A stretch of DNA of 64,000 bases from the NCBI GenBank assembly GCA_030407315.1, contig JALQPE010002334.1, positions 1 to 64,000 on the forward strand, given 5' to 3'. Every line of letters begins with the position of its first letter. Position 1 is the first letter of the stretch. Origin of the DNA: Asparagopsis taxiformis (lineage: Eukaryota; Rhodophyta; Florideophyceae; Bonnemaisoniales; Bonnemaisoniaceae). Of the stretch, positions 1-64,000 are shown in pieces. Under the pieces are notes generated by a model. The model saw only the letters and a program-made list of their open reading frames with translations. It was not told the origin of the DNA and made no database searches. Made by a program: the position numbers and the translations under genes.

Positions 1-530
1 CCCTAATCCCCTAATCCCCTAATCCCTAATCCCTAAATCCCCTAATTCCCTAATCCCTAATCCCCTAATCCCCTAATCCCCTAATCCCCTAATCCCCTAA
101 TCCCCTAATCCCCTAATCCCCTAATCCCCTAATCCCCTAAATCCCCTAATCCCCTAATCCCCTAATCCCCTAATCCCCTAATCCCCTAATCCCCTAATCC
201 CCTAAATCCCTAATCCCCTAATCCCCTAATCCCCTAATCCCCTAATCCCCTAATCCCCTAAATCCTAAATCCCCTAATCCCCTAATCCCCTAATCCCTAA
301 TCCCCTAATCCCCTAATCCCCTAATACCCTAATCCCCTAATCCCTAATCCCCTAAATCCCCTAATCCCCTAAAATCCCCTAATCCCCTAAATCCCCTAAT
401 CCCCTAATCCCCTAATCCCCTAAATCCCCTAATCCCCTAATCCCTAAAAATCCCCTAATCCCCTAAAAAATCCCTAATCCCCTAAATCCCCTAAAATCCC
501 CTAATCCCCTAATCCCCTAAAGCTCCATTG
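1..530. repeat. telomeric repeat tract
   Basis: About 65 tandem units of CCCCTAAT run from the first base, mixed with CCCTAAT, CCCCTAAAT and CCCCTAAAAT variants. The C-rich strand reads inward from base 1, so base 1 faces the chromosome end, and the G-rich strand is ATTAGGGG. Variation in the number of A, T and C residues becomes stronger toward the inner end, as expected for old telomere-proximal units. The unit is longer than the common TTAGGG or TTTAGGG. It is recognised from pattern and position only. Confidence 0.95.
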
Positions 531-1330
531 CGATTATGGCCAATCTATTTCGTCGACGCGCGCGCTCGTAACGATTGTGTCTGGCTGAGTCCGCATGCAT
601 CCGCGGATTAGTTAGTAAGCGAGCGTACGCGGGGCGACTCGATTACGTGACATGGCGGGTCTGTGCGAACGCGTGAGCTCGATCGAACCTGCGAGTCTGG
701 CGTCATGTGTAGCGCCTTTTTACGAATTTCCCTTTATTTCCCCTTTCTGGGTTTTTATGACGAATTCTTTTTCCCAAATATTCCCATTTTTGCGTGCGAG
801 CGAGCGACCGCCGGCTGGCCACGCAAGGACAACCTGTCCTGAGTACTTAGCTATTAATGGTCCTTCTGCTTCGCACTTTACCAATAAACAGTCAGCATCT
901 TCGCAACTACGAGTTAAGCGTCTAGCGCGTCGCGAGGACAGATTGCGTTACGACACTGCGTGCGGGGTTGCTTACGATCGCCGACGTTCGCGTGCGCGCT
1001 GCGCATGAACCGATTGGGGAACTGCGTCGCACCGCAATAGCGTGTGTTGTGTCCCACGCCACTAGACCAGGGATTTACGACCCATGCGTGGATTGCGTTT
1101 TGCTCTAGTTTACTTGGTGAGCTCCCTCTGAGATCACGGCTTGCGCCAGCCCGCGAATCCCTTGTTGCGATTGATCCCTGCGCGTTCCGCTGTTGGACCA
1201 CCCGATCGCCACCGCGACCGAGCGACGCGAGAAATGCAAGTTCACCAGCGCGATCCAGTTCACGTCTCCCTGACCCGGCTAGCAATTCTAGAACCTCTTA
1301 CCGATCGCCATCCCGGCTGGTCCTACAGCG
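531..1330. other. subtelomeric DNA without a recognisable gene
   Basis: This stretch between the telomere and the first LTR has short overlapping reading frames on both strands (up to about 145 codons) but none resembles a protein family I know. It is GC-rich with many CG dinucleotides. I see no convincing repeat or RNA gene. Confidence 0.6.
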
Positions 1331-1654
1331 TGTGGTACGAAACGGGCGGCATGCTCTGTTTCCTCAGACTGCGCGGTGTGTTCGTGATTCGAAGCACGTA
1401 TGCGAAATCAAATTCAGTACAAGATCGATGATCGATGGCTCCTCCGGACGGAAGACGCCATCGACGTTTTATTTCGGATAAGAAAATTTCGTGAACGTAG
1501 ATCGACTGTTGCGAATGTAGTACCAGGGTCGACCCTGGTACTGGCCTACAGAGGTCGAGGAATGTACGGCACAGCAGTACAGTGCCCCTATCGATATCTG
1601 CAGGTAATCACAAGTGCCAGTAGCGATTTCAGCGAATAGCGCCGGCGGGCTACA
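1331..1654 (-). repeat. 3' LTR of Gypsy element I
   Basis: It matches 5938-6261 almost base for base over 324 bp. The plus-strand termini are TGTGGTACG and GGGCTACA. A G-rich run (minus strand ATGGGGGCAG, 1655-1664) sits just inside it and could be the polypurine tract. Confidence 0.93.
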
Positions 1655-1693
1655 CTGCCCCCATGAGGACAAGTGGACTGCAAGCCGATGTGC

Positions 1694-2491
1694 TCATATA
1701 GAAATGCCAAGCTGGCGCTTGATCCTAGAAACGAGTCGTGGGTTTCCACTGTATGTGGATAGAAATTCGTGGTTATGTCGTATGCGGTAGGTACGCGCGA
1801 GATCTTCTAAGACTTCATTTTTGAAATGGGAGCCTCGATCGGACACCCAAACCAGCGGAGCAATAAAAATGCGGGTCCAACGCGCGAGAACCTCTGCTGT
1901 GTGTGCAGCCGTAGCTGCTTCAGTAGGTTCTAGCCAACAATAACCACTCAAGTCGCCTTTGACAACCAGTACGTACTTGAATTCCTTGTCACTTGCACCG
2001 AGAAACAGGTAATCAAAATGTAATACTTCGTTTCGTTTGCGGGCGTGAAGTGTACTTGCAAGCGGTCGGGGGACCTTGTTACCCGACTTAGCCAGCAAGC
2101 ACAGCAACCATGACGAGACGAATGCGCGCACATCATGACACTGATCGTTCCATGTGAAATGTTCTCGAAGTGCATGCCACGTCGGGTCAGCACCACGGTG
2201 ACCTGCAGTTCCACCGTGTGCGATTGTGAGAAGCCTCAGCTCCAGGTCGATGCATCCATACGGAATCCAAGCTGCGGAGTTGGTTCGAATTATGCCATGG
2301 TCATTTTCTACTCTTGAATTGGGCGGTGTGCTATGCTTGTGAATGCACTGCAATTTGCGAATTTCTTTTGCAGTAGGCCAGTCGAATTCTGGAGAGTCAG
2401 GTGGTGAAATTACACCACTGAATGGTATTGGTGCAGAAACACGGCGAATGGCGGGCTTTTTACGATATCCACGCATCCAGCGTGTCATCAT
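1694..2491 (-). pseudogene. Gypsy element I integrase, broken
   Basis: This minus-strand frame carries an integrase zinc-binding stretch (AGHRG followed by HF-W) whose terminal Cys pair is incomplete (WLLCLLAK), then a DDE core with HFDYL as the first Asp region and VSDRGSHFKN as the second. The segment that should contain the catalytic Glu is altered (around HEFLSTYSGNPRLV) and the frame ends soon after. It is therefore a truncated, probably inactive integrase. It is separated from the RT frame upstream by about 80 bases and a frame change. The nearest relatives I recall are Gypsy integrases of oomycetes and chytrids; that comparison is from memory. Confidence 0.8.
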
Positions 2492-2574
2492 GTCCGACCA
2501 TGTGTTACTGTCTCCAGGAACGTGTTCGATGTGATAGGTAAATCAGCTCAAGTAGAGCGCCCAACGTACTACTT

Positions 2575-3933
2575 TCAGAACTTTATGACGTCCCAGTGAC
2601 GGGACGATAGCAGCTGGGTTGAACGCAAACAGCAAGTTGCGGTGGTCGGAAATACTCGAGTAGTAGCATCACACGATAGCATGTAATCCAATTTCCGGAA
2701 AGCCTGTACGACGGCAAACGCTTCACGCTCGTATGTAGACCAATGGTCTTCGCGCTCGGAAAATGTTCCACTGAGAAAAGTGAGCGGTTGGTGTGTTTGG
2801 ATGGCTTGTGGTTTTGAAAGCTCTCGTGCATTGCATTGGGTTGCTGCTACTGCCCAGTATTTTTCCGACGCATCGGTGCGTATGCACAAAACAAGATCAG
2901 GGTTCCGATGCGCCAGGCGAGTGGCGTCTTGGATTTGCTCCTGTAGGTCTTGAAAGGCTGTCGAATGTGTCTCACTCCAGCCTACTGTCGACAGAGACAA
3001 CTTAGCGATAGCCTTCTTCTTTCTATTTCCACCCACTTTGCTGTAAGCTTGCTCCAACAGTTTGCGAAATGGAGAAACGCGCTCGGCGAAAGAAGTGATG
3101 CTGTTTGAGATACAGCTTAAACCATGTACATATTCACACATCTCTGCAGCTGTAAGTGGTTCGGAAGCGCTGCGCAACCCACAAATGTTTTTCGGGTTAT
3201 AGCGAACACCTTCTCTATCGATTATGCAGCCACACCAAGACACTTCACTCAAGAAAAAATCTGACTTCTTCAGTGATACGACCAAACGTCTTGAGCGAAA
3301 AATCTCAAAAAAGCGGCGCAGCGTTTTCAATAGCTGTTCTTCATTGCTATCATACAACATAAATTCGTCCAGCCATGCCTTAAGATGATCCCTGATCTCT
3401 GTAAAGCACTGTTCAACCTTTTCCTGAGGGTTAGCCGCTGAATTACAGCCTCCTTGGGTCGTCCGGGTAGGAATGACGACACTATCTTCTGTCATAAATG
3501 CGAATAGTGGCTGGCTATCAGCGTGCAATGGCAGCTGCCAATAGCCGCTGCAGAAGTCTATGCCTGCAAAAGCCTTTGAACCACGGACGTCGGACAGTTC
3601 AGCATCGATATTTGGCATCGGCGAAAATGTCTGTACAGTGGCGTTATTGACTGCTCGATAGTCAATAGTTAAGCGATACATTGCCGGTGGTCGCTTCGGG
3701 ACAATCAGCGGAGCAGACAACCATTCTGGTGATTCTGCAGGCCTCCCAAACCCTAATTTGCAAAGTTGTTGTGTATAACGAGTCGAAAACTCTCGTTTAG
3801 GTGCCGGATAGCGGCGTTGCTTTGCACGAATCGGAATGGAGTTGGGTTTGAGGTGCACGCGGAGTGGTTCAACATCAGCTGGCTTTCCTGCACCCAACTT
3901 CAATTTCGCAGTGTCACCAAACTCGCGCAACAT
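2575..3933 (-). pseudogene. Gypsy element I reverse transcriptase and RNase H
   Basis: This 452-codon minus-strand frame has reverse transcriptase blocks in the usual order: LIVPKRPPAMYRLTIDYR, then IDFCSGYWQLPL, then TTQGGCNSAAN and AWLDEFMLY. The last is the position of the YxDD active site, but reads LDE where LDD is expected, so one catalytic Asp is replaced by Glu. RNase H follows with RTDASEKYWA and the REDHWSTYEREAFAV block. It lies between the protease frame (upstream, right) and integrase (downstream, left) of the same element, and is out of frame with both. Probably inactive. Confidence 0.85.
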
Positions 3934-4143
3934 TTTCTCTAGTGTGTCGGCGCCTGCTTCCGAGATTCCATTCGCACGTGCCTCCGATACTTTTTGATTG
4001 ATGACTCCATCCTTCTCTATCGGAGATTCTGCCCCGAGATCCGTCCAACCATCATTATCGTCTAGGTCTGCATCATCAGCACCACCGTCGGCGTGATAAA
4101 CACCTTCGAGTACACGGGATATTTTTCAGTTCGGATCTTCGCC

Positions 4144-4434
4144 TTAGTTTCCGGTGACCAATTCGGAAACATCTACAATGCCAGCATGCTTCTCTGCTGC
4201 TGCCGCAAGAATTTTTCGCCTGTTGAGGTCTAGGGCTTCTGGGATGGGGCGTCCCAGGAGTGGTTCTCCTAGCGTTTGATCGGTCACGAGCCATGAAAGG
4301 AGGCATAACACAAGCACTGTTCCATGCCTGATGTGCAATTCTGTGTCAATTTTGGCAATGCGACTACACACAATTTCAGCCGGTTTCCCGTCTATGTTGC
4401 AGGCTGCCATGCTAAACTTACGAACGCGTGGCAA
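4144..4434 (-). pseudogene. Gypsy element I protease, C-terminal part
   Basis: The frame contains ELHIRHGTVLVL, VTDQTLGEPLLGRPIPEAL and LNRRKILAAAAEKH, a block found after the active-site Asp in Gypsy aspartic proteases of oomycete-type elements. It continues the protein started in the frame that ends at 4418, overlapping it by about 17 bases in another register, so a frameshift near 4430 separates the two halves. Confidence 0.65.
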
Positions 4435-5158
4435 ATTTTTCTACGTTGAATTCGACACCAAAGCGTTCCATATCAGAGAGTATTTTGCTGTCCAGCAGAT
4501 TGGCATCAGCCCCGATATCGGTACATATTTCTGTAATCATTTTGTCTCCGAATGTTGCATTGACTGTAATTCCTGCAGCATCGTTCATTATTCGTTCTGC
4601 ATTGCCTTCTTCCATATTCTCGGATGCACGCATTATTGACTTGCCGCTGCGCTGCCGCAAGTTCTCGAAGAGGCGGTCTTTTTCCTTTTTAGGACACTCT
4701 ATGCAGTCGCGAAGGTAGTGTCGAATACCCTTTTCGGCATATGTTTTCCACACGCATAGAGGAAGCTTGTCGTGTGACTTTTTACGCGTATTCGAAGTAC
4801 TGCTGGATGCAACAGAATCACTTTTCGTAAAATGCACTCTAGCGCCTTGATTAGACTTTTTCGTAGCGTTTTCAGTCTTATCGTTGCCATAAACTTGGCA
4901 GTTTGAAGCTTCACAAACAAAAACTTCAGTGAACTGTTTGACGTTCTGTCCAATTGCTTCATCGTACTCTCCCAGTAAGACTTGGATATGTACCAAAGAT
5001 AGCCGTATGATGAACATATGACATACATTCTGTTCCTCTGATATACGGATAAGGAACAATCGTTCTTGAGCTGATGGCTGCAAAGCGATACACCAAAGAT
5101 GGACCTGAGATGTCTTTCCGCTCATCTTTCTGACATCAGCGAAGTATCTCTTGCGCAC
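4418..5158 (-). pseudogene. Gypsy element I zinc-knuckle and protease N-terminal part
   Basis: A degenerate Cys/His cluster (CVWKTYAEKGIRHYLRDCIEC) is followed by KKEKDRLFENLRQ, the usual neighbour of a Gag zinc knuckle in this element group. Later comes ICTDIGADANLLDS, matching the D-S/T-G-A active-site loop of a retroviral-type aspartic protease but with IGA instead of SGA. The frame joins the remaining protease sequence only after a shift near 4430. Confidence 0.7.
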
Positions 5159-5177
5159 AGTACAGATATCACGTACA

Positions 5178-5909
5178 TTATAGGTTCATCTGAGGTATAT
5201 CACCGGTATATATTCCTTTTCTTATAGGTTCTATCTTTCTGCGCAGCTCTCTTCGCAGCATTTGCGACTGTACGCGGGAGAGCATAAGGTTGATTGTCTT
5301 TTTCGGGCTGTTTTCGCGGAAGTCTCCACATCCAACTCGTTCCAGACTTTCGAAGAAATCGGCACAATATGACGTGACGCGAGCGTCTGCATCCGTGATA
5401 GACATGGGCATTTCACACCCATGCAATGCCTTTTCTATAGTGATTCCATCGAAACCTTCTTGTTCAGATCGGTTAACAAGTGATTTTACATACTCCTCGA
5501 TTTCTTTGTCCTCCAAGGTGCTAACAGAACTTGGATCTGCAGCGATTTCGTCGAATTTGCCCATGAAGACAAGATTCTTGAGAAGCGATCGATCTACGCT
5601 TGCACTGTAGGACAAAGACTTCAGAGTTGGTAATTCTGATTTCTTCGAAGCAATCTTGAGTTCGTATTGCTCACGTTCCTTGAGGAACTGTGCAACTTTG
5701 ACTGGATCAACGCTGCGCAAGACTGGCGCAGTGACAGGGGCGAAAAGTGACATAGTGGCGGCACTTGGAGATTCGGTAGGAGATAAAGTTGCGTTGCTTG
5801 TCTGATCGGAAGGCTTGGCCATCTTGGCTTTGTCTTTGTTTCGTCTCTCGGAGAAACGAAGTGGCGAGTGCAGTGAGGGTTGAGAGCGCTGCGTCTGGCG
5901 CGTGTTCAT
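5178..5909 (-). CDS. Gypsy element I Gag-like protein
   Basis: A 243-codon minus-strand frame begins about 30 bases inside the 5' LTR, where Gag is expected. It has a polar Ser/Thr/Pro-rich start, then a helical region (QFLKEREQYELKIASKKSELPTLKS could form a coiled coil). I recognise no conserved Gag motif by sequence, so the call rests on position in the element. It is followed after 19 bases by the zinc-knuckle/protease frame. Confidence 0.6.
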   Translation of the reverse strand: MNTRQTQRSQPSLHSPLRFSERRNKDKAKMAKPSDQTSNATLSPTESPSAATMSLFAPVTAPVLRSVDPVKVAQFLKEREQYELKIASKKSELPTLKSLSYSASVDRSLLKNLVFMGKFDEIAADPSSVSTLEDKEIEEYVKSLVNRSEQEGFDGITIEKALHGCEMPMSITDADARVTSYCADFFESLERVGCGDFRENSPKKTINLMLSRVQSQMLRRELRRKIEPIRKGIYTGDIPQMNL

Positions 5910-5937
5910 CCGCGGTTGAACGCTTAACAGAAATTTC

Positions 5938-6261
5938 TGTGTTACGCAACGGGCGGTATGCTCTGTTTCCTCAGACTGCGCGGTGTGTTCGTGATTCGAA
6001 GCACGTATGCGAAATCAAATTCAGTACAAGATCGATGATCGATGGCTCCTCCGGACGGAAGACGCCATCGACGTTTTATTTCGGATAAGAAAATTTCGTG
6101 AACGTAGATCGACTGTTGCGAATGTAGTACCAGGGTCGACCCTGGTACTGGCCTACAGAGGTCGAGGAATGTACGGCACAGCAGTACAGTGCCCCTATCG
6201 ATATCTGCAGGTAATCACAAGTGCCAGTAGCGATTTCAGCGAATAGCGCCGGCGGGCTACA
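5938..6261 (-). repeat. 5' LTR of Gypsy element I
   Basis: Direct repeat of 1331-1654, with plus-strand termini TGTGTTACG and GGGCTACA. Because the element is encoded on the minus strand this right-hand copy is the promoter-bearing LTR. AGCG follows it directly and repeats the bases before the left LTR. Confidence 0.93.
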
Positions 6262-7194
6262 AGCGATAACGGAGTACCACAAGACTCGCAATATGATTAT
6301 GCTGCTATAATTGCAGGATTACGGAGAGAAAGACGGATATTTGAGGTCTCCAAGCTTAAAATATCGCTTGGAGCATCCCAAACGGAAAAGATGTATTGAA
6401 ATATTGTCTTGTCGTTGAGTTGTGACTGTTCCCGCACTGCTGCTATATCAGCTGAGAGTGATAGTTTGTGTATTTCGGGTGCTGTTCCGGGGCGCCGTCA
6501 CCAGTTCAAAGAATCTTAAAACCAATTTTAAGGAATGACATACAATAACTTTTATCTTTTCCGAGTTGGAGCTGATCCGCTGAAATTTCCGGAGCAAGTT
6601 CAAATATTATTTCCTTTCGTACGTAGCATGTATGTGACTTTGCGATTACATATTCAATATATGATCAATTATAGAACTTGTCTACACTACGGATTCCTGC
6701 CGGTAAAGTAATCAGTGGGTATGATGCGTACGCGAGGCATTGGCTGGGCAGGGTCAGTGCTATAGGCGATGTCTGAATTACAATCGAAACCGCCGGAAAA
6801 ACCATCCGTGTAAGAGAGAAGATACGAGAAAGTAACCTTCGTTCATGCGTAAAACCTATATTTCCCGTTTAACAATCAGGCTTGTTCCCGTGATGGGCCG
6901 AAATTGCGTGTTCCCGAGTATTTTAAAACATTAAGCGCCCGATGCTAACTGAAGATTCCAATGCTATTCATGCACTCGATCGTGTGCTGTCTAGCTCCGC
7001 TAGAATTGCAGAAAATATTCTTCGAAACTCTAGGTATGCACGGAGCATGTCGTGTGTAGATGTGTACACATGACGCTAGCGCTAGGTGCGTTTGCGAAAG
7101 GTTTGAGTGGAGGTATCTTGTTGTGCACGACGGAGATGTATGTACAGTGGATGAAGTGTATATATGACTTAAATTTGCTATGTACTACTGAACG
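6262..7194. other. intergenic, nothing recognised
   Basis: No long reading frame, RNA gene or clear repeat is visible. Composition is balanced and the flanks are an LTR on each side. Confidence 0.5.
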
Positions 7195-7849
7195 TGTGGT
7201 AGTCGCACTGGGCTGCTGTGCATACTCAGGTTGGGAAGGTAAAGCTAGTACGAGCTCTGGACACGCTGTCCTACGAAGAAGCAAACGTGCTGTCACACCC
7301 GCTGGTGTTTGACTGTATTAGGCAGCTAACAGGTAGACACCGGGGTCACGACGCAACGTTCCATGCGTGGATACACGTTCGGTAAGCGGAGGGTGCAGGT
7401 CACTGGAGGCGCTCTCGATCAAGCCCGACGGCTCGCACATGATCAGCCTCGCGTGTGGCGGTAGGTACAGAGTGCGCAGCTCGACAGAGACAATAACCTC
7501 GTTAGGCCGAAACGTAAAAGCATAGAATTAAGCCGTAGAATTCGGCACGGTGCCTGTTCGTATCTTGTCCCCTAGCCCTCCAAGCACGGCGTCAGTATCT
7601 ATTCAGCCACGATGGCATCTCCTCACAGTGTACTCACTGTTCGTAAACTGCCCGAATGGGAAAGGACCTTGTCTTCCGCGTTTGTGGAACCCCTGTTCCG
7701 TAGGCCGCACGCCATCACACGTGTGCCAGTCGCGCGTGCACACGCGCTGCAATGCTCGTGCATTGCTGTCGATCGTCTAATCCACCAAAATTCGTAATCC
7801 ACGAAAAATCGTAATGAATGCCATTTTCGAATTGGCCACGTGTACTACA
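7195..7849 (-). mobile_element. diverged solo LTR related to Gypsy element II
   Basis: The stretch aligns over its length with the 662-bp LTRs at 42597 and 52822. Shared landmarks in the same order are GTACGAG...GGACACGCTGTCC, CACCCGCTGGTGTTT, TCACGACGCAAC, a GATGGCATC segment, and the terminal GCCACGTGTACTACA. No matching internal region or second LTR is nearby, so it is a solo LTR, and much older than the full element. I see no target-site duplication. Confidence 0.8.
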
Positions 7850-8679
7850 TTTCATTTCACTTCATAATACTACAGAAATTCAATCAAGTGGTTTTGAGGG
7901 GTGCTGCCGCGACAAATGAACAGCTCATTATTCCAATTGATTGAAAGTAGCTTTCAGACATTTACCAGCGGTTTGAGGTCTGGACTGTTCCTACAGAACT
8001 CCGGCAGCAGTAAGAGGTAAAATTCAAATAATATATAGGTAGTAGTTGGTAGTATATTTATAGGTAGTAGGTAGTACACCACAACCGCCTAGATCTGTCG
8101 AACTGGGCTTCTAGATAGCTCCGACGCGGAAAAGTAGAAAAGTATAGCTCGGGGGGGGGGCAAACCAGCACGTCGTCATTACTCTCTAGTATTTGTCTTA
8201 TTTGATGTATAGTCGTTTAGTGCACACGGAAGTTCTTCACACCTCATACCGGTATAGACCTTGTCGTTGGAGTTGTCAAGTACTATCACATAGAGTAAAG
8301 GGATTTGTAGTACTGTTAGGGTCAGTGCTGATACTCACATCATTACTGTCAGTAAATTACTTCTTTAATATTAACGCCAATTTTAGTATTTTTTGAATTT
8401 TTCAGTGATAAGCATTAATATTAACATTAATATTAACATTTTTTGAATTTTTCAGTGATAAACATTAATATTAACATTAATATTAACGTCAATGTTAACG
8501 TTAATATTAGTAAAAATGCATTACAATGTTAATATCCATGTCAATTGTGTGTTTCACTATTCATCTATTTCGATAGTCGTGCTAAGCAATATTGAGGGTA
8601 CCATGTGGGTGTCTGTGCATATTTCAGCAGACTTACTGTTTTTTTTATAACATCAAATGGATCCATAAACCTCTCATGT
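7850..8679. other. AT-rich intergenic DNA with simple repeats
   Basis: Holds short low-complexity tracts: GGTAGTA repeats near 8038-8075, a run of 10 G at 8151-8160, and an ATTAATATTAAC repeat tract at 8370-8510. No gene is supported. Confidence 0.6.
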
Positions 8680-9100
8680 CAGGCGCTCGACCGGCTTCAA
8701 AACAGCGTACTCGGACAGCGACTTTGCATCCTGCCACAATATCCCGCACCCGTCGTACGGCAATCCAAACAACAACGCTTTGTTGCCCCCAGCACTTGGG
8801 CGGCCGAATATGTGGCTGCCTACCATGCTTCCCAACACATCAACTACATACGGAACCTAATCCACGATATACAACATCCAGAACACAAGCCGACAATACT
8901 CCATATGGACAACTCAGGGGCGATCACAACGGCTAAAACCCAACACCCGACACCAAAATCAAAACACATTGATATCAAATATCATTTTTTTAAAAGAATA
9001 AGTATTGCACAAACGCATTGACATCAAACATGTACCCACGCACACGAATGCAGCTGACATACTAAAGCGCTCGAGTCCGCACAATTTTAGCAAAAAACTG
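8680..9100 (+). pseudogene. Copia-type retrotransposon RNase H remnant
   Basis: Plus-strand translation gives STWAAEYVAAYHAS, then MDNSGAITTA and KSKHIDIKYHFFK, the familiar C-terminal RNase H blocks of Ty1/Copia polyproteins (an EAEYxA-like block, a D-N-xA block and a KHIDIxYHF block). A further block, IKHVPTHTNAADILKRS, follows in a different frame from about 9010, so there is a frameshift near 9000. No LTRs or other Copia domains are found, so it is a fragment. Confidence 0.8.
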
Positions 9101-11074
9101 TCTCTACTCCGGCTCTCACTGCTCGGGCTGCGCGGCGACTGTCGGATGATCACCCCTTCTCCGCGTCGCGACCAACAACCGTCTGCATCATCGGATGATC
9201 ATACTCTTCCACCATAGCATTACAGTAACGTATGCAACACTATTTCATCCAACGCTGCCGAGCCGGCAACAATAGTAAAAAGGTGCAATGACTGGCGAAG
9301 CATCATCAACACCAGCAGCACACCAATTGTACCAACAGTGATAACCCCATCATTTCGTCGATTACATACGCAACCTCGTCGATGATGCTGTGTTGTCATC
9401 GGATCATCATTCGCCACTGTCTGTCCGTTTCAGTGGGATCGTTTCCACCGCTGTCTACACCATTAACCCCAGTTGTCACCAGCATGGATGGTCCCTATTG
9501 AATCCGACAACTAGAGCTAGCATATTCTCCAGTCTCCTGATCCCGGAATGTGTACCCCTTACAACTCACCAATTGCAACATCATGTCAAAGTCGACATCC
9601 GTGATGTGCTCATGACATCCTTCTGTTGTGATCATGTGGAGCCCTCTCACTGTTCGTACACACAACCTGAATCTGCATGCATACACTGGAGTGTACTAGG
9701 CTGCAATGCAAATGAAATCTTGATGCCGCTCAAACCTTAACATGGTTTTCATTTCTGTGATGGTCTGAACGGTCTGATTGAAGACTACGGCAACCGCGAA
9801 AGCTGTAAACCTTGGGTGTAGAGCGATACATGCAGTCCATGAACTCACAGTATTTGATAGCTAGTAGGCGCAAAACTTCGGTACCTATAATCCAATATAG
9901 GTACAGCCAATGGAAACAGAATCAGTAGCCTATATTCCGATTAGGACGAACGAGATTAAAACTAACTGCTGGTCTTCACTGGAACAGATGTGTGGCTCTC
10001 GAGGTGATAGATGAAATCTGTACCGTCACGTACGGGTGTTCATCGAGGCACAACTGCAGTGAACAAAAGCATGTTCTCGGTCCCTTCGGTACAAACAATA
10101 GATGGTCTAGCTACTCTGAGCTCCGTGATTTCGTAGTTCCCTGATGCTCTCAGCTTCGCTGCCATATCGCAATCTCCCGTGAGACACCCCTATACCCCCT
10201 ACAATTTTCCAAGTCGACACGATGAGATCCACCCAGTTCTGATTTTGTACCCCTAAGCTGAGCGGGGAGACATCGCCCTGCAGCAAGACAGCACTTCAAT
10301 AAGCTGGCAGCGAATCCAATTCTCAGGCGTCGTTCCCGAACAATCTCTTCGAATACCTGTTCTAGTTTTCCACTGAACAAACTGACACCGCCATTTCCCC
10401 TAGCCTGGTTCCTGTAGAAAACTCCATCTAGCTGGAAAGCAGAGCTTTGGAGCACAACATACAATTCGGTCAACATGAACATATTCAACTCCAATGCTCT
10501 GGGCCCCACGCGCAGAAAGCAATATAAAGCAAATTATTGGCGTATTAACCCTAGTATCCAAGCGATGACTCTGCAAAGTTCCCGGGAGCTGCGACTAGGT
10601 ACCTGAGACAGAGTCAAACTATTAAAGTTTTGGCCAGGCCTTTCAGCTCGACCGCCATGGGTAATATGGAGAACCCGTTTTCGGTTTTTACATTGACAAA
10701 GCGTCAGTGAAACATTATACCTGGATATTCATTTCTCATCGCACGCATTTGGTAATGCAGCTAAGCTTTTCACATCATCACAACCTACCTACCTGGCAAC
10801 GGATTCGATCACGTACAAAGCCCCAAGCCAAAGCACAATAATTGTATTCACCAGGTAACTCGTGCTCAACCCGACCCCTGGTCTCTACGTTCTTTCCGTT
10901 ATCCCACTCTCCATGTGTCCAGCATACTTACCTTTTTTACTTTCCCATCCTCTTTCGCCTGAGTAAATTGTACCCAGAGCGGCAGCCATTCTTGCGGTAT
11001 TATTACTCAGCCAGTATCAACGCCCCTAGATCCCGATACATCGCGTCTTAATTAGTGCCTCCATCCGCTACCAT
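9101..11074. other. long gene-poor interval
   Basis: About 2 kb with only short frames on both strands (none over about 120 codons, none resembling a known family). The first 300 bases repeat the motif CATCGGATGATCA several times. Otherwise nothing recognisable; it may be eroded transposon sequence. Confidence 0.5.
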
Positions 11075-11550
11075 CACTACGGTGTTGAGAATGAAAACAG
11101 ACAGTAAATTTACTGTCTGAGACAGTAAAAATTACTGTCTGGCCAAGACAGTGCGCGGAGACAGTAAAATTTACTGTCTGGAAATTTCAGAATACTGCTG
11201 CAGCAGTAAACTGGCACGAAATCTGGACAGTACCAAAAACAGTAAAATTTACTGTCCAGAACAGTAAATTTTACTGTCCGGAAGTGTTGCCGCCAGACAG
11301 TATGTGCAGACAGTACATTTTACTGTCTGAGACAATACATTGTACTGTATTACTGCACTGTCTGGGGAAATCTGTAGACAGTAGTGTAGATAGCAAATTG
11401 TATTGTCTGCGGGTAGTACCGTGCATTGTTTGACAACACTGTCTGGTGGAGTGGACTTAGAGGAAATATGGAGCATAGTGTTGGTGTGAAGGTAAATATT
11501 GGAATGGTGTGTGGTATACGACTATATTAATTGTGATGGTGCTTTACAGA
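11075..11550. repeat. CACTA-type terminal and subterminal repeat, left end
   Basis: The block starts with CACTACGGTGTTGAGAATG, then has many short palindromic units built on ACAGTAAA/TTTACTGT (for example CAGACAGTAAATTTACTGTCTG) up to about 11430. The whole 480-bp block recurs in the same orientation at 59671-60150 with few changes, and its first 13 bases recur inverted at 37503-37515. A CACTA terminus followed by subterminal short repeats is the signature of CACTA (En/Spm) transposons. This is the left end of an element that extends rightward. Confidence 0.8.
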
Positions 11551-11976
11551 TAGTTGGGTGCGGGGAAGCTAGATGCTGAATAGGACGTTGGAGAAAGGAA
11601 GATTGGGAGAACAGAACATATCTGGTTTGTCTCACCGTAAGGAGAGAATGTACATAGTAGCTATAATATGTTGAGTTTAGCATTTCAAATTATACCTATC
11701 TATCTTTGCATTGAAAGTGTCTAGTAGGAGACGTCAGTCTGGTAGCGAGGTGTGGTATGCACAGGACGTGGGTGGTGGCAAAGGAAAGAATACGCACCAT
11801 CCACCACTAAATTATGAAAAATAACCGTTACGGAGCACTGGGAAGCATTATTATTATGTAGAGTAGACCAGGATGGATGCATCCACTGAAATGATATTTG
11901 CTACAACACTGCTGTACTAAGCGTGACATCCTTCAAAGCAATTCTCCTTTTAGCAAACTCCAATTGCAAGGTCAAG
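11551..11976. other. interval between transposon end and first gene
   Basis: No reading frame of note. It is the likely promoter region of the plus-strand gene that starts at 11977. Confidence 0.45.
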
Positions 11977-13503
11977 ATGAATCCCGAAACCTCCGTAAGC
12001 ATCGCCGCATTTTCCGAAATAACGCGTGAGGGCTTTTCGAACATCACTGCAGAGTTGAAAGCCCTGAGTGATAAAATGGATGCCGTCGAGAAGAGCACCA
12101 TTCAATTACGCGAGACTCTCGGAAATGTCGCCAAGACTGTCTCCATGCTAAACACCGATATGCAGGAGGTCAAGAGCATCGTCGATGGGCTTCTGAGCCA
12201 GGGACAAGGACATCCGAAGAAGATCGCCTCCGAGAAGGACAGGGAACGTCTCCGCATTGCGCAGGATGCGGAGAAATCGTTCACGTTCGAAATGGTGTGT
12301 GCTGTGCTGTGTGCTGTTGTTCCAACGTACACGAAGGCAATGGTGGATAAGAGGGATAGGCATTTCAACGGATGCCAGCTAATCAATACGCTGATGTTCG
12401 CCAGGCAGAGCAATGAGCGAAAGGATGTGTTCAATAGGACGCTTGCCGGCCGGAACCACATTGAATTGCGCTGCCAAGTTGTGACCTCTTTAATCAAGAA
12501 TACGTGTCAAAACAATTCTTTCAGAGAGGGAGGAGACCGTTCCAGCTCCAATGGAACGTCGGAAGGTATCGAACGGTGGAGGGCGCGGGGGTATGTGACT
12601 ACCGGGACCATTGAGGAGACAATTCGCGGAACGGACTCTGCTCGCATGGATGGAATGCATGGGACGTCCGAGGGAAGTGATGGGGCCGCTCGAAAGCAGA
12701 AGCGAAGAAAGGTTGGAGACAATGGGCCGTTGCACAGAAAGGAGGTAGGCATCACTGTGACGAAATCGGCACTCACAGCAGTGACCGGGTTTATGAACAA
12801 GTCCAGAGATCATGTGCGAAACCGGTTCATCCGAGATCTTGGATTCGTTCTATACAGTGGGTTTCAAGGTTCAGTCCGAATGGAGCATCATTTGCACGAC
12901 GGTGGGCTGGACATTGAGTCAGTTCCAAGTCTGTACTCGGCGCAGAGGAAAATGAATGCAGCGGAGCGTGCAGCAATGGATGACAAGAATATGAAGATTC
13001 TTCGCGACTTCATTGCAGTGCGAAAAGAAATGCTATTCAAAGTCGAGTACGAAGTTCAAATAATTGGAGAACCGGACAAGAGGTTTTTGACTAGGAGGAT
13101 CAATTTAGTAGAGGTTGCACTGAACTTTGCAGTCGCCTACACGCAATGTTCTGATAAGAACATGTTCCTGCGACGTTCAGAATACTCCTTGCAATTCATC
13201 TACATACTTGCATACGGGTTCCGAACGATTTTGAAATTTCAAAGTGGAACAGAGGTGGAAGGAGCGCAAATCCGGGAAATCAATGAAGCAGTGAAACTGC
13301 TTCTTCCCGGGGAGCGGGTGAGTAGTCGGTTCATGAATGAGGAGGTTTTGACTATATCGCGTGATAGATATGAAGAACTGAACGTAGACGATGGGGGGGA
13401 ATCAGTGCTGGAGGAGAGCTTCAGGTCTATGGAAGAGGACGGAGGAGATGCAGAATATGTGAAGGTATTCGTCGATGATGAAATCGAGAATGAAGGGGAG
13501 TAG
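11977..13503 (+). CDS. unrecognised 508-aa protein with N-terminal coiled coil
   Basis: I do not recognise this protein. From the first ATG it has a heptad-rich region at about residues 15-75 (ITAELKALSDKMDAVEKSTIQL...TVSMLNTDMQEVKSIV) likely to form a coiled coil. A basic, Gly/Ser-rich middle contains a nuclear-localisation-like KQKRRKVG near residue 240. The C-terminal half is folded-looking and ends in an acidic tail (EEDGGDAEYVKVFVDDEIENEGE). The frame is open further upstream to 11923, but only a GTG stands there. It is the first gene inside the CACTA-type left end. By analogy with TNPA of En/Spm, a DNA-binding accessory protein is possible; that is a guess. Confidence 0.75.
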   Translation: MNPETSVSIAAFSEITREGFSNITAELKALSDKMDAVEKSTIQLRETLGNVAKTVSMLNTDMQEVKSIVDGLLSQGQGHPKKIASEKDRERLRIAQDAEKSFTFEMVCAVLCAVVPTYTKAMVDKRDRHFNGCQLINTLMFARQSNERKDVFNRTLAGRNHIELRCQVVTSLIKNTCQNNSFREGGDRSSSNGTSEGIERWRARGYVTTGTIEETIRGTDSARMDGMHGTSEGSDGAARKQKRRKVGDNGPLHRKEVGITVTKSALTAVTGFMNKSRDHVRNRFIRDLGFVLYSGFQGSVRMEHHLHDGGLDIESVPSLYSAQRKMNAAERAAMDDKNMKILRDFIAVRKEMLFKVEYEVQIIGEPDKRFLTRRINLVEVALNFAVAYTQCSDKNMFLRRSEYSLQFIYILAYGFRTILKFQSGTEVEGAQIREINEAVKLLLPGERVSSRFMNEEVLTISRDRYEELNVDDGGESVLEESFRSMEEDGGDAEYVKVFVDDEIENEGE

Positions 13504-13778
13504 TATCGGATGAAACCAGTTTCGGTGTAGTAGACGAAGAATGAAGAAATAAAATTTCTGTTGAGGTGAATTTTGTAATAGATGGAAGTAGATAGGTGCG
13601 AGACATCAGGAAACCAGTCAGACGATAGTGTCAAGTCGAAGGAACAGCGCAGAGACAGGTAGTGGAATAGTCGAAGTAGGAAGGGGCGAGGGTATCCGTC
13701 TTTACTAGAAATTGATGGCCACAGGAGCTCTAGAATGGAATACCCAGGAACAGGATAACTACGGATAGGTGTGCTTTA

Positions 13779-15140
13779 TCATTTTTGCTCCGGACTGCAG
13801 GTGGCAGGTGGAGGAGAGGGTGGGTGGGTAGTGTCTGAATCCGCATTGAAGCCAAGACGAGAGATAGCCTCATAGCCAATGTCTTCAAGCTCCTGGCATA
13901 TAGTAGTACCACTGAAAATACAGCAAGGTAAGCGTAGATGTAGTGTACCAAACGTCTCTGCGGTTGATAGAGGCTGGAAAGTGCTGTAACAAGCTCGGCG
14001 CTGAATACGTCTCCACAGTAACGAAAACGTTGCTCCATAAGTAACAGTAGCCTTATCACGTAGGTGGAAAGAGTCCACGATGCTAGACTGTGATAGTTGG
14101 CTAAGACATAGGGGATGTAAAAATGTATTGTTGACATGGTCAAACTCGTAGGAGTCTCTGCAAAGAACTGTCATACGTTGGTCTGGGCTGGACAGGACGT
14201 AAGCAGATGAGCCGACGAGAAATGCGGAAGAAGGAGCATCATGAGAGCAGTCAACGTCGACTAGATTTCCTAAAATTCGGACAATCGATGAGCTGCCTCC
14301 ATCGCGTTCCGCCCTGCTCTTCACCAATATTTTCTGGAACCCGTGTTGCGAGGTACCTATGGAGTCACATAGTGCCTGAAAGGTGGGGAAAATGATGGAA
14401 AGATCCGACTCATTTCCAGAGGGAAAGGTGATGTCCTCAAAGGACGGCAGGAAGAGAACATCACGATTCTCTTTCGCCTTGCATTGAATGGCAATAGTGC
14501 GGAATTGAGCAAGGGAGCAGTCAGCCTGTACTCTGATTTCTTCTTGCGATGTTTGTCGCATTCCCCTGGAGTGCTCGGATTTTGTCATCCGGAGGGAGAG
14601 GGGCTTGTCCGTGTACACACCAAGCTTCTGAAACAGAATGCTACATACAGTCAGAGCAGAGGAGGTCATGGAGCTGTTGGAATCGAATGGAGGGGGAAGA
14701 GGATGTTTGGCAGCTGACTCCAGCTTTTCCAATCTTGCCAGCATTTCTGCTATGGTCTTCTTCATTTGATCCGCAGTGCAATCTTGAAGGATGCCGCGGT
14801 GGCGGTGGCGAGTGTGGTCAATGCCGTAGTCCGGGTCTCTCTCTGCTGGGGATGCAGGTGAGTCCATACTGCGAAGCTCACCACTTCGCCACGGGAGAAC
14901 CCTTCCGGAATCCTTGTCGACGAGCTCGTTACGATCTGAAATCTTGACTTGAGAAAGGGTAGAGTCGAAACCATATTCAGCTTTGTATTCGAGCAATGCA
15001 TGGAGGAATGGGTCTGTTTCGGTCTTGACCTGAGTAATTTCCTTGACGATTGCAGACCACCACACAATTTTTCGTTTCCTCCCAAACGGCCGAAGTTCCC
15101 ATTGAACTTCTATAACGTCGTTTGGAGCGAGAGGAAGCAT
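13779..15140 (-). CDS. unrecognised 453-aa protein, possible N-terminal beta-barrel
   Basis: This ATG-started minus-strand frame is convergent with the 508-aa gene (275 bases between stops) and divergent from the methyltransferase gene on its other side. The first 60 residues (DVIEVQWELRPFGRKRKIVWWSAIV) alternate hydrophobic and charged residues in the style of Tudor- or BAH-like barrels that read chromatin, but no family signature is firm. A Leu-rich helix (MKKTIAEMLARLEKLESA) at about residues 125-142 could mediate dimerisation. The C-terminal part is Ser-rich. Function unknown. The divergent arrangement suggests co-regulation with the 1155-aa protein. Confidence 0.75.
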   Translation of the reverse strand: MLPLAPNDVIEVQWELRPFGRKRKIVWWSAIVKEITQVKTETDPFLHALLEYKAEYGFDSTLSQVKISDRNELVDKDSGRVLPWRSGELRSMDSPASPAERDPDYGIDHTRHRHRGILQDCTADQMKKTIAEMLARLEKLESAAKHPLPPPFDSNSSMTSSALTVCSILFQKLGVYTDKPLSLRMTKSEHSRGMRQTSQEEIRVQADCSLAQFRTIAIQCKAKENRDVLFLPSFEDITFPSGNESDLSIIFPTFQALCDSIGTSQHGFQKILVKSRAERDGGSSSIVRILGNLVDVDCSHDAPSSAFLVGSSAYVLSSPDQRMTVLCRDSYEFDHVNNTFLHPLCLSQLSQSSIVDSFHLRDKATVTYGATFSLLWRRIQRRACYSTFQPLSTAETFGTLHLRLPCCIFSGTTICQELEDIGYEAISRLGFNADSDTTHPPSPPPATCSPEQK

Positions 15141-15653
15141 GTTGGGATAGCTATGGGATAGAATTGTTGTATTAGTGAAAGCCTAACCGTTACCTTCTGC
15201 TAAAGAGTAGTATATACTAGGAGGATTGGAAAGGTCCAGAAGAGATGTTTAGGTGGTGTAGAAATAGAATGGACAATTGACAAAATTGACACGTCAGTGT
15301 GGATGATGTCTGCCATGAACTGATTGCAGCATAAAATTTGATGTGAATAATCGTTCTAGAAGTGAATGTCGGATGCATACGATTGGACTACAAAGATACG
15401 CTTAGAGATGTTACGGGGCCCAATAAATTGCATGGAAAAATATTTTGAGTATTACTTTAGTATTACATTGATTATTGAGCTAACAGTCGATGTAGTTATC
15501 TTGTAAAGGTTCGGACAGGGGTGGAAAGGAAACAGCCACCGAAGTGCTACCACTCGCTGACACTTTGTTTTAAACAACCAACTTCTGCTTTGCGCCACCC
15601 TGGTCAAGCAGCAACCAACTATCCCTTTCTTAAAAACTCTACCTTTGTTCGCC
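15141..15653. promoter_or_regulatory. shared divergent promoter region
   Basis: A 513-bp non-coding interval separates the start codons of two divergently transcribed genes (453-aa, minus; 1155-aa, plus). Both promoters must lie here or overlap. AT-rich stretches are present, but I do not claim a specific TATA box. Confidence 0.5.
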
Positions 15654-18600
15654 ATGGAAGGAACGTTCCACAATCACGGTGAAAAGCACGACGGATGGGT
15701 GTTCATCGACCCCAATCAAGTCAGCAAATTCGTATCGATTCGCGATGTTGATGCAAGTCATGTGGAAGCGCTCATGGAGAGCATTCGCAACAGCGGTTAT
15801 GACACAGCTCATCCCGTGACTGGCAGGTTTCGAGAAGGCGTTCTGGAGATATTGGATGGAGCGCACCGCTGCATGGCAATTGTACGTGGAATGGAGAAGG
15901 GCGTCTTTCCTCCTGGCGTTACGATTCCTATGCGAGAAGAGTCTATCGTGGCGGACACCAACAGCAGTACTGCTGTTGTGCTGGACCGTGTGAGAGCGAC
16001 GACATCCAACGACATTGCAGGCCTGCAAAGGCGCATGATGTTTGTTGAGTATCTGATGATCGCCGTTGATCTCAGAGACGAGTACTGGGTCCAAAAAGGA
16101 AAGGACAAGTACGCTCATATTTCGTCTGTGAGGATGGCCGATGTGTTGGGCTGGATCAAGTCCTGCGATCCAAGCGGCCAAATTGCTTCAAGCCTGAGTG
16201 GTAAACCGCAGTACAGCTCATGCATGTCTATCCTGGCTGTGCTTCGGCCGTATCACCGAGCAGAAGATTCGAGTGCGATTGATTTGCGTCTGTGGCAAAT
16301 GTTTTGTCATGCATGGGGACTCAATGCAGAGATGGGTGATTCTCCGAGGATGGTTGAGTTTCCGAAACAGGTGGGGGTGACTAGTTCTCGTGCCGTCGAA
16401 ATGTTTGGCAAGACACCCCGCGGAGAATTGTCCTCTCCACTGAACCGCGAACTGCTTTCGAGCAGGTACTTTCTAGACGGCGCTACATCCGACATGCAAG
16501 ATTCTTTGCAGGCTAGCCAGAAGCGGTTCAGGAGGCTGATGGTTATGATGTGCCAGTGTATCTTGGCTATTCGCAGTAAGGAGATGGGCAGTGCGCCATC
16601 TAGGCGGGCCAGAGCCACATCCGGGGCCATTGGTGGTGGTGGAATGGTTGGAATTGCAACATCCAGTGCGCAAGCCAACCAGCTTGGATTTGTTGTCGAC
16701 CGTGTGTTAGCTGCGTGGGATACCGGGGCAAGAGTGTTGGGGTATGAGGATGTTGAATCGATGTGCTGGCCGTTCATGGTATTCGATCCTGCGAGCCTTT
16801 GCTTCAGGTCACTCCCGAATCGGTCTGATGGCTGCGCGGTCGAGGAGCATCGGAAAAACCTGACCATTGTCCCGAAAACTGTAGACAGTGAAAACGGGTT
16901 CTGTGCCGACCTTCCAGTGGCTGTGGATGCAAGGCTGCGATCATTGACAAGCGCCTTCCTGCTGTCGATACGCCAATGTGTCACTGAGGTGAATGTGTTC
17001 GCCGAGCGTGGTCAGCTGATGCAGAGACTTCGAGCCTTGCTTTTCGACACTCCTGACAAGTTCGGATTGAACTCGTTCATGCGAGCCAAGTTGAACACGT
17101 CTCATGCCCTGGATGGTCAGAGGAGGCTGAAGGCTTGGTTATTGCGAACCCGAGAGCAACGAAAGCTTCCTCTGACCATGGATGAGTTGCACAGTCTTGA
17201 GGATACGCCCGAGCCTGGCATCCTTGAAGGTGCACCTGCGCAGATGGAAATATCCGCAGCAGTGCCAAACAATGGCAGCGAGGATATAGAAGAGGATAGT
17301 CTGGAGCCACAGAGGAAGAAGGCTAGGCTGGAGCGCGGTGGTGGAGAGGACGATAATGCGGCGGTTGCTAGCGAAACAGCAACAAGAGAAGGTGCGGCCG
17401 AGGATGACGCTATGGAGGTTGACACTGTATCGCCTACAGAAGCACCGCTCGTTGACGTCGGAAAGGAATCCAAGCCGGAATATGTCACCAAGCTGGAAGC
17501 TGTGATGGGGCGTTACATTCACACTGTGAATTGTGACGCCACTGATGTAGCCAAAGAGGTGGAGGACAAAATTAGTTTCCTGGAAGATGGCGTGTTGGAG
17601 GACAGTGTTCAGCTTGTGCTCACTGATCCTCCATTCAACACGAGGCGGGAAGGCGGCAGAGAAAACTCGGAGTACGATATTCTGGAGCCGGAAGAGTTGG
17701 CGAGTGTTGCGTGTGAAATAGTTCGAGTTCTTCGGCCTGGCGGTCATGCTCTAATCTATTCCAGCGTGCGCCAACTCGTGGCATGGATGGATGCAATCAG
17801 AAATGCCGAGCCTGGCAAGATGATTGTGGACAGTGTTCCAGTCGTGCTATCTCGCCGACCACACAGCTTTACGTCCAATCCATCGACGAAAACGTGCACA
17901 CTGCATAATATGCACGATTTCGTTATCCATGCGTATAAGCGGGGGAAGGGTATGGCTGCATACGATATGGTGGATTACAGGTTGCACAATCCGGACATAT
18001 CGAGGCACCCTGGGTTCACCAACGCGATTGACAACGTTCCGAGGTTGTCGGCTGGTGAAGCTCAATACGATGGGCAGAACAACCGACTGCGCCATGAGCA
18101 GAAGGCGTTGACCACTCTTCGTGAGCTTCTGGAACGATTTTCGAAGCAGAACGATATCGTGATGGATTTCTTCTCGGGAACATACAGCACAGCCATAGCG
18201 TGTATGACGTTGAGGGATGGTACGTATCGTCGGTTCATTGGGTGTGAGAAGGAAAAAAGGTGCCACGATGCATCGCAGGAGTGGATACTGCATGCTTTCG
18301 TCAGTGAGGTGAAAGCCGGGCGATATGGGGGGATCTTGCAGCGTGAGGTGGAGAGTATTCTTGGGGACGAGTCGGTACCGGTCACAGGAAAAGCTCCAAG
18401 GCTTCGTCAGAAGCACATCTCAGATGCACCAGAAGGTTTACCTGCTGTGACAGCATTGCCGAACCATCTGCTTGTGTTCGTTGCGTCAATGAAGAAGGAC
18501 GGTTCTATGCTTCACAGATTGAGCGGGGTGCCTATGGACCAGTGGCCGGCCGAGGACATGCACTCGTTTTGGAGCATAGACCCGGACGCGATTCTGGCTG

Positions 18601-19121
18601 CTGATGCCGCATTCTACGGTGTCTATGTTTCGCAATCGGAGGTAAGAGGTGGTGGGTTTGGCGTATTCGCGGCGAAGAAACTGAAGAAGGGGACGGTCAT
18701 TGGCTGGTACAACGGGACGATTTTCTATGCGAAGATTCGAGACTCGGAACCGCAGAGATCAGTGATGTACGGCCCGGAAGGATTTGGGTGCACAGGACAG
18801 AGGTTCCAGGACTACAACATGGAATTGGAAACCACGTACATAGGGAGGGGTGCACCTGTTCGGAAGGTCTGGCTCGTTCCAGCGGTCTATAATTGTACCA
18901 GCTACCTCAATGATTGTCGGGTCATTGACGGAACGGAGAAAGCGACCGAGGTGAGTCGAACACAGTCAGCCGAGTTTCGACAAGGCGATGCCATAGACAA
19001 ACCGGACTTTGCTTCGAATATCAAGAATCCCCATGCTGTCAAGGTCGTTCTGACCAGAGACGTTGAAGCTGATGAGGAGATATTTGCTGACTATGGTAGA
19101 AAATATTGGCCAGCTAACTGA
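15654..19121 (+). CDS. ParB-like / DNA amino-methyltransferase / SET-domain fusion protein
   Basis: This 1155-aa frame starts at GCCATGG; the open frame begins 9 bases earlier at a TTG. Residues 15-90 form a ParB/sulfiredoxin-like domain, with DGAHR at 68-72 as the phosphate-binding GxxR-type motif. A long helical linker leads to an acidic stretch with a basic QRKKARLER nuclear-localisation-like motif near 553. Residues about 620-885 are a beta-class N4/N6 amino-methyltransferase: DPPF (658-661), an EIVRVLRPGG strand-turn, HEQK (814-817) and DFFSGTY (838-844). The domain order IV-X-I is typical of type III-like modification enzymes. Tyr replaces the second Gly of motif I. Residues about 985-1150 are a SET domain with GFGVFAAKKLKKG, a YLNDCR block and EEIFADYG. 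The protein could methylate DNA adenine or cytosine and a histone lysine. Activity is inferred. Confidence 0.9.
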   Translation: MEGTFHNHGEKHDGWVFIDPNQVSKFVSIRDVDASHVEALMESIRNSGYDTAHPVTGRFREGVLEILDGAHRCMAIVRGMEKGVFPPGVTIPMREESIVADTNSSTAVVLDRVRATTSNDIAGLQRRMMFVEYLMIAVDLRDEYWVQKGKDKYAHISSVRMADVLGWIKSCDPSGQIASSLSGKPQYSSCMSILAVLRPYHRAEDSSAIDLRLWQMFCHAWGLNAEMGDSPRMVEFPKQVGVTSSRAVEMFGKTPRGELSSPLNRELLSSRYFLDGATSDMQDSLQASQKRFRRLMVMMCQCILAIRSKEMGSAPSRRARATSGAIGGGGMVGIATSSAQANQLGFVVDRVLAAWDTGARVLGYEDVESMCWPFMVFDPASLCFRSLPNRSDGCAVEEHRKNLTIVPKTVDSENGFCADLPVAVDARLRSLTSAFLLSIRQCVTEVNVFAERGQLMQRLRALLFDTPDKFGLNSFMRAKLNTSHALDGQRRLKAWLLRTREQRKLPLTMDELHSLEDTPEPGILEGAPAQMEISAAVPNNGSEDIEEDSLEPQRKKARLERGGGEDDNAAVASETATREGAAEDDAMEVDTVSPTEAPLVDVGKESKPEYVTKLEAVMGRYIHTVNCDATDVAKEVEDKISFLEDGVLEDSVQLVLTDPPFNTRREGGRENSEYDILEPEELASVACEIVRVLRPGGHALIYSSVRQLVAWMDAIRNAEPGKMIVDSVPVVLSRRPHSFTSNPSTKTCTLHNMHDFVIHAYKRGKGMAAYDMVDYRLHNPDISRHPGFTNAIDNVPRLSAGEAQYDGQNNRLRHEQKALTTLRELLERFSKQNDIVMDFFSGTYSTAIACMTLRDGTYRRFIGCEKEKRCHDASQEWILHAFVSEVKAGRYGGILQREVESILGDESVPVTGKAPRLRQKHISDAPEGLPAVTALPNHLLVFVASMKKDGSMLHRLSGVPMDQWPAEDMHSFWSIDPDAILAADAAFYGVYVSQSEVRGGGFGVFAAKKLKKGTVIGWYNGTIFYAKIRDSEPQRSVMYGPEGFGCTGQRFQDYNMELETTYIGRGAPVRKVWLVPAVYNCTSYLNDCRVIDGTEKATEVSRTQSAEFRQGDAIDKPDFASNIKNPHAVKVVLTRDVEADEEIFADYGRKYWPAN

Positions 19122-19398
19122 GCTACTTTGATAGATTTGAGTAAACACGCATTGACAGAGACAATAGACTGTGCATCATCTTCCAAGAGCGCTAGATATT
19201 ATAGACTACACTACAACAATCGTGACATGACTGCAGGAAGGCATCTGCGGCCTGGAGTGCAAACTATCCACTTTTCAACTGCTATACCTATGGATACGAA
19301 AGGGAGAGAAACTAGAAAGATGTGAGTGCGAAATTGTGTAGCAACGCAGCATGTAGAACACCAGTAACAGAGCGATGTAGGAGAAGCAGTCACCCCAT
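19122..19398. other. 3' flank of the fusion gene
   Basis: Short non-coding interval between the stop codon and the first palindromic array. Confidence 0.4.
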
Positions 19399-19855
19399 TA
19401 CAGTGCGGGCCGTTTACCGGGGATGCTGACAGCAAAGTCATCGTTACGATGACTTTGCTGTAAGAAAACAAATCATTACAGCAGCCATGATTTCTTTACC
19501 GGGTAAAAAAATTGTGGCCGCTGTAATGAAACGTTTTCTTACAGCAAAGTCATCGTAACGATGACTTTGCTGTAAGAAAGCAAAACATTACAGCGGCCAC
19601 AATTTTTTACCCGGTAAAATTTCTTGCTGATTTTTTACCCGGTAAAAAATTCTTTGGCCACTGCAAGGAAACGGTTCCTTACAGCAAAGTCATCGTTACG
19701 ATGACTTTGCTGTAAGAAAACGTTTCATTACAGCGGCCACAATTTTTTTACCCGGTAAAGAAATCGTGGCTGCTGTAATGATTTGTTTTCTTACAGCAAA
19801 GTCATCGTAACGATGACTTTGCTGTAAGGAACCCTGGTAAACGGCTTCAGCTGTA
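19399..19855. repeat. palindromic array A1 (foldback/MITE-like)
   Basis: Bounded by TACAG...CTGTA, with the inverted terminal sequence TTTACC-GGGATGC / ACCCTGGTAAA. Inside are repeated copies of a 39-nt palindrome, CTTACAGCAAAGTCATCG followed by T/A at the centre and its reverse complement, alternating with palindromic TTTACCCGGTAAA and GAAACGTTTTC spacers. The flanking TA on both sides would fit a Tc1/mariner-like TA target, but the units may equally be protein-binding sites. The same units occur in four more arrays up to 30.9 kb. Confidence 0.85.
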
Positions 19856-20100
19856 AGCAGCAGGGAGTTTCGTCCTTCTCCCTTCTTGGTAAAGGTACCT
19901 TTACCAAGATGGGAGAAGGACGAAACTCCCTGCTGTCTCACATGAGAAGCGAAGTGTGAAGTAGGGAACATCACGGGAGGATGGTTTGGACGGCTGTTGG
20001 TCGCAAAATCTACTCCTTGTGCCGTGAGCCACAGCGACCATATGGTACCTGTGCCTCACGGCATAAAATATATATTCAACCCGCCCGGGCGGGAACCGGC
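19856..20100. repeat. hairpin and outer flank, inverted copy of 25742-25931
   Basis: At 19858-19934 arms reading GCAGGGAGTTTCGTCC are inverted around GGTAAAGGTACCTTTACC, a hairpin with stem over 30 bp. The following sequence (GAAGCGAAGTGTGAAGTAGGGAACATC ... GGATGGTTTGGACGGCTGTTG) matches the reverse complement of 25800-25900. This places related flanks in opposite orientation around dioxygenase locus II. Confidence 0.7.
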
Positions 20101-20391
20101 GCCGGTTCCGGTGCACTATAGTCGTCAATAAGTAGGACTCTAGCTACTCACTATACAACTATAATCGTAAGGTAGGATAGCCTAAGATCGTAGTACGGAA
20201 GAGACGGATGGGAGGGTGTGTGTAGAGGAAAATTAAGGCGGCAGTACGAGTAGCCTATCGTGGTAATAGACGAGTATTTCATTGCGAGAGGGGGCGTGAG
20301 GGGGGAAACGAAAGGCGTCAGTCGTCACCAGAGAGGCTGGGATGCTGAAGGCGGAGTAGAGAAATGGGGGAGAGGGTGAAGCCAGACTGCT

Positions 20392-20736
20392 TACAGCTTT
20401 GGCAGTTCCGGCGGGGTGCTGACAGCAAAGTCATCGTTACGATGACTTTGCTGTAAGAAAACAAATCATTACAGCAGCCATGATTTCTTTACCGGGTAAA
20501 AAAATTGTGGCCGCTGTAATGAAACGTTTTCTTACAGCAAAGTCATCGTAACGATGACTTTGCTGTAAGAAAGCAAAACATTACAGCGGCCACAATTTTT
20601 TACCCGGTAAAATTTCTTGCTGATTTTTTACCCGGTAAAAAATTCTTCGGCCACTGCAAGGAAACGGTTCCTTACAGCAAAGTCATCGTTACGATGACTT
20701 TGCTGTAAGGAACCCTGGTAAACGGCTTCGGCTGTA
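20392..20736. repeat. palindromic array A2
   Basis: A direct, slightly shorter copy of the first array: the stretch from GATGCTGACAGC-like sequence onward is nearly identical to 19425-19690. It has TACAG...CTGTA ends and three 39-nt palindromes. The duplicated tail GGCTGTAAGCAGCAGGGAGTTTCGTCC also continues past its right edge. Confidence 0.85.
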
Positions 20737-21213
20737 AGCAGCAGGGAGTTTCGTCCTTCTCTCATCCTGGTAAAGGTAAGAAGCGAAGTTTGAAGTCGGG
20801 TAAATTGCTCAGCAAAGGTCTGTACGGCTGTGAGCAGCTCTCAGGAGTATTTTACCTCACGTGGTCTCTGTTCAGGTTATACCCTGTATATATATAGGTA
20901 GCCTAGTGTAGGTGGGAAGATAGACGAAAATTCTACAAATAATTTATCACAGTGACGGCTCTCGTAGTCGAAATCTGCGCGTTGTCAAGGGTTGAAACTA
21001 GTCTCCCCCTACGGCCTAGCTAGTAAAATCATATAACGTTGTAGACTAATATTAAAAAGTAGCAAGCAATCTGCTGAGTAGCACTAAACTATGAGATGAA
21101 GGACAGATGTATAGATGAGAACTGAAAAATGGGCTAAGGTAACAATGTTGAGATGAGAAAGACAGAACTTTATAGCAGGGAACAGTAGTATAGGTTTTAA
21201 TACTTCTGATATG
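20737..21213. other. 3' flank of dioxygenase locus II
   Basis: Non-coding interval with a TATATATATAGG tract near 20887. No gene supported. Confidence 0.4.
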
Positions 21214-23667
21214 CTATCTATTGCTCCTATCGTACTTGTAATATTCGACGGTGTGGATGTGGTCCGTGAGGACGTCCTTCTCCGTCTTCAAGTAGATGTG
21301 GCCGCGCGTGGGCAGGCCATAGACTAACTTCTCGCCTGCAGGAAGATCTCCTCGGCTGAAGCCGACCCCGTAATGGTAAAGGTCACCGCGACCAACCAAT
21401 ACGGAATAGGGTGGCACCCAAAAGATGAGAGGGGGAACCTTCCACATATCGGCGCCCGGACTGGCCAGGCATACATGACTATAAGGGGCAACTACTATAG
21501 AGAACCCATCGGCTCCGCTCGACATCATGAAATATGATGGAGACGTGGTAGGACTTCCAACACTATTCGTCGCTACCTTGAAGTCCGTGTGCCCATCCTG
21601 GTCCGCAGCCCCATCTGCTGTAAGAAGCAGCCGCAATCCTGTCTTCGGGAAGAAGACAGGATCCTCACCCTCCATTCCCAACTTCAAGAACTCCGCACAA
21701 ACACCAAGAGCAAGCTCTGCCACCAACTTGTTCTTATACATCTCCAAATTCCCCTCCTCCAACTTGTCGCACAACTCACGCCGCGGCAGAGAGAGGCGCC
21801 CACGACCACCATCGATGCGGTCCTTCGCATCACCCACGTTGTGGATGAACTGCCACGGCGAAGGATCGAAGCCGGGCTTTGCGAAAGCTGGCGGCTCGTC
21901 CTGTGGCTCCCTGTCGTCATCGTTAGAATCAGACTGCTGGGAGGGTTTTTCAACCTCCTCAACCAGCGGGAACTGCCTAGCGAAGTGACCGAACAACTCA
22001 TGCGTCGCATTACCAGCCGTGGACGATGCCAACAGGCCTTCCATAACAATAACCCCCAAGTTTTCCAACAATGCCTTCTTCACCGCAAAGTACCTGTCCA
22101 CCACCGTATCCTCAGCACCCGGCGATGCAGCTGCCTGGAATGCTGCCGCCCTCATTTCCGCCCGAACCGTCTCCACCGTCGTACTTTCCATATAGTACTT
22201 CATCCGGCTGCCAGACGCAATTGCGCTGGGGAGAACGGCGGCCACATTCTCATCGACGATGCTGTCGGGAATGGGATTCTCCTGGGCGTCGTCGAACTGG
22301 AGAACCGGCTCCCGAGAGCGACCTCGGGAAGCCGACTTGGATTTCTTTGACGACGACTTTGATGAAGTCTCACCGAGCCTTCTCTTTTTGGTAGAAGGCT
22401 CGGGCGTCGCAGAAGCGGCTTCCAAGTTACGCTTCCCGAGGATGGAGTTTTCACCCGCATCCTCGGGGGCGCTCTCCAGCTCGACGACCTCCACAGCACC
22501 ACCCGCCGTTCCACCACGACCGGAACGACTCGCTTGCAGGCGGGTACTCCTTCTGGGCATCACTTTCCTCCCAGAAGTTTCCACTCCGGGCGGTGCAGAA
22601 TCACTGACTTCAATGACATCTTCGTCAGGATCTGCACCGCCCTTCGCACTGCTGCCCTCGACCACATTCTCGGGAGTAGGGCCCTCCGTCGAAATCCTCG
22701 CAACCGTCTTCTGTCCAACCCCACCGGATGGTGAAGGGACGAAGCTGTCATCGCTGGAGCTTCCCGAACTGCTAGCAGATGCAGAACGGGAAGCTTCGAC
22801 AGCGGGGGCCGGAGCAGCAGGGTGCTGCTCGGCAGCCGGAGTCGCAGGCTCAGGCTGCGAAGCCGGTGAGACCTGCTCCTGCGCGGCTTGGACAGGACGG
22901 TTGGGGGTACCAGTCCCGGCGTGGGAAACTGGACCAGAGCGTTCGCTGCCATCCTGGGGACCACGCGCAGTCGGCTTGACCGGGGTCACCGCAGGGGAGG
23001 ATGCAGACACGGCAGGGGTAGAGACAGGAACAGGGGCAACCTCGGAATTGCTGGAAGATTCCAGTTGAGGTGGTGGGGGCAAAGGAATGGAGGATGAAGG
23101 GATGGGCAAGGAATTGGAAGAGGAAGGGATGGGGGCATCATCACCACATGTGGCTGGGAGCGCAGCATGTGGGATGTCTGGGTACATCGCGTGAAAGCGT
23201 TTCCGCATTTGCATGTCGCGGTACCCAGTGACGCGCAGGAGCATTTTCCTGGCGTCCTTCCCGAAGACAGACTTCTTACGGGGAAAAATATTTTCGTAAC
23301 TGTAACCATCGGGGGGGCCTTCCTTGGGACGGAAGTCTGCCCAGCACCCCTTCTTGGGGACCATCTGAGCAAGAACTTCGACAACGCGCGAGCGAATGTC
23401 GAAGCTCTTGCTCGGGTCACCCCGGCTGGGAATTGACCCATCCAGCATCCTCAACACATCCGACACGTTCCAGTACTCGGCCACCTCCTTCACGTACCCG
23501 AAGATTTCCAACAAACCAGCAATCCATTCCTGCCCAATGGTACCAACCGAGTACGGTTTCAGCCCGGCCGACCGACGGCTACAAGTGTAGCGCGCCGTCA
23601 TCTCCAGGATGAAACACTTCTGCACATCCGGAGCACTCCTGAACGACCCATTGAACAACAAGTTCAC
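21214..23667 (-). pseudogene. locus II, 2OG-Fe(II) dioxygenase part (continues the ParB-like frame)
   Basis: This frame opens at a GTG only, because it is the second part of one gene: residues before it (CTV in the same register) continue the ParB-like frame ending at 23664 after a one-base shift. It has a helical region, a Pro/Ser/Ala-rich linker with basic TKKRRLGE and SSKKSKS motifs, an SRMKYY block, and a C-terminal double-stranded beta-helix. HTD at 693-695 gives the metal HxD pair, the distal His is in DLYHYGVG (765) and the 2-oxoglutarate Arg in TRGHIYL (788), numbering from the GTG. All catalytic residues are kept, so only the frame lesion breaks the gene. Probable role: oxidation of a modified DNA base, as in TET/JBP enzymes; inferred. 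Confidence 0.85.
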
Positions 23668-24860
23668 CGTACACCAGCCAGATCCTCTGTCGAAGAAAAC
23701 TGAACGAACTCCGGCCTGTTCGGGATGCTCGACCAGTATTTGAAAGCAGGGCTTTCAATGGTCTTGAACCCTCGCGCGATCGAGACGTAGCGCATGAGCT
23801 GTCTCGGACGAATCCAGCTCAGCGCTTTCCGTTCTTTTATGTATTGAACGGTCGGCTCGATCTTCTTCTTTCCCAGGCGGTGGATATTGATGAACTCCAT
23901 CACAGAGCACACATTGTCAGCAACTGTTACCTCGCTGACATTGTGGGTGTGGAAGTTCATCAGCCGTGAAAGCGGGAGTACTTCTTCGGAGCAGAAGACA
24001 TCCCGGCCAAGCCGAGTCGGTGGGAGGAGAAAGTCGACTGGAATAGTTCCAAAGCGACGGTAGATGTCAGACTTGACAAACTCCTCCCACTCTGGACTGT
24101 CCTTCGCAGGAGCAGGTCCAGCCGACTCGAGAATGGCCTTCAACGCGGTCACTCGGTGAGATCCATCGACATATTGCAGTCGTACTTTTGCATTGGAATC
24201 AATCACCTCGCAGACGGACACGCGTGAAGCAATCACGGAAAATCCCTGAGTGAGAAACGTTTTCTTCAACTCATCAACGCGATGCGGCCTGACCACCCTG
24301 GACACGACTGCCGGAGGAGAAACATCCAGGGGGGAAATGAAGACTGGAATGTTTCGGCAGCTCTCCGGACTTATGTCGTAGTCCACATCCACCGGGATGG
24401 GCACTGTGCCAGGGTAGGCCAGCCTGGTGCTGCGGAGAGGCTTGTTCGGTACGATGTCACGAGCGTTGTGATCATCGACCTTCTCCGCATCCTCTGCCAA
24501 GTCGCTGCCGGACGCGATGATCATGTCCGGAGCAGGCGAGCTGGGCAGAGGAGCACCAGATCCCTCGACGGCTGGCGCCGCTTCGGCAGATTGAGCCGGA
24601 AGCGGAGTTGCGGGAACGCCAGCGTCGATTGTCGGGACAACCGCGGGATCGGAAGCGGAAGGGGGGGAGGGGACGGGCTTAGGTGCTGGGCTGAGCTGGG
24701 TCAGCGCTGCAGCAGCTTCGCAAACGTCCATGGGGACAGGGGGGGCCAGAGAAGGAGAAGGAGAGGGAGAAGGAGAGGGAGAAGGAGTGGGAGAATCGTT
24801 GTCACGGCGGCTGGCAGAGCGCACCTGGCGGTCGAAAGCGTTGGGGGATTGTTGAGCCAT
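23664..24860 (-). pseudogene. locus II, ParB/sulfiredoxin-like part
   Basis: The start is set at the ATG at 24860 in GCAATGG; the open frame upstream to 24929 begins with TTG. A Ser/Pro/Ala low-complexity N-terminus (about 150 residues, with repeated PSPSPSP) precedes a ParB-like domain. SRVVRPHRVDELKKTFLTQGF resembles the ParB start, and DGSHRVTAL at 232-240 is the nucleotide-binding motif. The frame stops at TGA (23664-23666) overlapping the dioxygenase frame. In the intact paralogue at 26437 and in locus III the sequence runs on as GC(T/V)-type residues, showing that a single base is missing near 23673. Either a mutation, a sequence error or frameshifting explains this. Confidence 0.85.
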
Positions 24861-25066
24861 TGCTTTGGTGAGTGATTGACAAACGAAGAGTGAAAGATTG
24901 AGAAAGAGAGAAGAAGATCTGAACGACAAGCTGTTTTGCTGCGTAAGCTGAGTAAGATAGGCGAAACTTAGAGATCTGACATATTCCTATTAGTATACAC
25001 CCTGGTAATGATATTCAGCGGTTGACCAATCCGAACCTTCCACATCACTTTTCGTTGTACGACAAT
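24861..25066. promoter_or_regulatory. upstream region of locus II
   Basis: About 200 bases between the probable start codon and array A3. It must contain the 5' UTR and core promoter of this gene, so the palindromic array begins unusually close to the promoter. Confidence 0.4.
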
Positions 25067-25386
25067 TACAGCTCAGGCAGTTTACCAAGGATCCTTACAG
25101 CAAAGCCATCGTTACGATGACTTTGCTGTAAGGAAACGTTTCATTACAGAGGCCAGGAATTTTTTTACCGGGTAAAGAAATCATGGCCACTGTAATGTTT
25201 TGTTTCCTGACAGCAAAGTCATCGTTACGATGACTTTGCTGTAAGAAAACGTTTTCATTACAGCGGCCAGGAATTTTTTTACCGGGTAAAGAAATCATGG
25301 CCACTGTAATGAAACCTTTCCTTACAGCAAAGTCATCGTAACGATGACTTTGCTGTAAGCATCCCTGGTAAACTGCTCCATCTGTA
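25067..25386. repeat. palindromic array A3
   Basis: TACAG...CTGTA ends with 20-bp inverted terminal similarity (GGCAGTTTACCAAGGATCC against GGGATGCTTACAG-type sequence on the other side). It holds three 39-nt palindromes, one with GCC instead of GTC in the left arm, separated by TTTACCGGGTAAA spacers. Confidence 0.85.
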
Positions 25387-25741
25387 AGCCGTTGGTCTCA
25401 ACCCTCGCTCTCGTTTCTGTTGTCCTCCTTCATCATCTCCACCTACCTTCCCCCTACACACCACCTCTCTAATGTCACTCTACCCACCCTTTGGTGCATG
25501 AAATATTTTCTTACCACTGCCATAGTCTACACATACTGCTGCCTTCATACCTCTGCATGCCTACCCTTCAATCTTTCTTCCATCTTTCTCTACCGTGCTA
25601 GGCTTAGACCATGCTCTGTGCACATCTGACTTACTTAATATCATTGTATAGCTAGAAACTAGAATAATAATTACATCACTAGAGTACACTGCAAATGTTA
25701 GTAACTATGGTTGGTGTGGTACACAACACCCTAACTCCTTC
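25387..25741. other. intergenic, nothing recognised
   Basis: About 350 bases between arrays with short frames only. Confidence 0.4.
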
Positions 25742-26213
25742 ATGAGTAAACTTTGCGCACAGAACCGTTCAATACCAGGTAGTGCAGCCAGCGCAAACCA
25801 GGCTTGCACGACGCAGAGTGCTCCCCAGAGCCGTCAACAGTCGTCCAAACCATCGTTGTACGATGTTCCCGGCTCCACACTTCCCTTCTCACCCTTCCCA
25901 GGGTGGGAGACGGACGAAACTCCCAACCGCTTACAGCCGAAGCCGTTTACCCGGGATGCTTACAGCAAAGTCATCGTTACGATGACTTTGCTGTAAGGAA
26001 AGGTTTGATTACAGTGGTGAGAAAATTTTACCGGGTAAAAAAATCAGCAAGAATTTTTTACCCGGTAAAAAATTGTGGCCGCTGTAATGATTTGATTTCT
26101 TACAGCAAAGTCATCGTTACGATGACTTTGCTGTAAGAAATCAAATCATTACAGCAAAGTCATCGTAACGATGACTTTGCTGTCAGCACCCCAGCGAAAC
26201 TGCATCATCTGTA
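25742..26213. repeat. palindromic array A4 with outer flank
   Basis: The core 25932-26213 has TACAG...CTGTA ends, the TTTACCCGGTAAA spacer and three 39-nt palindromes, two of them nearly abutting at 26099-26184. The outer part (25800-25931) is the inverted counterpart of 19856-20000, including GACGGACGAAACTCCC and CCAAACCATCGTTG. With A1 it gives locus II a pair of inverted outer flanks. Confidence 0.8.
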
Positions 26214-26436
26214 AGCCTTCCTCACCTCAATGTTGTAACCAAAGACGACTGCGATATTACCTTGTTCTATTCTAGTAGTGCCCACCATAGTTTCCTCCCC
26301 TTCTCATATTAAATTGAGTATTGTATATCTCTCGACCCGTCTACATACGCAAACGTCATGTACTAGCCTAACTTTCATCGTTTACTTGAAGGCGGCCTTG
26401 ATGCCTGCCATAGAATGCTATTAAGAACTAATTTCA

Positions 26437-29400
26437 TCAGATATCTAAACGCTCCCAGTAGTTGACATTGAAGGGAGGCTGTAGCAACTTCTCCCTGGAA
26501 GTTCGCAGTGATAGATGGGACCGGATAGGATGCTGGTACCTCACCGAAGAACGACCCTCCGCGAATCCCATTCCTCCGTGATACACGTCCGTTCGGCATA
26601 CAAGCAGGGAATACGGTGGGATGCGCACGTTCGTCACTGGCACGCGGTACTTTTCTTTCGCTGGATGACTTAGGCACACATGGCTGAACTTGGCGATACG
26701 AATGATGAACCCATCCGCACCAGCAGCCATCATGAAATATGATGGCGAGTTGAGAGGACCAGTTCCAGTTCCCTCACGGACGGGAACATCGGTATGCATA
26801 AGTTGCTCCTGACTACCTTCTGCGGTCAAAATCAGACGAAGACCCGTTTCTGGAAAGACCACCGCTTCTTCTCTTCCAAACCCGAGCTTCAGGTTCTCCG
26901 CACAAATCGCCTTACCTAGCTCCAGAATCAGCTTGTTCCTGTACTGCCGCGCGCTTTCTTGCTCAAGGTCATCGCAGATGCTTTTCCGGTCCGTCTTGAA
27001 TACACCAGTGCTGTCTTTCGGTCGAAGTGGTTTCCACGGGTTCTTCTGACTTGCACTTGAGCCACTTGTAGTACCTTGGAATGTGCTGGCCATCTGTGTG
27101 AATAACTCGTGCGTAGCTGCTCCCACTGTAGTAGAAGAGAAAATGTCTTGCAACACCACGTAACCAAGCTCGTCGATCATTCTTCTCTGGTAGCTGAAGT
27201 ATTGTTGGCTTTCACAAGAACCGAGGGGACATACCAAAGTAGAGTAGCCTGCAGCTGCTTCCATTATCTCCGTCCGGATTGTATCAATGTCTTCTTCTGT
27301 GATATAATACTTCATTCTCGAGTTGGAAGGAACGCATAAAGGCAGCTTCTCAGGTATGTCCTCTGCGAATGTGCGGTCTGGAAGGGAGTTTTCTTGCTCG
27401 TCAGTGAAGAGTGGTGCTTCTTCTCCAGTCGTTCGTTTTCTTGCATTGACTCTACTCTTCTTTTCCCGGGGAGGCCCAATCTCAATGTTGTCATCCGGCG
27501 TATTGGGCTCAGAAAACTTCGCGCTAGTATCTTCCCTTCTTCGCTTCTTATCCAACCTGGACTCGTTTTCATCGCCGCTTCCACCAGAACTCCTGCTTCT
27601 TCCCGAATTCTCCTTGTCCACTTCGGCCGGGCTAGTGCTGTAAGTTTCTGGTGTCCTGATTCGAAGTTTCAATATCACAGAGCGGTTCTGCGCATCTCCA
27701 GCTTGTTGTCCAGGCGTGTCTATGTCCATGCGACCACTATTGTCCAAGTTGATATCCAGACTTTGCGTATCGCCGCTTTGTTTCCTTCCCTGAGGAAGAT
27801 CTTCTCTGACAATCCTTCCCGGCGAATTATCCCTGGCACGACTTTCCCGCTCTGCCCTTGAAGCTGAAAGACGTTCCTGTTCTTTTTGGAGAACAGCAAG
27901 ACGTTCTGCTTCCCTCTTCTCAGCTGCTGCAAGACGCGTGGCAGGACGTTCCTGTCCTCCCTCTTTTGCTGCGGCAGGACGGTCTTCTGCTTCTTTCGGG
28001 GTGCTCAGAGGTGCCTCTTCTATTGCTTTCGTCGCGACAGCAGGAATCACTTCTTCAGCCACCACATTTGGAGTAATTTCCTGTTCTTCCTCCACAACAG
28101 CAGAAACTTCCTGCTCTGCTTGGGCTTCGGCAGATACTCCTTCTTCTGCTTGAACAGGACCAGAAGTTTCCACAGTTTCCTTCTCTGTAGAATTATTTCC
28201 CTGTTCTGCGGCAGTAGGTGCTTCTTCGTCTTCTGCTTTGGCGCCATCAACAAGTGCTTTTTCTATTTCTCCGGGGGTCATGCGATTCCGTTCCCTCTCC
28301 TCCTCCGCTTTCGTCTCCTGCATTGCCTTTGTCCCGGTAGCATATTCCAGTTTGTCGTAAAAACTGTTTGTAAACATCCCGTTCTTGGTTCTCAGACTGC
28401 TACTGTCTACCACGTCGTCATGAAAGTCGACAAGGACGAATACAATGCGCTCTCCAATGCGATGATCATTATCCCCGACCTCCTTCGCGTTTTCTGCTGC
28501 CAAATCCGTTCGCACGAATTCCTCCATCGTTGCAGAGTTCAACCACTTGCGGACGACCTCTGCCATATCATAGATGGCCAACAGAGCCAGTAGCCAAGTG
28601 CGCATCGTGAACGGACTTCCGCTTCCGATATTTCTGACAAGTCCTCTCTTCCTCCTCATCCTTGTCCACGACGCTGTCATCTCGAGCACAAACCACTGGA
28701 ACCACTCCTTATCGCGCGTCCCGCGTCCGTCCGTGCCATTGCGGAATATTGCGTTATTGACAAGATCGAGCACGCACCCGTACATATCGGCAGAGTCAAT
28801 TCGAGAAAAGTCCGGATCTCTTCCCTCGGTTCTTGCATCCTCGATTTCTCTGTTCCTATCCAAAGCATTGTAAACGCTAGGGATAGAGCTCCAGTACACG
28901 AAAGCAACGCTGTCTGTGCGATTGAACCCCTTCGCAATGTTGATGTACTGCCTATACGAGTTCTCCGAACGGTTCCTGTCGGACGGCAGAATATAGCTCA
29001 CTTCTTTCAGAATAGGAATAAGCCGGACAACAGGAAGATCCATCTGGTTGGAAAACCTGAGAAACTCTATGACCGCACACACATTGTCGGCAATGCTCAC
29101 AGAAGCGACATCGTGAGTTTGTATATTGGCTTCGAGAGACAGTTTCAGAACCTCCAGCGCATCGAAAATTAGACGCCCGTTCGGCGCAATCAACTGTTGT
29201 ACCCAAACCAATTCCAAGGAATCCCTGTTCTTTCCTGAGTACTTCTCCAGGCATAGTTGCAGAGCAGCTATGCGATGAGAGCCATCGATGCAGTAAAACT
29301 CGTCTCCTTCGTTATCTTCCATTTTGCAGACTGTAATCATAGTTCCAGTGGTAGAGAAACCTCTATCCATGAAAATGCTGGCCAGTTCGTTTACACGACC

Positions 29401-29697
29401 CGGTCGCACCAAACGGGAGGTCACTGTCGGAAATTTCACTTTGCGAGGATCAACTTGCACTTTAGAAGAGCTGTACTGAGCAATAGTGATGCTTTTCTCT
29501 TCAGCAGAAGGAGAATTGCTCTTCTCCGCTGTAGTATTCATGATACTATTGTCTCCCATTGTAATCCCTGCAATCTCAGTTCGTTCAATCGGTTCTCTGT
29601 TCAAATGTTGTGTAGACGATGAAATCCACAATTGTGGTACCTCCGAGTGCGCTTCCCGTCTCTCAGCTTCCTCTCTTATACTGTCCGGACAAGACAT
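26437..29697 (-). CDS. locus I: ParB-like + 2OG-Fe(II) dioxygenase fusion, intact
   Basis: This 1086-aa ATG-started frame is the only uninterrupted member of three paralogues. Residues about 85-260 are the ParB/sulfiredoxin-like domain, with DGSHRIAAL at 138-146 as nucleotide-binding motif. A helical domain follows (about 300-450), then a long charged, Ala/Glu-rich linker with probable coiled coil (560-625) and two basic nuclear-localisation-like motifs (DKKRRRE near 716; REKKSRVNARKR near 744). The C-terminal third is a dioxygenase fold: LGYVVLQDIF near 844, HTD at 968-970, distal His in DVYHGGMG at 1040 and 2OG-binding Arg in PIRSHL at 1059. The spacing between the metal histidines is 72. 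It lies between arrays A4 and A5. I infer a nuclear DNA-base or nucleic-acid oxidase; the substrate is unknown. Confidence 0.9.
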   Translation of the reverse strand: MSCPDSIREEAERREAHSEVPQLWISSSTQHLNREPIERTEIAGITMGDNSIMNTTAEKSNSPSAEEKSITIAQYSSSKVQVDPRKVKFPTVTSRLVRPGRVNELASIFMDRGFSTTGTMITVCKMEDNEGDEFYCIDGSHRIAALQLCLEKYSGKNRDSLELVWVQQLIAPNGRLIFDALEVLKLSLEANIQTHDVASVSIADNVCAVIEFLRFSNQMDLPVVRLIPILKEVSYILPSDRNRSENSYRQYINIAKGFNRTDSVAFVYWSSIPSVYNALDRNREIEDARTEGRDPDFSRIDSADMYGCVLDLVNNAIFRNGTDGRGTRDKEWFQWFVLEMTASWTRMRRKRGLVRNIGSGSPFTMRTWLLALLAIYDMAEVVRKWLNSATMEEFVRTDLAAENAKEVGDNDHRIGERIVFVLVDFHDDVVDSSSLRTKNGMFTNSFYDKLEYATGTKAMQETKAEEERERNRMTPGEIEKALVDGAKAEDEEAPTAAEQGNNSTEKETVETSGPVQAEEGVSAEAQAEQEVSAVVEEEQEITPNVVAEEVIPAVATKAIEEAPLSTPKEAEDRPAAAKEGGQERPATRLAAAEKREAERLAVLQKEQERLSASRAERESRARDNSPGRIVREDLPQGRKQSGDTQSLDINLDNSGRMDIDTPGQQAGDAQNRSVILKLRIRTPETYSTSPAEVDKENSGRSRSSGGSGDENESRLDKKRRREDTSAKFSEPNTPDDNIEIGPPREKKSRVNARKRTTGEEAPLFTDEQENSLPDRTFAEDIPEKLPLCVPSNSRMKYYITEEDIDTIRTEIMEAAAGYSTLVCPLGSCESQQYFSYQRRMIDELGYVVLQDIFSSTTVGAATHELFTQMASTFQGTTSGSSASQKNPWKPLRPKDSTGVFKTDRKSICDDLEQESARQYRNKLILELGKAICAENLKLGFGREEAVVFPETGLRLILTAEGSQEQLMHTDVPVREGTGTGPLNSPSYFMMAAGADGFIIRIAKFSHVCLSHPAKEKYRVPVTNVRIPPYSLLVCRTDVYHGGMGFAEGRSSVRYQHPIRSHLSLRTSREKLLQPPFNVNYWERLDI

Positions 29698-30369
29698 TCC
29701 CTACCTACGTTCAGTCCTGATGAACCTTACGCTGCACCCGCTCAGCACCTCTGACTCTACCTGATCCTGATACCTCCACAAAGCGTTTAGCCCTTTCCAT
29801 CAATCTACACCTAATAGTATGTACCTCTAGCGCATATAATGCAATCGAACCCGTTTACCTCACCACGTCAATTATCATTCATATTCCAACAACCTATTTC
29901 ATCCACACTCTCCACCTCGCTTCTTCTTCCGTACCATTGATTCCTATCAATCGATTCTACGTGAGTTTTATACATTTACTACGATCCACCTCTCCTACAA
30001 GTCTGAAAAATTCATTTCTACACTAACTTTTGCTACTCACAAATGAACGGTTCCCGTGCAGGCCACTGCTTGAATTTCTTCCTATTGGCGTACTCGGCTG
30101 CAAAGGATTCATAGACTATTTAAACGGTGATCATATAAATGGTTTTCAATGTGCTCCAATGGACAATACACCAAAGAACATCAATATGAATTCATTTCAA
30201 CTACCTATTCACTACTGCGATTCAGTTTTCTTGCATACCAAATCTCATTGCGTTCCTACCCTAGTCGATTCAAAATGCTTCCTCTTCGTCAGTTGATCAA
30301 TATTCCTTATTCCTTACAACGAGCAGGTCCTCTGGACATCCTAAAGTTGGTTACTTAACCTTAACTATC
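29698..30369. promoter_or_regulatory. upstream region of locus I
   Basis: About 670 non-coding bases between the start codon and array A5. It holds a Pro/Thr-codon-like pyrimidine-rich stretch but no supported gene. The promoter of the 1086-aa gene is expected here. Confidence 0.4.
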
Positions 30370-30912
30370 GATGAATTTGCTGTAATGAAACGTTTTCTTA
30401 CAGCAAAGTCATCGTTACGATGACTTTGCTGTAAGAAAAGAAAACATTACAGCAGCCATGATTTCTTTACCGGGTAAAAAAATTGTGGCCGCTGTAATGA
30501 AACGTTTTCTTACAGCAAAGTCATCGTTACGATGACTTTGCTGTAAGAAAAGAAAACATTACAGTAGCCATGATTTCTTTACCGGGTAAAAAATTGTGGC
30601 CGCTGTAATGAAACGTTTTCTTACAGCAAAGTCATCGTAACGATGACTTTGCTGTAAGAAAGCAAATCATTACAGCGGCCACAATTTTTTTACCCGGTAA
30701 AATTTCTTGCTGATTTTTTACCCGGTAAAAAATTCTTCGGCCACTGCAAGGAAACGGTTCCTTACAGCAAAGTCATCGTTACGATGACTTTGCTGTAAGA
30801 AAGCAAATCATTACAGCTGCCACGATTTTTTTACCCGGTAAAACATTCTTGGCCACTGTAATGGAAACGTTTTCTTACAGCAAAGTCATCGTAACGATGA
30901 CTTTGCTGTAAG
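30370..30912. repeat. palindromic array A5
   Basis: The longest array: five copies of the 39-nt palindrome, in mixed T- and A-centred versions, with GAAACGTTTTC, AAGAAAACATTACAG and TTTACC(C/G)GGTAAA spacers. It occupies the interval between the start of the dioxygenase gene on the left and the stop codon of the transposase on the right. Unlike A1-A4 the outer TTTACC...GGGATGC terminal sequence is not clear. Confidence 0.85.
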
Positions 30913-31032
30913 CATACCTCCCTCCATCCTCTCAGATCCTCTCCCCACTACTTTGCACCAATCCACCACCGCCCTAGAGTGTACAATTCATATGTGATGC
31001 ATCTGGTTATTCATTTTATTCTTCCCTAAAAA

Positions 31033-34000
31033 TCATGCAGCCCTCGGTGGAAATCCGTCTCGCCTACATAGTGCATATATCTCTCCACCCTCCAGCAGTC
31101 CGGGTCCGTGCCTTACCTCCCTCATGTTCTCATCATATTCGCATACACTCCCATTGCAATAGTGCATACCAAACACCTCAGTGACTCCCTCACTCATCTC
31201 CACAATTACTGTTCGTCGCCTCTCTTCGACCTTGAACACTCCTTCATCAGTTTTTTGCAAACCCAGGCAAACTCCATAAGCTGTACCTTGCTCATCTCTC
31301 GCACTCTCGTTCCTCAGGATAAAGAACGCTAGAACAATAAAAAACCGCGGTTCATAATTAATTCTTCCCCGCATTATCTCTGATGTGAGACGAGACGCCG
31401 GGTACAGAATCGCTTGTGAAGTTGCACCATCCTCACATTTCATCTGTTCAGGGCAAACAGCATGGATGATAGCTCCTGATTCTAGAGAGCCAGACCTCTG
31501 CACTGTTTTCCTTCCCCACTCTGTCGTAGTGCTTCTAGAAACTCTTCTCACCCATTCGGCATACTTTCCACACCCGCTTGTTCCGCTTCCGTACCTTTCG
31601 GTAAAGAACCGTTTGAAAACACCTACAGCACCCTCTGCCATATCACATTTTCCATTCATGTACTCCTTGACCTCGTCAATAGATATACCTCCATGCCCTC
31701 TCCACGTCACAATTTCACCATCCGCCGACAATATCTTTCCTCGACGCTGGGAGAGAAGCTGGAGAACCGGTTCCTGGAAGCAGTTTTTCACTACCTCGTC
31801 TTCCACATCTATTTCTCTCCCTAGCTCCTGTGAAAGAACGTTGACCATTTGAGAGCATTCGGACGAGGACCAATGTTGTGGCTCCATGCCGATTTCGCGC
31901 AAAACAATGGCCACTCTCGTCTGCCAGTCATCCGCAAGAACTAATTCCAGCGCTGAAAGCTGTTCGCTTTGGTGATTGGACATTCTCACACCTTTCTTCA
32001 GCGGCTGATGCATCCGTTCGAATATAAGCTCCTGCACGTGCTTCACAGAGCCGTAGGCAGGAAGCGTATGAACACAAAACTCGACAAGACGATGAACATT
32101 AGGCTTGTCCAAATGTGCTCCTGCTCCCTTCACTTTCCGACAATACTCATTCAACGTCTCCACGTAGTCTACAGTTCTTCCCAGAATGTATTCATTCCTG
32201 CCACCTTCTCCGTCAGCCGTCTCTACTTCATGGGGACCGTCTTTCCACCATACGGGCATGAAACTAATACACGAAACCAGCTTCTGAAACATCACTACTA
32301 GTTTGACGGCCCCATCAAATTTTTCACGATGACCTTCCCCTTTCCCATCCATCATTCGAGCTGCGTTTTCGAATGCCATAGGTGCTATCAGAAGCACACT
32401 GAATATGTCACTCATGTTCATGGAAAGCAGATTGTTGGTTCCAAATAAACGGTTCTGCCTTCCCATCCTGAACTTCTTCAGAGCGCCCAGAATTTGCAAT
32501 TCAGCTACCTCTCGAATTCGTGGGCTGGCAGCTGAAATACAAGCGTTCAGTACATCTTGTGCCAGTCCAGACAATAGATGGTCAGGTGCTATCACTGCGG
32601 AACGGTACGGGTCAAAAATTGCTGGGACAACTGAAACTCCGTTTTCCGTCTTCGGTACTTCTTCCTGCACTGCTTCCAAGGAAGTGCTCAGGACATGAAA
32701 TGGTAAATCTTCCCCTTCTTCTGCAGCCAGTCCGAGAGTGCGAAGCTGGGTTTCTGTGGCATCCTTACGTGTCGATGCATTCCGATACTTGCTCCTGGCA
32801 TGCGTCGATGTTTGCCCGTTCACTACCGAAGTGTATGCATTCTTCGTGCCACCAGTACTGCTCAGGTCATATTTGCGGAAACTGCAGATGTGGCACGGAG
32901 AGTTTGATGTGTGTCCAAGAACATCCAGGGTATGTGAAACTGCAGGATAGTCTCCAATGCTCCCCACTGGGTCTAGAAATACCACAATATCTTCTCCCTC
33001 TGCATTTTTCGTTGGGAAACCCTCTGTGCTTCCTCGCACTATATCTTGAACGATATATCGCAATACACAATTTGTGGACACTCCCGGAGGTGGCAAACCA
33101 ATCACTCGAACCGCTTGGTAGCTTCCCCTTTTCCGAGGCGGTAGATTGAGAGGTAACATATAGCATCCACCAAAACTTCCCTTCCTGCTTGTGAATGGTT
33201 CAAAGTCATCCGTGTAAAGGAGAAATCGGTAAACAAAGTAGTTTCGACCATCCTCCAGCTTTCCCCAACATGGTGCATCTTCTCGCGGAGACGCTGGGTG
33301 CCATTGCGACCTGTGGTCTCCGAAACCATCCGAGAACACCCCTGAAACACGAATTTCTTCATAGTTGGGGCTTCCTAGTCTATCGGGCGGGTTTCTGGCT
33401 TCAGCAAAGCTCGCGCCCGGTGAAAAGCAAAGTAACATGGTGGATGCTTCTCCGACCTGCTCTTTCAAATACCTGTTCACCAATACGACGTGTGGAACAA
33501 TATCACCCTCTTCCATTCCAATTGGTAATAGAACGGTTATCACGTCCCCAGCTCGTGTTCCTTTTCCCTTGGCTCCTGCTCCGATTACACATTGCGATAT
33601 CGCTCGCAGAGCATGCTGCCTCTCCCATTCCAATAGATGTGACATTCGCGGCTGCAGATATTTTTCGACATGCACATCATGCTCACCGTCGTGTCGAGCC
33701 TCATAGGTAACTATGGTCCTAGCATGAAGTTCCCACAACGACGTAACCGCCACTCTTCTCCTCTTCGGTTTCCCACCATCTCTGTCATTCTTCCTGAACC
33801 CTTTTGCTCTTTCGATGACGGCAACCTGACGAGCTCCTGGATGACATCGGATTCGAATTGCTGTTCCATCAGGTACATAAATGTGCTTCAAACCCTTTTT
33901 CCCATCGCTGTCAATGGGAACAACTGCTGTGCGAACGAATGGGTCGCTCAAAACACCCCTCCTGCACTTTGCAATGAACGAATCTTCAATGCTGCACTCT

Positions 34001-34836
34001 GCGGTTGATTTTTCTCCTTCCGAGCTTCGATTGTTCGCATCACTGCGGAATGCTTTAAAGATTGGTCGAGTCTGGACATCTTTCAGAGCCCATGTGCTTG
34101 GGAGTACAATACGAACTTTCGCCATTCCTCCACAATTGTCTCTGTCATCTGTTGTTCCACGGGTTCCTACTGCACCTCGATGCTGTGCAGCTCTTGCTCC
34201 GCTCTTTCGAAGGTCTATCGGAAACTCGATGTCACAGCTCTTTGCATAGCAGTGTTTCCTCAAGAATGGTAGTATCTTCTGTCGCATCACAGAGTCCGAC
34301 GGGACGTGCTCACTTGGATCTCTGCGGAAATTCATTCCGAACAGGGTACCTTCATAGTGGGCTCTTGTCATTCTTTGAGTTCCACTCAGCTGAAGAGCCC
34401 CATACATCGCAGGCCATTGTAGTAATGCCTTGAAATCACCACATGCTTCATCCCCAGCATTTCGGTCTATCGGGCCTCCAGTTGAAATGGAATCAGAACC
34501 TCGTCCGGTTGCTTCTTCCGATTCCATTAGCGTGCTCGATGCTACGTAGATGTCACTTCCAGCTTCATCGTTGTTGCTGTACACATCAATACAACCTTCT
34601 ATTGTGTCACCCATAGGGATTGGGGACTCCAATAGGTCATCTGTGGTACACTCACGTCGTAGCTCATTACCTCTCGGGATTTCTTTGTTCATGCAGGCTG
34701 CATCACTGCTGCGGATTTCTCCCTGCAGTTTCCCAGGAAGCTGTTTACTGGGACTGGCCACATTGAGTGAATCGAATCTCGCCTTTGTCCTACGACTTGT
34801 GGTTTTCTTTCGAATAGGAGTCCGTCTCGGAGCCAT
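31033..34836 (-). CDS. TNP2/CACTA-like transposase 1
   Basis: A 1267-aa ATG-started frame with a basic, Thr/Arg-rich N-terminus (RKKTTSRRTKARF). The core contains YRFLLYTDDFEPF (Asp 543-544), GSFGGCYMLPL, and FLDPVGSIGDYPAVS (Asp 622 and 629), then a GHTSNSPCHIC Cys motif (Cys 648 and 651). This order parallels the DYPA...SPCxxC region of TNP2-type transposases of En/Spm (CACTA) elements. FERMHQPLKKGVRMSNH further on is shared with the second copy at 54348 and could supply a catalytic Glu. CACTACGGTGTTG ends at 11075 and 37515 match the predicted superfamily. Assignment to TNP2 is by motif memory, and an RNase-H-like DDE fold is assumed. Confidence 0.75.
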   Translation of the reverse strand: MAPRRTPIRKKTTSRRTKARFDSLNVASPSKQLPGKLQGEIRSSDAACMNKEIPRGNELRRECTTDDLLESPIPMGDTIEGCIDVYSNNDEAGSDIYVASSTLMESEEATGRGSDSISTGGPIDRNAGDEACGDFKALLQWPAMYGALQLSGTQRMTRAHYEGTLFGMNFRRDPSEHVPSDSVMRQKILPFLRKHCYAKSCDIEFPIDLRKSGARAAQHRGAVGTRGTTDDRDNCGGMAKVRIVLPSTWALKDVQTRPIFKAFRSDANNRSSEGEKSTAECSIEDSFIAKCRRGVLSDPFVRTAVVPIDSDGKKGLKHIYVPDGTAIRIRCHPGARQVAVIERAKGFRKNDRDGGKPKRRRVAVTSLWELHARTIVTYEARHDGEHDVHVEKYLQPRMSHLLEWERQHALRAISQCVIGAGAKGKGTRAGDVITVLLPIGMEEGDIVPHVVLVNRYLKEQVGEASTMLLCFSPGASFAEARNPPDRLGSPNYEEIRVSGVFSDGFGDHRSQWHPASPREDAPCWGKLEDGRNYFVYRFLLYTDDFEPFTSRKGSFGGCYMLPLNLPPRKRGSYQAVRVIGLPPPGVSTNCVLRYIVQDIVRGSTEGFPTKNAEGEDIVVFLDPVGSIGDYPAVSHTLDVLGHTSNSPCHICSFRKYDLSSTGGTKNAYTSVVNGQTSTHARSKYRNASTRKDATETQLRTLGLAAEEGEDLPFHVLSTSLEAVQEEVPKTENGVSVVPAIFDPYRSAVIAPDHLLSGLAQDVLNACISAASPRIREVAELQILGALKKFRMGRQNRLFGTNNLLSMNMSDIFSVLLIAPMAFENAARMMDGKGEGHREKFDGAVKLVVMFQKLVSCISFMPVWWKDGPHEVETADGEGGRNEYILGRTVDYVETLNEYCRKVKGAGAHLDKPNVHRLVEFCVHTLPAYGSVKHVQELIFERMHQPLKKGVRMSNHQSEQLSALELVLADDWQTRVAIVLREIGMEPQHWSSSECSQMVNVLSQELGREIDVEDEVVKNCFQEPVLQLLSQRRGKILSADGEIVTWRGHGGISIDEVKEYMNGKCDMAEGAVGVFKRFFTERYGSGTSGCGKYAEWVRRVSRSTTTEWGRKTVQRSGSLESGAIIHAVCPEQMKCEDGATSQAILYPASRLTSEIMRGRINYEPRFFIVLAFFILRNESARDEQGTAYGVCLGLQKTDEGVFKVEERRRTVIVEMSEGVTEVFGMHYCNGSVCEYDENMREVRHGPGLLEGGEIYALCRRDGFPPRAA

Positions 34837-35797
34837 CTTGATGTTTTTGTTCTTTTCTTCTTCGCTCAGTTTTGTTGCATAGAATACAACTCTAAACTTC
34901 TATGACATGACTACTATCTCAATACAGTACTACTACTTTTAACCGTTACGAAACCTTTCCAGGCTTTCATTCGATCCAATGAACTGGTTCACCACAATGC
35001 TTTGCCCTATGCTCATTGCTTTATGCACATTGATTGCTATTTCATCCGGACTCAACATCGTTTTGCTATCTTGTATCGCATCCCCTAACCACAAACCCAG
35101 CCAAGATGTATCCATTTCCGGAAAACGGCCGTTTATTTCGCAGTGATGCTCTAGGCACTAATACTGAATCTGATTTTCTCATACACGTACTTCCTACTCG
35201 TATACTCTACCATTTTCGGCCCTATTTACAAGTTGAAAGCACAATCTCTCGTTGAATCGTACTCGGTGTGATATCTTAAATTAGCATAAATTTATATATT
35301 GCAATGCAGATTCACTGCTCGCTTGCAACATGAAAATTATAAAATTTCTCCCACACTGCTGTTTCCTAGCCGCCCACATCCACGTGGCCCGCTTTGACTG
35401 CCTGCCAAGTGTGCTCAGAGCATGCAATGACGTCATCGATATATACCGTCCAAATCATCACTGGAAGCGCGGACTCCTCGTCCAGGAAAGTGCGCCATTT
35501 TTCCTACTCCTCGCCTCCCCCTTTCCAGTAGGCCCGATATGCTAGTGTTTTTCCTATATTTCTGTAGTGATGACGTCATTATAGACTAGAGAAGGCGGTA
35601 GAAGATACAATAATTTTGCGCCTGTTCTGCCAGGTCATGTGCTTCAAAGCGTAATTCGCACCCTAGGTATCGTTTTTCTGGGCCTCCCATCGCACCGCTC
35701 CGTTTCAAATTCATCCCTCTATTGTTAGAGTACACGTCATTTCCGCCCGCAGAGTGCTACTTAAACAACAGATTCTGGAGATCCCTGTTTCCATCTT
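34837..35797. promoter_or_regulatory. upstream region of transposase 1
   Basis: About 960 non-coding bases with only short frames. The transposase promoter is expected near 34.9 kb. Nothing else recognised. Confidence 0.4.
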
Positions 35798-35935
35798 CAT
35801 ATCCGTCGGAAGCAAAGCAACAACCCTGGCCGTGGAAGCCGTATAGATCATCTAAACTGCTTCCAAAGCGTAAGTTTTAGATCATCAATACGGCTCCCAA
35901 GGCCAAAGTTGTTGCTTTGTCTCCGACGGATATGA
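35798..35935. repeat. long imperfect hairpin upstream of transposase 1
   Basis: Arms TCATATCCGTCGGA (35798) and TCCGACGGATATGA (35935 end) extend inward over GCAAAGCAACAA, GGCC and GGAGCCGTAT-like sequence to a loop near 35865, about 60 bp per arm with scattered mismatches. It lies roughly 1 kb upstream of the transposase start. A similarly placed hairpin exists upstream of transposase 2. Confidence 0.75.
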
Positions 35936-36649
35936 ACCATGATGGTACGTTTCCACAACTCACGCCACTAACCCAGTTTTCTATTCGTTTTCTCTTTCTC
36001 AGGTTTCCAGTCGGTGAGTGTTCCAATTCTACTTTCATTTATCTTTCTCTCTTACCACTTCTCCACTAATTTTCTTTTCTGCCTGTGAGTACATATCTCA
36101 ATTTGGGATGCAATGGTATTTGTTAAGGTACGTTAGTCTCCTAATCACCATCAATTTCCCTCTCCAATTCAACGTCACTAACTTGTTTCCTTTCTCTACA
36201 TCATTTTTTCTTCTTCTCTTCATTTCCTAGCTTATTCATGCAGCTCAATCAGTTGATAGATTTCTAGACTTTTCTAGTAGTTTTAGTTTTACTCGTCGGA
36301 ATAGTGTTAGTTGTAGTAGCATTTTTAACATAGGGATTGTTTATTCTCAATGTAGCCTGCGCAAATAAACAAATCCAGAGTGAAGCTTCCCATATCGCAC
36401 CCTCTTAGATTGCTACCTATCCTACCGCGTATACCTCTCGCTAGCTCATAGTCACTACGAAATAAAAATTCCTAGCCGTACTATTCTGTCCATTCCCATA
36501 TGAATACCGTCCATGCCCCATCCTCATAGCGCTAGAACTGCCTTCCTCTACCCCAGAAAGATGCCCACGACAGCGTGACGCTCCATCTCATCCACCACTC
36601 CCAGACACCGAATTTTACTATATCAGGACACTACTTTTACTGTCTCCAG
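35936..36649. other. AT/pyrimidine-rich interval
   Basis: Contains pyrimidine-rich runs (TTTCTCTTTCTC) and ATGATGGTACGT just after the hairpin. No gene supported. Confidence 0.4.
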
Positions 36650-37160
36650 GTGCTGCCCAGGGCAGCACGAAATACTGTCTCCAGGTGCTGCCCAGGGCAG
36701 CACGAAATACTGTCTCCAGGTGCTGCCCAGGGCAGCACGAAATACTGTCTCCAGGTGCTGCCCAGGGCAGCACGAAATACTGTCTACAGGTGCTGCCCAG
36801 GGCAGCACAAAGTACTGTCTACAGGTGCTGCCCAGGGCAGCACGAAATACTGTCTACAGGTGCTGCCCAGGGCAGCACAAAGTACTGTCTACAGGTGCTG
36901 CCCAGGGCAGCACAAAGTACTGTCTACAGGTGCTGCCCAGGGCAGCACAAAGTACTGTCTACAGGTACTGCCCAGGGCAGCACAAAGTACTGTCTACAGG
37001 TACTGCCCAGGACAGTGAAAATCACTGTCTCCAGGTACTGCCCAGGACAGTGAAAATCACTGTCTCCAGGTACTGCCCAGGACAGTGAAAATCACTGTCT
37101 CCAGGTACTGCCCAGGACAGTGAAAATCACTGTCTCCAGGTACTGCCCAGGACAGTGCAC
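36650..37160. repeat. 35-bp tandem repeat array, subterminal to the CACTA right end
   Basis: About 14 units of a 35-bp repeat. The core is an odd-length palindrome, GTGCTGCCCAGGGCAGCAC, followed by AAATACTGTCTCCAG-type spacer. The last five units change to GGTACTGCCCAGGACAGTG. The palindromic core and position about 0.4-0.9 kb inside the end fit the subterminal repeats that transposase or accessory proteins bind in CACTA elements. Confidence 0.85.
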
Positions 37161-37515
37161 CGTGTTGGTTCCATCTATTGTCCCAGGCAGCGTATTTCAC
37201 TATCCGGCCATGTTGCCTTGGCCAATACAAAACACTATCCGCCAACACTGCCCAGTACAGTAAATTACATCATATCCAACTATTGAATAAATCATTAATT
37301 TTTACTGTCTCCATTCACTGCCTCAGACAGTACTGTGAGACAGTGTTTTTTACTGTCTGCAGACAGTGTTCCGTACTGTCTGCCAGACAGTGCAAATCAC
37401 TGTCTCCAAGTGTGGCATTAATTTTCATTTGCCGCATAGTGATTTTTACTGTCTCAGACAGTAAAAATCACTGTCTCGCAGTACTGTCTGAGGCCCCCTT
37501 TTCAACACCGTAGTG
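37161..37515. repeat. CACTA-type right end with subterminal ACAGT repeats
   Basis: Repeated TTTACTGTCT/AGACAGTAAA palindromes lead up to CAACACCGTAGTG, which ends at 37515. This is the exact inverse of the CACTACGGTGTTG at 11075 and 59671. So 37515 is the right edge of an element lying to its left. The base after it is T of TTC, while CAT precedes 11075, so no shared target-site duplication is evident between the two. Confidence 0.8.
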
Positions 37516-37752
37516 TTCCCTAATATGACGAGAGAATAGGGGGGGTCTGTGCAAATCCAAGGGAGACAGCCTGTGGTCAGCTTTGGGACAGTCTGACAAC
37601 TGAACCTCGGCGGTGACAGAGTTATCGTGACCAGGGCTGCGAGAAGGGGCGCGAGAGCGAGAAGGGGCGCGAGAGTGAGCGGAGGCCCGACCGCGAGTCG
37701 AAGCGCGAGCAGGGGCGGGGGCAGAGGGTTTGGAGCGAGTGCGAGGAGCCAT
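37516..37752 (-). pseudogene. 5' part of an Arg/Ser/Pro-rich protein cut by the CACTA end
   Basis: An ATG at 37752 opens a minus-strand frame encoding MAPRTRSKPSAPAPARAS followed by RAPSRS repeats. After 79 codons it runs straight into the transposon end, whose CACTACGG would read as HYG. The coding sequence was therefore probably interrupted by the insertion, or it is chance. It is not a known family; SR-like low-complexity composition. Confidence 0.4.
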
Positions 37753-38190
37753 TGAAGGATGAGGGAAAGCAGGAATGAAGAGAAGCTTGATTGAGTGTAC
37801 GACCCCGATAACGACGATACAGAGACGATTAAGATAGATTTATTTCGCTACTGCAGTCTGATAAAGGATCAAACGTTAACAATCCGTTTCAACTCTGATT
37901 TCAATTTCTTGTTTATTTCTAGACCACTTGACTCAGATCAAGAGTAATACTCGAAATTCAGTTAATTTCTGCGGCCAAATACAATCGCTATACGACGAGT
38001 TCATACTCAAAGTGGCTAAACAGGTACGAGTTGGTCATGGTGATTACCCCAAAACCACTCAAGTAATAACTACATAATGCTGAAGTCACATACTTCCCAG
38101 CATTTTGCACCAACTCGTGGAGCTGATGCGTACATACCAAATGCGTCTGTATTCAACATGAACCACGAATAAGTGGGCTTCGGCCAATGA
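37753..38190. other. intergenic, nothing recognised
   Basis: About 440 bases without supported gene. It precedes the repeat array of locus III. Confidence 0.4.
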
Positions 38191-38720
38191 GTGCACTGCA
38201 CCTGGCTTGAGAAACTAGGAATAATACCCGGTTTTATTTTGGCCTCCCAAAAGCCAGGTGCACCAACGCCATTGGCCGGTGGTAGTTTGGACAACCTCGG
38301 CCAATGGGGTTGGTGCACTTGGTCTATACCGACCCAAAATAATACCCGGTATTATTTTGGCCTCCCAAAAGCCAGGTGCACCAACGCCATTGGCCGAAGG
38401 TATCCGGCTACCACCGGCCAATGGGGTTGGTGCACTTGGTCTATACCGACCCAAAATAATACCCGGTATTATTTTGGCCTCCCAAAAGCCAGGTGCACCA
38501 ACGCCATTGGCCGGTGGTAGTTTGGACAACCTCGGCCAATGGGGTTGGTGCACTTGGTCTATACCGACCCAAAATAATACCCGGTATTATTTTGGCCTCC
38601 CAAAAGCCAGGTGCACCAACGCCATTGGTTGAAGTTATCCGGAGTACCCCCAGGCAATGGGGTTGGTGCACTTGGTCTACACCCACCCAACTTTATACCC
38701 GGCCAGACTCCTGTTCTCAG
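38191..38720. repeat. palindromic repeat array B1 (period about 117 bp)
   Basis: Four to five units, each with a central AATAATACCCGGTATTATTTT palindrome, flanked by GGTTGGTGCACTTGG / CCAGGTGCACCAACG (inverted with respect to each other) and CCATTGGCCGG. It borders the 3' side of dioxygenase locus III. It is a different sequence from arrays A1-A5 but the same kind of structure: nested palindromes. Confidence 0.85.
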
Positions 38721-39013
38721 GAACTGAAAATTTTACCGGGGATAGTGAACGATGTAATATAATACCAGGTTTTACTATCTGCTATCGTTTCTTGCATCTA
38801 CTGAAGAGGTTTAGAATTTGCAGCTCCTGTAGGTAGAGCTTTCTGTGGAGAATAGCTTTCTGCATGTGGTGTTTGTTACATTTGTGAAGTTGATCTGATT
38901 ATATAAAGAATCCATGCAGTATCTCTTTTATCATGTTCTATTGGAATTGTGTTTATTACTCTACGGATTCATACCCAACTAAGGCTTCAACACGGCTGGA
39001 CAGATGCCCTTCA
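38721..39013. other. 3' flank of locus III
   Basis: Non-coding, about 290 bases. Confidence 0.4.
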
Positions 39014-41215
39014 TCACTTCAATTTCGAATTGCCCTCCCAATGTCCAACGACATATTCTCCTTCTTCACTTTGATGCTGCTCAGTTTTGAGGAATATGTG
39101 AGATCGGATCGGGAACTTGTATTGAAGACCCTTATTGCTCTCAAATCCTTCCTCGTGGTGATAAACATCCCCTCGGCAGACAAGAACAGAATATGGTGGT
39201 ACTTCACACCTCTTCATTGGAACTCTGTATAACTCTCTGTTGGGATGGGATAAACAGACATGACTGTAGGGTGAAAGCACGAGGCCGAATCCATCTGCGC
39301 CGCTTGACATCATGAAGTAGGATGGCGGAGAAGGGGGACTGTTAACTTCATCGATTCCCACTTCATAGTCTGTATGTCCAGCACGAGGTTTAGTCCGCTC
39401 TCCAGTCAGCACTAAAGTAGTTCCAGTGCTGGGGAAGGCCATCGGGTCCTTCCCACTAGTCCTCAATTCCAAACCTTCCGCACAAATACCTAGACCGAGC
39501 TCAACAATCATCTTCTTCCGATAGAGATTATTATTGTTATCCTCGAGGTCATCACATAAGCTCTTCCGCTTTGTTATAAAGATTCCTCTGCCCTTCTCAC
39601 CTTCTTCATCAGAGTTTTTCCCACCCATCATAGCCATGCACCACGGTGTCCAGTCCGGATCTCTGCGGGTGTCACCGGATTCAGAGTTCTTCTTGGCATC
39701 CTCGAGACGTTCCTCAAACAACGCAGAAAAATGAAGGAGCAGTTCGTGGATCGCATCTGCAGTAGTAGAAGACTTGAATATTCCGTCCAGAATTGTAAAC
39801 CCAACCAAGTCTATTTCATTTCGTTTCTCTCGGAAATAAGCCCTCGAGAGAAACTCAGCGGAAACATTTTGTGCCGAATAGGCACTCGCTGCTGCTTCAG
39901 CGACCTCGGCTCGAAGCGTATCGACCAGTTTCCCATTCACATAGTATTTCATTCGACTGTCGGGATGAATGATAACAGGCAGTTTCGCTTCTATACCTTC
40001 CTCCACATCTTTGTCAGGGACATCATTTTGTTGCCTGTCCGAATACTGACCTCCTTGAACCGCGTGGACTGCAGCGTCTTTGCCGGATTGCAAATTTGCG
40101 TCTTCACGCATCTTTTGCTTCTTCTTCTGCCGCGGCCTGCTGGTATCCTCTCCCACCAGGTCAATAACCTCTTGAGGGGTGACATCCACCAATTTCCGTT
40201 TGGATGGTAGAATCATTGGCGGCGTCTCCGTATTCCTCGGCTTTGCCTTTAAGGGCACGAAACCACTGCTGTGCTTGGCTTTCATCAACTTCCTAGGCGT
40301 AGAACTGGTAACAGGTGTTTCCGTGTCCTCCAGCTCAGGTAAAACAGGTAGGCCGACATCCGCTGTAGATAACATAGCGTCTCCAGTGCCATCAACCTGA
40401 TTTCGTACACCTTTCATCGGGTCCTCCGTTGTCCTTCCAGAAGAATGTTCGGGACATTCTTCGCGGACATCTTTCGTTCCAGACCCATCGCTCTTCCTAG
40501 ATTCAGGACCTCCTTCACCATCTCGACCAGTTCTTGGATGACCAACTGACATATTCGCCGGCGACTTTCCACCCTGCTCTGGTCTGAGCGTGGCACTTCC
40601 GGCTGCCACTGGGCTAGGTGATTGTTGCAGGTCATTTTCATCACCGTGGTCATTTCTTCCTCGATTTGCACCAGTTGGTTCAAGCTCTCGAGTTCCTACG
40701 TTCTTCTGCAACACATCCCCAACTTCACAATCTCCAGGTTTCGAAGAATTGTTCTCGGTAGGCGCAGTAGGCACTGCGCGGTCCGTTGTAACCTGCTTTG
40801 CGCTTTCGGAATCTGCCGTTTTCCCTGTCGCCTCTTCACCAACCTGTGTTGCAGCACCGACCTCAGCGTTAACACGATCCGATATTTCCAGACTGCCCTG
40901 TGTCTGCTGTTGGGTAAGTACATTTGGACTCTGTACCACGTCCGAGCGATCAATGGCAGCATTTGAAGTATCACCATACGATGCGGATTGTTGTCGTGGT
41001 TGAGGTGCAGTATTCCCTTCCAAGGATTTTCGCCTAGTCCGCCTTTCCTGCACACCTATTTCAGGCGCGACGGAATGGTCGAGAGAGTCATCCGATAGAA
41101 TTGGGCCGTTGAAAACCACATAACGGATTTCTTTCATCATAGACCGCGTCAATGCTGCACGTATACCTCTCCCAGTTGGTGCGTCGGAAGGATAGAAATC
41201 TTTGAGGACAGTCAA
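39014..41215 (-). pseudogene. locus III, 2OG-Fe(II) dioxygenase part
   Basis: A 733-codon frame that opens at TTG. It is in the same register as the ParB-like frame ending at 41342, separated only by an in-frame TAA and 42 readable codons. It has a low-complexity polar linker, a basic RQKKKQKMRED nuclear-localisation-like motif, SRMKYYVNG, and the dioxygenase core: HTD at 614-616, DVYHHEEG with distal His 686 and PIRSHIFL with Arg 704 (TTG-based numbering). The HxD-to-His distance is 72, identical to the two paralogues. All metal and 2OG ligands are kept, so the protein would work if the stop is read through or if the base call is wrong. Confidence 0.85.
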
Positions 41216-41341
41216 AATGCGATATCGTATGGTTTTTCGTGTTCGTCCACCTGGCTCCGGTACTTCATGTAACTTCCTGAAACATGGATGAGGTGAGGAA
41301 TGCCAGGAGTTTTCTTTCCGTACAGCTTTCTCAAGTATGTC

Positions 41342-42538
41342 TTATATTTCACACATACTGTAGCACCACTTTTGCGCGCATGTCTTTAGACTTATACCAC
41401 CATCTCCTTTCCTACGTTTCCACATCGTCCACATTGCAGTGAGCTCTAGAATGACAAGTTTGGTGTCCACCGAAGCTTTTCGAAACGCAGAAGCGAATAG
41501 GACGTCCACAGTGCATCCCTGCATATTCTTCGAGTCTGGCGGACTAGTTTCAGTTGCAAATCGACTTGGGATAGCTGACCAATGTTCGAACGCCGGGTTA
41601 TTTACGTCTCCAAAGCCCTGCGCAATCGAAACGTACTTCATCATGATTCCTTCCTGACAACCTGGAATGACCTTGTTCTCGACTACAACTTTTGTGCACA
41701 CATTTACCTTCGCCTTCATCAAGCCCTTCATCATCATGAACTTCATGACCGTACAGACGTGGTCAGCAATAGAAACTTCTATCACGTCATGAGTCTTTTC
41801 GTTCAGCTTCTGCGATATTCGCATCACTTCAAGAGGATGAAACATTTCACGGGTTCCAGGTGGTCGGATGAAGTCAACGCTAATGCTCCTCAGTCTCCAT
41901 CGATCAGCAACTGTCGGTTTGTTTTCCACAATCGACTGCAAAGCGCTGATACGATGACCTCCATCAATGCACTGCAGTTTCTTCCGTCCGTCTGACCCCA
42001 TTGTTTCACAGATGGTCATTCGGGTGCCAGTTTCCAGAAACCCCTCGGTAGATATTTTGCTGACCAGATCGCGCACTCTGGCCTCCTGCACAAGACGAGA
42101 AGTTGATTCCGGTTTGGCAACATCTAGCGGATTGATCATTTTAGGTTCAGTCCTGCATTCGACAATGTTGATGTCAATCCCCATCACAGACTCTTCTGAT
42201 GCTTCCATGCCAGCAGGACTCCCCTCGCCTTCACGGACGTTAGACCTCTCCTTGTTTTTCGATTTCACCGTCCCAGGAGTAGATGGAAAGCGTAGAGTGT
42301 TTTTCCCAGATGGTGATATATCGCCAAGGGTTTTTGCTGCCTCTATCATGGCAGCGTCTGCTCCCTGAATGGGTGTCTGGCTATCTGCCGTCTCCCTTCC
42401 CGCTGCAGACGGAGCCCCTCCATCAGCAGAACCTCCGGAGGGTGTTTTATCACCGCCTACCGTCGTTGCAAGTCTCTCTGCAACGCTTTCGACGGTATCC
42501 TTTGGTTCCGCAGCGCGCTCAGTGTCGCTTCCGGCCAT
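41342..42538 (-). pseudogene. locus III, ParB/sulfiredoxin-like part with premature TAA
   Basis: ATG-started 398-codon frame. A polar N-terminus of about 130 residues, then the ParB-like region with SRLVQEARVRDLVSKIS and DGGHRISAL at 192-200. The helical region follows and stops at TAA (41342-41344), after YSMCEI. In the intact paralogue the residue at this point is Tyr 376 (AIYDMAEVVRKW), and the codons after the stop here read DILEKAVRKENS. So one substitution of a Tyr codon to TAA splits the gene. Confidence 0.85.
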
Positions 42539-42596
42539 TGCAAAGATTTGGACGCGTAGAGAAGCCGTTCAGGATAACAAAGATACCTTTTCTCTC

Positions 42597-43258
42597 TGTG
42601 GAACCACGTTAGTTCTAGAAGTAGCTGGTACGAGCCAGTGGACACGCTGTCCTTACGAAACGAAACGAGCAGTCCACCCGCTGGTGTTTTGACTGTATGT
42701 TAGGTAGAACGGTAGAGATAGGTTAGCGAGTAGACACGAGCGTCACGACGCAACAATCCACGCGAGGATTACGTTAGCAAACGAGGTGGTACGTCACCGG
42801 AGGCGCTCTCAACCAAGCCCGGAGGCACTACACGCAATCAGCCTTACGTGCGGCGATGGGTAGGGAGTACGCAGCTCGACGGAGACGAAGCCTCGCTAGG
42901 CAAAACGTAAACGTAAAACGTAGAAGTCAGTCGTAGACTAGAGCCGTTGCTCGATCGTTGTCTTGTCCCCTTTCCCTCCCGGCACGATGCCAATACCTAT
43001 ATAGCCACGATGGCATCGCTTTACAGTGTAAACACTGCTCGTAACGTCCCCGAATGGGAAGGGACCTTGTGGGTCACACGTAGGGACCCGTTGGTCCGTT
43101 GGCCGTTGCCAATACGTTCGTTGCACACGTGTGCAGGTTGCGCGCGCGCATGCGCCAGCAATGTTCGTTCATTGCTGTCGCCGGTCGTATCCGGCCGAAA
43201 TTCGAATTCCGCGGAAAACGTAAATATTGGCAATTTCGGAACTGCCACGTATACTACA
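42597..43258 (-). repeat. 3' LTR of Gypsy element II
   Basis: Matches 52822-53483 apart from about four substitutions, for example GGTGTTTTGACTGTATG against GGAGTTTTGACTGGATG. A minus-strand GGGGGTGGGGCTG directly upstream (43259-43275) is a good polypurine tract. Confidence 0.95.
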
Positions 43259-45782
43259 CAGCCCCACCCCCACACGTGGACGTCCCGGCCACGCGAGGCC
43301 CGTCAGGACGCGCCTGAGACACGGGGCCGTGGCGCCTTTTCGGGTACAACTGCGGACGTGGCAGTTGTCCCGAAAAAATCTCGTTTAAACGTACGCGGCC
43401 CGGTTGGCTGATCGGTTCGCCACGGCGCCGGAGCGCGCGCGTGCGCTCCGACTCTTCGTAATCATCGCGGCCCGCCCGTTGGCGTCGTTCCGTGGTTAGT
43501 CGTAGGCCTCGTAGGCTTTTAGCATCGAGCTGCTTCGTAAACTTTCGTTTGTTTCTTTGCGTAATCGCATGGCTCCGTTGAGCTTCGTAATACGTGTTGG
43601 CAGGTCGTCTGCAGCGGGGGAGGGGTTAGCGTTAAGCCCCTCCCCACAATTTTTTTGTTGTGGCGTCTACCCCGTTGGGTGTCGTAGAGCTTACGCAGCT
43701 CGTCTTTCGCGTTCGCGACGGCGCGTGCCCGTTGGCAGGTTCGTAACACACGTAACTATTCGGCAAAGCGGCGGCGCGTAGCGGCGGCTTTTCACTGCGA
43801 GTGGTACGTTAACCTCGACCGTAGAGCCCGTTGGCGTGCGTATCATTTAGTAACTAACTCAGAAATCGTTTCCGCCGTCGTTTCTCGTCCGGATAACCCC
43901 GTCGGGTGTCGAATTTCGTTGAGCGTTCGAGCTCTTTAGCGCGTAGCACGTCGGTGCTAATTTTAATTTGCTCCGATGAGCTAGGTGAAAATTTCATCGA
44001 ACGTCAGACCGACTCGCACGTGAGTCGGTTTGACGTTCTACGCCGTGGCGTGTACGCAGCAATTCGTCGCAGTACGTTGCGGTTTCGCTGACGACGTGGT
44101 GGCCGGCGGGCTTGGCTTTTCGTATAGCCATTGACGTCATTAGCGCCGTCGCGCTTCACGTTCCCGCGGCTTCACGTTGGCCAGTGGCGTTATCATTTTG
44201 TAACTATCTCGGAATTCGTTTCCGCCGTCGTTCCTCGTGCGGATAACCCCGTCGGGTGTCGAATTCCGTTGAGCATTCGAGCTCTTTGGCACGTAGCACG
44301 TCGGTGCCAATTTTAATTTGCTCCGATGAGCTGGACGGAAAATTCGCCAAACGTCAGGCCGACTCGCGCGTGAGTTGGCTTGACGTTTCACGCCGTTGCG
44401 TGTACGCGGCAGTGCGTCGTGGTGCGTCGCAGTTCCGTAGACAACGTTTTTGCCGGCGGGCTTGGCTTTTCGTATGGCCTTTAACACCGTTAGCGCCGTC
44501 GCGCTTCACGTTCCCGCGGCTTCACGTTAGCCGGTGGCGCAATCGCTGCGCTAGTCCGTTTCGCGTGGCGGCGTCGTTCGCCGCGGCGTCCGAGGAGCGT
44601 TTCGTTAGCTCGTTCGTTATGTGGTGCGACGTGCACCTGGGCATACGTAATGCTCGACCTTTACGCCGTTGCGTATTCGTTCATTCGACTTGCGAACCCG
44701 ACGGGGACGCGATTGACGAAGTCGTTTCGCATGCCCGCGGGCGTTTGAGGCTGTTACGTGAGCCAACTTTTCGTCGGCTTGTTGCCTTCAGCTGTGCCGT
44801 TTACGTTGGCTACCAGCTTGTACGCCGTTGCGTATTCGTGTTTCGTTACGTGCGTTCGACTGGCCGGCGGGCTTTTCGCTTCCGCGCGTCGTTCGTTATG
44901 CCCGCGTGGCAGGACACCGCTGTGTCATTCCGTGGTTGCCGTACGTGGCTACCGCGTTCGGCGTCGTGCCTCACGATGGCGATACGGTTCGCCGTCCTTC
45001 GTCGCGGCCTCGTTGGCTCGTCGTTCGCACGCTTTACTCGCGCGCTTCGTGCGCTGAGACCCGTTGGTCTAATTCGTCAGCTAACGTATAGCTTCGTTCC
45101 GCTTCGTGCGGGATGTTTCGTAATGAGGCCGTTGCCATCTTCGCCAGGGACGCGTCCGTCCTACGTCGTTTCTCCGCCTTCCGGCGTCACGTAGCCGTTA
45201 GCTCGCGAGCTGTTTGGCGTTGACCTCGTTGGTCGATGCGACTCGTTGTCAGCGGTTGTCCACGGGGACGTACGATGGCTCACGTGATATGCCGAAATTA
45301 CGAAATTTTCGGGGCACGCGTGTCCCGAGATTTGGCCGGATTAACGCACTGTAATCGGCCCGATTTTTCGTACCGTGCGTCCATGGCCCGCTGGCCCACG
45401 TATAATTTTTTCGCGCGAAAAATCTGACGTGTTGTCCGTCCGTGGCCCGTGGTGTCGTCACCTTTGCCCGTGGGACGGTCAACACTGTCGAGCCAGTCGT
45501 GGCTCTTCACATCGTGTGAATCGTCCGCGCGTGGACTCGTCGTCCAATCTTTCGTTGGCGCTCGTGCCTCCACCAACGTATGGTGTCGAAAACGAAAAGA
45601 GCGACGGCTCTAGCACGCATCGCGCCCCCCCCCCAACGCAAGGGTGGACGTCCCGGCCACTCGTTGTGCCTTCGCTTCTCGTTCGTGCGGCTCGTCGCCT
45701 TCGTTTGTTGCATCGTGCAACGTCGCGCACGCGTGCGCTTAACCCGACGCTCGTGTGCGTTTTCGGGGGCCGTCGTGGCCTT
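43259..45782. other. 3' untranslated region of Gypsy element II with 350-bp duplication
   Basis: A 2.5-kb interval between the pol stop and the 3' LTR. It has GC-rich sequence and a tandem duplication with 350-bp offset (about 43840-44120 and 44190-44470; the shared TCCGCCGTCGTT...GGATAACCCC and GCCGGCGGGCTTGGC are easy markers). Frames up to about 310 codons exist on the plus strand but start at GTG and show no known domain. I treat them as chance. Confidence 0.6.
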
Positions 45783-48700
45783 TCACGTTGTTGCTCGTCG
45801 CACGCGTGCGAAGTATCGAGAGACGCTCTCTTCAGATACGTTCCGGCGGGGTTCCCACGTAGGGTTACGATACCCGACCCACTTCACGAGGAAGTCTAAC
45901 GTTCCGTCCTCGTTCACGCGGTGGTTGAGTAGGTCGTCTACTACATACGCCGGACCGTCGCGGTTCTTGTCGAGGTCTGCCTCGGTGGCATCGTATGGCT
46001 CCGGCGGGGGCGCGTTCGCCGGCGTTGGCGCGTACGCAACGCGGTCCGAGTTGACACGTTCAACTACGTCTCCTCGTTGGATGACGAACGTTCGTACGTC
46101 GTTACGTAGTACGCGGAACGGTCCCAACGCGTGGTTGCCGAGCTTCGCGCCCTTCGTGGTCCCGTCCGTCGGGTCGATGAATACGTATTCTCCCGCGCGG
46201 ATGTTTCGATTCGAGACACGGACTCGCTTGTCGAAATTTCGTTTATAACGTGCCTGCGCGGCCTTCAGCGTTCGATACGCGTTATCCATCGTTGTGGCGA
46301 GCTCACGCACGTAAGTGGCTCGCCCTCCCCCGTCGGGTAGTTCGCGGTTCGTTACCGACGTGTGTAGCGCCAACGGTGGCGGTGGATTCGTGAGAATCAA
46401 ATCGAAGGGCGTCGTGCCCGTGCTCGAATGCACATGCGTGTTGTACGCAAACGTTAACGCCGATGCGTATCGATCCCAGTCGTTCTGGTTTTCGTTCACG
46501 TAATTGCGCAGCATCGCCAGGATCGTCCTGTTGTAGCGCTCCACCTGCCCGTTCGTTTGGGGGTGGTACGTCGACGTGAAGACGTTCGTTACGCCAATCT
46601 CGTTGCAGACGCGCTGGAAAAACTTAGCAGCGAACTGCTTTCCGTTATCGCTTATGAGCGTCCGTGGGGGTCCATACGAGAAGACCCATGCGTTGACGAA
46701 CGCGCTCGCCACGTTGGCGGAATCGATATTACGTAGAGGTACGACTCTGGTTAGCTTCGTGAAGCGGTCCGTTATCACGAGAATAAATCGGTTGCCACGC
46801 GTGGTCTTCGTCAGCGGACCTAGTATGTCGATACATAGGTCTCGCAGCGGCTCCGTGGCCGGGAATAAACGTAACGGGTTCGTCCGTTTGCGAAGCTTCA
46901 CGCGGTTCTTCGCACATCCAACGCAGTTTCGTACCGTTGCGTGGATGTCGGCGGCCATCGCGGGCCAGTAGTACGTCCTCCGTAGGGTATAGTACATACG
47001 CGTTTGCCCGGGATGTCCAGCGAGGACGTGGTGGTGCGTTAACTCCAGCAGCCGCGGCCGTAACGAAGCCGGCACAACGATTTGCGTACGTTCCTCATCG
47101 TGAGGGTTCCGGCGTCGGAGTAGGCCATCGTGGCCTTCGAAGAATGCAGCGTCCTGCGTCTCGGACTGTCGTGTCAGTATCGTTTGACAGAACGCGTCCT
47201 CGCGTTGAGCTTCGATAAGCTCGTCCCTCGTAATGGGGAGCTGAACGTCAGCTGGTGGCACGCGTGCCGAATCGTCTTCAGCAGCGCGCTGTTCGTCGAG
47301 GAAATCCGGTTCCTCGTCAAGAACGTCATCGAGCGACGCGTCGCGGTTGAACTCGAGGCCATCGTGGCCAGCCGTCGTGGCTGATGTTCGTCCGTCACGA
47401 GTCTCGTTAGACGGGTCGTCGTGACCCCCGGCATTCGTCGCCTTTTTACGCACGGACGTCGTTCGTCCTTGCCCATTTCGTGTGGGTTGTCGCCGACTGC
47501 GAGTCGTCACGAGTACCGCGTCCCCGTACGATGGTACGTCATCGTCGACGGGTCGACCGTCGTCATACGTAGATATCACACGTGATAAAGCGTCAGGTAC
47601 CTGGTGCACGCGCCCAGGTCTGTACGTGACTTCGAAATCGAATTCGGCAACGCGTAGCCTCCATCGTAGTAGTCGTCCGGACGCGTCCGTTAACGTCATC
47701 AGCCAACGTAAGGCTTCGTGATCCGTACGTACGGTAAATCGTTGACCCTCTACGTAGGGTCGGAGCGACGTTATCGCCCACACGACGGAGTAACACTCGC
47801 GCTCCGTTGCCGAGTAACCGCGTTCGGTTTCGTTCAGGGTCTTCGACCAGTACCCAATCGGCACCCATTCGTTGGGCTTGTCTTCGTTTTGCTGCTGGAG
47901 CAACGTAGCTCCCAGCTGATACGCCGACGCGTCGGTATCGACCATGAACGGACGTCCCGCCTTCGGAAGGTGCAATACTGGTGGCGACACCAGTATTGTC
48001 TTCAACGTTTCGAACGCATTCGTTTGCGCGTTTGTTGGGTTCGTCCAATCGGGGGAAGCGTCCTTCTTCAACATCGTGTTGAGTGGCCGAGCGATCTCGG
48101 CATACGCCTTTACGAAACGGCGGTAAACGTTGGCCGCGCCCAAAAACGATCGACATTGCGTCTTGTCGCGTGGGAACGTAGCCGTACGAAAGGCTTCCTT
48201 GTTCCGAGCTGCGACGTGCAGCTTCCCTGGGGTAATCACGTGCCCCAGGTAGTCAACTCGTGGTTGAAAGAACGAGCACTTCGTGAGCTTTAACGTTACT
48301 CCCGCTGCGCGTAGCAGGGAAAGCACCTGGTCAACGTGACCCAGGTGAGACTCGAGGTCTTTCGAAAAGACGATTACGTCGTCTAAGTAGACCAGGCACG
48401 ATTGCCAGCGTACTCCGGAGAGGATGATGTCCAACGTCCGCTGAAACGTAGCGGGGGCATTTCGTAGCCCGAATGGCATTCGCACGTAGCGATACGTTCC
48501 CATGAAAGACGTAAACGTTGTCTTATCACGGTCCTCGGCGGAGACGGGCACTTGCCAGTAACCGGCGTTACAATCGAGTGTCGTGAAGATGGCGGCGTCG
48601 CCCAACGAATCAAGGCAGTCTTCCATACGAGGGAGCGGGTACGAATCAGCGATCGTTTTCGCGTTCAAACGCCTGTAATCGACACAGAAACGTAAGGATC

Positions 48701-50372
48701 CGTCCTTCTTCGGCACCAACACGATTGGTGACGCCCATTCGCTGGACGCGGGTTCGATAACCCCTTCGTTGAGCATCTTCGTGATCTGCTCCTCGGCTAT
48801 CGTACGTAAAGCCGGACCCTGACGATAGGGCATTGAACGTATGGGCCGCGTGCCCGGTTCGAGTTCGATTCGATGCTCCGTAGCATTGATTTCGCCGAGG
48901 CGTCCGCTCGTCCACATTGACGAATGTGTAGCTAGCATCTCGTTGATGCGCTTTCGTAAATCCTCGTCGTCGAGGTGCGACAAATCGATTGTCGACTGCC
49001 AATCCGTGGCGGGGTCGTTCCCCTTTTCGTTGACCAACGGGTCTGGCGTTTCGTCGCCCAACCCGTTCGTATTCGTCCGTGTCGTCGCGTCGACTAGCGG
49101 TAGGTTCAAGACCTTCGCGAGGGCTTCGCCGCCCTCACGCTTGAGTGGGACGATTCCCAGCGGGGAGCGTACCGCGTACGCAATCGTTGCGCCTTTCGGC
49201 AATTCGCGGTCCTTCTTCGTGAAGTTCGACACGATGATAGAGAACGTCTCTCTCGGTCCTACGTCGACCACTCCGTTGGCTATGCGCAGCCCATGCCGGA
49301 ATTGCACCGACGCTTTCGGTTCGAGGAACACGAGTCCGGTCGCATCCGTCGTCACGTTGACGGTCCGTTGCGACATCGCCGGTACACGCGTGTACTTCGT
49401 CAGGCGAACCGAGAACGTTCGGCTCGGCCTATTCGAGGCCGCGTTACGCTCGCGGCGTTTCGAGGGCTCCACGTTTGGATTCGTCTCCTCCCCCTCCTCG
49501 TACGGAGTCGTCGTATCGCCCTCCGCGATAATGGGTATCGTATCCCCCCGATGGAGGTCGATTGTCTGCGCTCGACAGCGTATAGCATCGACATGCTTCG
49601 ACATGAACGACGTGCCCATTATAACGGGGACAGCCAGCGTGTTGGCTACGAAGAATTTTACGCGGAACAGCGAGTTCCCCAGCCTGACACGAAGCAGGAT
49701 GGCGCCTTCGATAGGCAAACGTCGCCCGTTGGCGTCTCCGAGCTTCGGCAGCTCTTCGTCACGTAGACAGCGGTCGACCCAGTCGTAGGGTAGTAAACTT
49801 GTTCGTATCAAGTTGTAGCCGCTGCACGTATCCATCGCGATGGTAATCGCCCTCATCACGTTGAGGTCTAGTCCGATCGTTCCGGATACGATATAATGCT
49901 TCGACGCAAGTAGGCACGTATGCCCGTCGAGGACCAACGGTTCGGTCCTGACCGGCGCGCGGTCTACGTCTTCGCTAGCGGTTCGTCGCTTCATCGTGTG
50001 AGCCCGTATGGCTTCTTTTGCGTCGACACGCTTCGTATAAGCCGCGTGTTTGGCTTTCTCGCGCTCGGAAGCGTCGTGCTTCCGGGTAGCGCGTCTCGCT
50101 CGTCTGCGAGGCTTCCTCTTCGTGTGAGGTTCGTTCGTCCCGTCGGACTTCGTTTCTTCCCCCACGTCGGGTGTCGTGTGACTCGAGTTGGCCTTCGCGG
50201 CCGTGAGCTTTACGTAGCTCTCGTTCATCGGTGAGCCTGCGGAGGACCAATCATCGACGTCGGTCGTCCCCCTTTTACGTAAGGGTTCAGGCGATGTGGG
50301 TGGCTCGTGACCTACATCGCCTGGTCGTTTCCCGGCGCGGGGCCGTTCGACACGTTGTCGTCGTGAGCCCAC
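45783..50372 (-). CDS. pol: Gypsy element II Pol polyprotein (protease, RT, RNase H, integrase, chromodomain)
   Basis: A 1529-codon frame with all Gypsy domains in order: aspartic protease (DTCSG, 181-185, with Cys in place of Gly), reverse transcriptase with YLDD at 662-665, RNase H with DTDAS near 812, an HHCC zinc finger (His 1114 and 1119, Cys 1150 and 1153), integrase DDE (Asp 1182, Asp 1242, Glu 1278), and a C-terminal chromodomain (about 1475-1525: LVKWVGY, TWEPRRNV). The chromodomain places it in the chromovirus clade and could guide insertion to heterochromatin. The frame has no useful ATG before residue 49 and overlaps gag by 61 bases in the -1 register, so it is made as Gag-Pol by frameshifting at GGGAAAC. 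Confidence 0.96.
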   Translation of the reverse strand: MGSRRQRVERPRAGKRPGDVGHEPPTSPEPLRKRGTTDVDDWSSAGSPMNESYVKLTAAKANSSHTTPDVGEETKSDGTNEPHTKRKPRRRARRATRKHDASEREKAKHAAYTKRVDAKEAIRAHTMKRRTASEDVDRAPVRTEPLVLDGHTCLLASKHYIVSGTIGLDLNVMRAITIAMDTCSGYNLIRTSLLPYDWVDRCLRDEELPKLGDANGRRLPIEGAILLRVRLGNSLFRVKFFVANTLAVPVIMGTSFMSKHVDAIRCRAQTIDLHRGDTIPIIAEGDTTTPYEEGEETNPNVEPSKRRERNAASNRPSRTFSVRLTKYTRVPAMSQRTVNVTTDATGLVFLEPKASVQFRHGLRIANGVVDVGPRETFSIIVSNFTKKDRELPKGATIAYAVRSPLGIVPLKREGGEALAKVLNLPLVDATTRTNTNGLGDETPDPLVNEKGNDPATDWQSTIDLSHLDDEDLRKRINEMLATHSSMWTSGRLGEINATEHRIELEPGTRPIRSMPYRQGPALRTIAEEQITKMLNEGVIEPASSEWASPIVLVPKKDGSLRFCVDYRRLNAKTIADSYPLPRMEDCLDSLGDAAIFTTLDCNAGYWQVPVSAEDRDKTTFTSFMGTYRYVRMPFGLRNAPATFQRTLDIILSGVRWQSCLVYLDDVIVFSKDLESHLGHVDQVLSLLRAAGVTLKLTKCSFFQPRVDYLGHVITPGKLHVAARNKEAFRTATFPRDKTQCRSFLGAANVYRRFVKAYAEIARPLNTMLKKDASPDWTNPTNAQTNAFETLKTILVSPPVLHLPKAGRPFMVDTDASAYQLGATLLQQQNEDKPNEWVPIGYWSKTLNETERGYSATERECYSVVWAITSLRPYVEGQRFTVRTDHEALRWLMTLTDASGRLLRWRLRVAEFDFEVTYRPGRVHQVPDALSRVISTYDDGRPVDDDVPSYGDAVLVTTRSRRQPTRNGQGRTTSVRKKATNAGGHDDPSNETRDGRTSATTAGHDGLEFNRDASLDDVLDEEPDFLDEQRAAEDDSARVPPADVQLPITRDELIEAQREDAFCQTILTRQSETQDAAFFEGHDGLLRRRNPHDEERTQIVVPASLRPRLLELTHHHVLAGHPGQTRMYYTLRRTYYWPAMAADIHATVRNCVGCAKNRVKLRKRTNPLRLFPATEPLRDLCIDILGPLTKTTRGNRFILVITDRFTKLTRVVPLRNIDSANVASAFVNAWVFSYGPPRTLISDNGKQFAAKFFQRVCNEIGVTNVFTSTYHPQTNGQVERYNRTILAMLRNYVNENQNDWDRYASALTFAYNTHVHSSTGTTPFDLILTNPPPPLALHTSVTNRELPDGGGRATYVRELATTMDNAYRTLKAAQARYKRNFDKRVRVSNRNIRAGEYVFIDPTDGTTKGAKLGNHALGPFRVLRNDVRTFVIQRGDVVERVNSDRVAYAPTPANAPPPEPYDATEADLDKNRDGPAYVVDDLLNHRVNEDGTLDFLVKWVGYRNPTWEPRRNVSEESVSRYFARVRRATT
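50288..50333 (-). promoter_or_regulatory. programmed -1 frameshift signal of Gypsy element II
   Basis: On the minus strand the heptamer GGGAAAC (50333-50327) is in the zero frame as G GGA AAC, five codons before the gag stop. Three bases later comes a perfect 10-bp stem: CAGGCGATGT (50323-50314) pairs with ACATCGCCTG (50297-50288) around a 16-nt loop that holds the gag stop. The pol frame is exactly -1 to gag. Slippery heptamer plus downstream hairpin is the standard design of retroviral -1 frameshifting; the 3-nt spacer is a little shorter than typical. Confidence 0.85.
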
Positions 50373-52717
50373 GAAGCTCGTTCGTCATCGTGACTCGTCT
50401 CCACCTCGAGTGGTGTTTCGTCAGCGGAGGTCGTCACGTAGACTCCGCTGCGGCCATTACGCTGGCCATTTCGTTCGTTCGCCCACGGGCGGGGGTCACG
50501 TCGGTCATTACGAAAGTCGCCGCGGCGCCTGTCGGAGGGCCCTCCCCCGTCACGATTGGGGTTTCGGAGTATCGTAGGCGGCGTGCCGTACCTCCGCGGG
50601 GTCACGTTCCCTCGCTCGCCAGGTCGTTCCTGGTGACGCTTGGCCATTCGTTGGCGGAAGTACTCAGCCTGACGTGGGTTGCTCTTCACGTGGAAGAGGT
50701 AGTACTTGTACGCGAAAAAGATCCGTTGATCTGGCGTCAGACGCGGACACGTAAACGTCGAGTGGCCATCTTCGCGGCATGACCAACACGACAGCGTCCA
50801 GTAATCATTCGGGATTACGGAGTGCGCCAATTGCGTCTGCTCGCTCGTGAGCTTCGGCACGTCCTCGCATGGACGGTTCAATCGAGCTTCGAGCTCGTCC
50901 GGCTTTTCGTTTGCCGTTTTCGTATCGTTGGGCGGCGGCCCGTTCGTGAAGAGGATCGCCTCCAAATTCTCGGCAACGTGAACCGCAGCGAGCGACACGT
51001 CGTCGTCGTCCCTCGCGGGGATGTTCAGGTTACCATCGTGGTAACTGGGCTCGTTAGCCCGTTCATTACGTAAGTACGCGGACTCATCGTAGTCCGCGAA
51101 CTTCCTCGACTCGTGGTCGGAAATAGCCAACGTAGGCTTCACCGGAAACCGCACTTTCGGTTTCGCGGCTGACGCGACAGCTGCCGTACGTGCACGGAAG
51201 GTCGTTCCTTCGGCCGTCGCCAATCGTCTCACAACGGTGAGGTCGTTCCTCTCTCGTTCGGGGAGTGACCGGAGTCGTTCCGTCACTGCTGCCCGCGTCG
51301 AGGGCAGCAAACCACGTACGTAGTGGTGAACGAGGAGTCGATCCGTAAACACGTAGTTACACGCCCGCGTGGCGGTGTCGAGTCTATCAGCGTACTGATT
51401 CTCGTCCTCGTTAGGACTCTGCGTGATCATCGTGACCTTTTCGTAGGCCTCCTGCAGCACGTCGTCTTGCAGGTATCGTTTGATCAACGCGTTGATCACG
51501 TGAGGCCACGAGAACCTCTTCGTCGGATCAGTCGTGATCACACCAGTCGTACACTGGGAATCGTAGAACCGTCGGGCGTCCCCTTCGAGGAAGAAGTGCA
51601 GCGCACGTACTGCCACTCCCTCGCACACTCCGAGTGTGCTGAACCCATCACGTATTTGGGCGAGGAATCCGAGTAACGTAATCGGATTCCGGCCGGAGAA
51701 CGGCTTTAACGTAGGGAAAAGCCCCTCCAGCTCACGTTTGAGCTTATGTACGCTTTGACTCTCGTTCACGTAGAGATGTTCACGTACATCGTTAAGTCGG
51801 TACATGCGGTACGATACCACGTTCGCAAATGCGTCGAGCATTGTCGTGTGCTCTGCCAACGCGTGGCAAACGGGTCCGAGGGCGTTCCCTGGTAAGCGTA
51901 CCGCGTCGGCACGTTCGTTTTCGTGGACTCGCGTGTCCGTCGTGCCGAACGTACCCAGCCACGGAATGTACGTCTCACGTGGCGGGGGAGCTCTCGTATC
52001 GAATTGCGCAGCTCGTGCTGCGTCCGCCGACCGCGCGTGGTCTGGCGTATCGTTAAAACGTAATTGCCTTCGTGGCGTCTCGTTGGGGTTGGCGATGGCT
52101 CGTTGCACTGTCGCCCCCCTTCCGTACGTTGTCGGGGTCGTCGGACCGGGTGTTGGTGGGTATCCTCCCGGAACGGCCGGGGAGGATTGCGAGTTATAGG
52201 CGCGCGAGCCTTGTTCGTAATTCGGATCGCTTCCGCTCGGCGGAGCGGAACGTCCGGCGACGATTTCGTTGAATACTACGACAAACGAGTCGAGTCTTCC
52301 CTCCACGGCGGAGAGGCGGTTTCGTAAGTCTTCGTTTTCCCGTTCGAGGGTCGCTGAGCGTTCACGTAACGCACGAGCTTCGCGCTCCGAGACTCCGAGT
52401 CTCTGCCTTACGGCTTCGTCGACGGCCGCGTCGCTCGCCCTTTCGATGTGACCTCGAAGGTCTTCGTACACTACACGTAGTGCCGTGGGAGTCACGTTCC
52501 CTTCGTTGAGCTGACCGCGCGTTGCGGGGTCCATACTCACGGACTCAAACGGGCTTACCGTACGTGGTAGCTGGCCGATCGCCTCGATATCCGGCGGGAT
52601 AGATCGATCAGTCGCGAAGATCGCTTCTGCTGACAAGGCCACGTCGGCTTCGGCGTCCGCTGACGTTGGCAACGGTTGCCTGGGCGACGCGCTGGAATTC
52701 GACACAGCGTAATTCAT
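50312..52717 (-). CDS. gag: Gypsy element II Gag protein
   Basis: The first ATG in frame is at 52717, giving 801 aa; the open frame extends upstream to 52801 with a TTG. A central region ending around DLTVVRRLATAEG resembles the retrotransposon Gag capsid domain (long helical stretch with FLAQIRDGFSTLG and YLQDDVLQEAYEKV). Near residue 644 a CCHC zinc knuckle fits CX2CX4HX4C (CWSCREDGHSTFTC), for RNA packaging. A basic Arg-rich tail follows. Translation ends with APGNDQAM, just after the slippery site. It is followed in the -1 frame by pol. Confidence 0.93.
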   Translation of the reverse strand: MNYAVSNSSASPRQPLPTSADAEADVALSAEAIFATDRSIPPDIEAIGQLPRTVSPFESVSMDPATRGQLNEGNVTPTALRVVYEDLRGHIERASDAAVDEAVRQRLGVSEREARALRERSATLERENEDLRNRLSAVEGRLDSFVVVFNEIVAGRSAPPSGSDPNYEQGSRAYNSQSSPAVPGGYPPTPGPTTPTTYGRGATVQRAIANPNETPRRQLRFNDTPDHARSADAARAAQFDTRAPPPRETYIPWLGTFGTTDTRVHENERADAVRLPGNALGPVCHALAEHTTMLDAFANVVSYRMYRLNDVREHLYVNESQSVHKLKRELEGLFPTLKPFSGRNPITLLGFLAQIRDGFSTLGVCEGVAVRALHFFLEGDARRFYDSQCTTGVITTDPTKRFSWPHVINALIKRYLQDDVLQEAYEKVTMITQSPNEDENQYADRLDTATRACNYVFTDRLLVHHYVRGLLPSTRAAVTERLRSLPERERNDLTVVRRLATAEGTTFRARTAAVASAAKPKVRFPVKPTLAISDHESRKFADYDESAYLRNERANEPSYHDGNLNIPARDDDDVSLAAVHVAENLEAILFTNGPPPNDTKTANEKPDELEARLNRPCEDVPKLTSEQTQLAHSVIPNDYWTLSCWSCREDGHSTFTCPRLTPDQRIFFAYKYYLFHVKSNPRQAEYFRQRMAKRHQERPGERGNVTPRRYGTPPTILRNPNRDGGGPSDRRRGDFRNDRRDPRPWANERNGQRNGRSGVYVTTSADETPLEVETSHDDERASWAHDDNVSNGPAPGNDQAM

Positions 52718-52821
52718 AGACCGTCGTCTGTAGCGTAGCACGTAGCTTTTCGTTAACGTAAAAGAGCTCAACCTCGTTGGTTGTCGTAATGCTCGTAGCA
52801 ACTTCTAGGTCGAGAGACCAG
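52718..52821 (-). promoter_or_regulatory. leader with probable primer-binding site of Gypsy element II
   Basis: The minus strand reads CTGGTCTCTCGACC directly after the 5' LTR, starting at 52821. TGG after a one-base spacer is the complement of a tRNA CCA end, so TGGTCTCTCGACC is a plausible primer-binding site. The tRNA species is not identified. Confidence 0.6.
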
Positions 52822-53483
52822 TGTGGAACCACGTTAGTTCTAGAAGTAGCTGGTACGAGCCAGTGGACACGCTGTCCTTACGAAACGAAACGAGCAGTCC
52901 ACCCGCTGGAGTTTTGACTGGATGTTAGGTAGAACGGTAGAGATAGGTTAGCGAGTAGACACGAGCGTCACGACGCAACAATCCACGCGAGGATTACGTT
53001 AGCAAACGAGGTGGTACGTCACCGGAGGCGCTCTCAACCAAGCCCGGAGGCACTACACGCAATCAGCCTTACGTGCGGCGATGGGTAGGGAGTACGCAGC
53101 TCGACGGAGACGAAGCCTCGCTAGGCAAAACGTAAACGTAAAACGTAGAAGTCAGTCGTAGACTAGAGCCGTTGCTCGATCGTTTTCTTGTCCCCTTTCC
53201 CTCCCGGCACGATGCCAATACCTATATAGCCACGATGGCATCGCTTTACAGTGTAAACACTGCTCGTAACGTCCCCGAATGGGAAGGGACCTTGTGGGTC
53301 ACACGTAGGGACCCGTTGGTCCGTTGGCCGTTGCCAATACGTTCGTTGCACACGTGTGCAGGTTGCGCGCGCGCATGCGCCAGCAATGTTCGTTCATTGC
53401 TGTCGCCGGTCGTATCCGGCCGAAATTCGAATTCCGCGGAAGACGTAAATATTGGCAATTTCGGAACTGCCACGTATACTACA
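52822..53483 (-). repeat. 5' LTR of Gypsy element II
   Basis: Near-identical to 42597-43258; termini TGTGG and TACTACA. It is followed directly by CTCTC, the target-site duplication. Confidence 0.95.
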
Positions 53484-53689
53484 CTCTCCGACTACACGAT
53501 CAAGAGATATTCCTCTTTCAAGGTGGTATTTGGCGGGAAACGATCTCCCTACACGTCTAAACGTGAAATATCAGTTATTGATTCACCTTCCACGCGCTCC
53601 AATTGTATTCGGCCATCTGTCATTCCTCGATGAAGGACTTCCCACACACAATTCCTTCGTTCCCAAAACCATCCCATTGCCATGAATCA
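53484..53689. promoter_or_regulatory. displaced upstream region of locus III
   Basis: Sequence that would adjoin the 5' side of locus III before the retrotransposon arrived. It likely holds the former promoter. No gene supported. Confidence 0.45.
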
Positions 53690-54090
53690 TAGTACTCCAC
53701 TTGTCACTGGAGCCAAAAAACTATACCGGGTATTATTTTCCACTTCATTGGCCAGGTGCCGGCTCCCCATTGGCCAGCAGACAGCCATCAGTCACAATAC
53801 TCCACTTGTCACTGGAGCCAGAAAACTATACCGGGTATTATTTTCCACTGCATTGGCCAGGTGCCGGCTTCCCATTGGCCAGCAGACAGCCATCAGTCAC
53901 AATACTCCACTTGTCACTGGAGCCAGAAAACTATACCGGGTATTATTTTCCACTTCATTGGCCAGGTGCCGGCTCCCCATTGGCCAGCAGACAGCCATCA
54001 GTCACAATACTCCACTTGTCACTGGAGCCAGAAAACTATACCGGGTATTATTTTCCACTTCATTGGCAAGGTGCCAGCTCTCCATTGGAT
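53690..54090. repeat. palindromic repeat array B2 (period 105 bp)
   Basis: Four units with AATACTCCACTTGTCACTGGAG, ACTATACCGGGTATTATTTT, CATTGGCCAGGTGCC and CCCATTGGCCAGCAG. The TACCGGGTATTATTTT and CCATTGGCC elements are shared with array B1 (38191-38720), so locus III is flanked on both sides by related arrays once the Gypsy insertion is removed. Confidence 0.85.
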
Positions 54091-54347
54091 TATGCGAACT
54101 CAACTTTGTGGAACTAGGAGTCCTGCAACTCGCGGCTCCATCTCTAGTACCAATGGCGTCATACGTGCGTAAGTGCGTACGCTCTTCGCAAAACACACTT
54201 TATTTGTGCGCATGGAACAAAATCCCACTCTATTCTTCAAACGACATGTACAAATTTTGTATAGCATTTGTTGGAAGACTTGATCAGGACTGCTGCTAAA
54301 TGAATTACGAAAGTTTACTGATGTATTAAACACTGTGCTGGAACACT
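54091..54347. other. 3' flank of transposase 2
   Basis: About 260 non-coding bases. Confidence 0.4.
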
Positions 54348-57300
54348 CTATGCTGAACGCGGTGGGTATCCATCTTCTCTAGTTAAGACGCTCACTTCAC
54401 CACCAGAAAGAATATCACTATTGTGCTCTACAATGCCACTTTGTCTATCGTATGAACAAACTCCTGACTCGCAGTTATGTACGTGCAAAACTTCTCGGAC
54501 CTCGTCGTTCATTTCAACGTGAACTATAGTATCATTCCCACCTTTCCGGTACATACCGTCTCCAGTGCATGTCAAGGGAATGCAGACAGCATATGGAGTT
54601 TTCTGCTTCCATTTCTTTGCCTTCTTCTCCTCTCCTTGCCCTACCACAATAAAAAAGGACAATGTGACGAAAAGGACACGTCTGGAACATGTGAATTCCT
54701 CCATGCTCGTCCTGCTATGGGCGGGTACTACTATACCAGCATCATACCATCCATCTTTGCACACTGCTTGAATGATGCTTCCAGGTTCAGCACGCCCTAG
54801 CCTCGATTCGCTCTCAGATCCCTCATGACTAGTGCGCACTCTTTGTGCAGCAGTGAGCCACCATAGTCGTTCACCATGTTGAGACCCGTTTACCTGTCTG
54901 GTTATGAGAAAAGTTTCAGAAGCTTTACGTATCCTTGCCATCATGACGGTTTCTTCTGCCGGAACATTTTTCGCGTCTTCAACAGATTCCCCTCGCCACC
55001 GCGTGATTGGACAGTGGGTGCTCACCATAGTACTGCTCCTCTCTGATATGAGATGGAATACAGGACTTAAGAAGCATCTTTTTGCTGCCTCTTCTGTCGC
55101 ATGTGGACTCTCCGAAATTCCTTTTCCTAGTGCAAAATACACTCGTCTGCAATCGGCAGACGTCCATTGTTTTGTATTGTGACCTACCGCACCCAGCGTG
55201 ATGGCTATTCGTGCGAGCCAGTCATCGGCCATGATGAGCTCCATTGATGACAGATGTTCATTCTTATGGTTCGAGTTTCGAACCCCTCTTTTAAGAGGCT
55301 GGTGCATTCTCTCGAATAAAAGCTCTTCCACATGTTTCGCAGCTCCAAAAGCTGGTAATGTATGTACGCAAAATTCTATCAACCGATGCAAGTTCGGTTT
55401 GTCCAGATGTTTCATTGCAATAGGATCCTTCTTGCATACCTCATGCAGTTCTTTCATATAGTCTGAAACAAGAGCTAGAATGTGGTCATGACGTCCGCCA
55501 TTCTCGGCCTCGAACCTCCTGGTTGACTCAAGTCCATCTATCCACCATGTTGGGATGAATCGAATGCTGGCAACAACCATTTGAAACTTTTTCAGCAAAC
55601 GAAGAATACGTTCAAGTTTTTCATACCCGTCCCAAGAGTTCCCGATGACGATACGAAATGCCGAATAAAATGCTTGGGGAGCTACAACGAGAACAGCGAA
55701 TATATCGCTCATGTTCATCGATAATAGGTAGTTCTGCCCGAACACCTGACTCTGACTACTCAAACAGAACATTCGGAGGGTATTCAGTAGAACTGTTTCC
55801 GCAACATTTCGAAGTACAGGTGTTGCTGCGGTGATTGTCGCATTCATCACATCTTGAGCCAGTCCGGAGAGCAGATGGTCTGGGGCAACTACAGCAGAGC
55901 GATATGGATCGAATTGACAAGGAACAACTGGAACTCCTTCTTCGTTTGTAGGAACTCCTCTCCGCACACGATTAAGGGATTCACTCAAATTATGGAGTGC
56001 CTTATTCTCAATCGGATCTAGGCTTAGTCCAAGAACTTTGAGCTGATCTTGCGATGCGACTTCCCTCACAAGCTTGTTTCGGTGCATTCCTCGGGCATGC
56101 GTACTCATCTGACTGTTTAGCAATGCTGTGTATGCATTTCGTGAACCTCCACTGCTGCTCATATCTTGCTTTTCGAAAATGCAGCTATGGCATGGTGTAT
56201 TACTGGTGTGTCCACGGACATCCAGAGTATGCGAAACAGCTGGGTAATCTCCGATAAATCCAACAGGATCCAGGAATATGACCACGTCTTCTCTATTTGC
56301 ATCTTTCGCTGGAAAACCGTCTGTACTTCCCTTCACAATGTCGGGTACAACTCTCTCAATTACAACATTTGTTGAAACTCCCGGGGGAACGAATCCAAGA
56401 ACGCGGACTGCGTGGAAGCTTGCTCTCTTGCTTGGCTGTATGCCTAATGGAAGCATATAGCAGCCACCAAAACTTCCTTTCCGGCTTGTGAACGGCTGGA
56501 AGTCATCAGCATATAGCAGAAATCGGTATACGATATATTTCCTGCCATCTGAAAGATTCCCCTCACTGCAGGCATCCATACGTTTAGAGCCGGGGTGCCA
56601 TCTAGACCTCTTGTCTGGAGCTCCTATGAGCTGGACTTCTTTCACCCGAATTTGTTCGCGATGTAGCTGGCCAGTTGCTCCCCTTGTGGAGCAAATGAGA
56701 AAAGTCGCATGTTCAGAGCGTCCCTTTTTCAGATGTCTGTTCACGAGTAGTAACTCTTCAAATGTGCTCCCATCAGACTTACTTTTTGGCCGAAACAGAG
56801 TGATAGCGTCACCTGCCCGAATATCATTGTTGCAATGTTCTCCGTCGAGCGTTGTGGTGGAGACGACACGCCTCGCATTTCTTTTCTCAGTTTCTTCCAT
56901 TGCATCGATTTGCGGGCCTATCACATCTTCCATATTTGATTCTTGTTGTTCTTCTCCGGTTGTAAGATAACTTGCAATGATGATAGCTTCAATTCTCCAG
57001 TCACTCCTTGCTGTAAAACTTCTTCTGCTCCTAGAATTCTTTCCAGTTTCGATGTTCTTTCCCTGTTTCGTTCTGGCTCCTCCCAGCTTAGCCACCAGGG
57101 CCTCTTGATTTGTCGTCAGCATACATATGATCCTCAACTCGTCTCCATGTCGGGCGTATACCTTTCTGTGCATCTTGTGACCGTCATGATCTGATGCACT
57201 TACCGAAATGCGATGGAATGGGTCATTCAGAACAGCTGAACGGCATTTGACAATGAAAGAGTTTTCAATACTTTCTGAAGCAATTTGATATACTTCATCT

Positions 57301-58049
57301 TCTCTTTCATCACTACTATCCCTTTTACTAGACTTTATGCAGTCCAGAATGGGTCCGGTCTGTATATCCCTTTCCGCCCATGTGCTCGGTAGCACGACTC
57401 GTACCGATGTAGTACAATGAGCTCTACGGCTACTAGACAGTCCTGGAGACATCTTTCCAAGCCTAGAGCCGCTTTTTGTTACATCTATTTCACACGTTGT
57501 ATCCATGCTTTGTGGGAAACATGTTTTCAGAATGAACGGTAAAATGACTTTCCTCATGTACGAGTCGCTAGGTGCTTGATCCGAAATGTCCCACTTGAAA
57601 TTAGACATCTCACGCATACCTTCATAGTCCTTGCGTTTCATCCGTAGCGTTCCACTAAGCAATATTATTGCAGAGAATACTGGCCAGGTCAGCAGTTTAT
57701 CCACAAGTCCGCGGTCATCTTCCGCTGCCTCTTCTCCGTCGTGGTCATCACAGCTCTCGGCCGAGCTTTCCTCAGAGCCTATCGTTTCTTCTTCTCTGGT
57801 AACTTTTCCAGCCTCAAAAAATGCAATGTGCTCTTCTCCATTGCCACTAGAAATATTCTCGTCTTCAGCAGATGCTTTTCCGACGTTTTCGTCCGGTATA
57901 TCGGCGTGAACCTCGAATGTTTCGTTCGAAACTAGCGGGGTTTCCCCATTTTCGTGCCTTGTCCCACTTTCGTATGGGATTGGCAATGATTCAAACCTTC
58001 TCCGGGTTCTTCGAGGTGTACCTTTCTTCGGAACAGCTGTTCGTTTCAT
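54348..58049 (-). CDS. TNP2/CACTA-like transposase 2
   Basis: A 1233-aa ATG-started frame homologous over its length to transposase 1. It has YRFLLYADDFQPF (Asp 515-516), GSFGGCYMLPL, FLDPVGFIGDYPAVS (Asp 601), then GHTSNTPCHSC (Cys 620 and 623), and FERMHQPLKRGVRNSNH toward the C-terminus. The N-terminal 110 residues are acidic after a basic start (RRTRRRF), while those of transposase 1 are not, so the two are clearly diverged paralogues and not recent duplicates. The C-terminal VHVEMNDEVREVLHVHNCESGVC also has a counterpart in transposase 1. Both frames are intact. It is next to array B2 and the ParB/dioxygenase locus III. Confidence 0.75.
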   Translation of the reverse strand: MKRTAVPKKGTPRRTRRRFESLPIPYESGTRHENGETPLVSNETFEVHADIPDENVGKASAEDENISSGNGEEHIAFFEAGKVTREEETIGSEESSAESCDDHDGEEAAEDDRGLVDKLLTWPVFSAIILLSGTLRMKRKDYEGMREMSNFKWDISDQAPSDSYMRKVILPFILKTCFPQSMDTTCEIDVTKSGSRLGKMSPGLSSSRRAHCTTSVRVVLPSTWAERDIQTGPILDCIKSSKRDSSDEREDEVYQIASESIENSFIVKCRSAVLNDPFHRISVSASDHDGHKMHRKVYARHGDELRIICMLTTNQEALVAKLGGARTKQGKNIETGKNSRSRRSFTARSDWRIEAIIIASYLTTGEEQQESNMEDVIGPQIDAMEETEKRNARRVVSTTTLDGEHCNNDIRAGDAITLFRPKSKSDGSTFEELLLVNRHLKKGRSEHATFLICSTRGATGQLHREQIRVKEVQLIGAPDKRSRWHPGSKRMDACSEGNLSDGRKYIVYRFLLYADDFQPFTSRKGSFGGCYMLPLGIQPSKRASFHAVRVLGFVPPGVSTNVVIERVVPDIVKGSTDGFPAKDANREDVVIFLDPVGFIGDYPAVSHTLDVRGHTSNTPCHSCIFEKQDMSSSGGSRNAYTALLNSQMSTHARGMHRNKLVREVASQDQLKVLGLSLDPIENKALHNLSESLNRVRRGVPTNEEGVPVVPCQFDPYRSAVVAPDHLLSGLAQDVMNATITAATPVLRNVAETVLLNTLRMFCLSSQSQVFGQNYLLSMNMSDIFAVLVVAPQAFYSAFRIVIGNSWDGYEKLERILRLLKKFQMVVASIRFIPTWWIDGLESTRRFEAENGGRHDHILALVSDYMKELHEVCKKDPIAMKHLDKPNLHRLIEFCVHTLPAFGAAKHVEELLFERMHQPLKRGVRNSNHKNEHLSSMELIMADDWLARIAITLGAVGHNTKQWTSADCRRVYFALGKGISESPHATEEAAKRCFLSPVFHLISERSSTMVSTHCPITRWRGESVEDAKNVPAEETVMMARIRKASETFLITRQVNGSQHGERLWWLTAAQRVRTSHEGSESESRLGRAEPGSIIQAVCKDGWYDAGIVVPAHSRTSMEEFTCSRRVLFVTLSFFIVVGQGEEKKAKKWKQKTPYAVCIPLTCTGDGMYRKGGNDTIVHVEMNDEVREVLHVHNCESGVCSYDRQSGIVEHNSDILSGGEVSVLTREDGYPPRSA

Positions 58050-58890
58050 CTCTTCTCTTTGGATTCGAGAGAACCTTGCACAAATTGTGGATTAATGTCA
58101 ACTAGTAGGCAACTAATAAGATGGTATCCGTCTCTTTTTAACCAGGCCACTGTAATAGTTTATAGTACCTATATTTTCTTACCGTTACATCTTATCGAAA
58201 ACTTCACACTGACTAGTGTCCTACCTAACTCAAGGAACAGGTGACTTGATTTCCCATGTTGGGTTCTTCAGCGATCTTTAATGCCTCCAACGATTCCTGC
58301 TTCCTTTTCTGAATGAAATACACGAATCATTTACAATTTAGCTTCAGTACATGGTATAATAGGCCTCAATAGTAATCTTGTTATGGTAATAAACTATATA
58401 TAGATGAGAACACGGTTGCAATTCTCTTTCGGATTGTCTACTACTCTAATTTACAGCATTTATTCGATGTTTCTCCTTCAGTATGCAGCTAAACATCAAT
58501 ACCAAGACTTTTAGGTTGGTTTGACATTGCGTAGGGGCATGATTTCTATTTCTGCTAATTTATCACGTCCAGAAAATTTGACAGATCATCCGCTGCCAAA
58601 TCATCTGCCACATCATCGTCTGCCAAATCATCTGCCTTCTAGTTACGACGAGGTCATTATGAGTGGATGAGCTGTCTATTTAAGGCTGTTGATGCGCGAC
58701 GTATAGGACCATTTCATCATCCGGTTATCATGAAGATGACAGGTAAGGCTGGTACGTTGTCGAGTAGGTATCTTTCCCTCTCTCATTTCTTTCCACATGC
58801 TTTCCATGAAAGATAGTGCACTAACCATAAATATCGTTCTTCGCTGATCTTATTCTAGTCTATTGATTGCAAATGATTCTGGCATAGGAA
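58050..58890. promoter_or_regulatory. upstream region of transposase 2
   Basis: About 840 bases, AT-rich, with a CATCATCTGCCA repeat near 58590-58640. The transposase promoter is expected close to 58.1 kb. No gene supported. Confidence 0.4.
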
Positions 58891-58950
58891 TTGGTTATAG
58901 GTTGGAATGACGAAAGCTTGCAAGCTTTCGTCATTCCAACCTACAACCAA
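58891..58950. repeat. 60-nt near-perfect palindrome
   Basis: TTGGTTATAGGTTGGAATGA and onward is inverted with 30-base arms around AAGCTTGCAAGCTT, with one mismatch (ATAACC against ACAACC). It lies about 0.85 kb upstream of transposase 2, matching the position of the hairpin upstream of transposase 1. Confidence 0.85.
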
Positions 58951-59440
58951 TACCTTTGCAGGCAAAAATAGTTCAATGATGGTAAGTTTGTTCATTCCAT
59001 TCATACTCATGTTCTTCTCATCCTTTACAATACTTTTCTATATCCGATTGCTAACCTGTTGCAAATCATCTGTAATGGTGTTTATTTCCCTCCTGTCTGA
59101 ACATCACATGTAGTTTTGAAACAGCAAGGAACTCGATTTGCTTGCACAATAGTCCTGGTTGTAGAGATAGTAAGATTTTAGATACGATAGTTCGATTTTA
59201 TGAGTAGCCTAGTCTAATGATAGAACTGGAACAATCCTTCAGGCATCGTTGTCCTTGCTACATAAAAATTCTGACATCCTTTTAGATCACACTTGGTTAT
59301 CCCTATACACTTCTATGAAGACCACCGAGAGAGAGACTCCATTCTGCCCGACATTTCGTAGCCAGATGCCTGAACATGCGGCTGGAATGGCATTTCCACC
59401 TCATTCTATCGTCCTGAACATCAATTGTAGGCACTAGAAA
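58951..59440. other. intergenic, nothing recognised
   Basis: Includes ATGATGGTAAGT at 58976-58990, resembling a coding-exon end with splice donor, but no gene is established. Confidence 0.4.
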
Positions 59441-59670
59441 GTATTACCCTAGGCATCATATTCTACTACTTTCCCGTTCTGTCCGAGTCAGTACCGCCAG
59501 GCACTACAATTTACTGGTCAGTATAGACTTCCCGGCAGTAAATTGTACTGTCTCAAGCACTAGTTCCAGGTAGTGAAATGTACTGCCACAGGTAGCACTT
59601 CCAGGTAGTACACTGCACTGCCACAGGCAGTAACTGGTACTGTCCTATGCCCCTGTCGAGTACAACACTA
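59441..59670. repeat. diverged CACTA-type right end
   Basis: Repeated GGCAGTAAATTGTACTG and CCAGGTAGTA units lead to GACAGTACC-like sequence, then CCCCTGTCGAGTACAACACTA, which can be aligned (reverse) with the right end at 37515 (GACAGTAC...GGGG...GTGTTG). This looks like a degenerate subterminal region of an element extending left, ended by the next element. Confidence 0.5.
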
Positions 59671-60150
59671 CACTACGGTGTTGGGAATGAAAAAAGACAG
59701 TAAATTTACTGTCTGAGACAGTAAAAATTACTGTCTGGCCAAGACAGTGCGCGGAGACAGTAAAATTTACTGTCTGGAAATTTCAGAATACTGCTGCAGC
59801 AATAAACTGGCACGAAATCTGGACAGTACCAAAAACAGTAAAATTTACTGTCCAGAACAGTAAATTTTACTGTCCGGAAGTGTTGCCGCCAGACAGTATG
59901 TGCAGACAGTACATTTTACTGTCTGAGGCAGTGCATTGTATTGTATTACTGCACTGTCTGGGTAAATCTGTAGACAGTAGTGTAGATAGCAAATTGTATT
60001 GTCTGCGGGTAGTACCGTGTATTGGTTCACAACACTGTCTCGTGGAGTGGACTTGAGAGGAAATATGGAGCATAGTGTTGGTGTGAAGGTAAATATTGGA
60101 ATGGTGTAATGGTGTGTGGTATACGAAGATAGTAATTGTGGTCGAGCTTT
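59671..60150. repeat. CACTA-type terminal repeat, second left end
   Basis: CACTACGGTGTTGGGAATG and its ACAGTAAA/TTTACTGT subterminal block match 11075-11550 in order and spacing with few changes, including the internal GCCGCCAGACAGTATGTGCAG and the closing GTGTGGTATACGA. The similarity fades at about 60160, so only the terminal 480 bp is shared. Any element body would lie to the right, where no transposase is seen in this window. Confidence 0.8.
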
Positions 60151-60880
60151 ACAGATATTTGTAGGTAGCGAAGTTAGTACGAGGGAGGATAAATGAAAGA
60201 GGATAGCAGATCGACCGACCTAGAATGGGATTGAGGTTTCTAGTCTCAGTGAAGCCTATTCTGCCAATAGAGAATAGAATCATGTTTATGTCAGTTGGGA
60301 TAGGAGATGACACTATCGATTTTAGTGCGATGACAATTAGAATCGTGCTGAAGGGCCTGCAATCGCTGAGGAATGTGACGTCATATTCCTCAATTTCCGA
60401 ACGGAAGTTGGGAATAAATAGGAGTTCACGAATGGGAGCAGCGATGCACAAAATTGGTGCAGAAAGAGCTTTTCGAGCTAATCACTGAGGCTTCCGTGAA
60501 GGAACTGAAACAGATACGGAAGAGTGTTCCATAGTTGATTACTTTCTCAATTCGAGAGCTATTTGCGATCATAGTCGCGATGCGCCGAGTGAACCAAAGC
60601 GTAAACAGCTGTTATCTCCTCTGGTGCCGTCTCCATGTTGAATCCTGCGACTTGTACATGTGTGAGAGATGCTGACAATGTGAACATCGCCGGTATGCGA
60701 AACAGCCAATTGTCGAGCAGAACGTGTGTTGAGACAGCTGTTCGGAAATGGGTTTTTCTGGCGCACAGAAAGGCTGATTGCAAGTTTTGCCAAACGCCTC
60801 ACACCACAAAACACACGCTTTCAACAATATATCCAACAAAAAATTTCATGGATCAAGCCGCCAACCACAATTCATGACAA
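60151..60880. other. interval after CACTA end
   Basis: Several small frames (for example 60225-60488) with no recognisable domain. No gene is supported. Confidence 0.4.
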
Positions 60881-60889
60881 CCAATCATC

Positions 60890-61600
60890 AGTTCACTCTC
60901 GCCAATGTGCAAGTAGCATTAATGCTAGTGTGGTCAATTGACCACACTCGACCGTGGCAAACAAGTATCGCAAGCGGATCGTTATCTCATCGCCTTGCGT
61001 AGTTGGCAATCCGCACAGTCCATACGCACGCAATTGATTGACACCAATGCGACGCCACACGCGCTTCTGTTCGTCGCTACCACGCTGCATCGTCGCTTCC
61101 AAACCGATTGGTTGATGTTCACCGATGATGCACAGCGCATTGACGCCTTTTGAATCCCGCTTCTCGCGCTCGCGCTCCCCCTTCACCACCTCCGGGCTCT
61201 TTTTCTTCGCGCACGCGTGCCACTTTGCGATGGCAAATGTGTGATCGTCACTGCGCGACTCTAGGTGGCTCGACCTCCGTCGCGTCTTCTCTGAGGAACA
61301 CGTGCACATTTTTCACGTCATGTCGGCGGTCGTGCTCGAGTTTCGACACGCCGAGACACAGCTTTTGCACCGCTTTTGTGCACAAAATGTCCACGTTGTT
61401 CTGCAGACCTCCCTGTTTATGCTGGCCATTTTGCATGTCAATCTTCCCGCCTGTCTCAACCGTGCGGCGTTGCGTAATGCGCGTGCCGTTCTCACTTTTT
61501 TGCAAGCCTGGAAGGCCTATTCGAGCGACCCGGCAGTTCTTCCAACTGTCATTGCAATCCGTTTGTACATGCATCTTTACTGGTCACACCATTAATCTCA
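60890..61600 (+). pseudogene. transportin-3/importin-13-like N-terminal remnant
   Basis: In the plus-strand frames there are ANVQVALML (about 60900), then SQADRYLIALRSWQSAQSI and LLFVATTLHRRFQTDW (60965-61110). These match the order and pattern of the importin-beta N-terminal HEAT region of transportin-3/importin-13 (a V--AL--LY block, AD-YL--F--S-EAW, then FFAA-TL---I--DW). About 200 bases later RFCAQNVHVVLQTSLFMLAILHVNLPA resembles the following HEAT unit. The pieces lie in different frames, so it is a frameshifted pseudogene or a gene with tiny introns. The family call is from memory. Confidence 0.45.
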
Positions 61601-64000
61601 CACGTGTTATTTCAACGATATGATTACGATGTCACTAGTTACGGAAAGATTGATACGTCTGCTCGCTTTCTCACGAGTCAATTCACCCATTTCGGTCTCG
61701 TGCCTACTGCCGAAGAGGAGCCTAGCTTTATGGACAAACATTAGGACTGAAAAATGTATCTAATTCAAGTAAGCTTCCTAGAATTTCACAAGCTATGCTC
61801 GATACTAAGCGAGGGGATGGCGATGAGCTCTACACAGTCAACTACGATGACCCCCGATGTGGTTCACATTCGTCACAGTACCAGTCGGGGAGACTCCTAC
61901 CTCTCAGATGGTGTCCCGGTGACTCCAAGACGCCACTGCTTTGTCCAATCCTGGTCCTAAGAAGATGACGGGTTACGCTATGTGTGACGTACATGAGTAC
62001 CATGGAAACGTGAGTGGGAATGGTGATAGTGGGATTACTGGAGTGATGGGAGATGAGTCTGGGGAGAAATCATACAGTTTCTATACACCTGACGGGTATT
62101 GGTGGAATATAATTGAATGGAATGATGTGTGATGTCTGCACCACGTCGACCTCCTCTCTCGCCCCAACATCGCGCAGCACTCTCAATGCAACACAGTGTG
62201 CATCTTTGTTGGCGTTACATGTGCGCCTAGTTCTTGCATCGCTGCTTCCCTCACATCATCATCTAACCGTCTGTAACGCAACAACATGCCACCGCATGTC
62301 GCTCACAGTCACATATGTATTTCTTAATACGCTTGTTGAAACACGGAACGCTCTTATTCACCACAGCGGCAGCTCTACACAAACTAACACTGAAACCAAG
62401 ATGGAGGCAATATATCGGTGGCATTTCATTACAAATGTACTTTTTCTTTCTGCTGCTGGTGTGGCCTTGTGTTTGAAACTTGCTTGCAGGTCCTTTCCAA
62501 CAGCTTAGTGTCGTAACCATTGCAGATGCGTTGCTGCTAGAATCACCCGGAGAGCTTCAATCAAATGGTTGTTGTGGACTAGTTGCGCTCGTTGTGAATC
62601 AATCGCCAGTGCGTGCATCTGTATTTGTGCGTTCGTGTGCGCGCTTACTAGATGCGATGCAATGCAATGCTCACGTACACTGTATACTACTGACTTTTAC
62701 AAATATAGCTTTGTATGAGAAGCGTCGGTATGTATCCGACACCTTACCATTGCCTCACTCTGTAAAGCTTCTTTCCCAGTAGCAATTTGTATCGCATTGC
62801 ACCATGACGCAGGGCAGACTGCGAGTGAAAGCAACGAGTAAACAAACTTTTCGCTCATCATTCACCACACGCTGTTGTCGTTGAAGTCATAACCATATCC
62901 ACATCCCATTCTGGAAACTCTTGGAAGACAGACGAGCCCAGTCCACCACTGGTGCTTGTAGATGTAGCATTTTTAAGCTGTTCGTTTAGATAGTAAGGGA
63001 TAGATGGTGTAGTGCGCAACACTAGAGAACAACGCTGTGCAGGACAACATGTTTGTTCGGCGTAAATCGTCATATGTTCCATTTGGACTATTTTGGCAGC
63101 TCACATGCATCAACCTGAATATTAAGACTCTGGACTGGCACACTCAAGTATCTGGATACGCTTGAGCAGTGGCAGGGGCGCAAGAGCCGGTCCAAGTTTT
63201 TGTACAAGGCACGTTGACACACTGCATTCACTTGATTGACACCCGAGTGCAACGACTGGCTCGCTGTCCAGGGATGGGGGACTGCTGCGCAAGTGTTCAA
63301 TACATCTCAAGATGCAGTTCAAGAATAAACATTTCAACGTTATCCGGCTCACGGTCTCAGTTGGTCAAGTCATGGATCACAGGGTGTGGTGAAAAACCTC
63401 TTTGTTTACATTGTCTCAATAGCGAGGTCGACGATATTGCGACCTCGTTACTGGGACGGATTGGCATCACCGAGTGTGACAGACTGGAAGATGTGATTGG
63501 GCAGGAGCGAGGTGTGTGTGAAGGATAGTAAGAAACAGCGAGGTGGGTGTGTGGAAGGTGCGAATGGCGTCAAGTGATTGGCACAAGGGAGTTGAGCTCA
63601 TCTGCGGACAGAGTATGGATGGCATCGTATGCCCGTTGGGACAGCCCGGGCGGAAGTGATCATGGGAAGCTCGTTTATGTATGTGTGCGGCAGTTGGGAT
63701 TGGGCGCGACTGGACGGCGAATGTGGTCGAAGAATGGGCGCGGCGACTATGGTCATGCTAAGTGGACCAACGCGGTGCGAGTCGAACCAGTTGATATATG
63801 AGGGATGTCAAGGCAAGGGGGCATTTAGACGGGCGAAAGGGTGCGTGTGACGCGAGTGGAAGGCGGTGAGGGAATGCATGCATGAATTGAGCGTGTGGGC
63901 GGACGAGGATTTGAGAAAACCTAATATGACAGTACATTGCGTGTGTGGTAGGCGCGTTGAAGTGTTACGGCGCATAAATCATCGGCGCCGATGGCTACGT
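61601..64000. other. degenerate interval with possible coding remnants
   Basis: Several frames of 60-130 codons on both strands. Plus-strand translation near 61600-61745 (RYDYDVTSYGKIDTSARFLTSQF) and near 62500-62760 (VRSCARLLDAM) and minus-strand near 63100-63250 (GVNQVNAVCQRALYKNLD) read like real protein sequence, but frames break within 60-100 codons. I cannot assign families. A tract of similar composition continues to the end of the window. Confidence 0.35.

Follow-up and report, generated by a model that had tools for sequence, protein, structure and literature searches.

Several classes of fungal DNA transposon, including KDZ, EnSpm and Plavaka elements, carry TET/JBP genes (Kojima 2025, PMC12730594). 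Some of the EnSpm carriers have CAC..GTG ends, and escape from methylation-based silencing has been proposed in that article, the main text of which does not contain the word ParB. In Ectocarpus, the giant transposon Sola1-1_Ec32 encodes a ParB-like/DNA methyltransferase protein that was suggested to bind the element encoding it and to modify that element (PMC12477816). Work cited in the same article describes giant EnSpm elements of red algae that carry several accessory genes; it also cites Iyer 2011 and Petroll 2025, and relatives of the proteins considered here may be described in the latter (Bostrychia moritziana). Sequence-specific anti-silencing encoded by a transposon is known from VANC of Arabidopsis VANDAL elements (PMC5735166, PMC10398659), and bdelloid rotifer N4CMT (PMC8885841) is a eukaryotic example of a bacterial-type amino-methyltransferase joined to a chromatin domain.

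We analysed a window of 64,000 nucleotides from the red alga Asparagopsis taxiformis (contig JALQPE010002334.1, positions 1 to 64,000), in which three paralogous proteins (A, B and C) join a ParB-like domain to a 2OG-Fe(II) dioxygenase. The resemblance to VANC lies in the logic alone; VANC is not known to be an oxygenase or to have a ParB-like domain. As in the fungal TET/JBP transposons described in PMC12730594, a DNA transposon carries an extra 2OG-Fe(II) dioxygenase gene; in contrast to what is described there, the dioxygenase is ParB-fused, lacks a Pfam match, lies beside a methyltransferase–SET gene (M) and is found in a red alga. M resembles the Ectocarpus protein in being a ParB-like and N4/N6 amino-methyltransferase fusion on a giant transposon, whereas its SET domain is an addition, and the sections of PMC12477816 consulted mention no dioxygenase partner. 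Rotifer N4CMT differs from M in that it is a host-captured gene, described as acting against transposons, and has a chromodomain rather than SET (PMC8885841). Fungal TET/JBP transposons and algal ParB–methyltransferase transposons are already described in these articles. The ParB–dioxygenase fusion and its combination with M look new in the literature examined, and no such fusion appears in the titles or opening lines of abstracts listed by literature searches on ParB or dioxygenase.

Two giant DNA transposons and their cargo

A and B are cargo of one giant DNA transposon (element 1), and C is cargo of a related one (element 2). Their main features in the window are as follows.

11075–37515, unstranded: element 1, a CACTA-ended DNA transposon of 26,441 bp with cargo A, B, M, T1, X1 and X2 and the inverted terminal CACTACGGTGTTGA at both ends
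11075–11088, + strand: left terminal inverted repeat of element 1
11923–13503, + strand: X1, a 526-aa ORF of element 1 with family matches only below the curated cut-off
13779–15140, - strand: X2, a 453-aa ORF of element 1 with no family match
15645–19121, + strand: M, 1158 aa, a ParB-like N-terminus (DGAHR), a PF01555 N6/N4 amino-methyltransferase (DPPF motif) and a SET domain
21214–24929, - strand: A, the second ParB–2OG paralogue, carried by element 1; its frame is broken near 23665 here
26437–29697, - strand: B, an intact ParB-like and 2OG-Fe(II) dioxygenase protein, a single ORF of 1086 aa
31033–34836, - strand: T1, a transposase-like protein of 1267 aa
36638–37155, unstranded: subterminal array of 35-bp units with TACTGTCT
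37502–37515, - strand: right terminal inverted repeat of element 1
39014–42538, - strand: C, the third ParB–2OG paralogue, on element 2, with an in-frame stop near 41345 here
54348–58049, - strand: T2, a transposase-like protein of element 2, 1233 aa

The inverted termini of element 1 are of the CACTA/CAC..GTG type that marks EnSpm/CACTA transposons, and a KDZ carrier was rejected on the same grounds. Palindromes of the ACTGTCT type also lie close to the left end (11098–11179), and the same end motifs are present in element 1 copies on contigs C1830 (26,630 bp) and C44 (27,188 bp). The 32-bp right terminus occurs 869 times exactly in the 141-Mb assembly. A 3-bp target-site duplication was found in none of the six copies read at both ends (window, C1830, C44, C632, C1708 and C1569), a count that leaves out C939 and C1629, with one end each; the C1569 copy is flanked by TA on both sides. 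Cargo genes recur with little or no divergence: B is stop-free and 100% identical (rounded) at all 42 scored genome places, 14 of them at top score; M is 100% identical and equal in score at 40/40; and T1 is 100% identical at 37/37. Element 1 is a giant transposon that was apparently active recently. T1, which has no Pfam match, is 42% identical to T2. As candidates for the C(2)C and H(3–4)H motifs of EnSpm/CACTA transposases, inspection by eye picked out CHIC/CHSC following a conserved Asp and, late in the sequence, an H..E region. A phage or viral origin was rejected as far as tested: no relative was found in the viral_contigs set, and B had no phage match. M matched four phage records at about 25% identity, in the methyltransferase part only.

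The three paralogous loci of the original prediction are confirmed, B as one ORF, A with one frame break and C with one in-frame stop. In the window, A consists of two overlapping ORFs (23664–24929 and 21214–23667, both - strand); it is open over 1257 aa in the full element copy on C1830 and shorter, at 1080 aa, in the C44 copy. The 1257-aa frame is present at about 30 of 124 genome places, which include A and near variants. C comprises two colinear ORFs in the same frame (41342–42538 and 39014–41215, both - strand). All four other fetched copies that hold the stop site are open there, and 39 of 61 listed places have an open 1184-aa frame, the other 22 being shorter; the 60 listed places besides the window are 98–99% identical. 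Some copies, with open frames, thus lack the breaks seen in A and C here. A spliceosomal intron in C was rejected, since colinearity of the paralogues continues through the break and the reading frame is open in the four other copies.

The ParB-like and dioxygenase domains

The best reading of A, B and C is an N-terminal ParB/Srx-like domain, a long low-complexity linker and a C-terminal 2OG-Fe(II) dioxygenase. In B, the two domains were placed as follows.

28888–29490, - strand: ParB/Srx-like N-terminal domain with DGSHR, about residues 70–270
26473–27330, - strand: 2OG-Fe(II) dioxygenase domain, about residues 790–1075, with H968, D970, H1040 and R1059

The predicted DG(S/G)HR motif is present in the translations of all three proteins (DGSHR in B and A, DGGHR in C), the N-terminal parts of which are 33–38% identical (BLASTP). 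In the B profile, D79, G80, H82 and R83 of this DGxHR-type motif are invariant in 5/5 sequences, and DGAHR is found in 3/3 M-type proteins. The PHROG ParB-like partition family was matched by the relatives P0002 (2.3e-4) and P0003 (7.8e-5) and by M (0.003); B, A and C did not match this family, and Pfam gave no match. The motif and the profile similarity of relatives suggest that these domains are ParB-like at the level of sequence. For M, the putative assignment comes from its motif and weak profile matches; an M-type N-terminal profile gave 16 weak, unrelated PDB matches (best E 0.14). B itself had no Pfam match above cut-off and no NCBIfam, PDB-sequence or ParB profile match.

At the C terminus, the expected spacing of 72 from HxD to the distal His is found in B, A and C (3/3), and 8/8 sequences of the dioxygenase alignment keep HxD, H and R; the distance from the distal His to Arg is 19 in B, 23 in A and 18 in C. 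C is 41% identical to A and 40% to B in this region by BLASTP. The 39% identity of A and B comes from the alignment, because BLASTP listed no C-terminal match between them. The domain forms at least seven groups in the assembly. The structure prediction proposed for the 1086-aa B succeeded in part: the full-length model was poor (mean pLDDT 41.5), whereas a separate model of the domain gave, at moderate confidence, the double-stranded beta-helix predicted for a 2OG-type core, with pLDDT below 50 around HxD (H224/D226 of the model) and Arg (R315).

Affinity to TET/JBP or AlkB at the profile level did not materialize, as none of the eight sequences matched a Pfam family at E up to 10; Pfam includes a TET/JBP model. 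PDB sequence searches with B or 2OG profiles mostly returned nothing. One run gave three weak matches, one of them ectoine hydroxylase (E 1.5), and no TET was among the PDB sequence matches of the dioxygenase searches. The predicted fold has as its listed neighbours mostly amino-acid, natural-product and HIF prolyl hydroxylases rather than DNA enzymes; AlkB (4nih) ranked fourth in Foldseek (E 1.1e-4), no better than other 2OG enzymes. TET structures are absent among the structural matches listed, which does not exclude TET likeness. Viral structure matches, where named, were mostly PhyH, 2OG or AlkB, with many uncharacterised and a few otherwise named. A domain-sized protein search with A3 as the query covered 6897 candidates and found none at E up to 0.01, and prokaryotic relatives of the domain were rejected (nine pattern matches, none confirmed).

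Palindrome arrays and proposed function

A 33-bp palindrome occurs 17 times in element 1, every copy intergenic and none at the termini, and related palindromes lie beside C.

19429–20706, unstranded: first palindrome cluster, in the M–A interval, with 7 of the 17 sites
25210–26183, unstranded: second palindrome cluster, in the A–B interval, with 5 of the 17 sites
30400–30909, unstranded: third palindrome cluster, in the B–T1 interval, with 5 of the 17 sites
38343–38587, unstranded: three palindromes beside C with the TACCCGGTA core in common; four more lie at 53724–54048

The core is common to the element 1 palindromes and the ones next to C, but the arms differ. These arrays are candidates for parS-like sites; they could instead serve the transposase, replication or transcription.

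The original prediction of base-oxidising enzymes guided to DNA by ParB is partly supported: a 2OG-type fold is predicted by the domain model, and a ParB-like domain is indicated by the motif and the profiles of relatives, whereas DNA as the substrate, the palindromes as targets and anti-silencing as the benefit are what we infer. Our preferred reading, about an even call, is that these proteins form a self-targeted epigenetic module, for anti-silencing or self-marking. Loading of the enzyme onto the element's own palindrome arrays would fall to the ParB-like part, probably together with the helical region that follows it, and the dioxygenase would oxidise methylated bases there (chromatin proteins being less likely). 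This oxidation would counter host silencing, or help to set an element-specific mark together with M. An extended version, with writer and eraser on one transposon, seems to us unlikely: M would place methyl groups on bases (N6-A or N4-C) and on histones, those bases would be the ones that B and A oxidise, and the ParB-like domain common to all three would address them to the arrays.

Possible, though doubtful, is that DNA is not the target of the ParB-like domain, which perhaps only binds nucleotide, the palindromes being transposase, replication or promoter sequences and the dioxygenase acting in trans without sequence choice. The ParB-like domain of SerK/SbnI may just bind nucleotide, and weak PDB profile matches span the DGxHR region of these kinases. 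Palindromes are also common near promoters and transposon ends, but the 33-bp copies lie only between cargo genes, the termini repeat a different motif (ACTGTCT), and one core with unlike arms recurs between element 1 and the C side. Oxidised 5mC in fungi, which occurs on other transposons too (PMC12730594), is compatible with action in trans. It is somewhat unlikely that the substrate is a protein at the element, such as a histone or the transcription machinery, hydroxylated or demethylated in concert with M's SET domain. The presence of that domain and the nearest solved structures among the matches listed (BesD/HalA-type amino-acid hydroxylases and halogenases, natural-product oxygenases and HIF prolyl hydroxylase) point this way; however, M has a DNA amino-methyltransferase domain too, a structure of AlkB on DNA belongs to the best Foldseek matches, and neighbours at 8–15% identity do not fix a substrate.

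Decidedly unlikely, in our judgement, is synthesis of a hyper-modified base by a JBP-like route, which would mark and shield the element rather than remove methyl groups. Phage and kinetoplastid precedents are reviewed in PMC12730594, and with a methyltransferase on board the element could make its own substrate, but no glycosyltransferase or second-step enzyme was recognised on element 1, where X1 and X2 have no confident family. A domesticated host gene family lying near repeats by chance was rejected on copy structure and is extremely improbable: no supporting point was found, and dozens of identical or near-identical copies, with full-length elements that have common ends, argue against it.

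If the writer-and-eraser reading were true, the element would switch its own state, silent or hidden versus active, without depending on host methylation. Whether transposons direct epigenetic enzymes at themselves becomes open to direct test here, the candidate target being a distinct 33-bp palindrome. Beyond fungal TET/JBP, the range of oxygenases known from transposons now takes in a different dioxygenase family, fused to ParB-like domains and found in a distant lineage. Members of this family neighbour an amino-methyltransferase/SET fusion on one element, of which there are many identical and apparently recent copies.

The dioxygenase paralogues and their N-terminal domain

Reading of the ORFs confirmed the presence of the three loci (A, B and C) that had been predicted to encode a ParB-like domain fused to a 2OG-Fe(II) dioxygenase. 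They are given here with M, a partner gene.

21214–24929, minus strand: A, reading frame interrupted by one frame break in the window copy
26437–29697, minus strand: B, single ORF of 1086 aa
39014–42538, minus strand: C, reading frame interrupted by one in-frame stop in the window copy
15645–19121, plus strand: M, ParB-like N-terminus joined to PF01555 (E 2.3e-16) and a SET domain (E 4.2e-6)

The originally noted spacing of 72 residues from the metal HxD to the distal His also held in A, B and C; the spacing from the distal His to the Arg is 19 residues in B, 23 in A and 18 in C. The C-terminal parts share 41% (A–C) and 40% (B–C) identity by BLASTP, which listed no A–B match; the 39% for A–B rests on an alignment. 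The N-terminal parts share 33–38% (BLASTP). The breaks in A and C are not fixed in their families, because other copies are open. In the copies of the surrounding element on contigs C1830 and C44 of the same assembly, A is an open frame of 1257 aa and a frame of 1080 aa, respectively. The break site of C is open in all four of the other fetched C copies that hold it, and a 1184-aa frame is present in 39 of 61 C places among the matches listed.

ParB profiles did not match B. By contrast, a PHROG ParB-like partition family matched M (0.003) as well as P0002 (2.3e-4) and P0003 (7.8e-5), two relatives with the layout of B. Profiles of the B-family and M-type N termini aligned across the DGxHR motif with a probability of 95.5. 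The sole PDB matches of the B-family profile were weak (E 0.64–1.3), namely free serine kinases, SbnI and 1vk1, which we take to be ParB/Srx-fold nucleotide binders; the M-type profile returned only weak, unrelated PDB matches. The motif is thus genuine and the N-terminal domain ParB-like in that respect, with a putative fold and putative DNA binding.

P0003 was found in the same assembly at 100%, and two more groups, read over the dioxygenase part, lie at 62–63%. A group on contig C581, likewise read over the dioxygenase part, is 35% identical to P0002. P0002 itself was not found in the assembly (best match E 5e-28), which suggests that it probably comes from another organism. As to the host, one contig of 224 kb has rbcL by Pfam, with rbcS and cbbX beside it as judged from the ORFs, and is probably a red-algal plastid.

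The transposons that carry the genes

The window corresponds to contig C2208 of a 141-Mb assembly. A, B and M are cargo of a transposon, element 1. Copies on C1830 and C44 align to the window over 11075–37515 and end at an inverted motif, CACTACGGTGTTGA, that all three copies share. Element 1 therefore measures 26,441 bp in the window, 26,630 bp in C1830 and 27,188 bp in C44, and contains T1 (a transposase-like gene), B, A, M and two ORFs (11923–13503 and 13779–15140) of no recognisable family. A 3-bp target-site duplication was seen in none of six copies with both ends read, and element 1 is therefore termed CACTA-ended rather than an EnSpm member.

B occurs at at least 42 genome places at 100% (rounded) identity, at least 14 of them at the top score, and T1 has at least 37 identical copies; these counts, like that for M, are lower bounds, as the best candidates alone were scored. 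Matches to a 32-bp right terminus number 447 + 422 in the assembly (reversed control, 0), a count that takes in elements that are truncated, or related, and share this end. Beyond its own record, two relatives of M were found. P0005 is 41% identical and carries both of the Pfam domains; P0006 has PF01555 and a C-terminus that aligns with the SET region. The triple fusion in M, with at least 40 identical copies, is arguably as striking as the ParB–dioxygenase finding.

C is part of a second element, element 2, which carries T2, 42% identical to T1. A Ty3-type LTR retrotransposon with a chromodomain (~42597–53484; pol 45783–50372, gag 50312–52801) interrupts element 2. At 37515/37516, element 1 adjoins element 2 at an internal position; in its other copies, element 2 extends further upstream. 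The missing half is absent from the left flank of element 1, and the arrangement is therefore not a simple nested insertion.

Elsewhere, a third CACTA-ended element begins in the stretch 59671–64000; it matches the left end of element 1 at 94% identity over its first ~490 bp and not beyond. A further Ty3-type pol gene survives as remnants at 1694–3933 (reverse transcriptase, RNase H, integrase). The contig opens with an irregular CCCTAAT-type tandem repeat (1–520; period 8) that is probably a telomere, and the elements may thus be subtelomeric.

Palindrome arrays and a proposed mode of action

Element 1 contains 17 sites of ACAGCAAAGTCATCGT(A/T)ACGATGACTTTGCTGT, clustered in the M/A, A/B and B/T1 intergenic spaces; the rest of the window has none. 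The copy on C1830 contains 16 such sites and that on C44 contains 17. Genome-wide, the palindrome occurs at 8325 places (reversed control, none). Palindrome records with arms of at least 10 numbered 67, with a single site counted under more than one spacing, versus 0, 0, 0, 2 and 0 in five Markov-simulated windows. All 23 TACC(C/G)GGTA cores in the window fall in the element 1 clusters (16) or in repeats beside C (7); of these 7, the four at 53724–54048 are in part beyond the region that aligns with a copy of element 2. A separate motif, ACTGTCT, is repeated near the element 1 termini. Such a division between terminal and cargo-side repeats is what self-addressed cargo proteins would require, and is not proof of them. 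Isolated perfect palindromes were also observed, of 46 bp at 58898–58943 and of 24 bp at 1519–1542 and 6126–6149.

In the parts of the literature searched, which did not extend to the most relevant paper (Petroll 2025), we found no description of a ParB–dioxygenase fusion or of its pairing with a ParB–methyltransferase–SET protein. Silencing would be expected against a transposon with hundreds of end copies, and a dioxygenase aimed at the element's own palindromes could oxidise methyl marks there. Methyl-mark oxidation has likewise been proposed for fungal TET/JBP elements (PMC12730594), and the logic resembles that of VANC, an anti-silencing protein encoded by a transposon. We consider the case for self-targeted epigenetic editing, taken as a whole, to be evenly balanced, and any particular base as its substrate clearly less likely. 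As M is encoded there too, this mark may even be of the element's own making.
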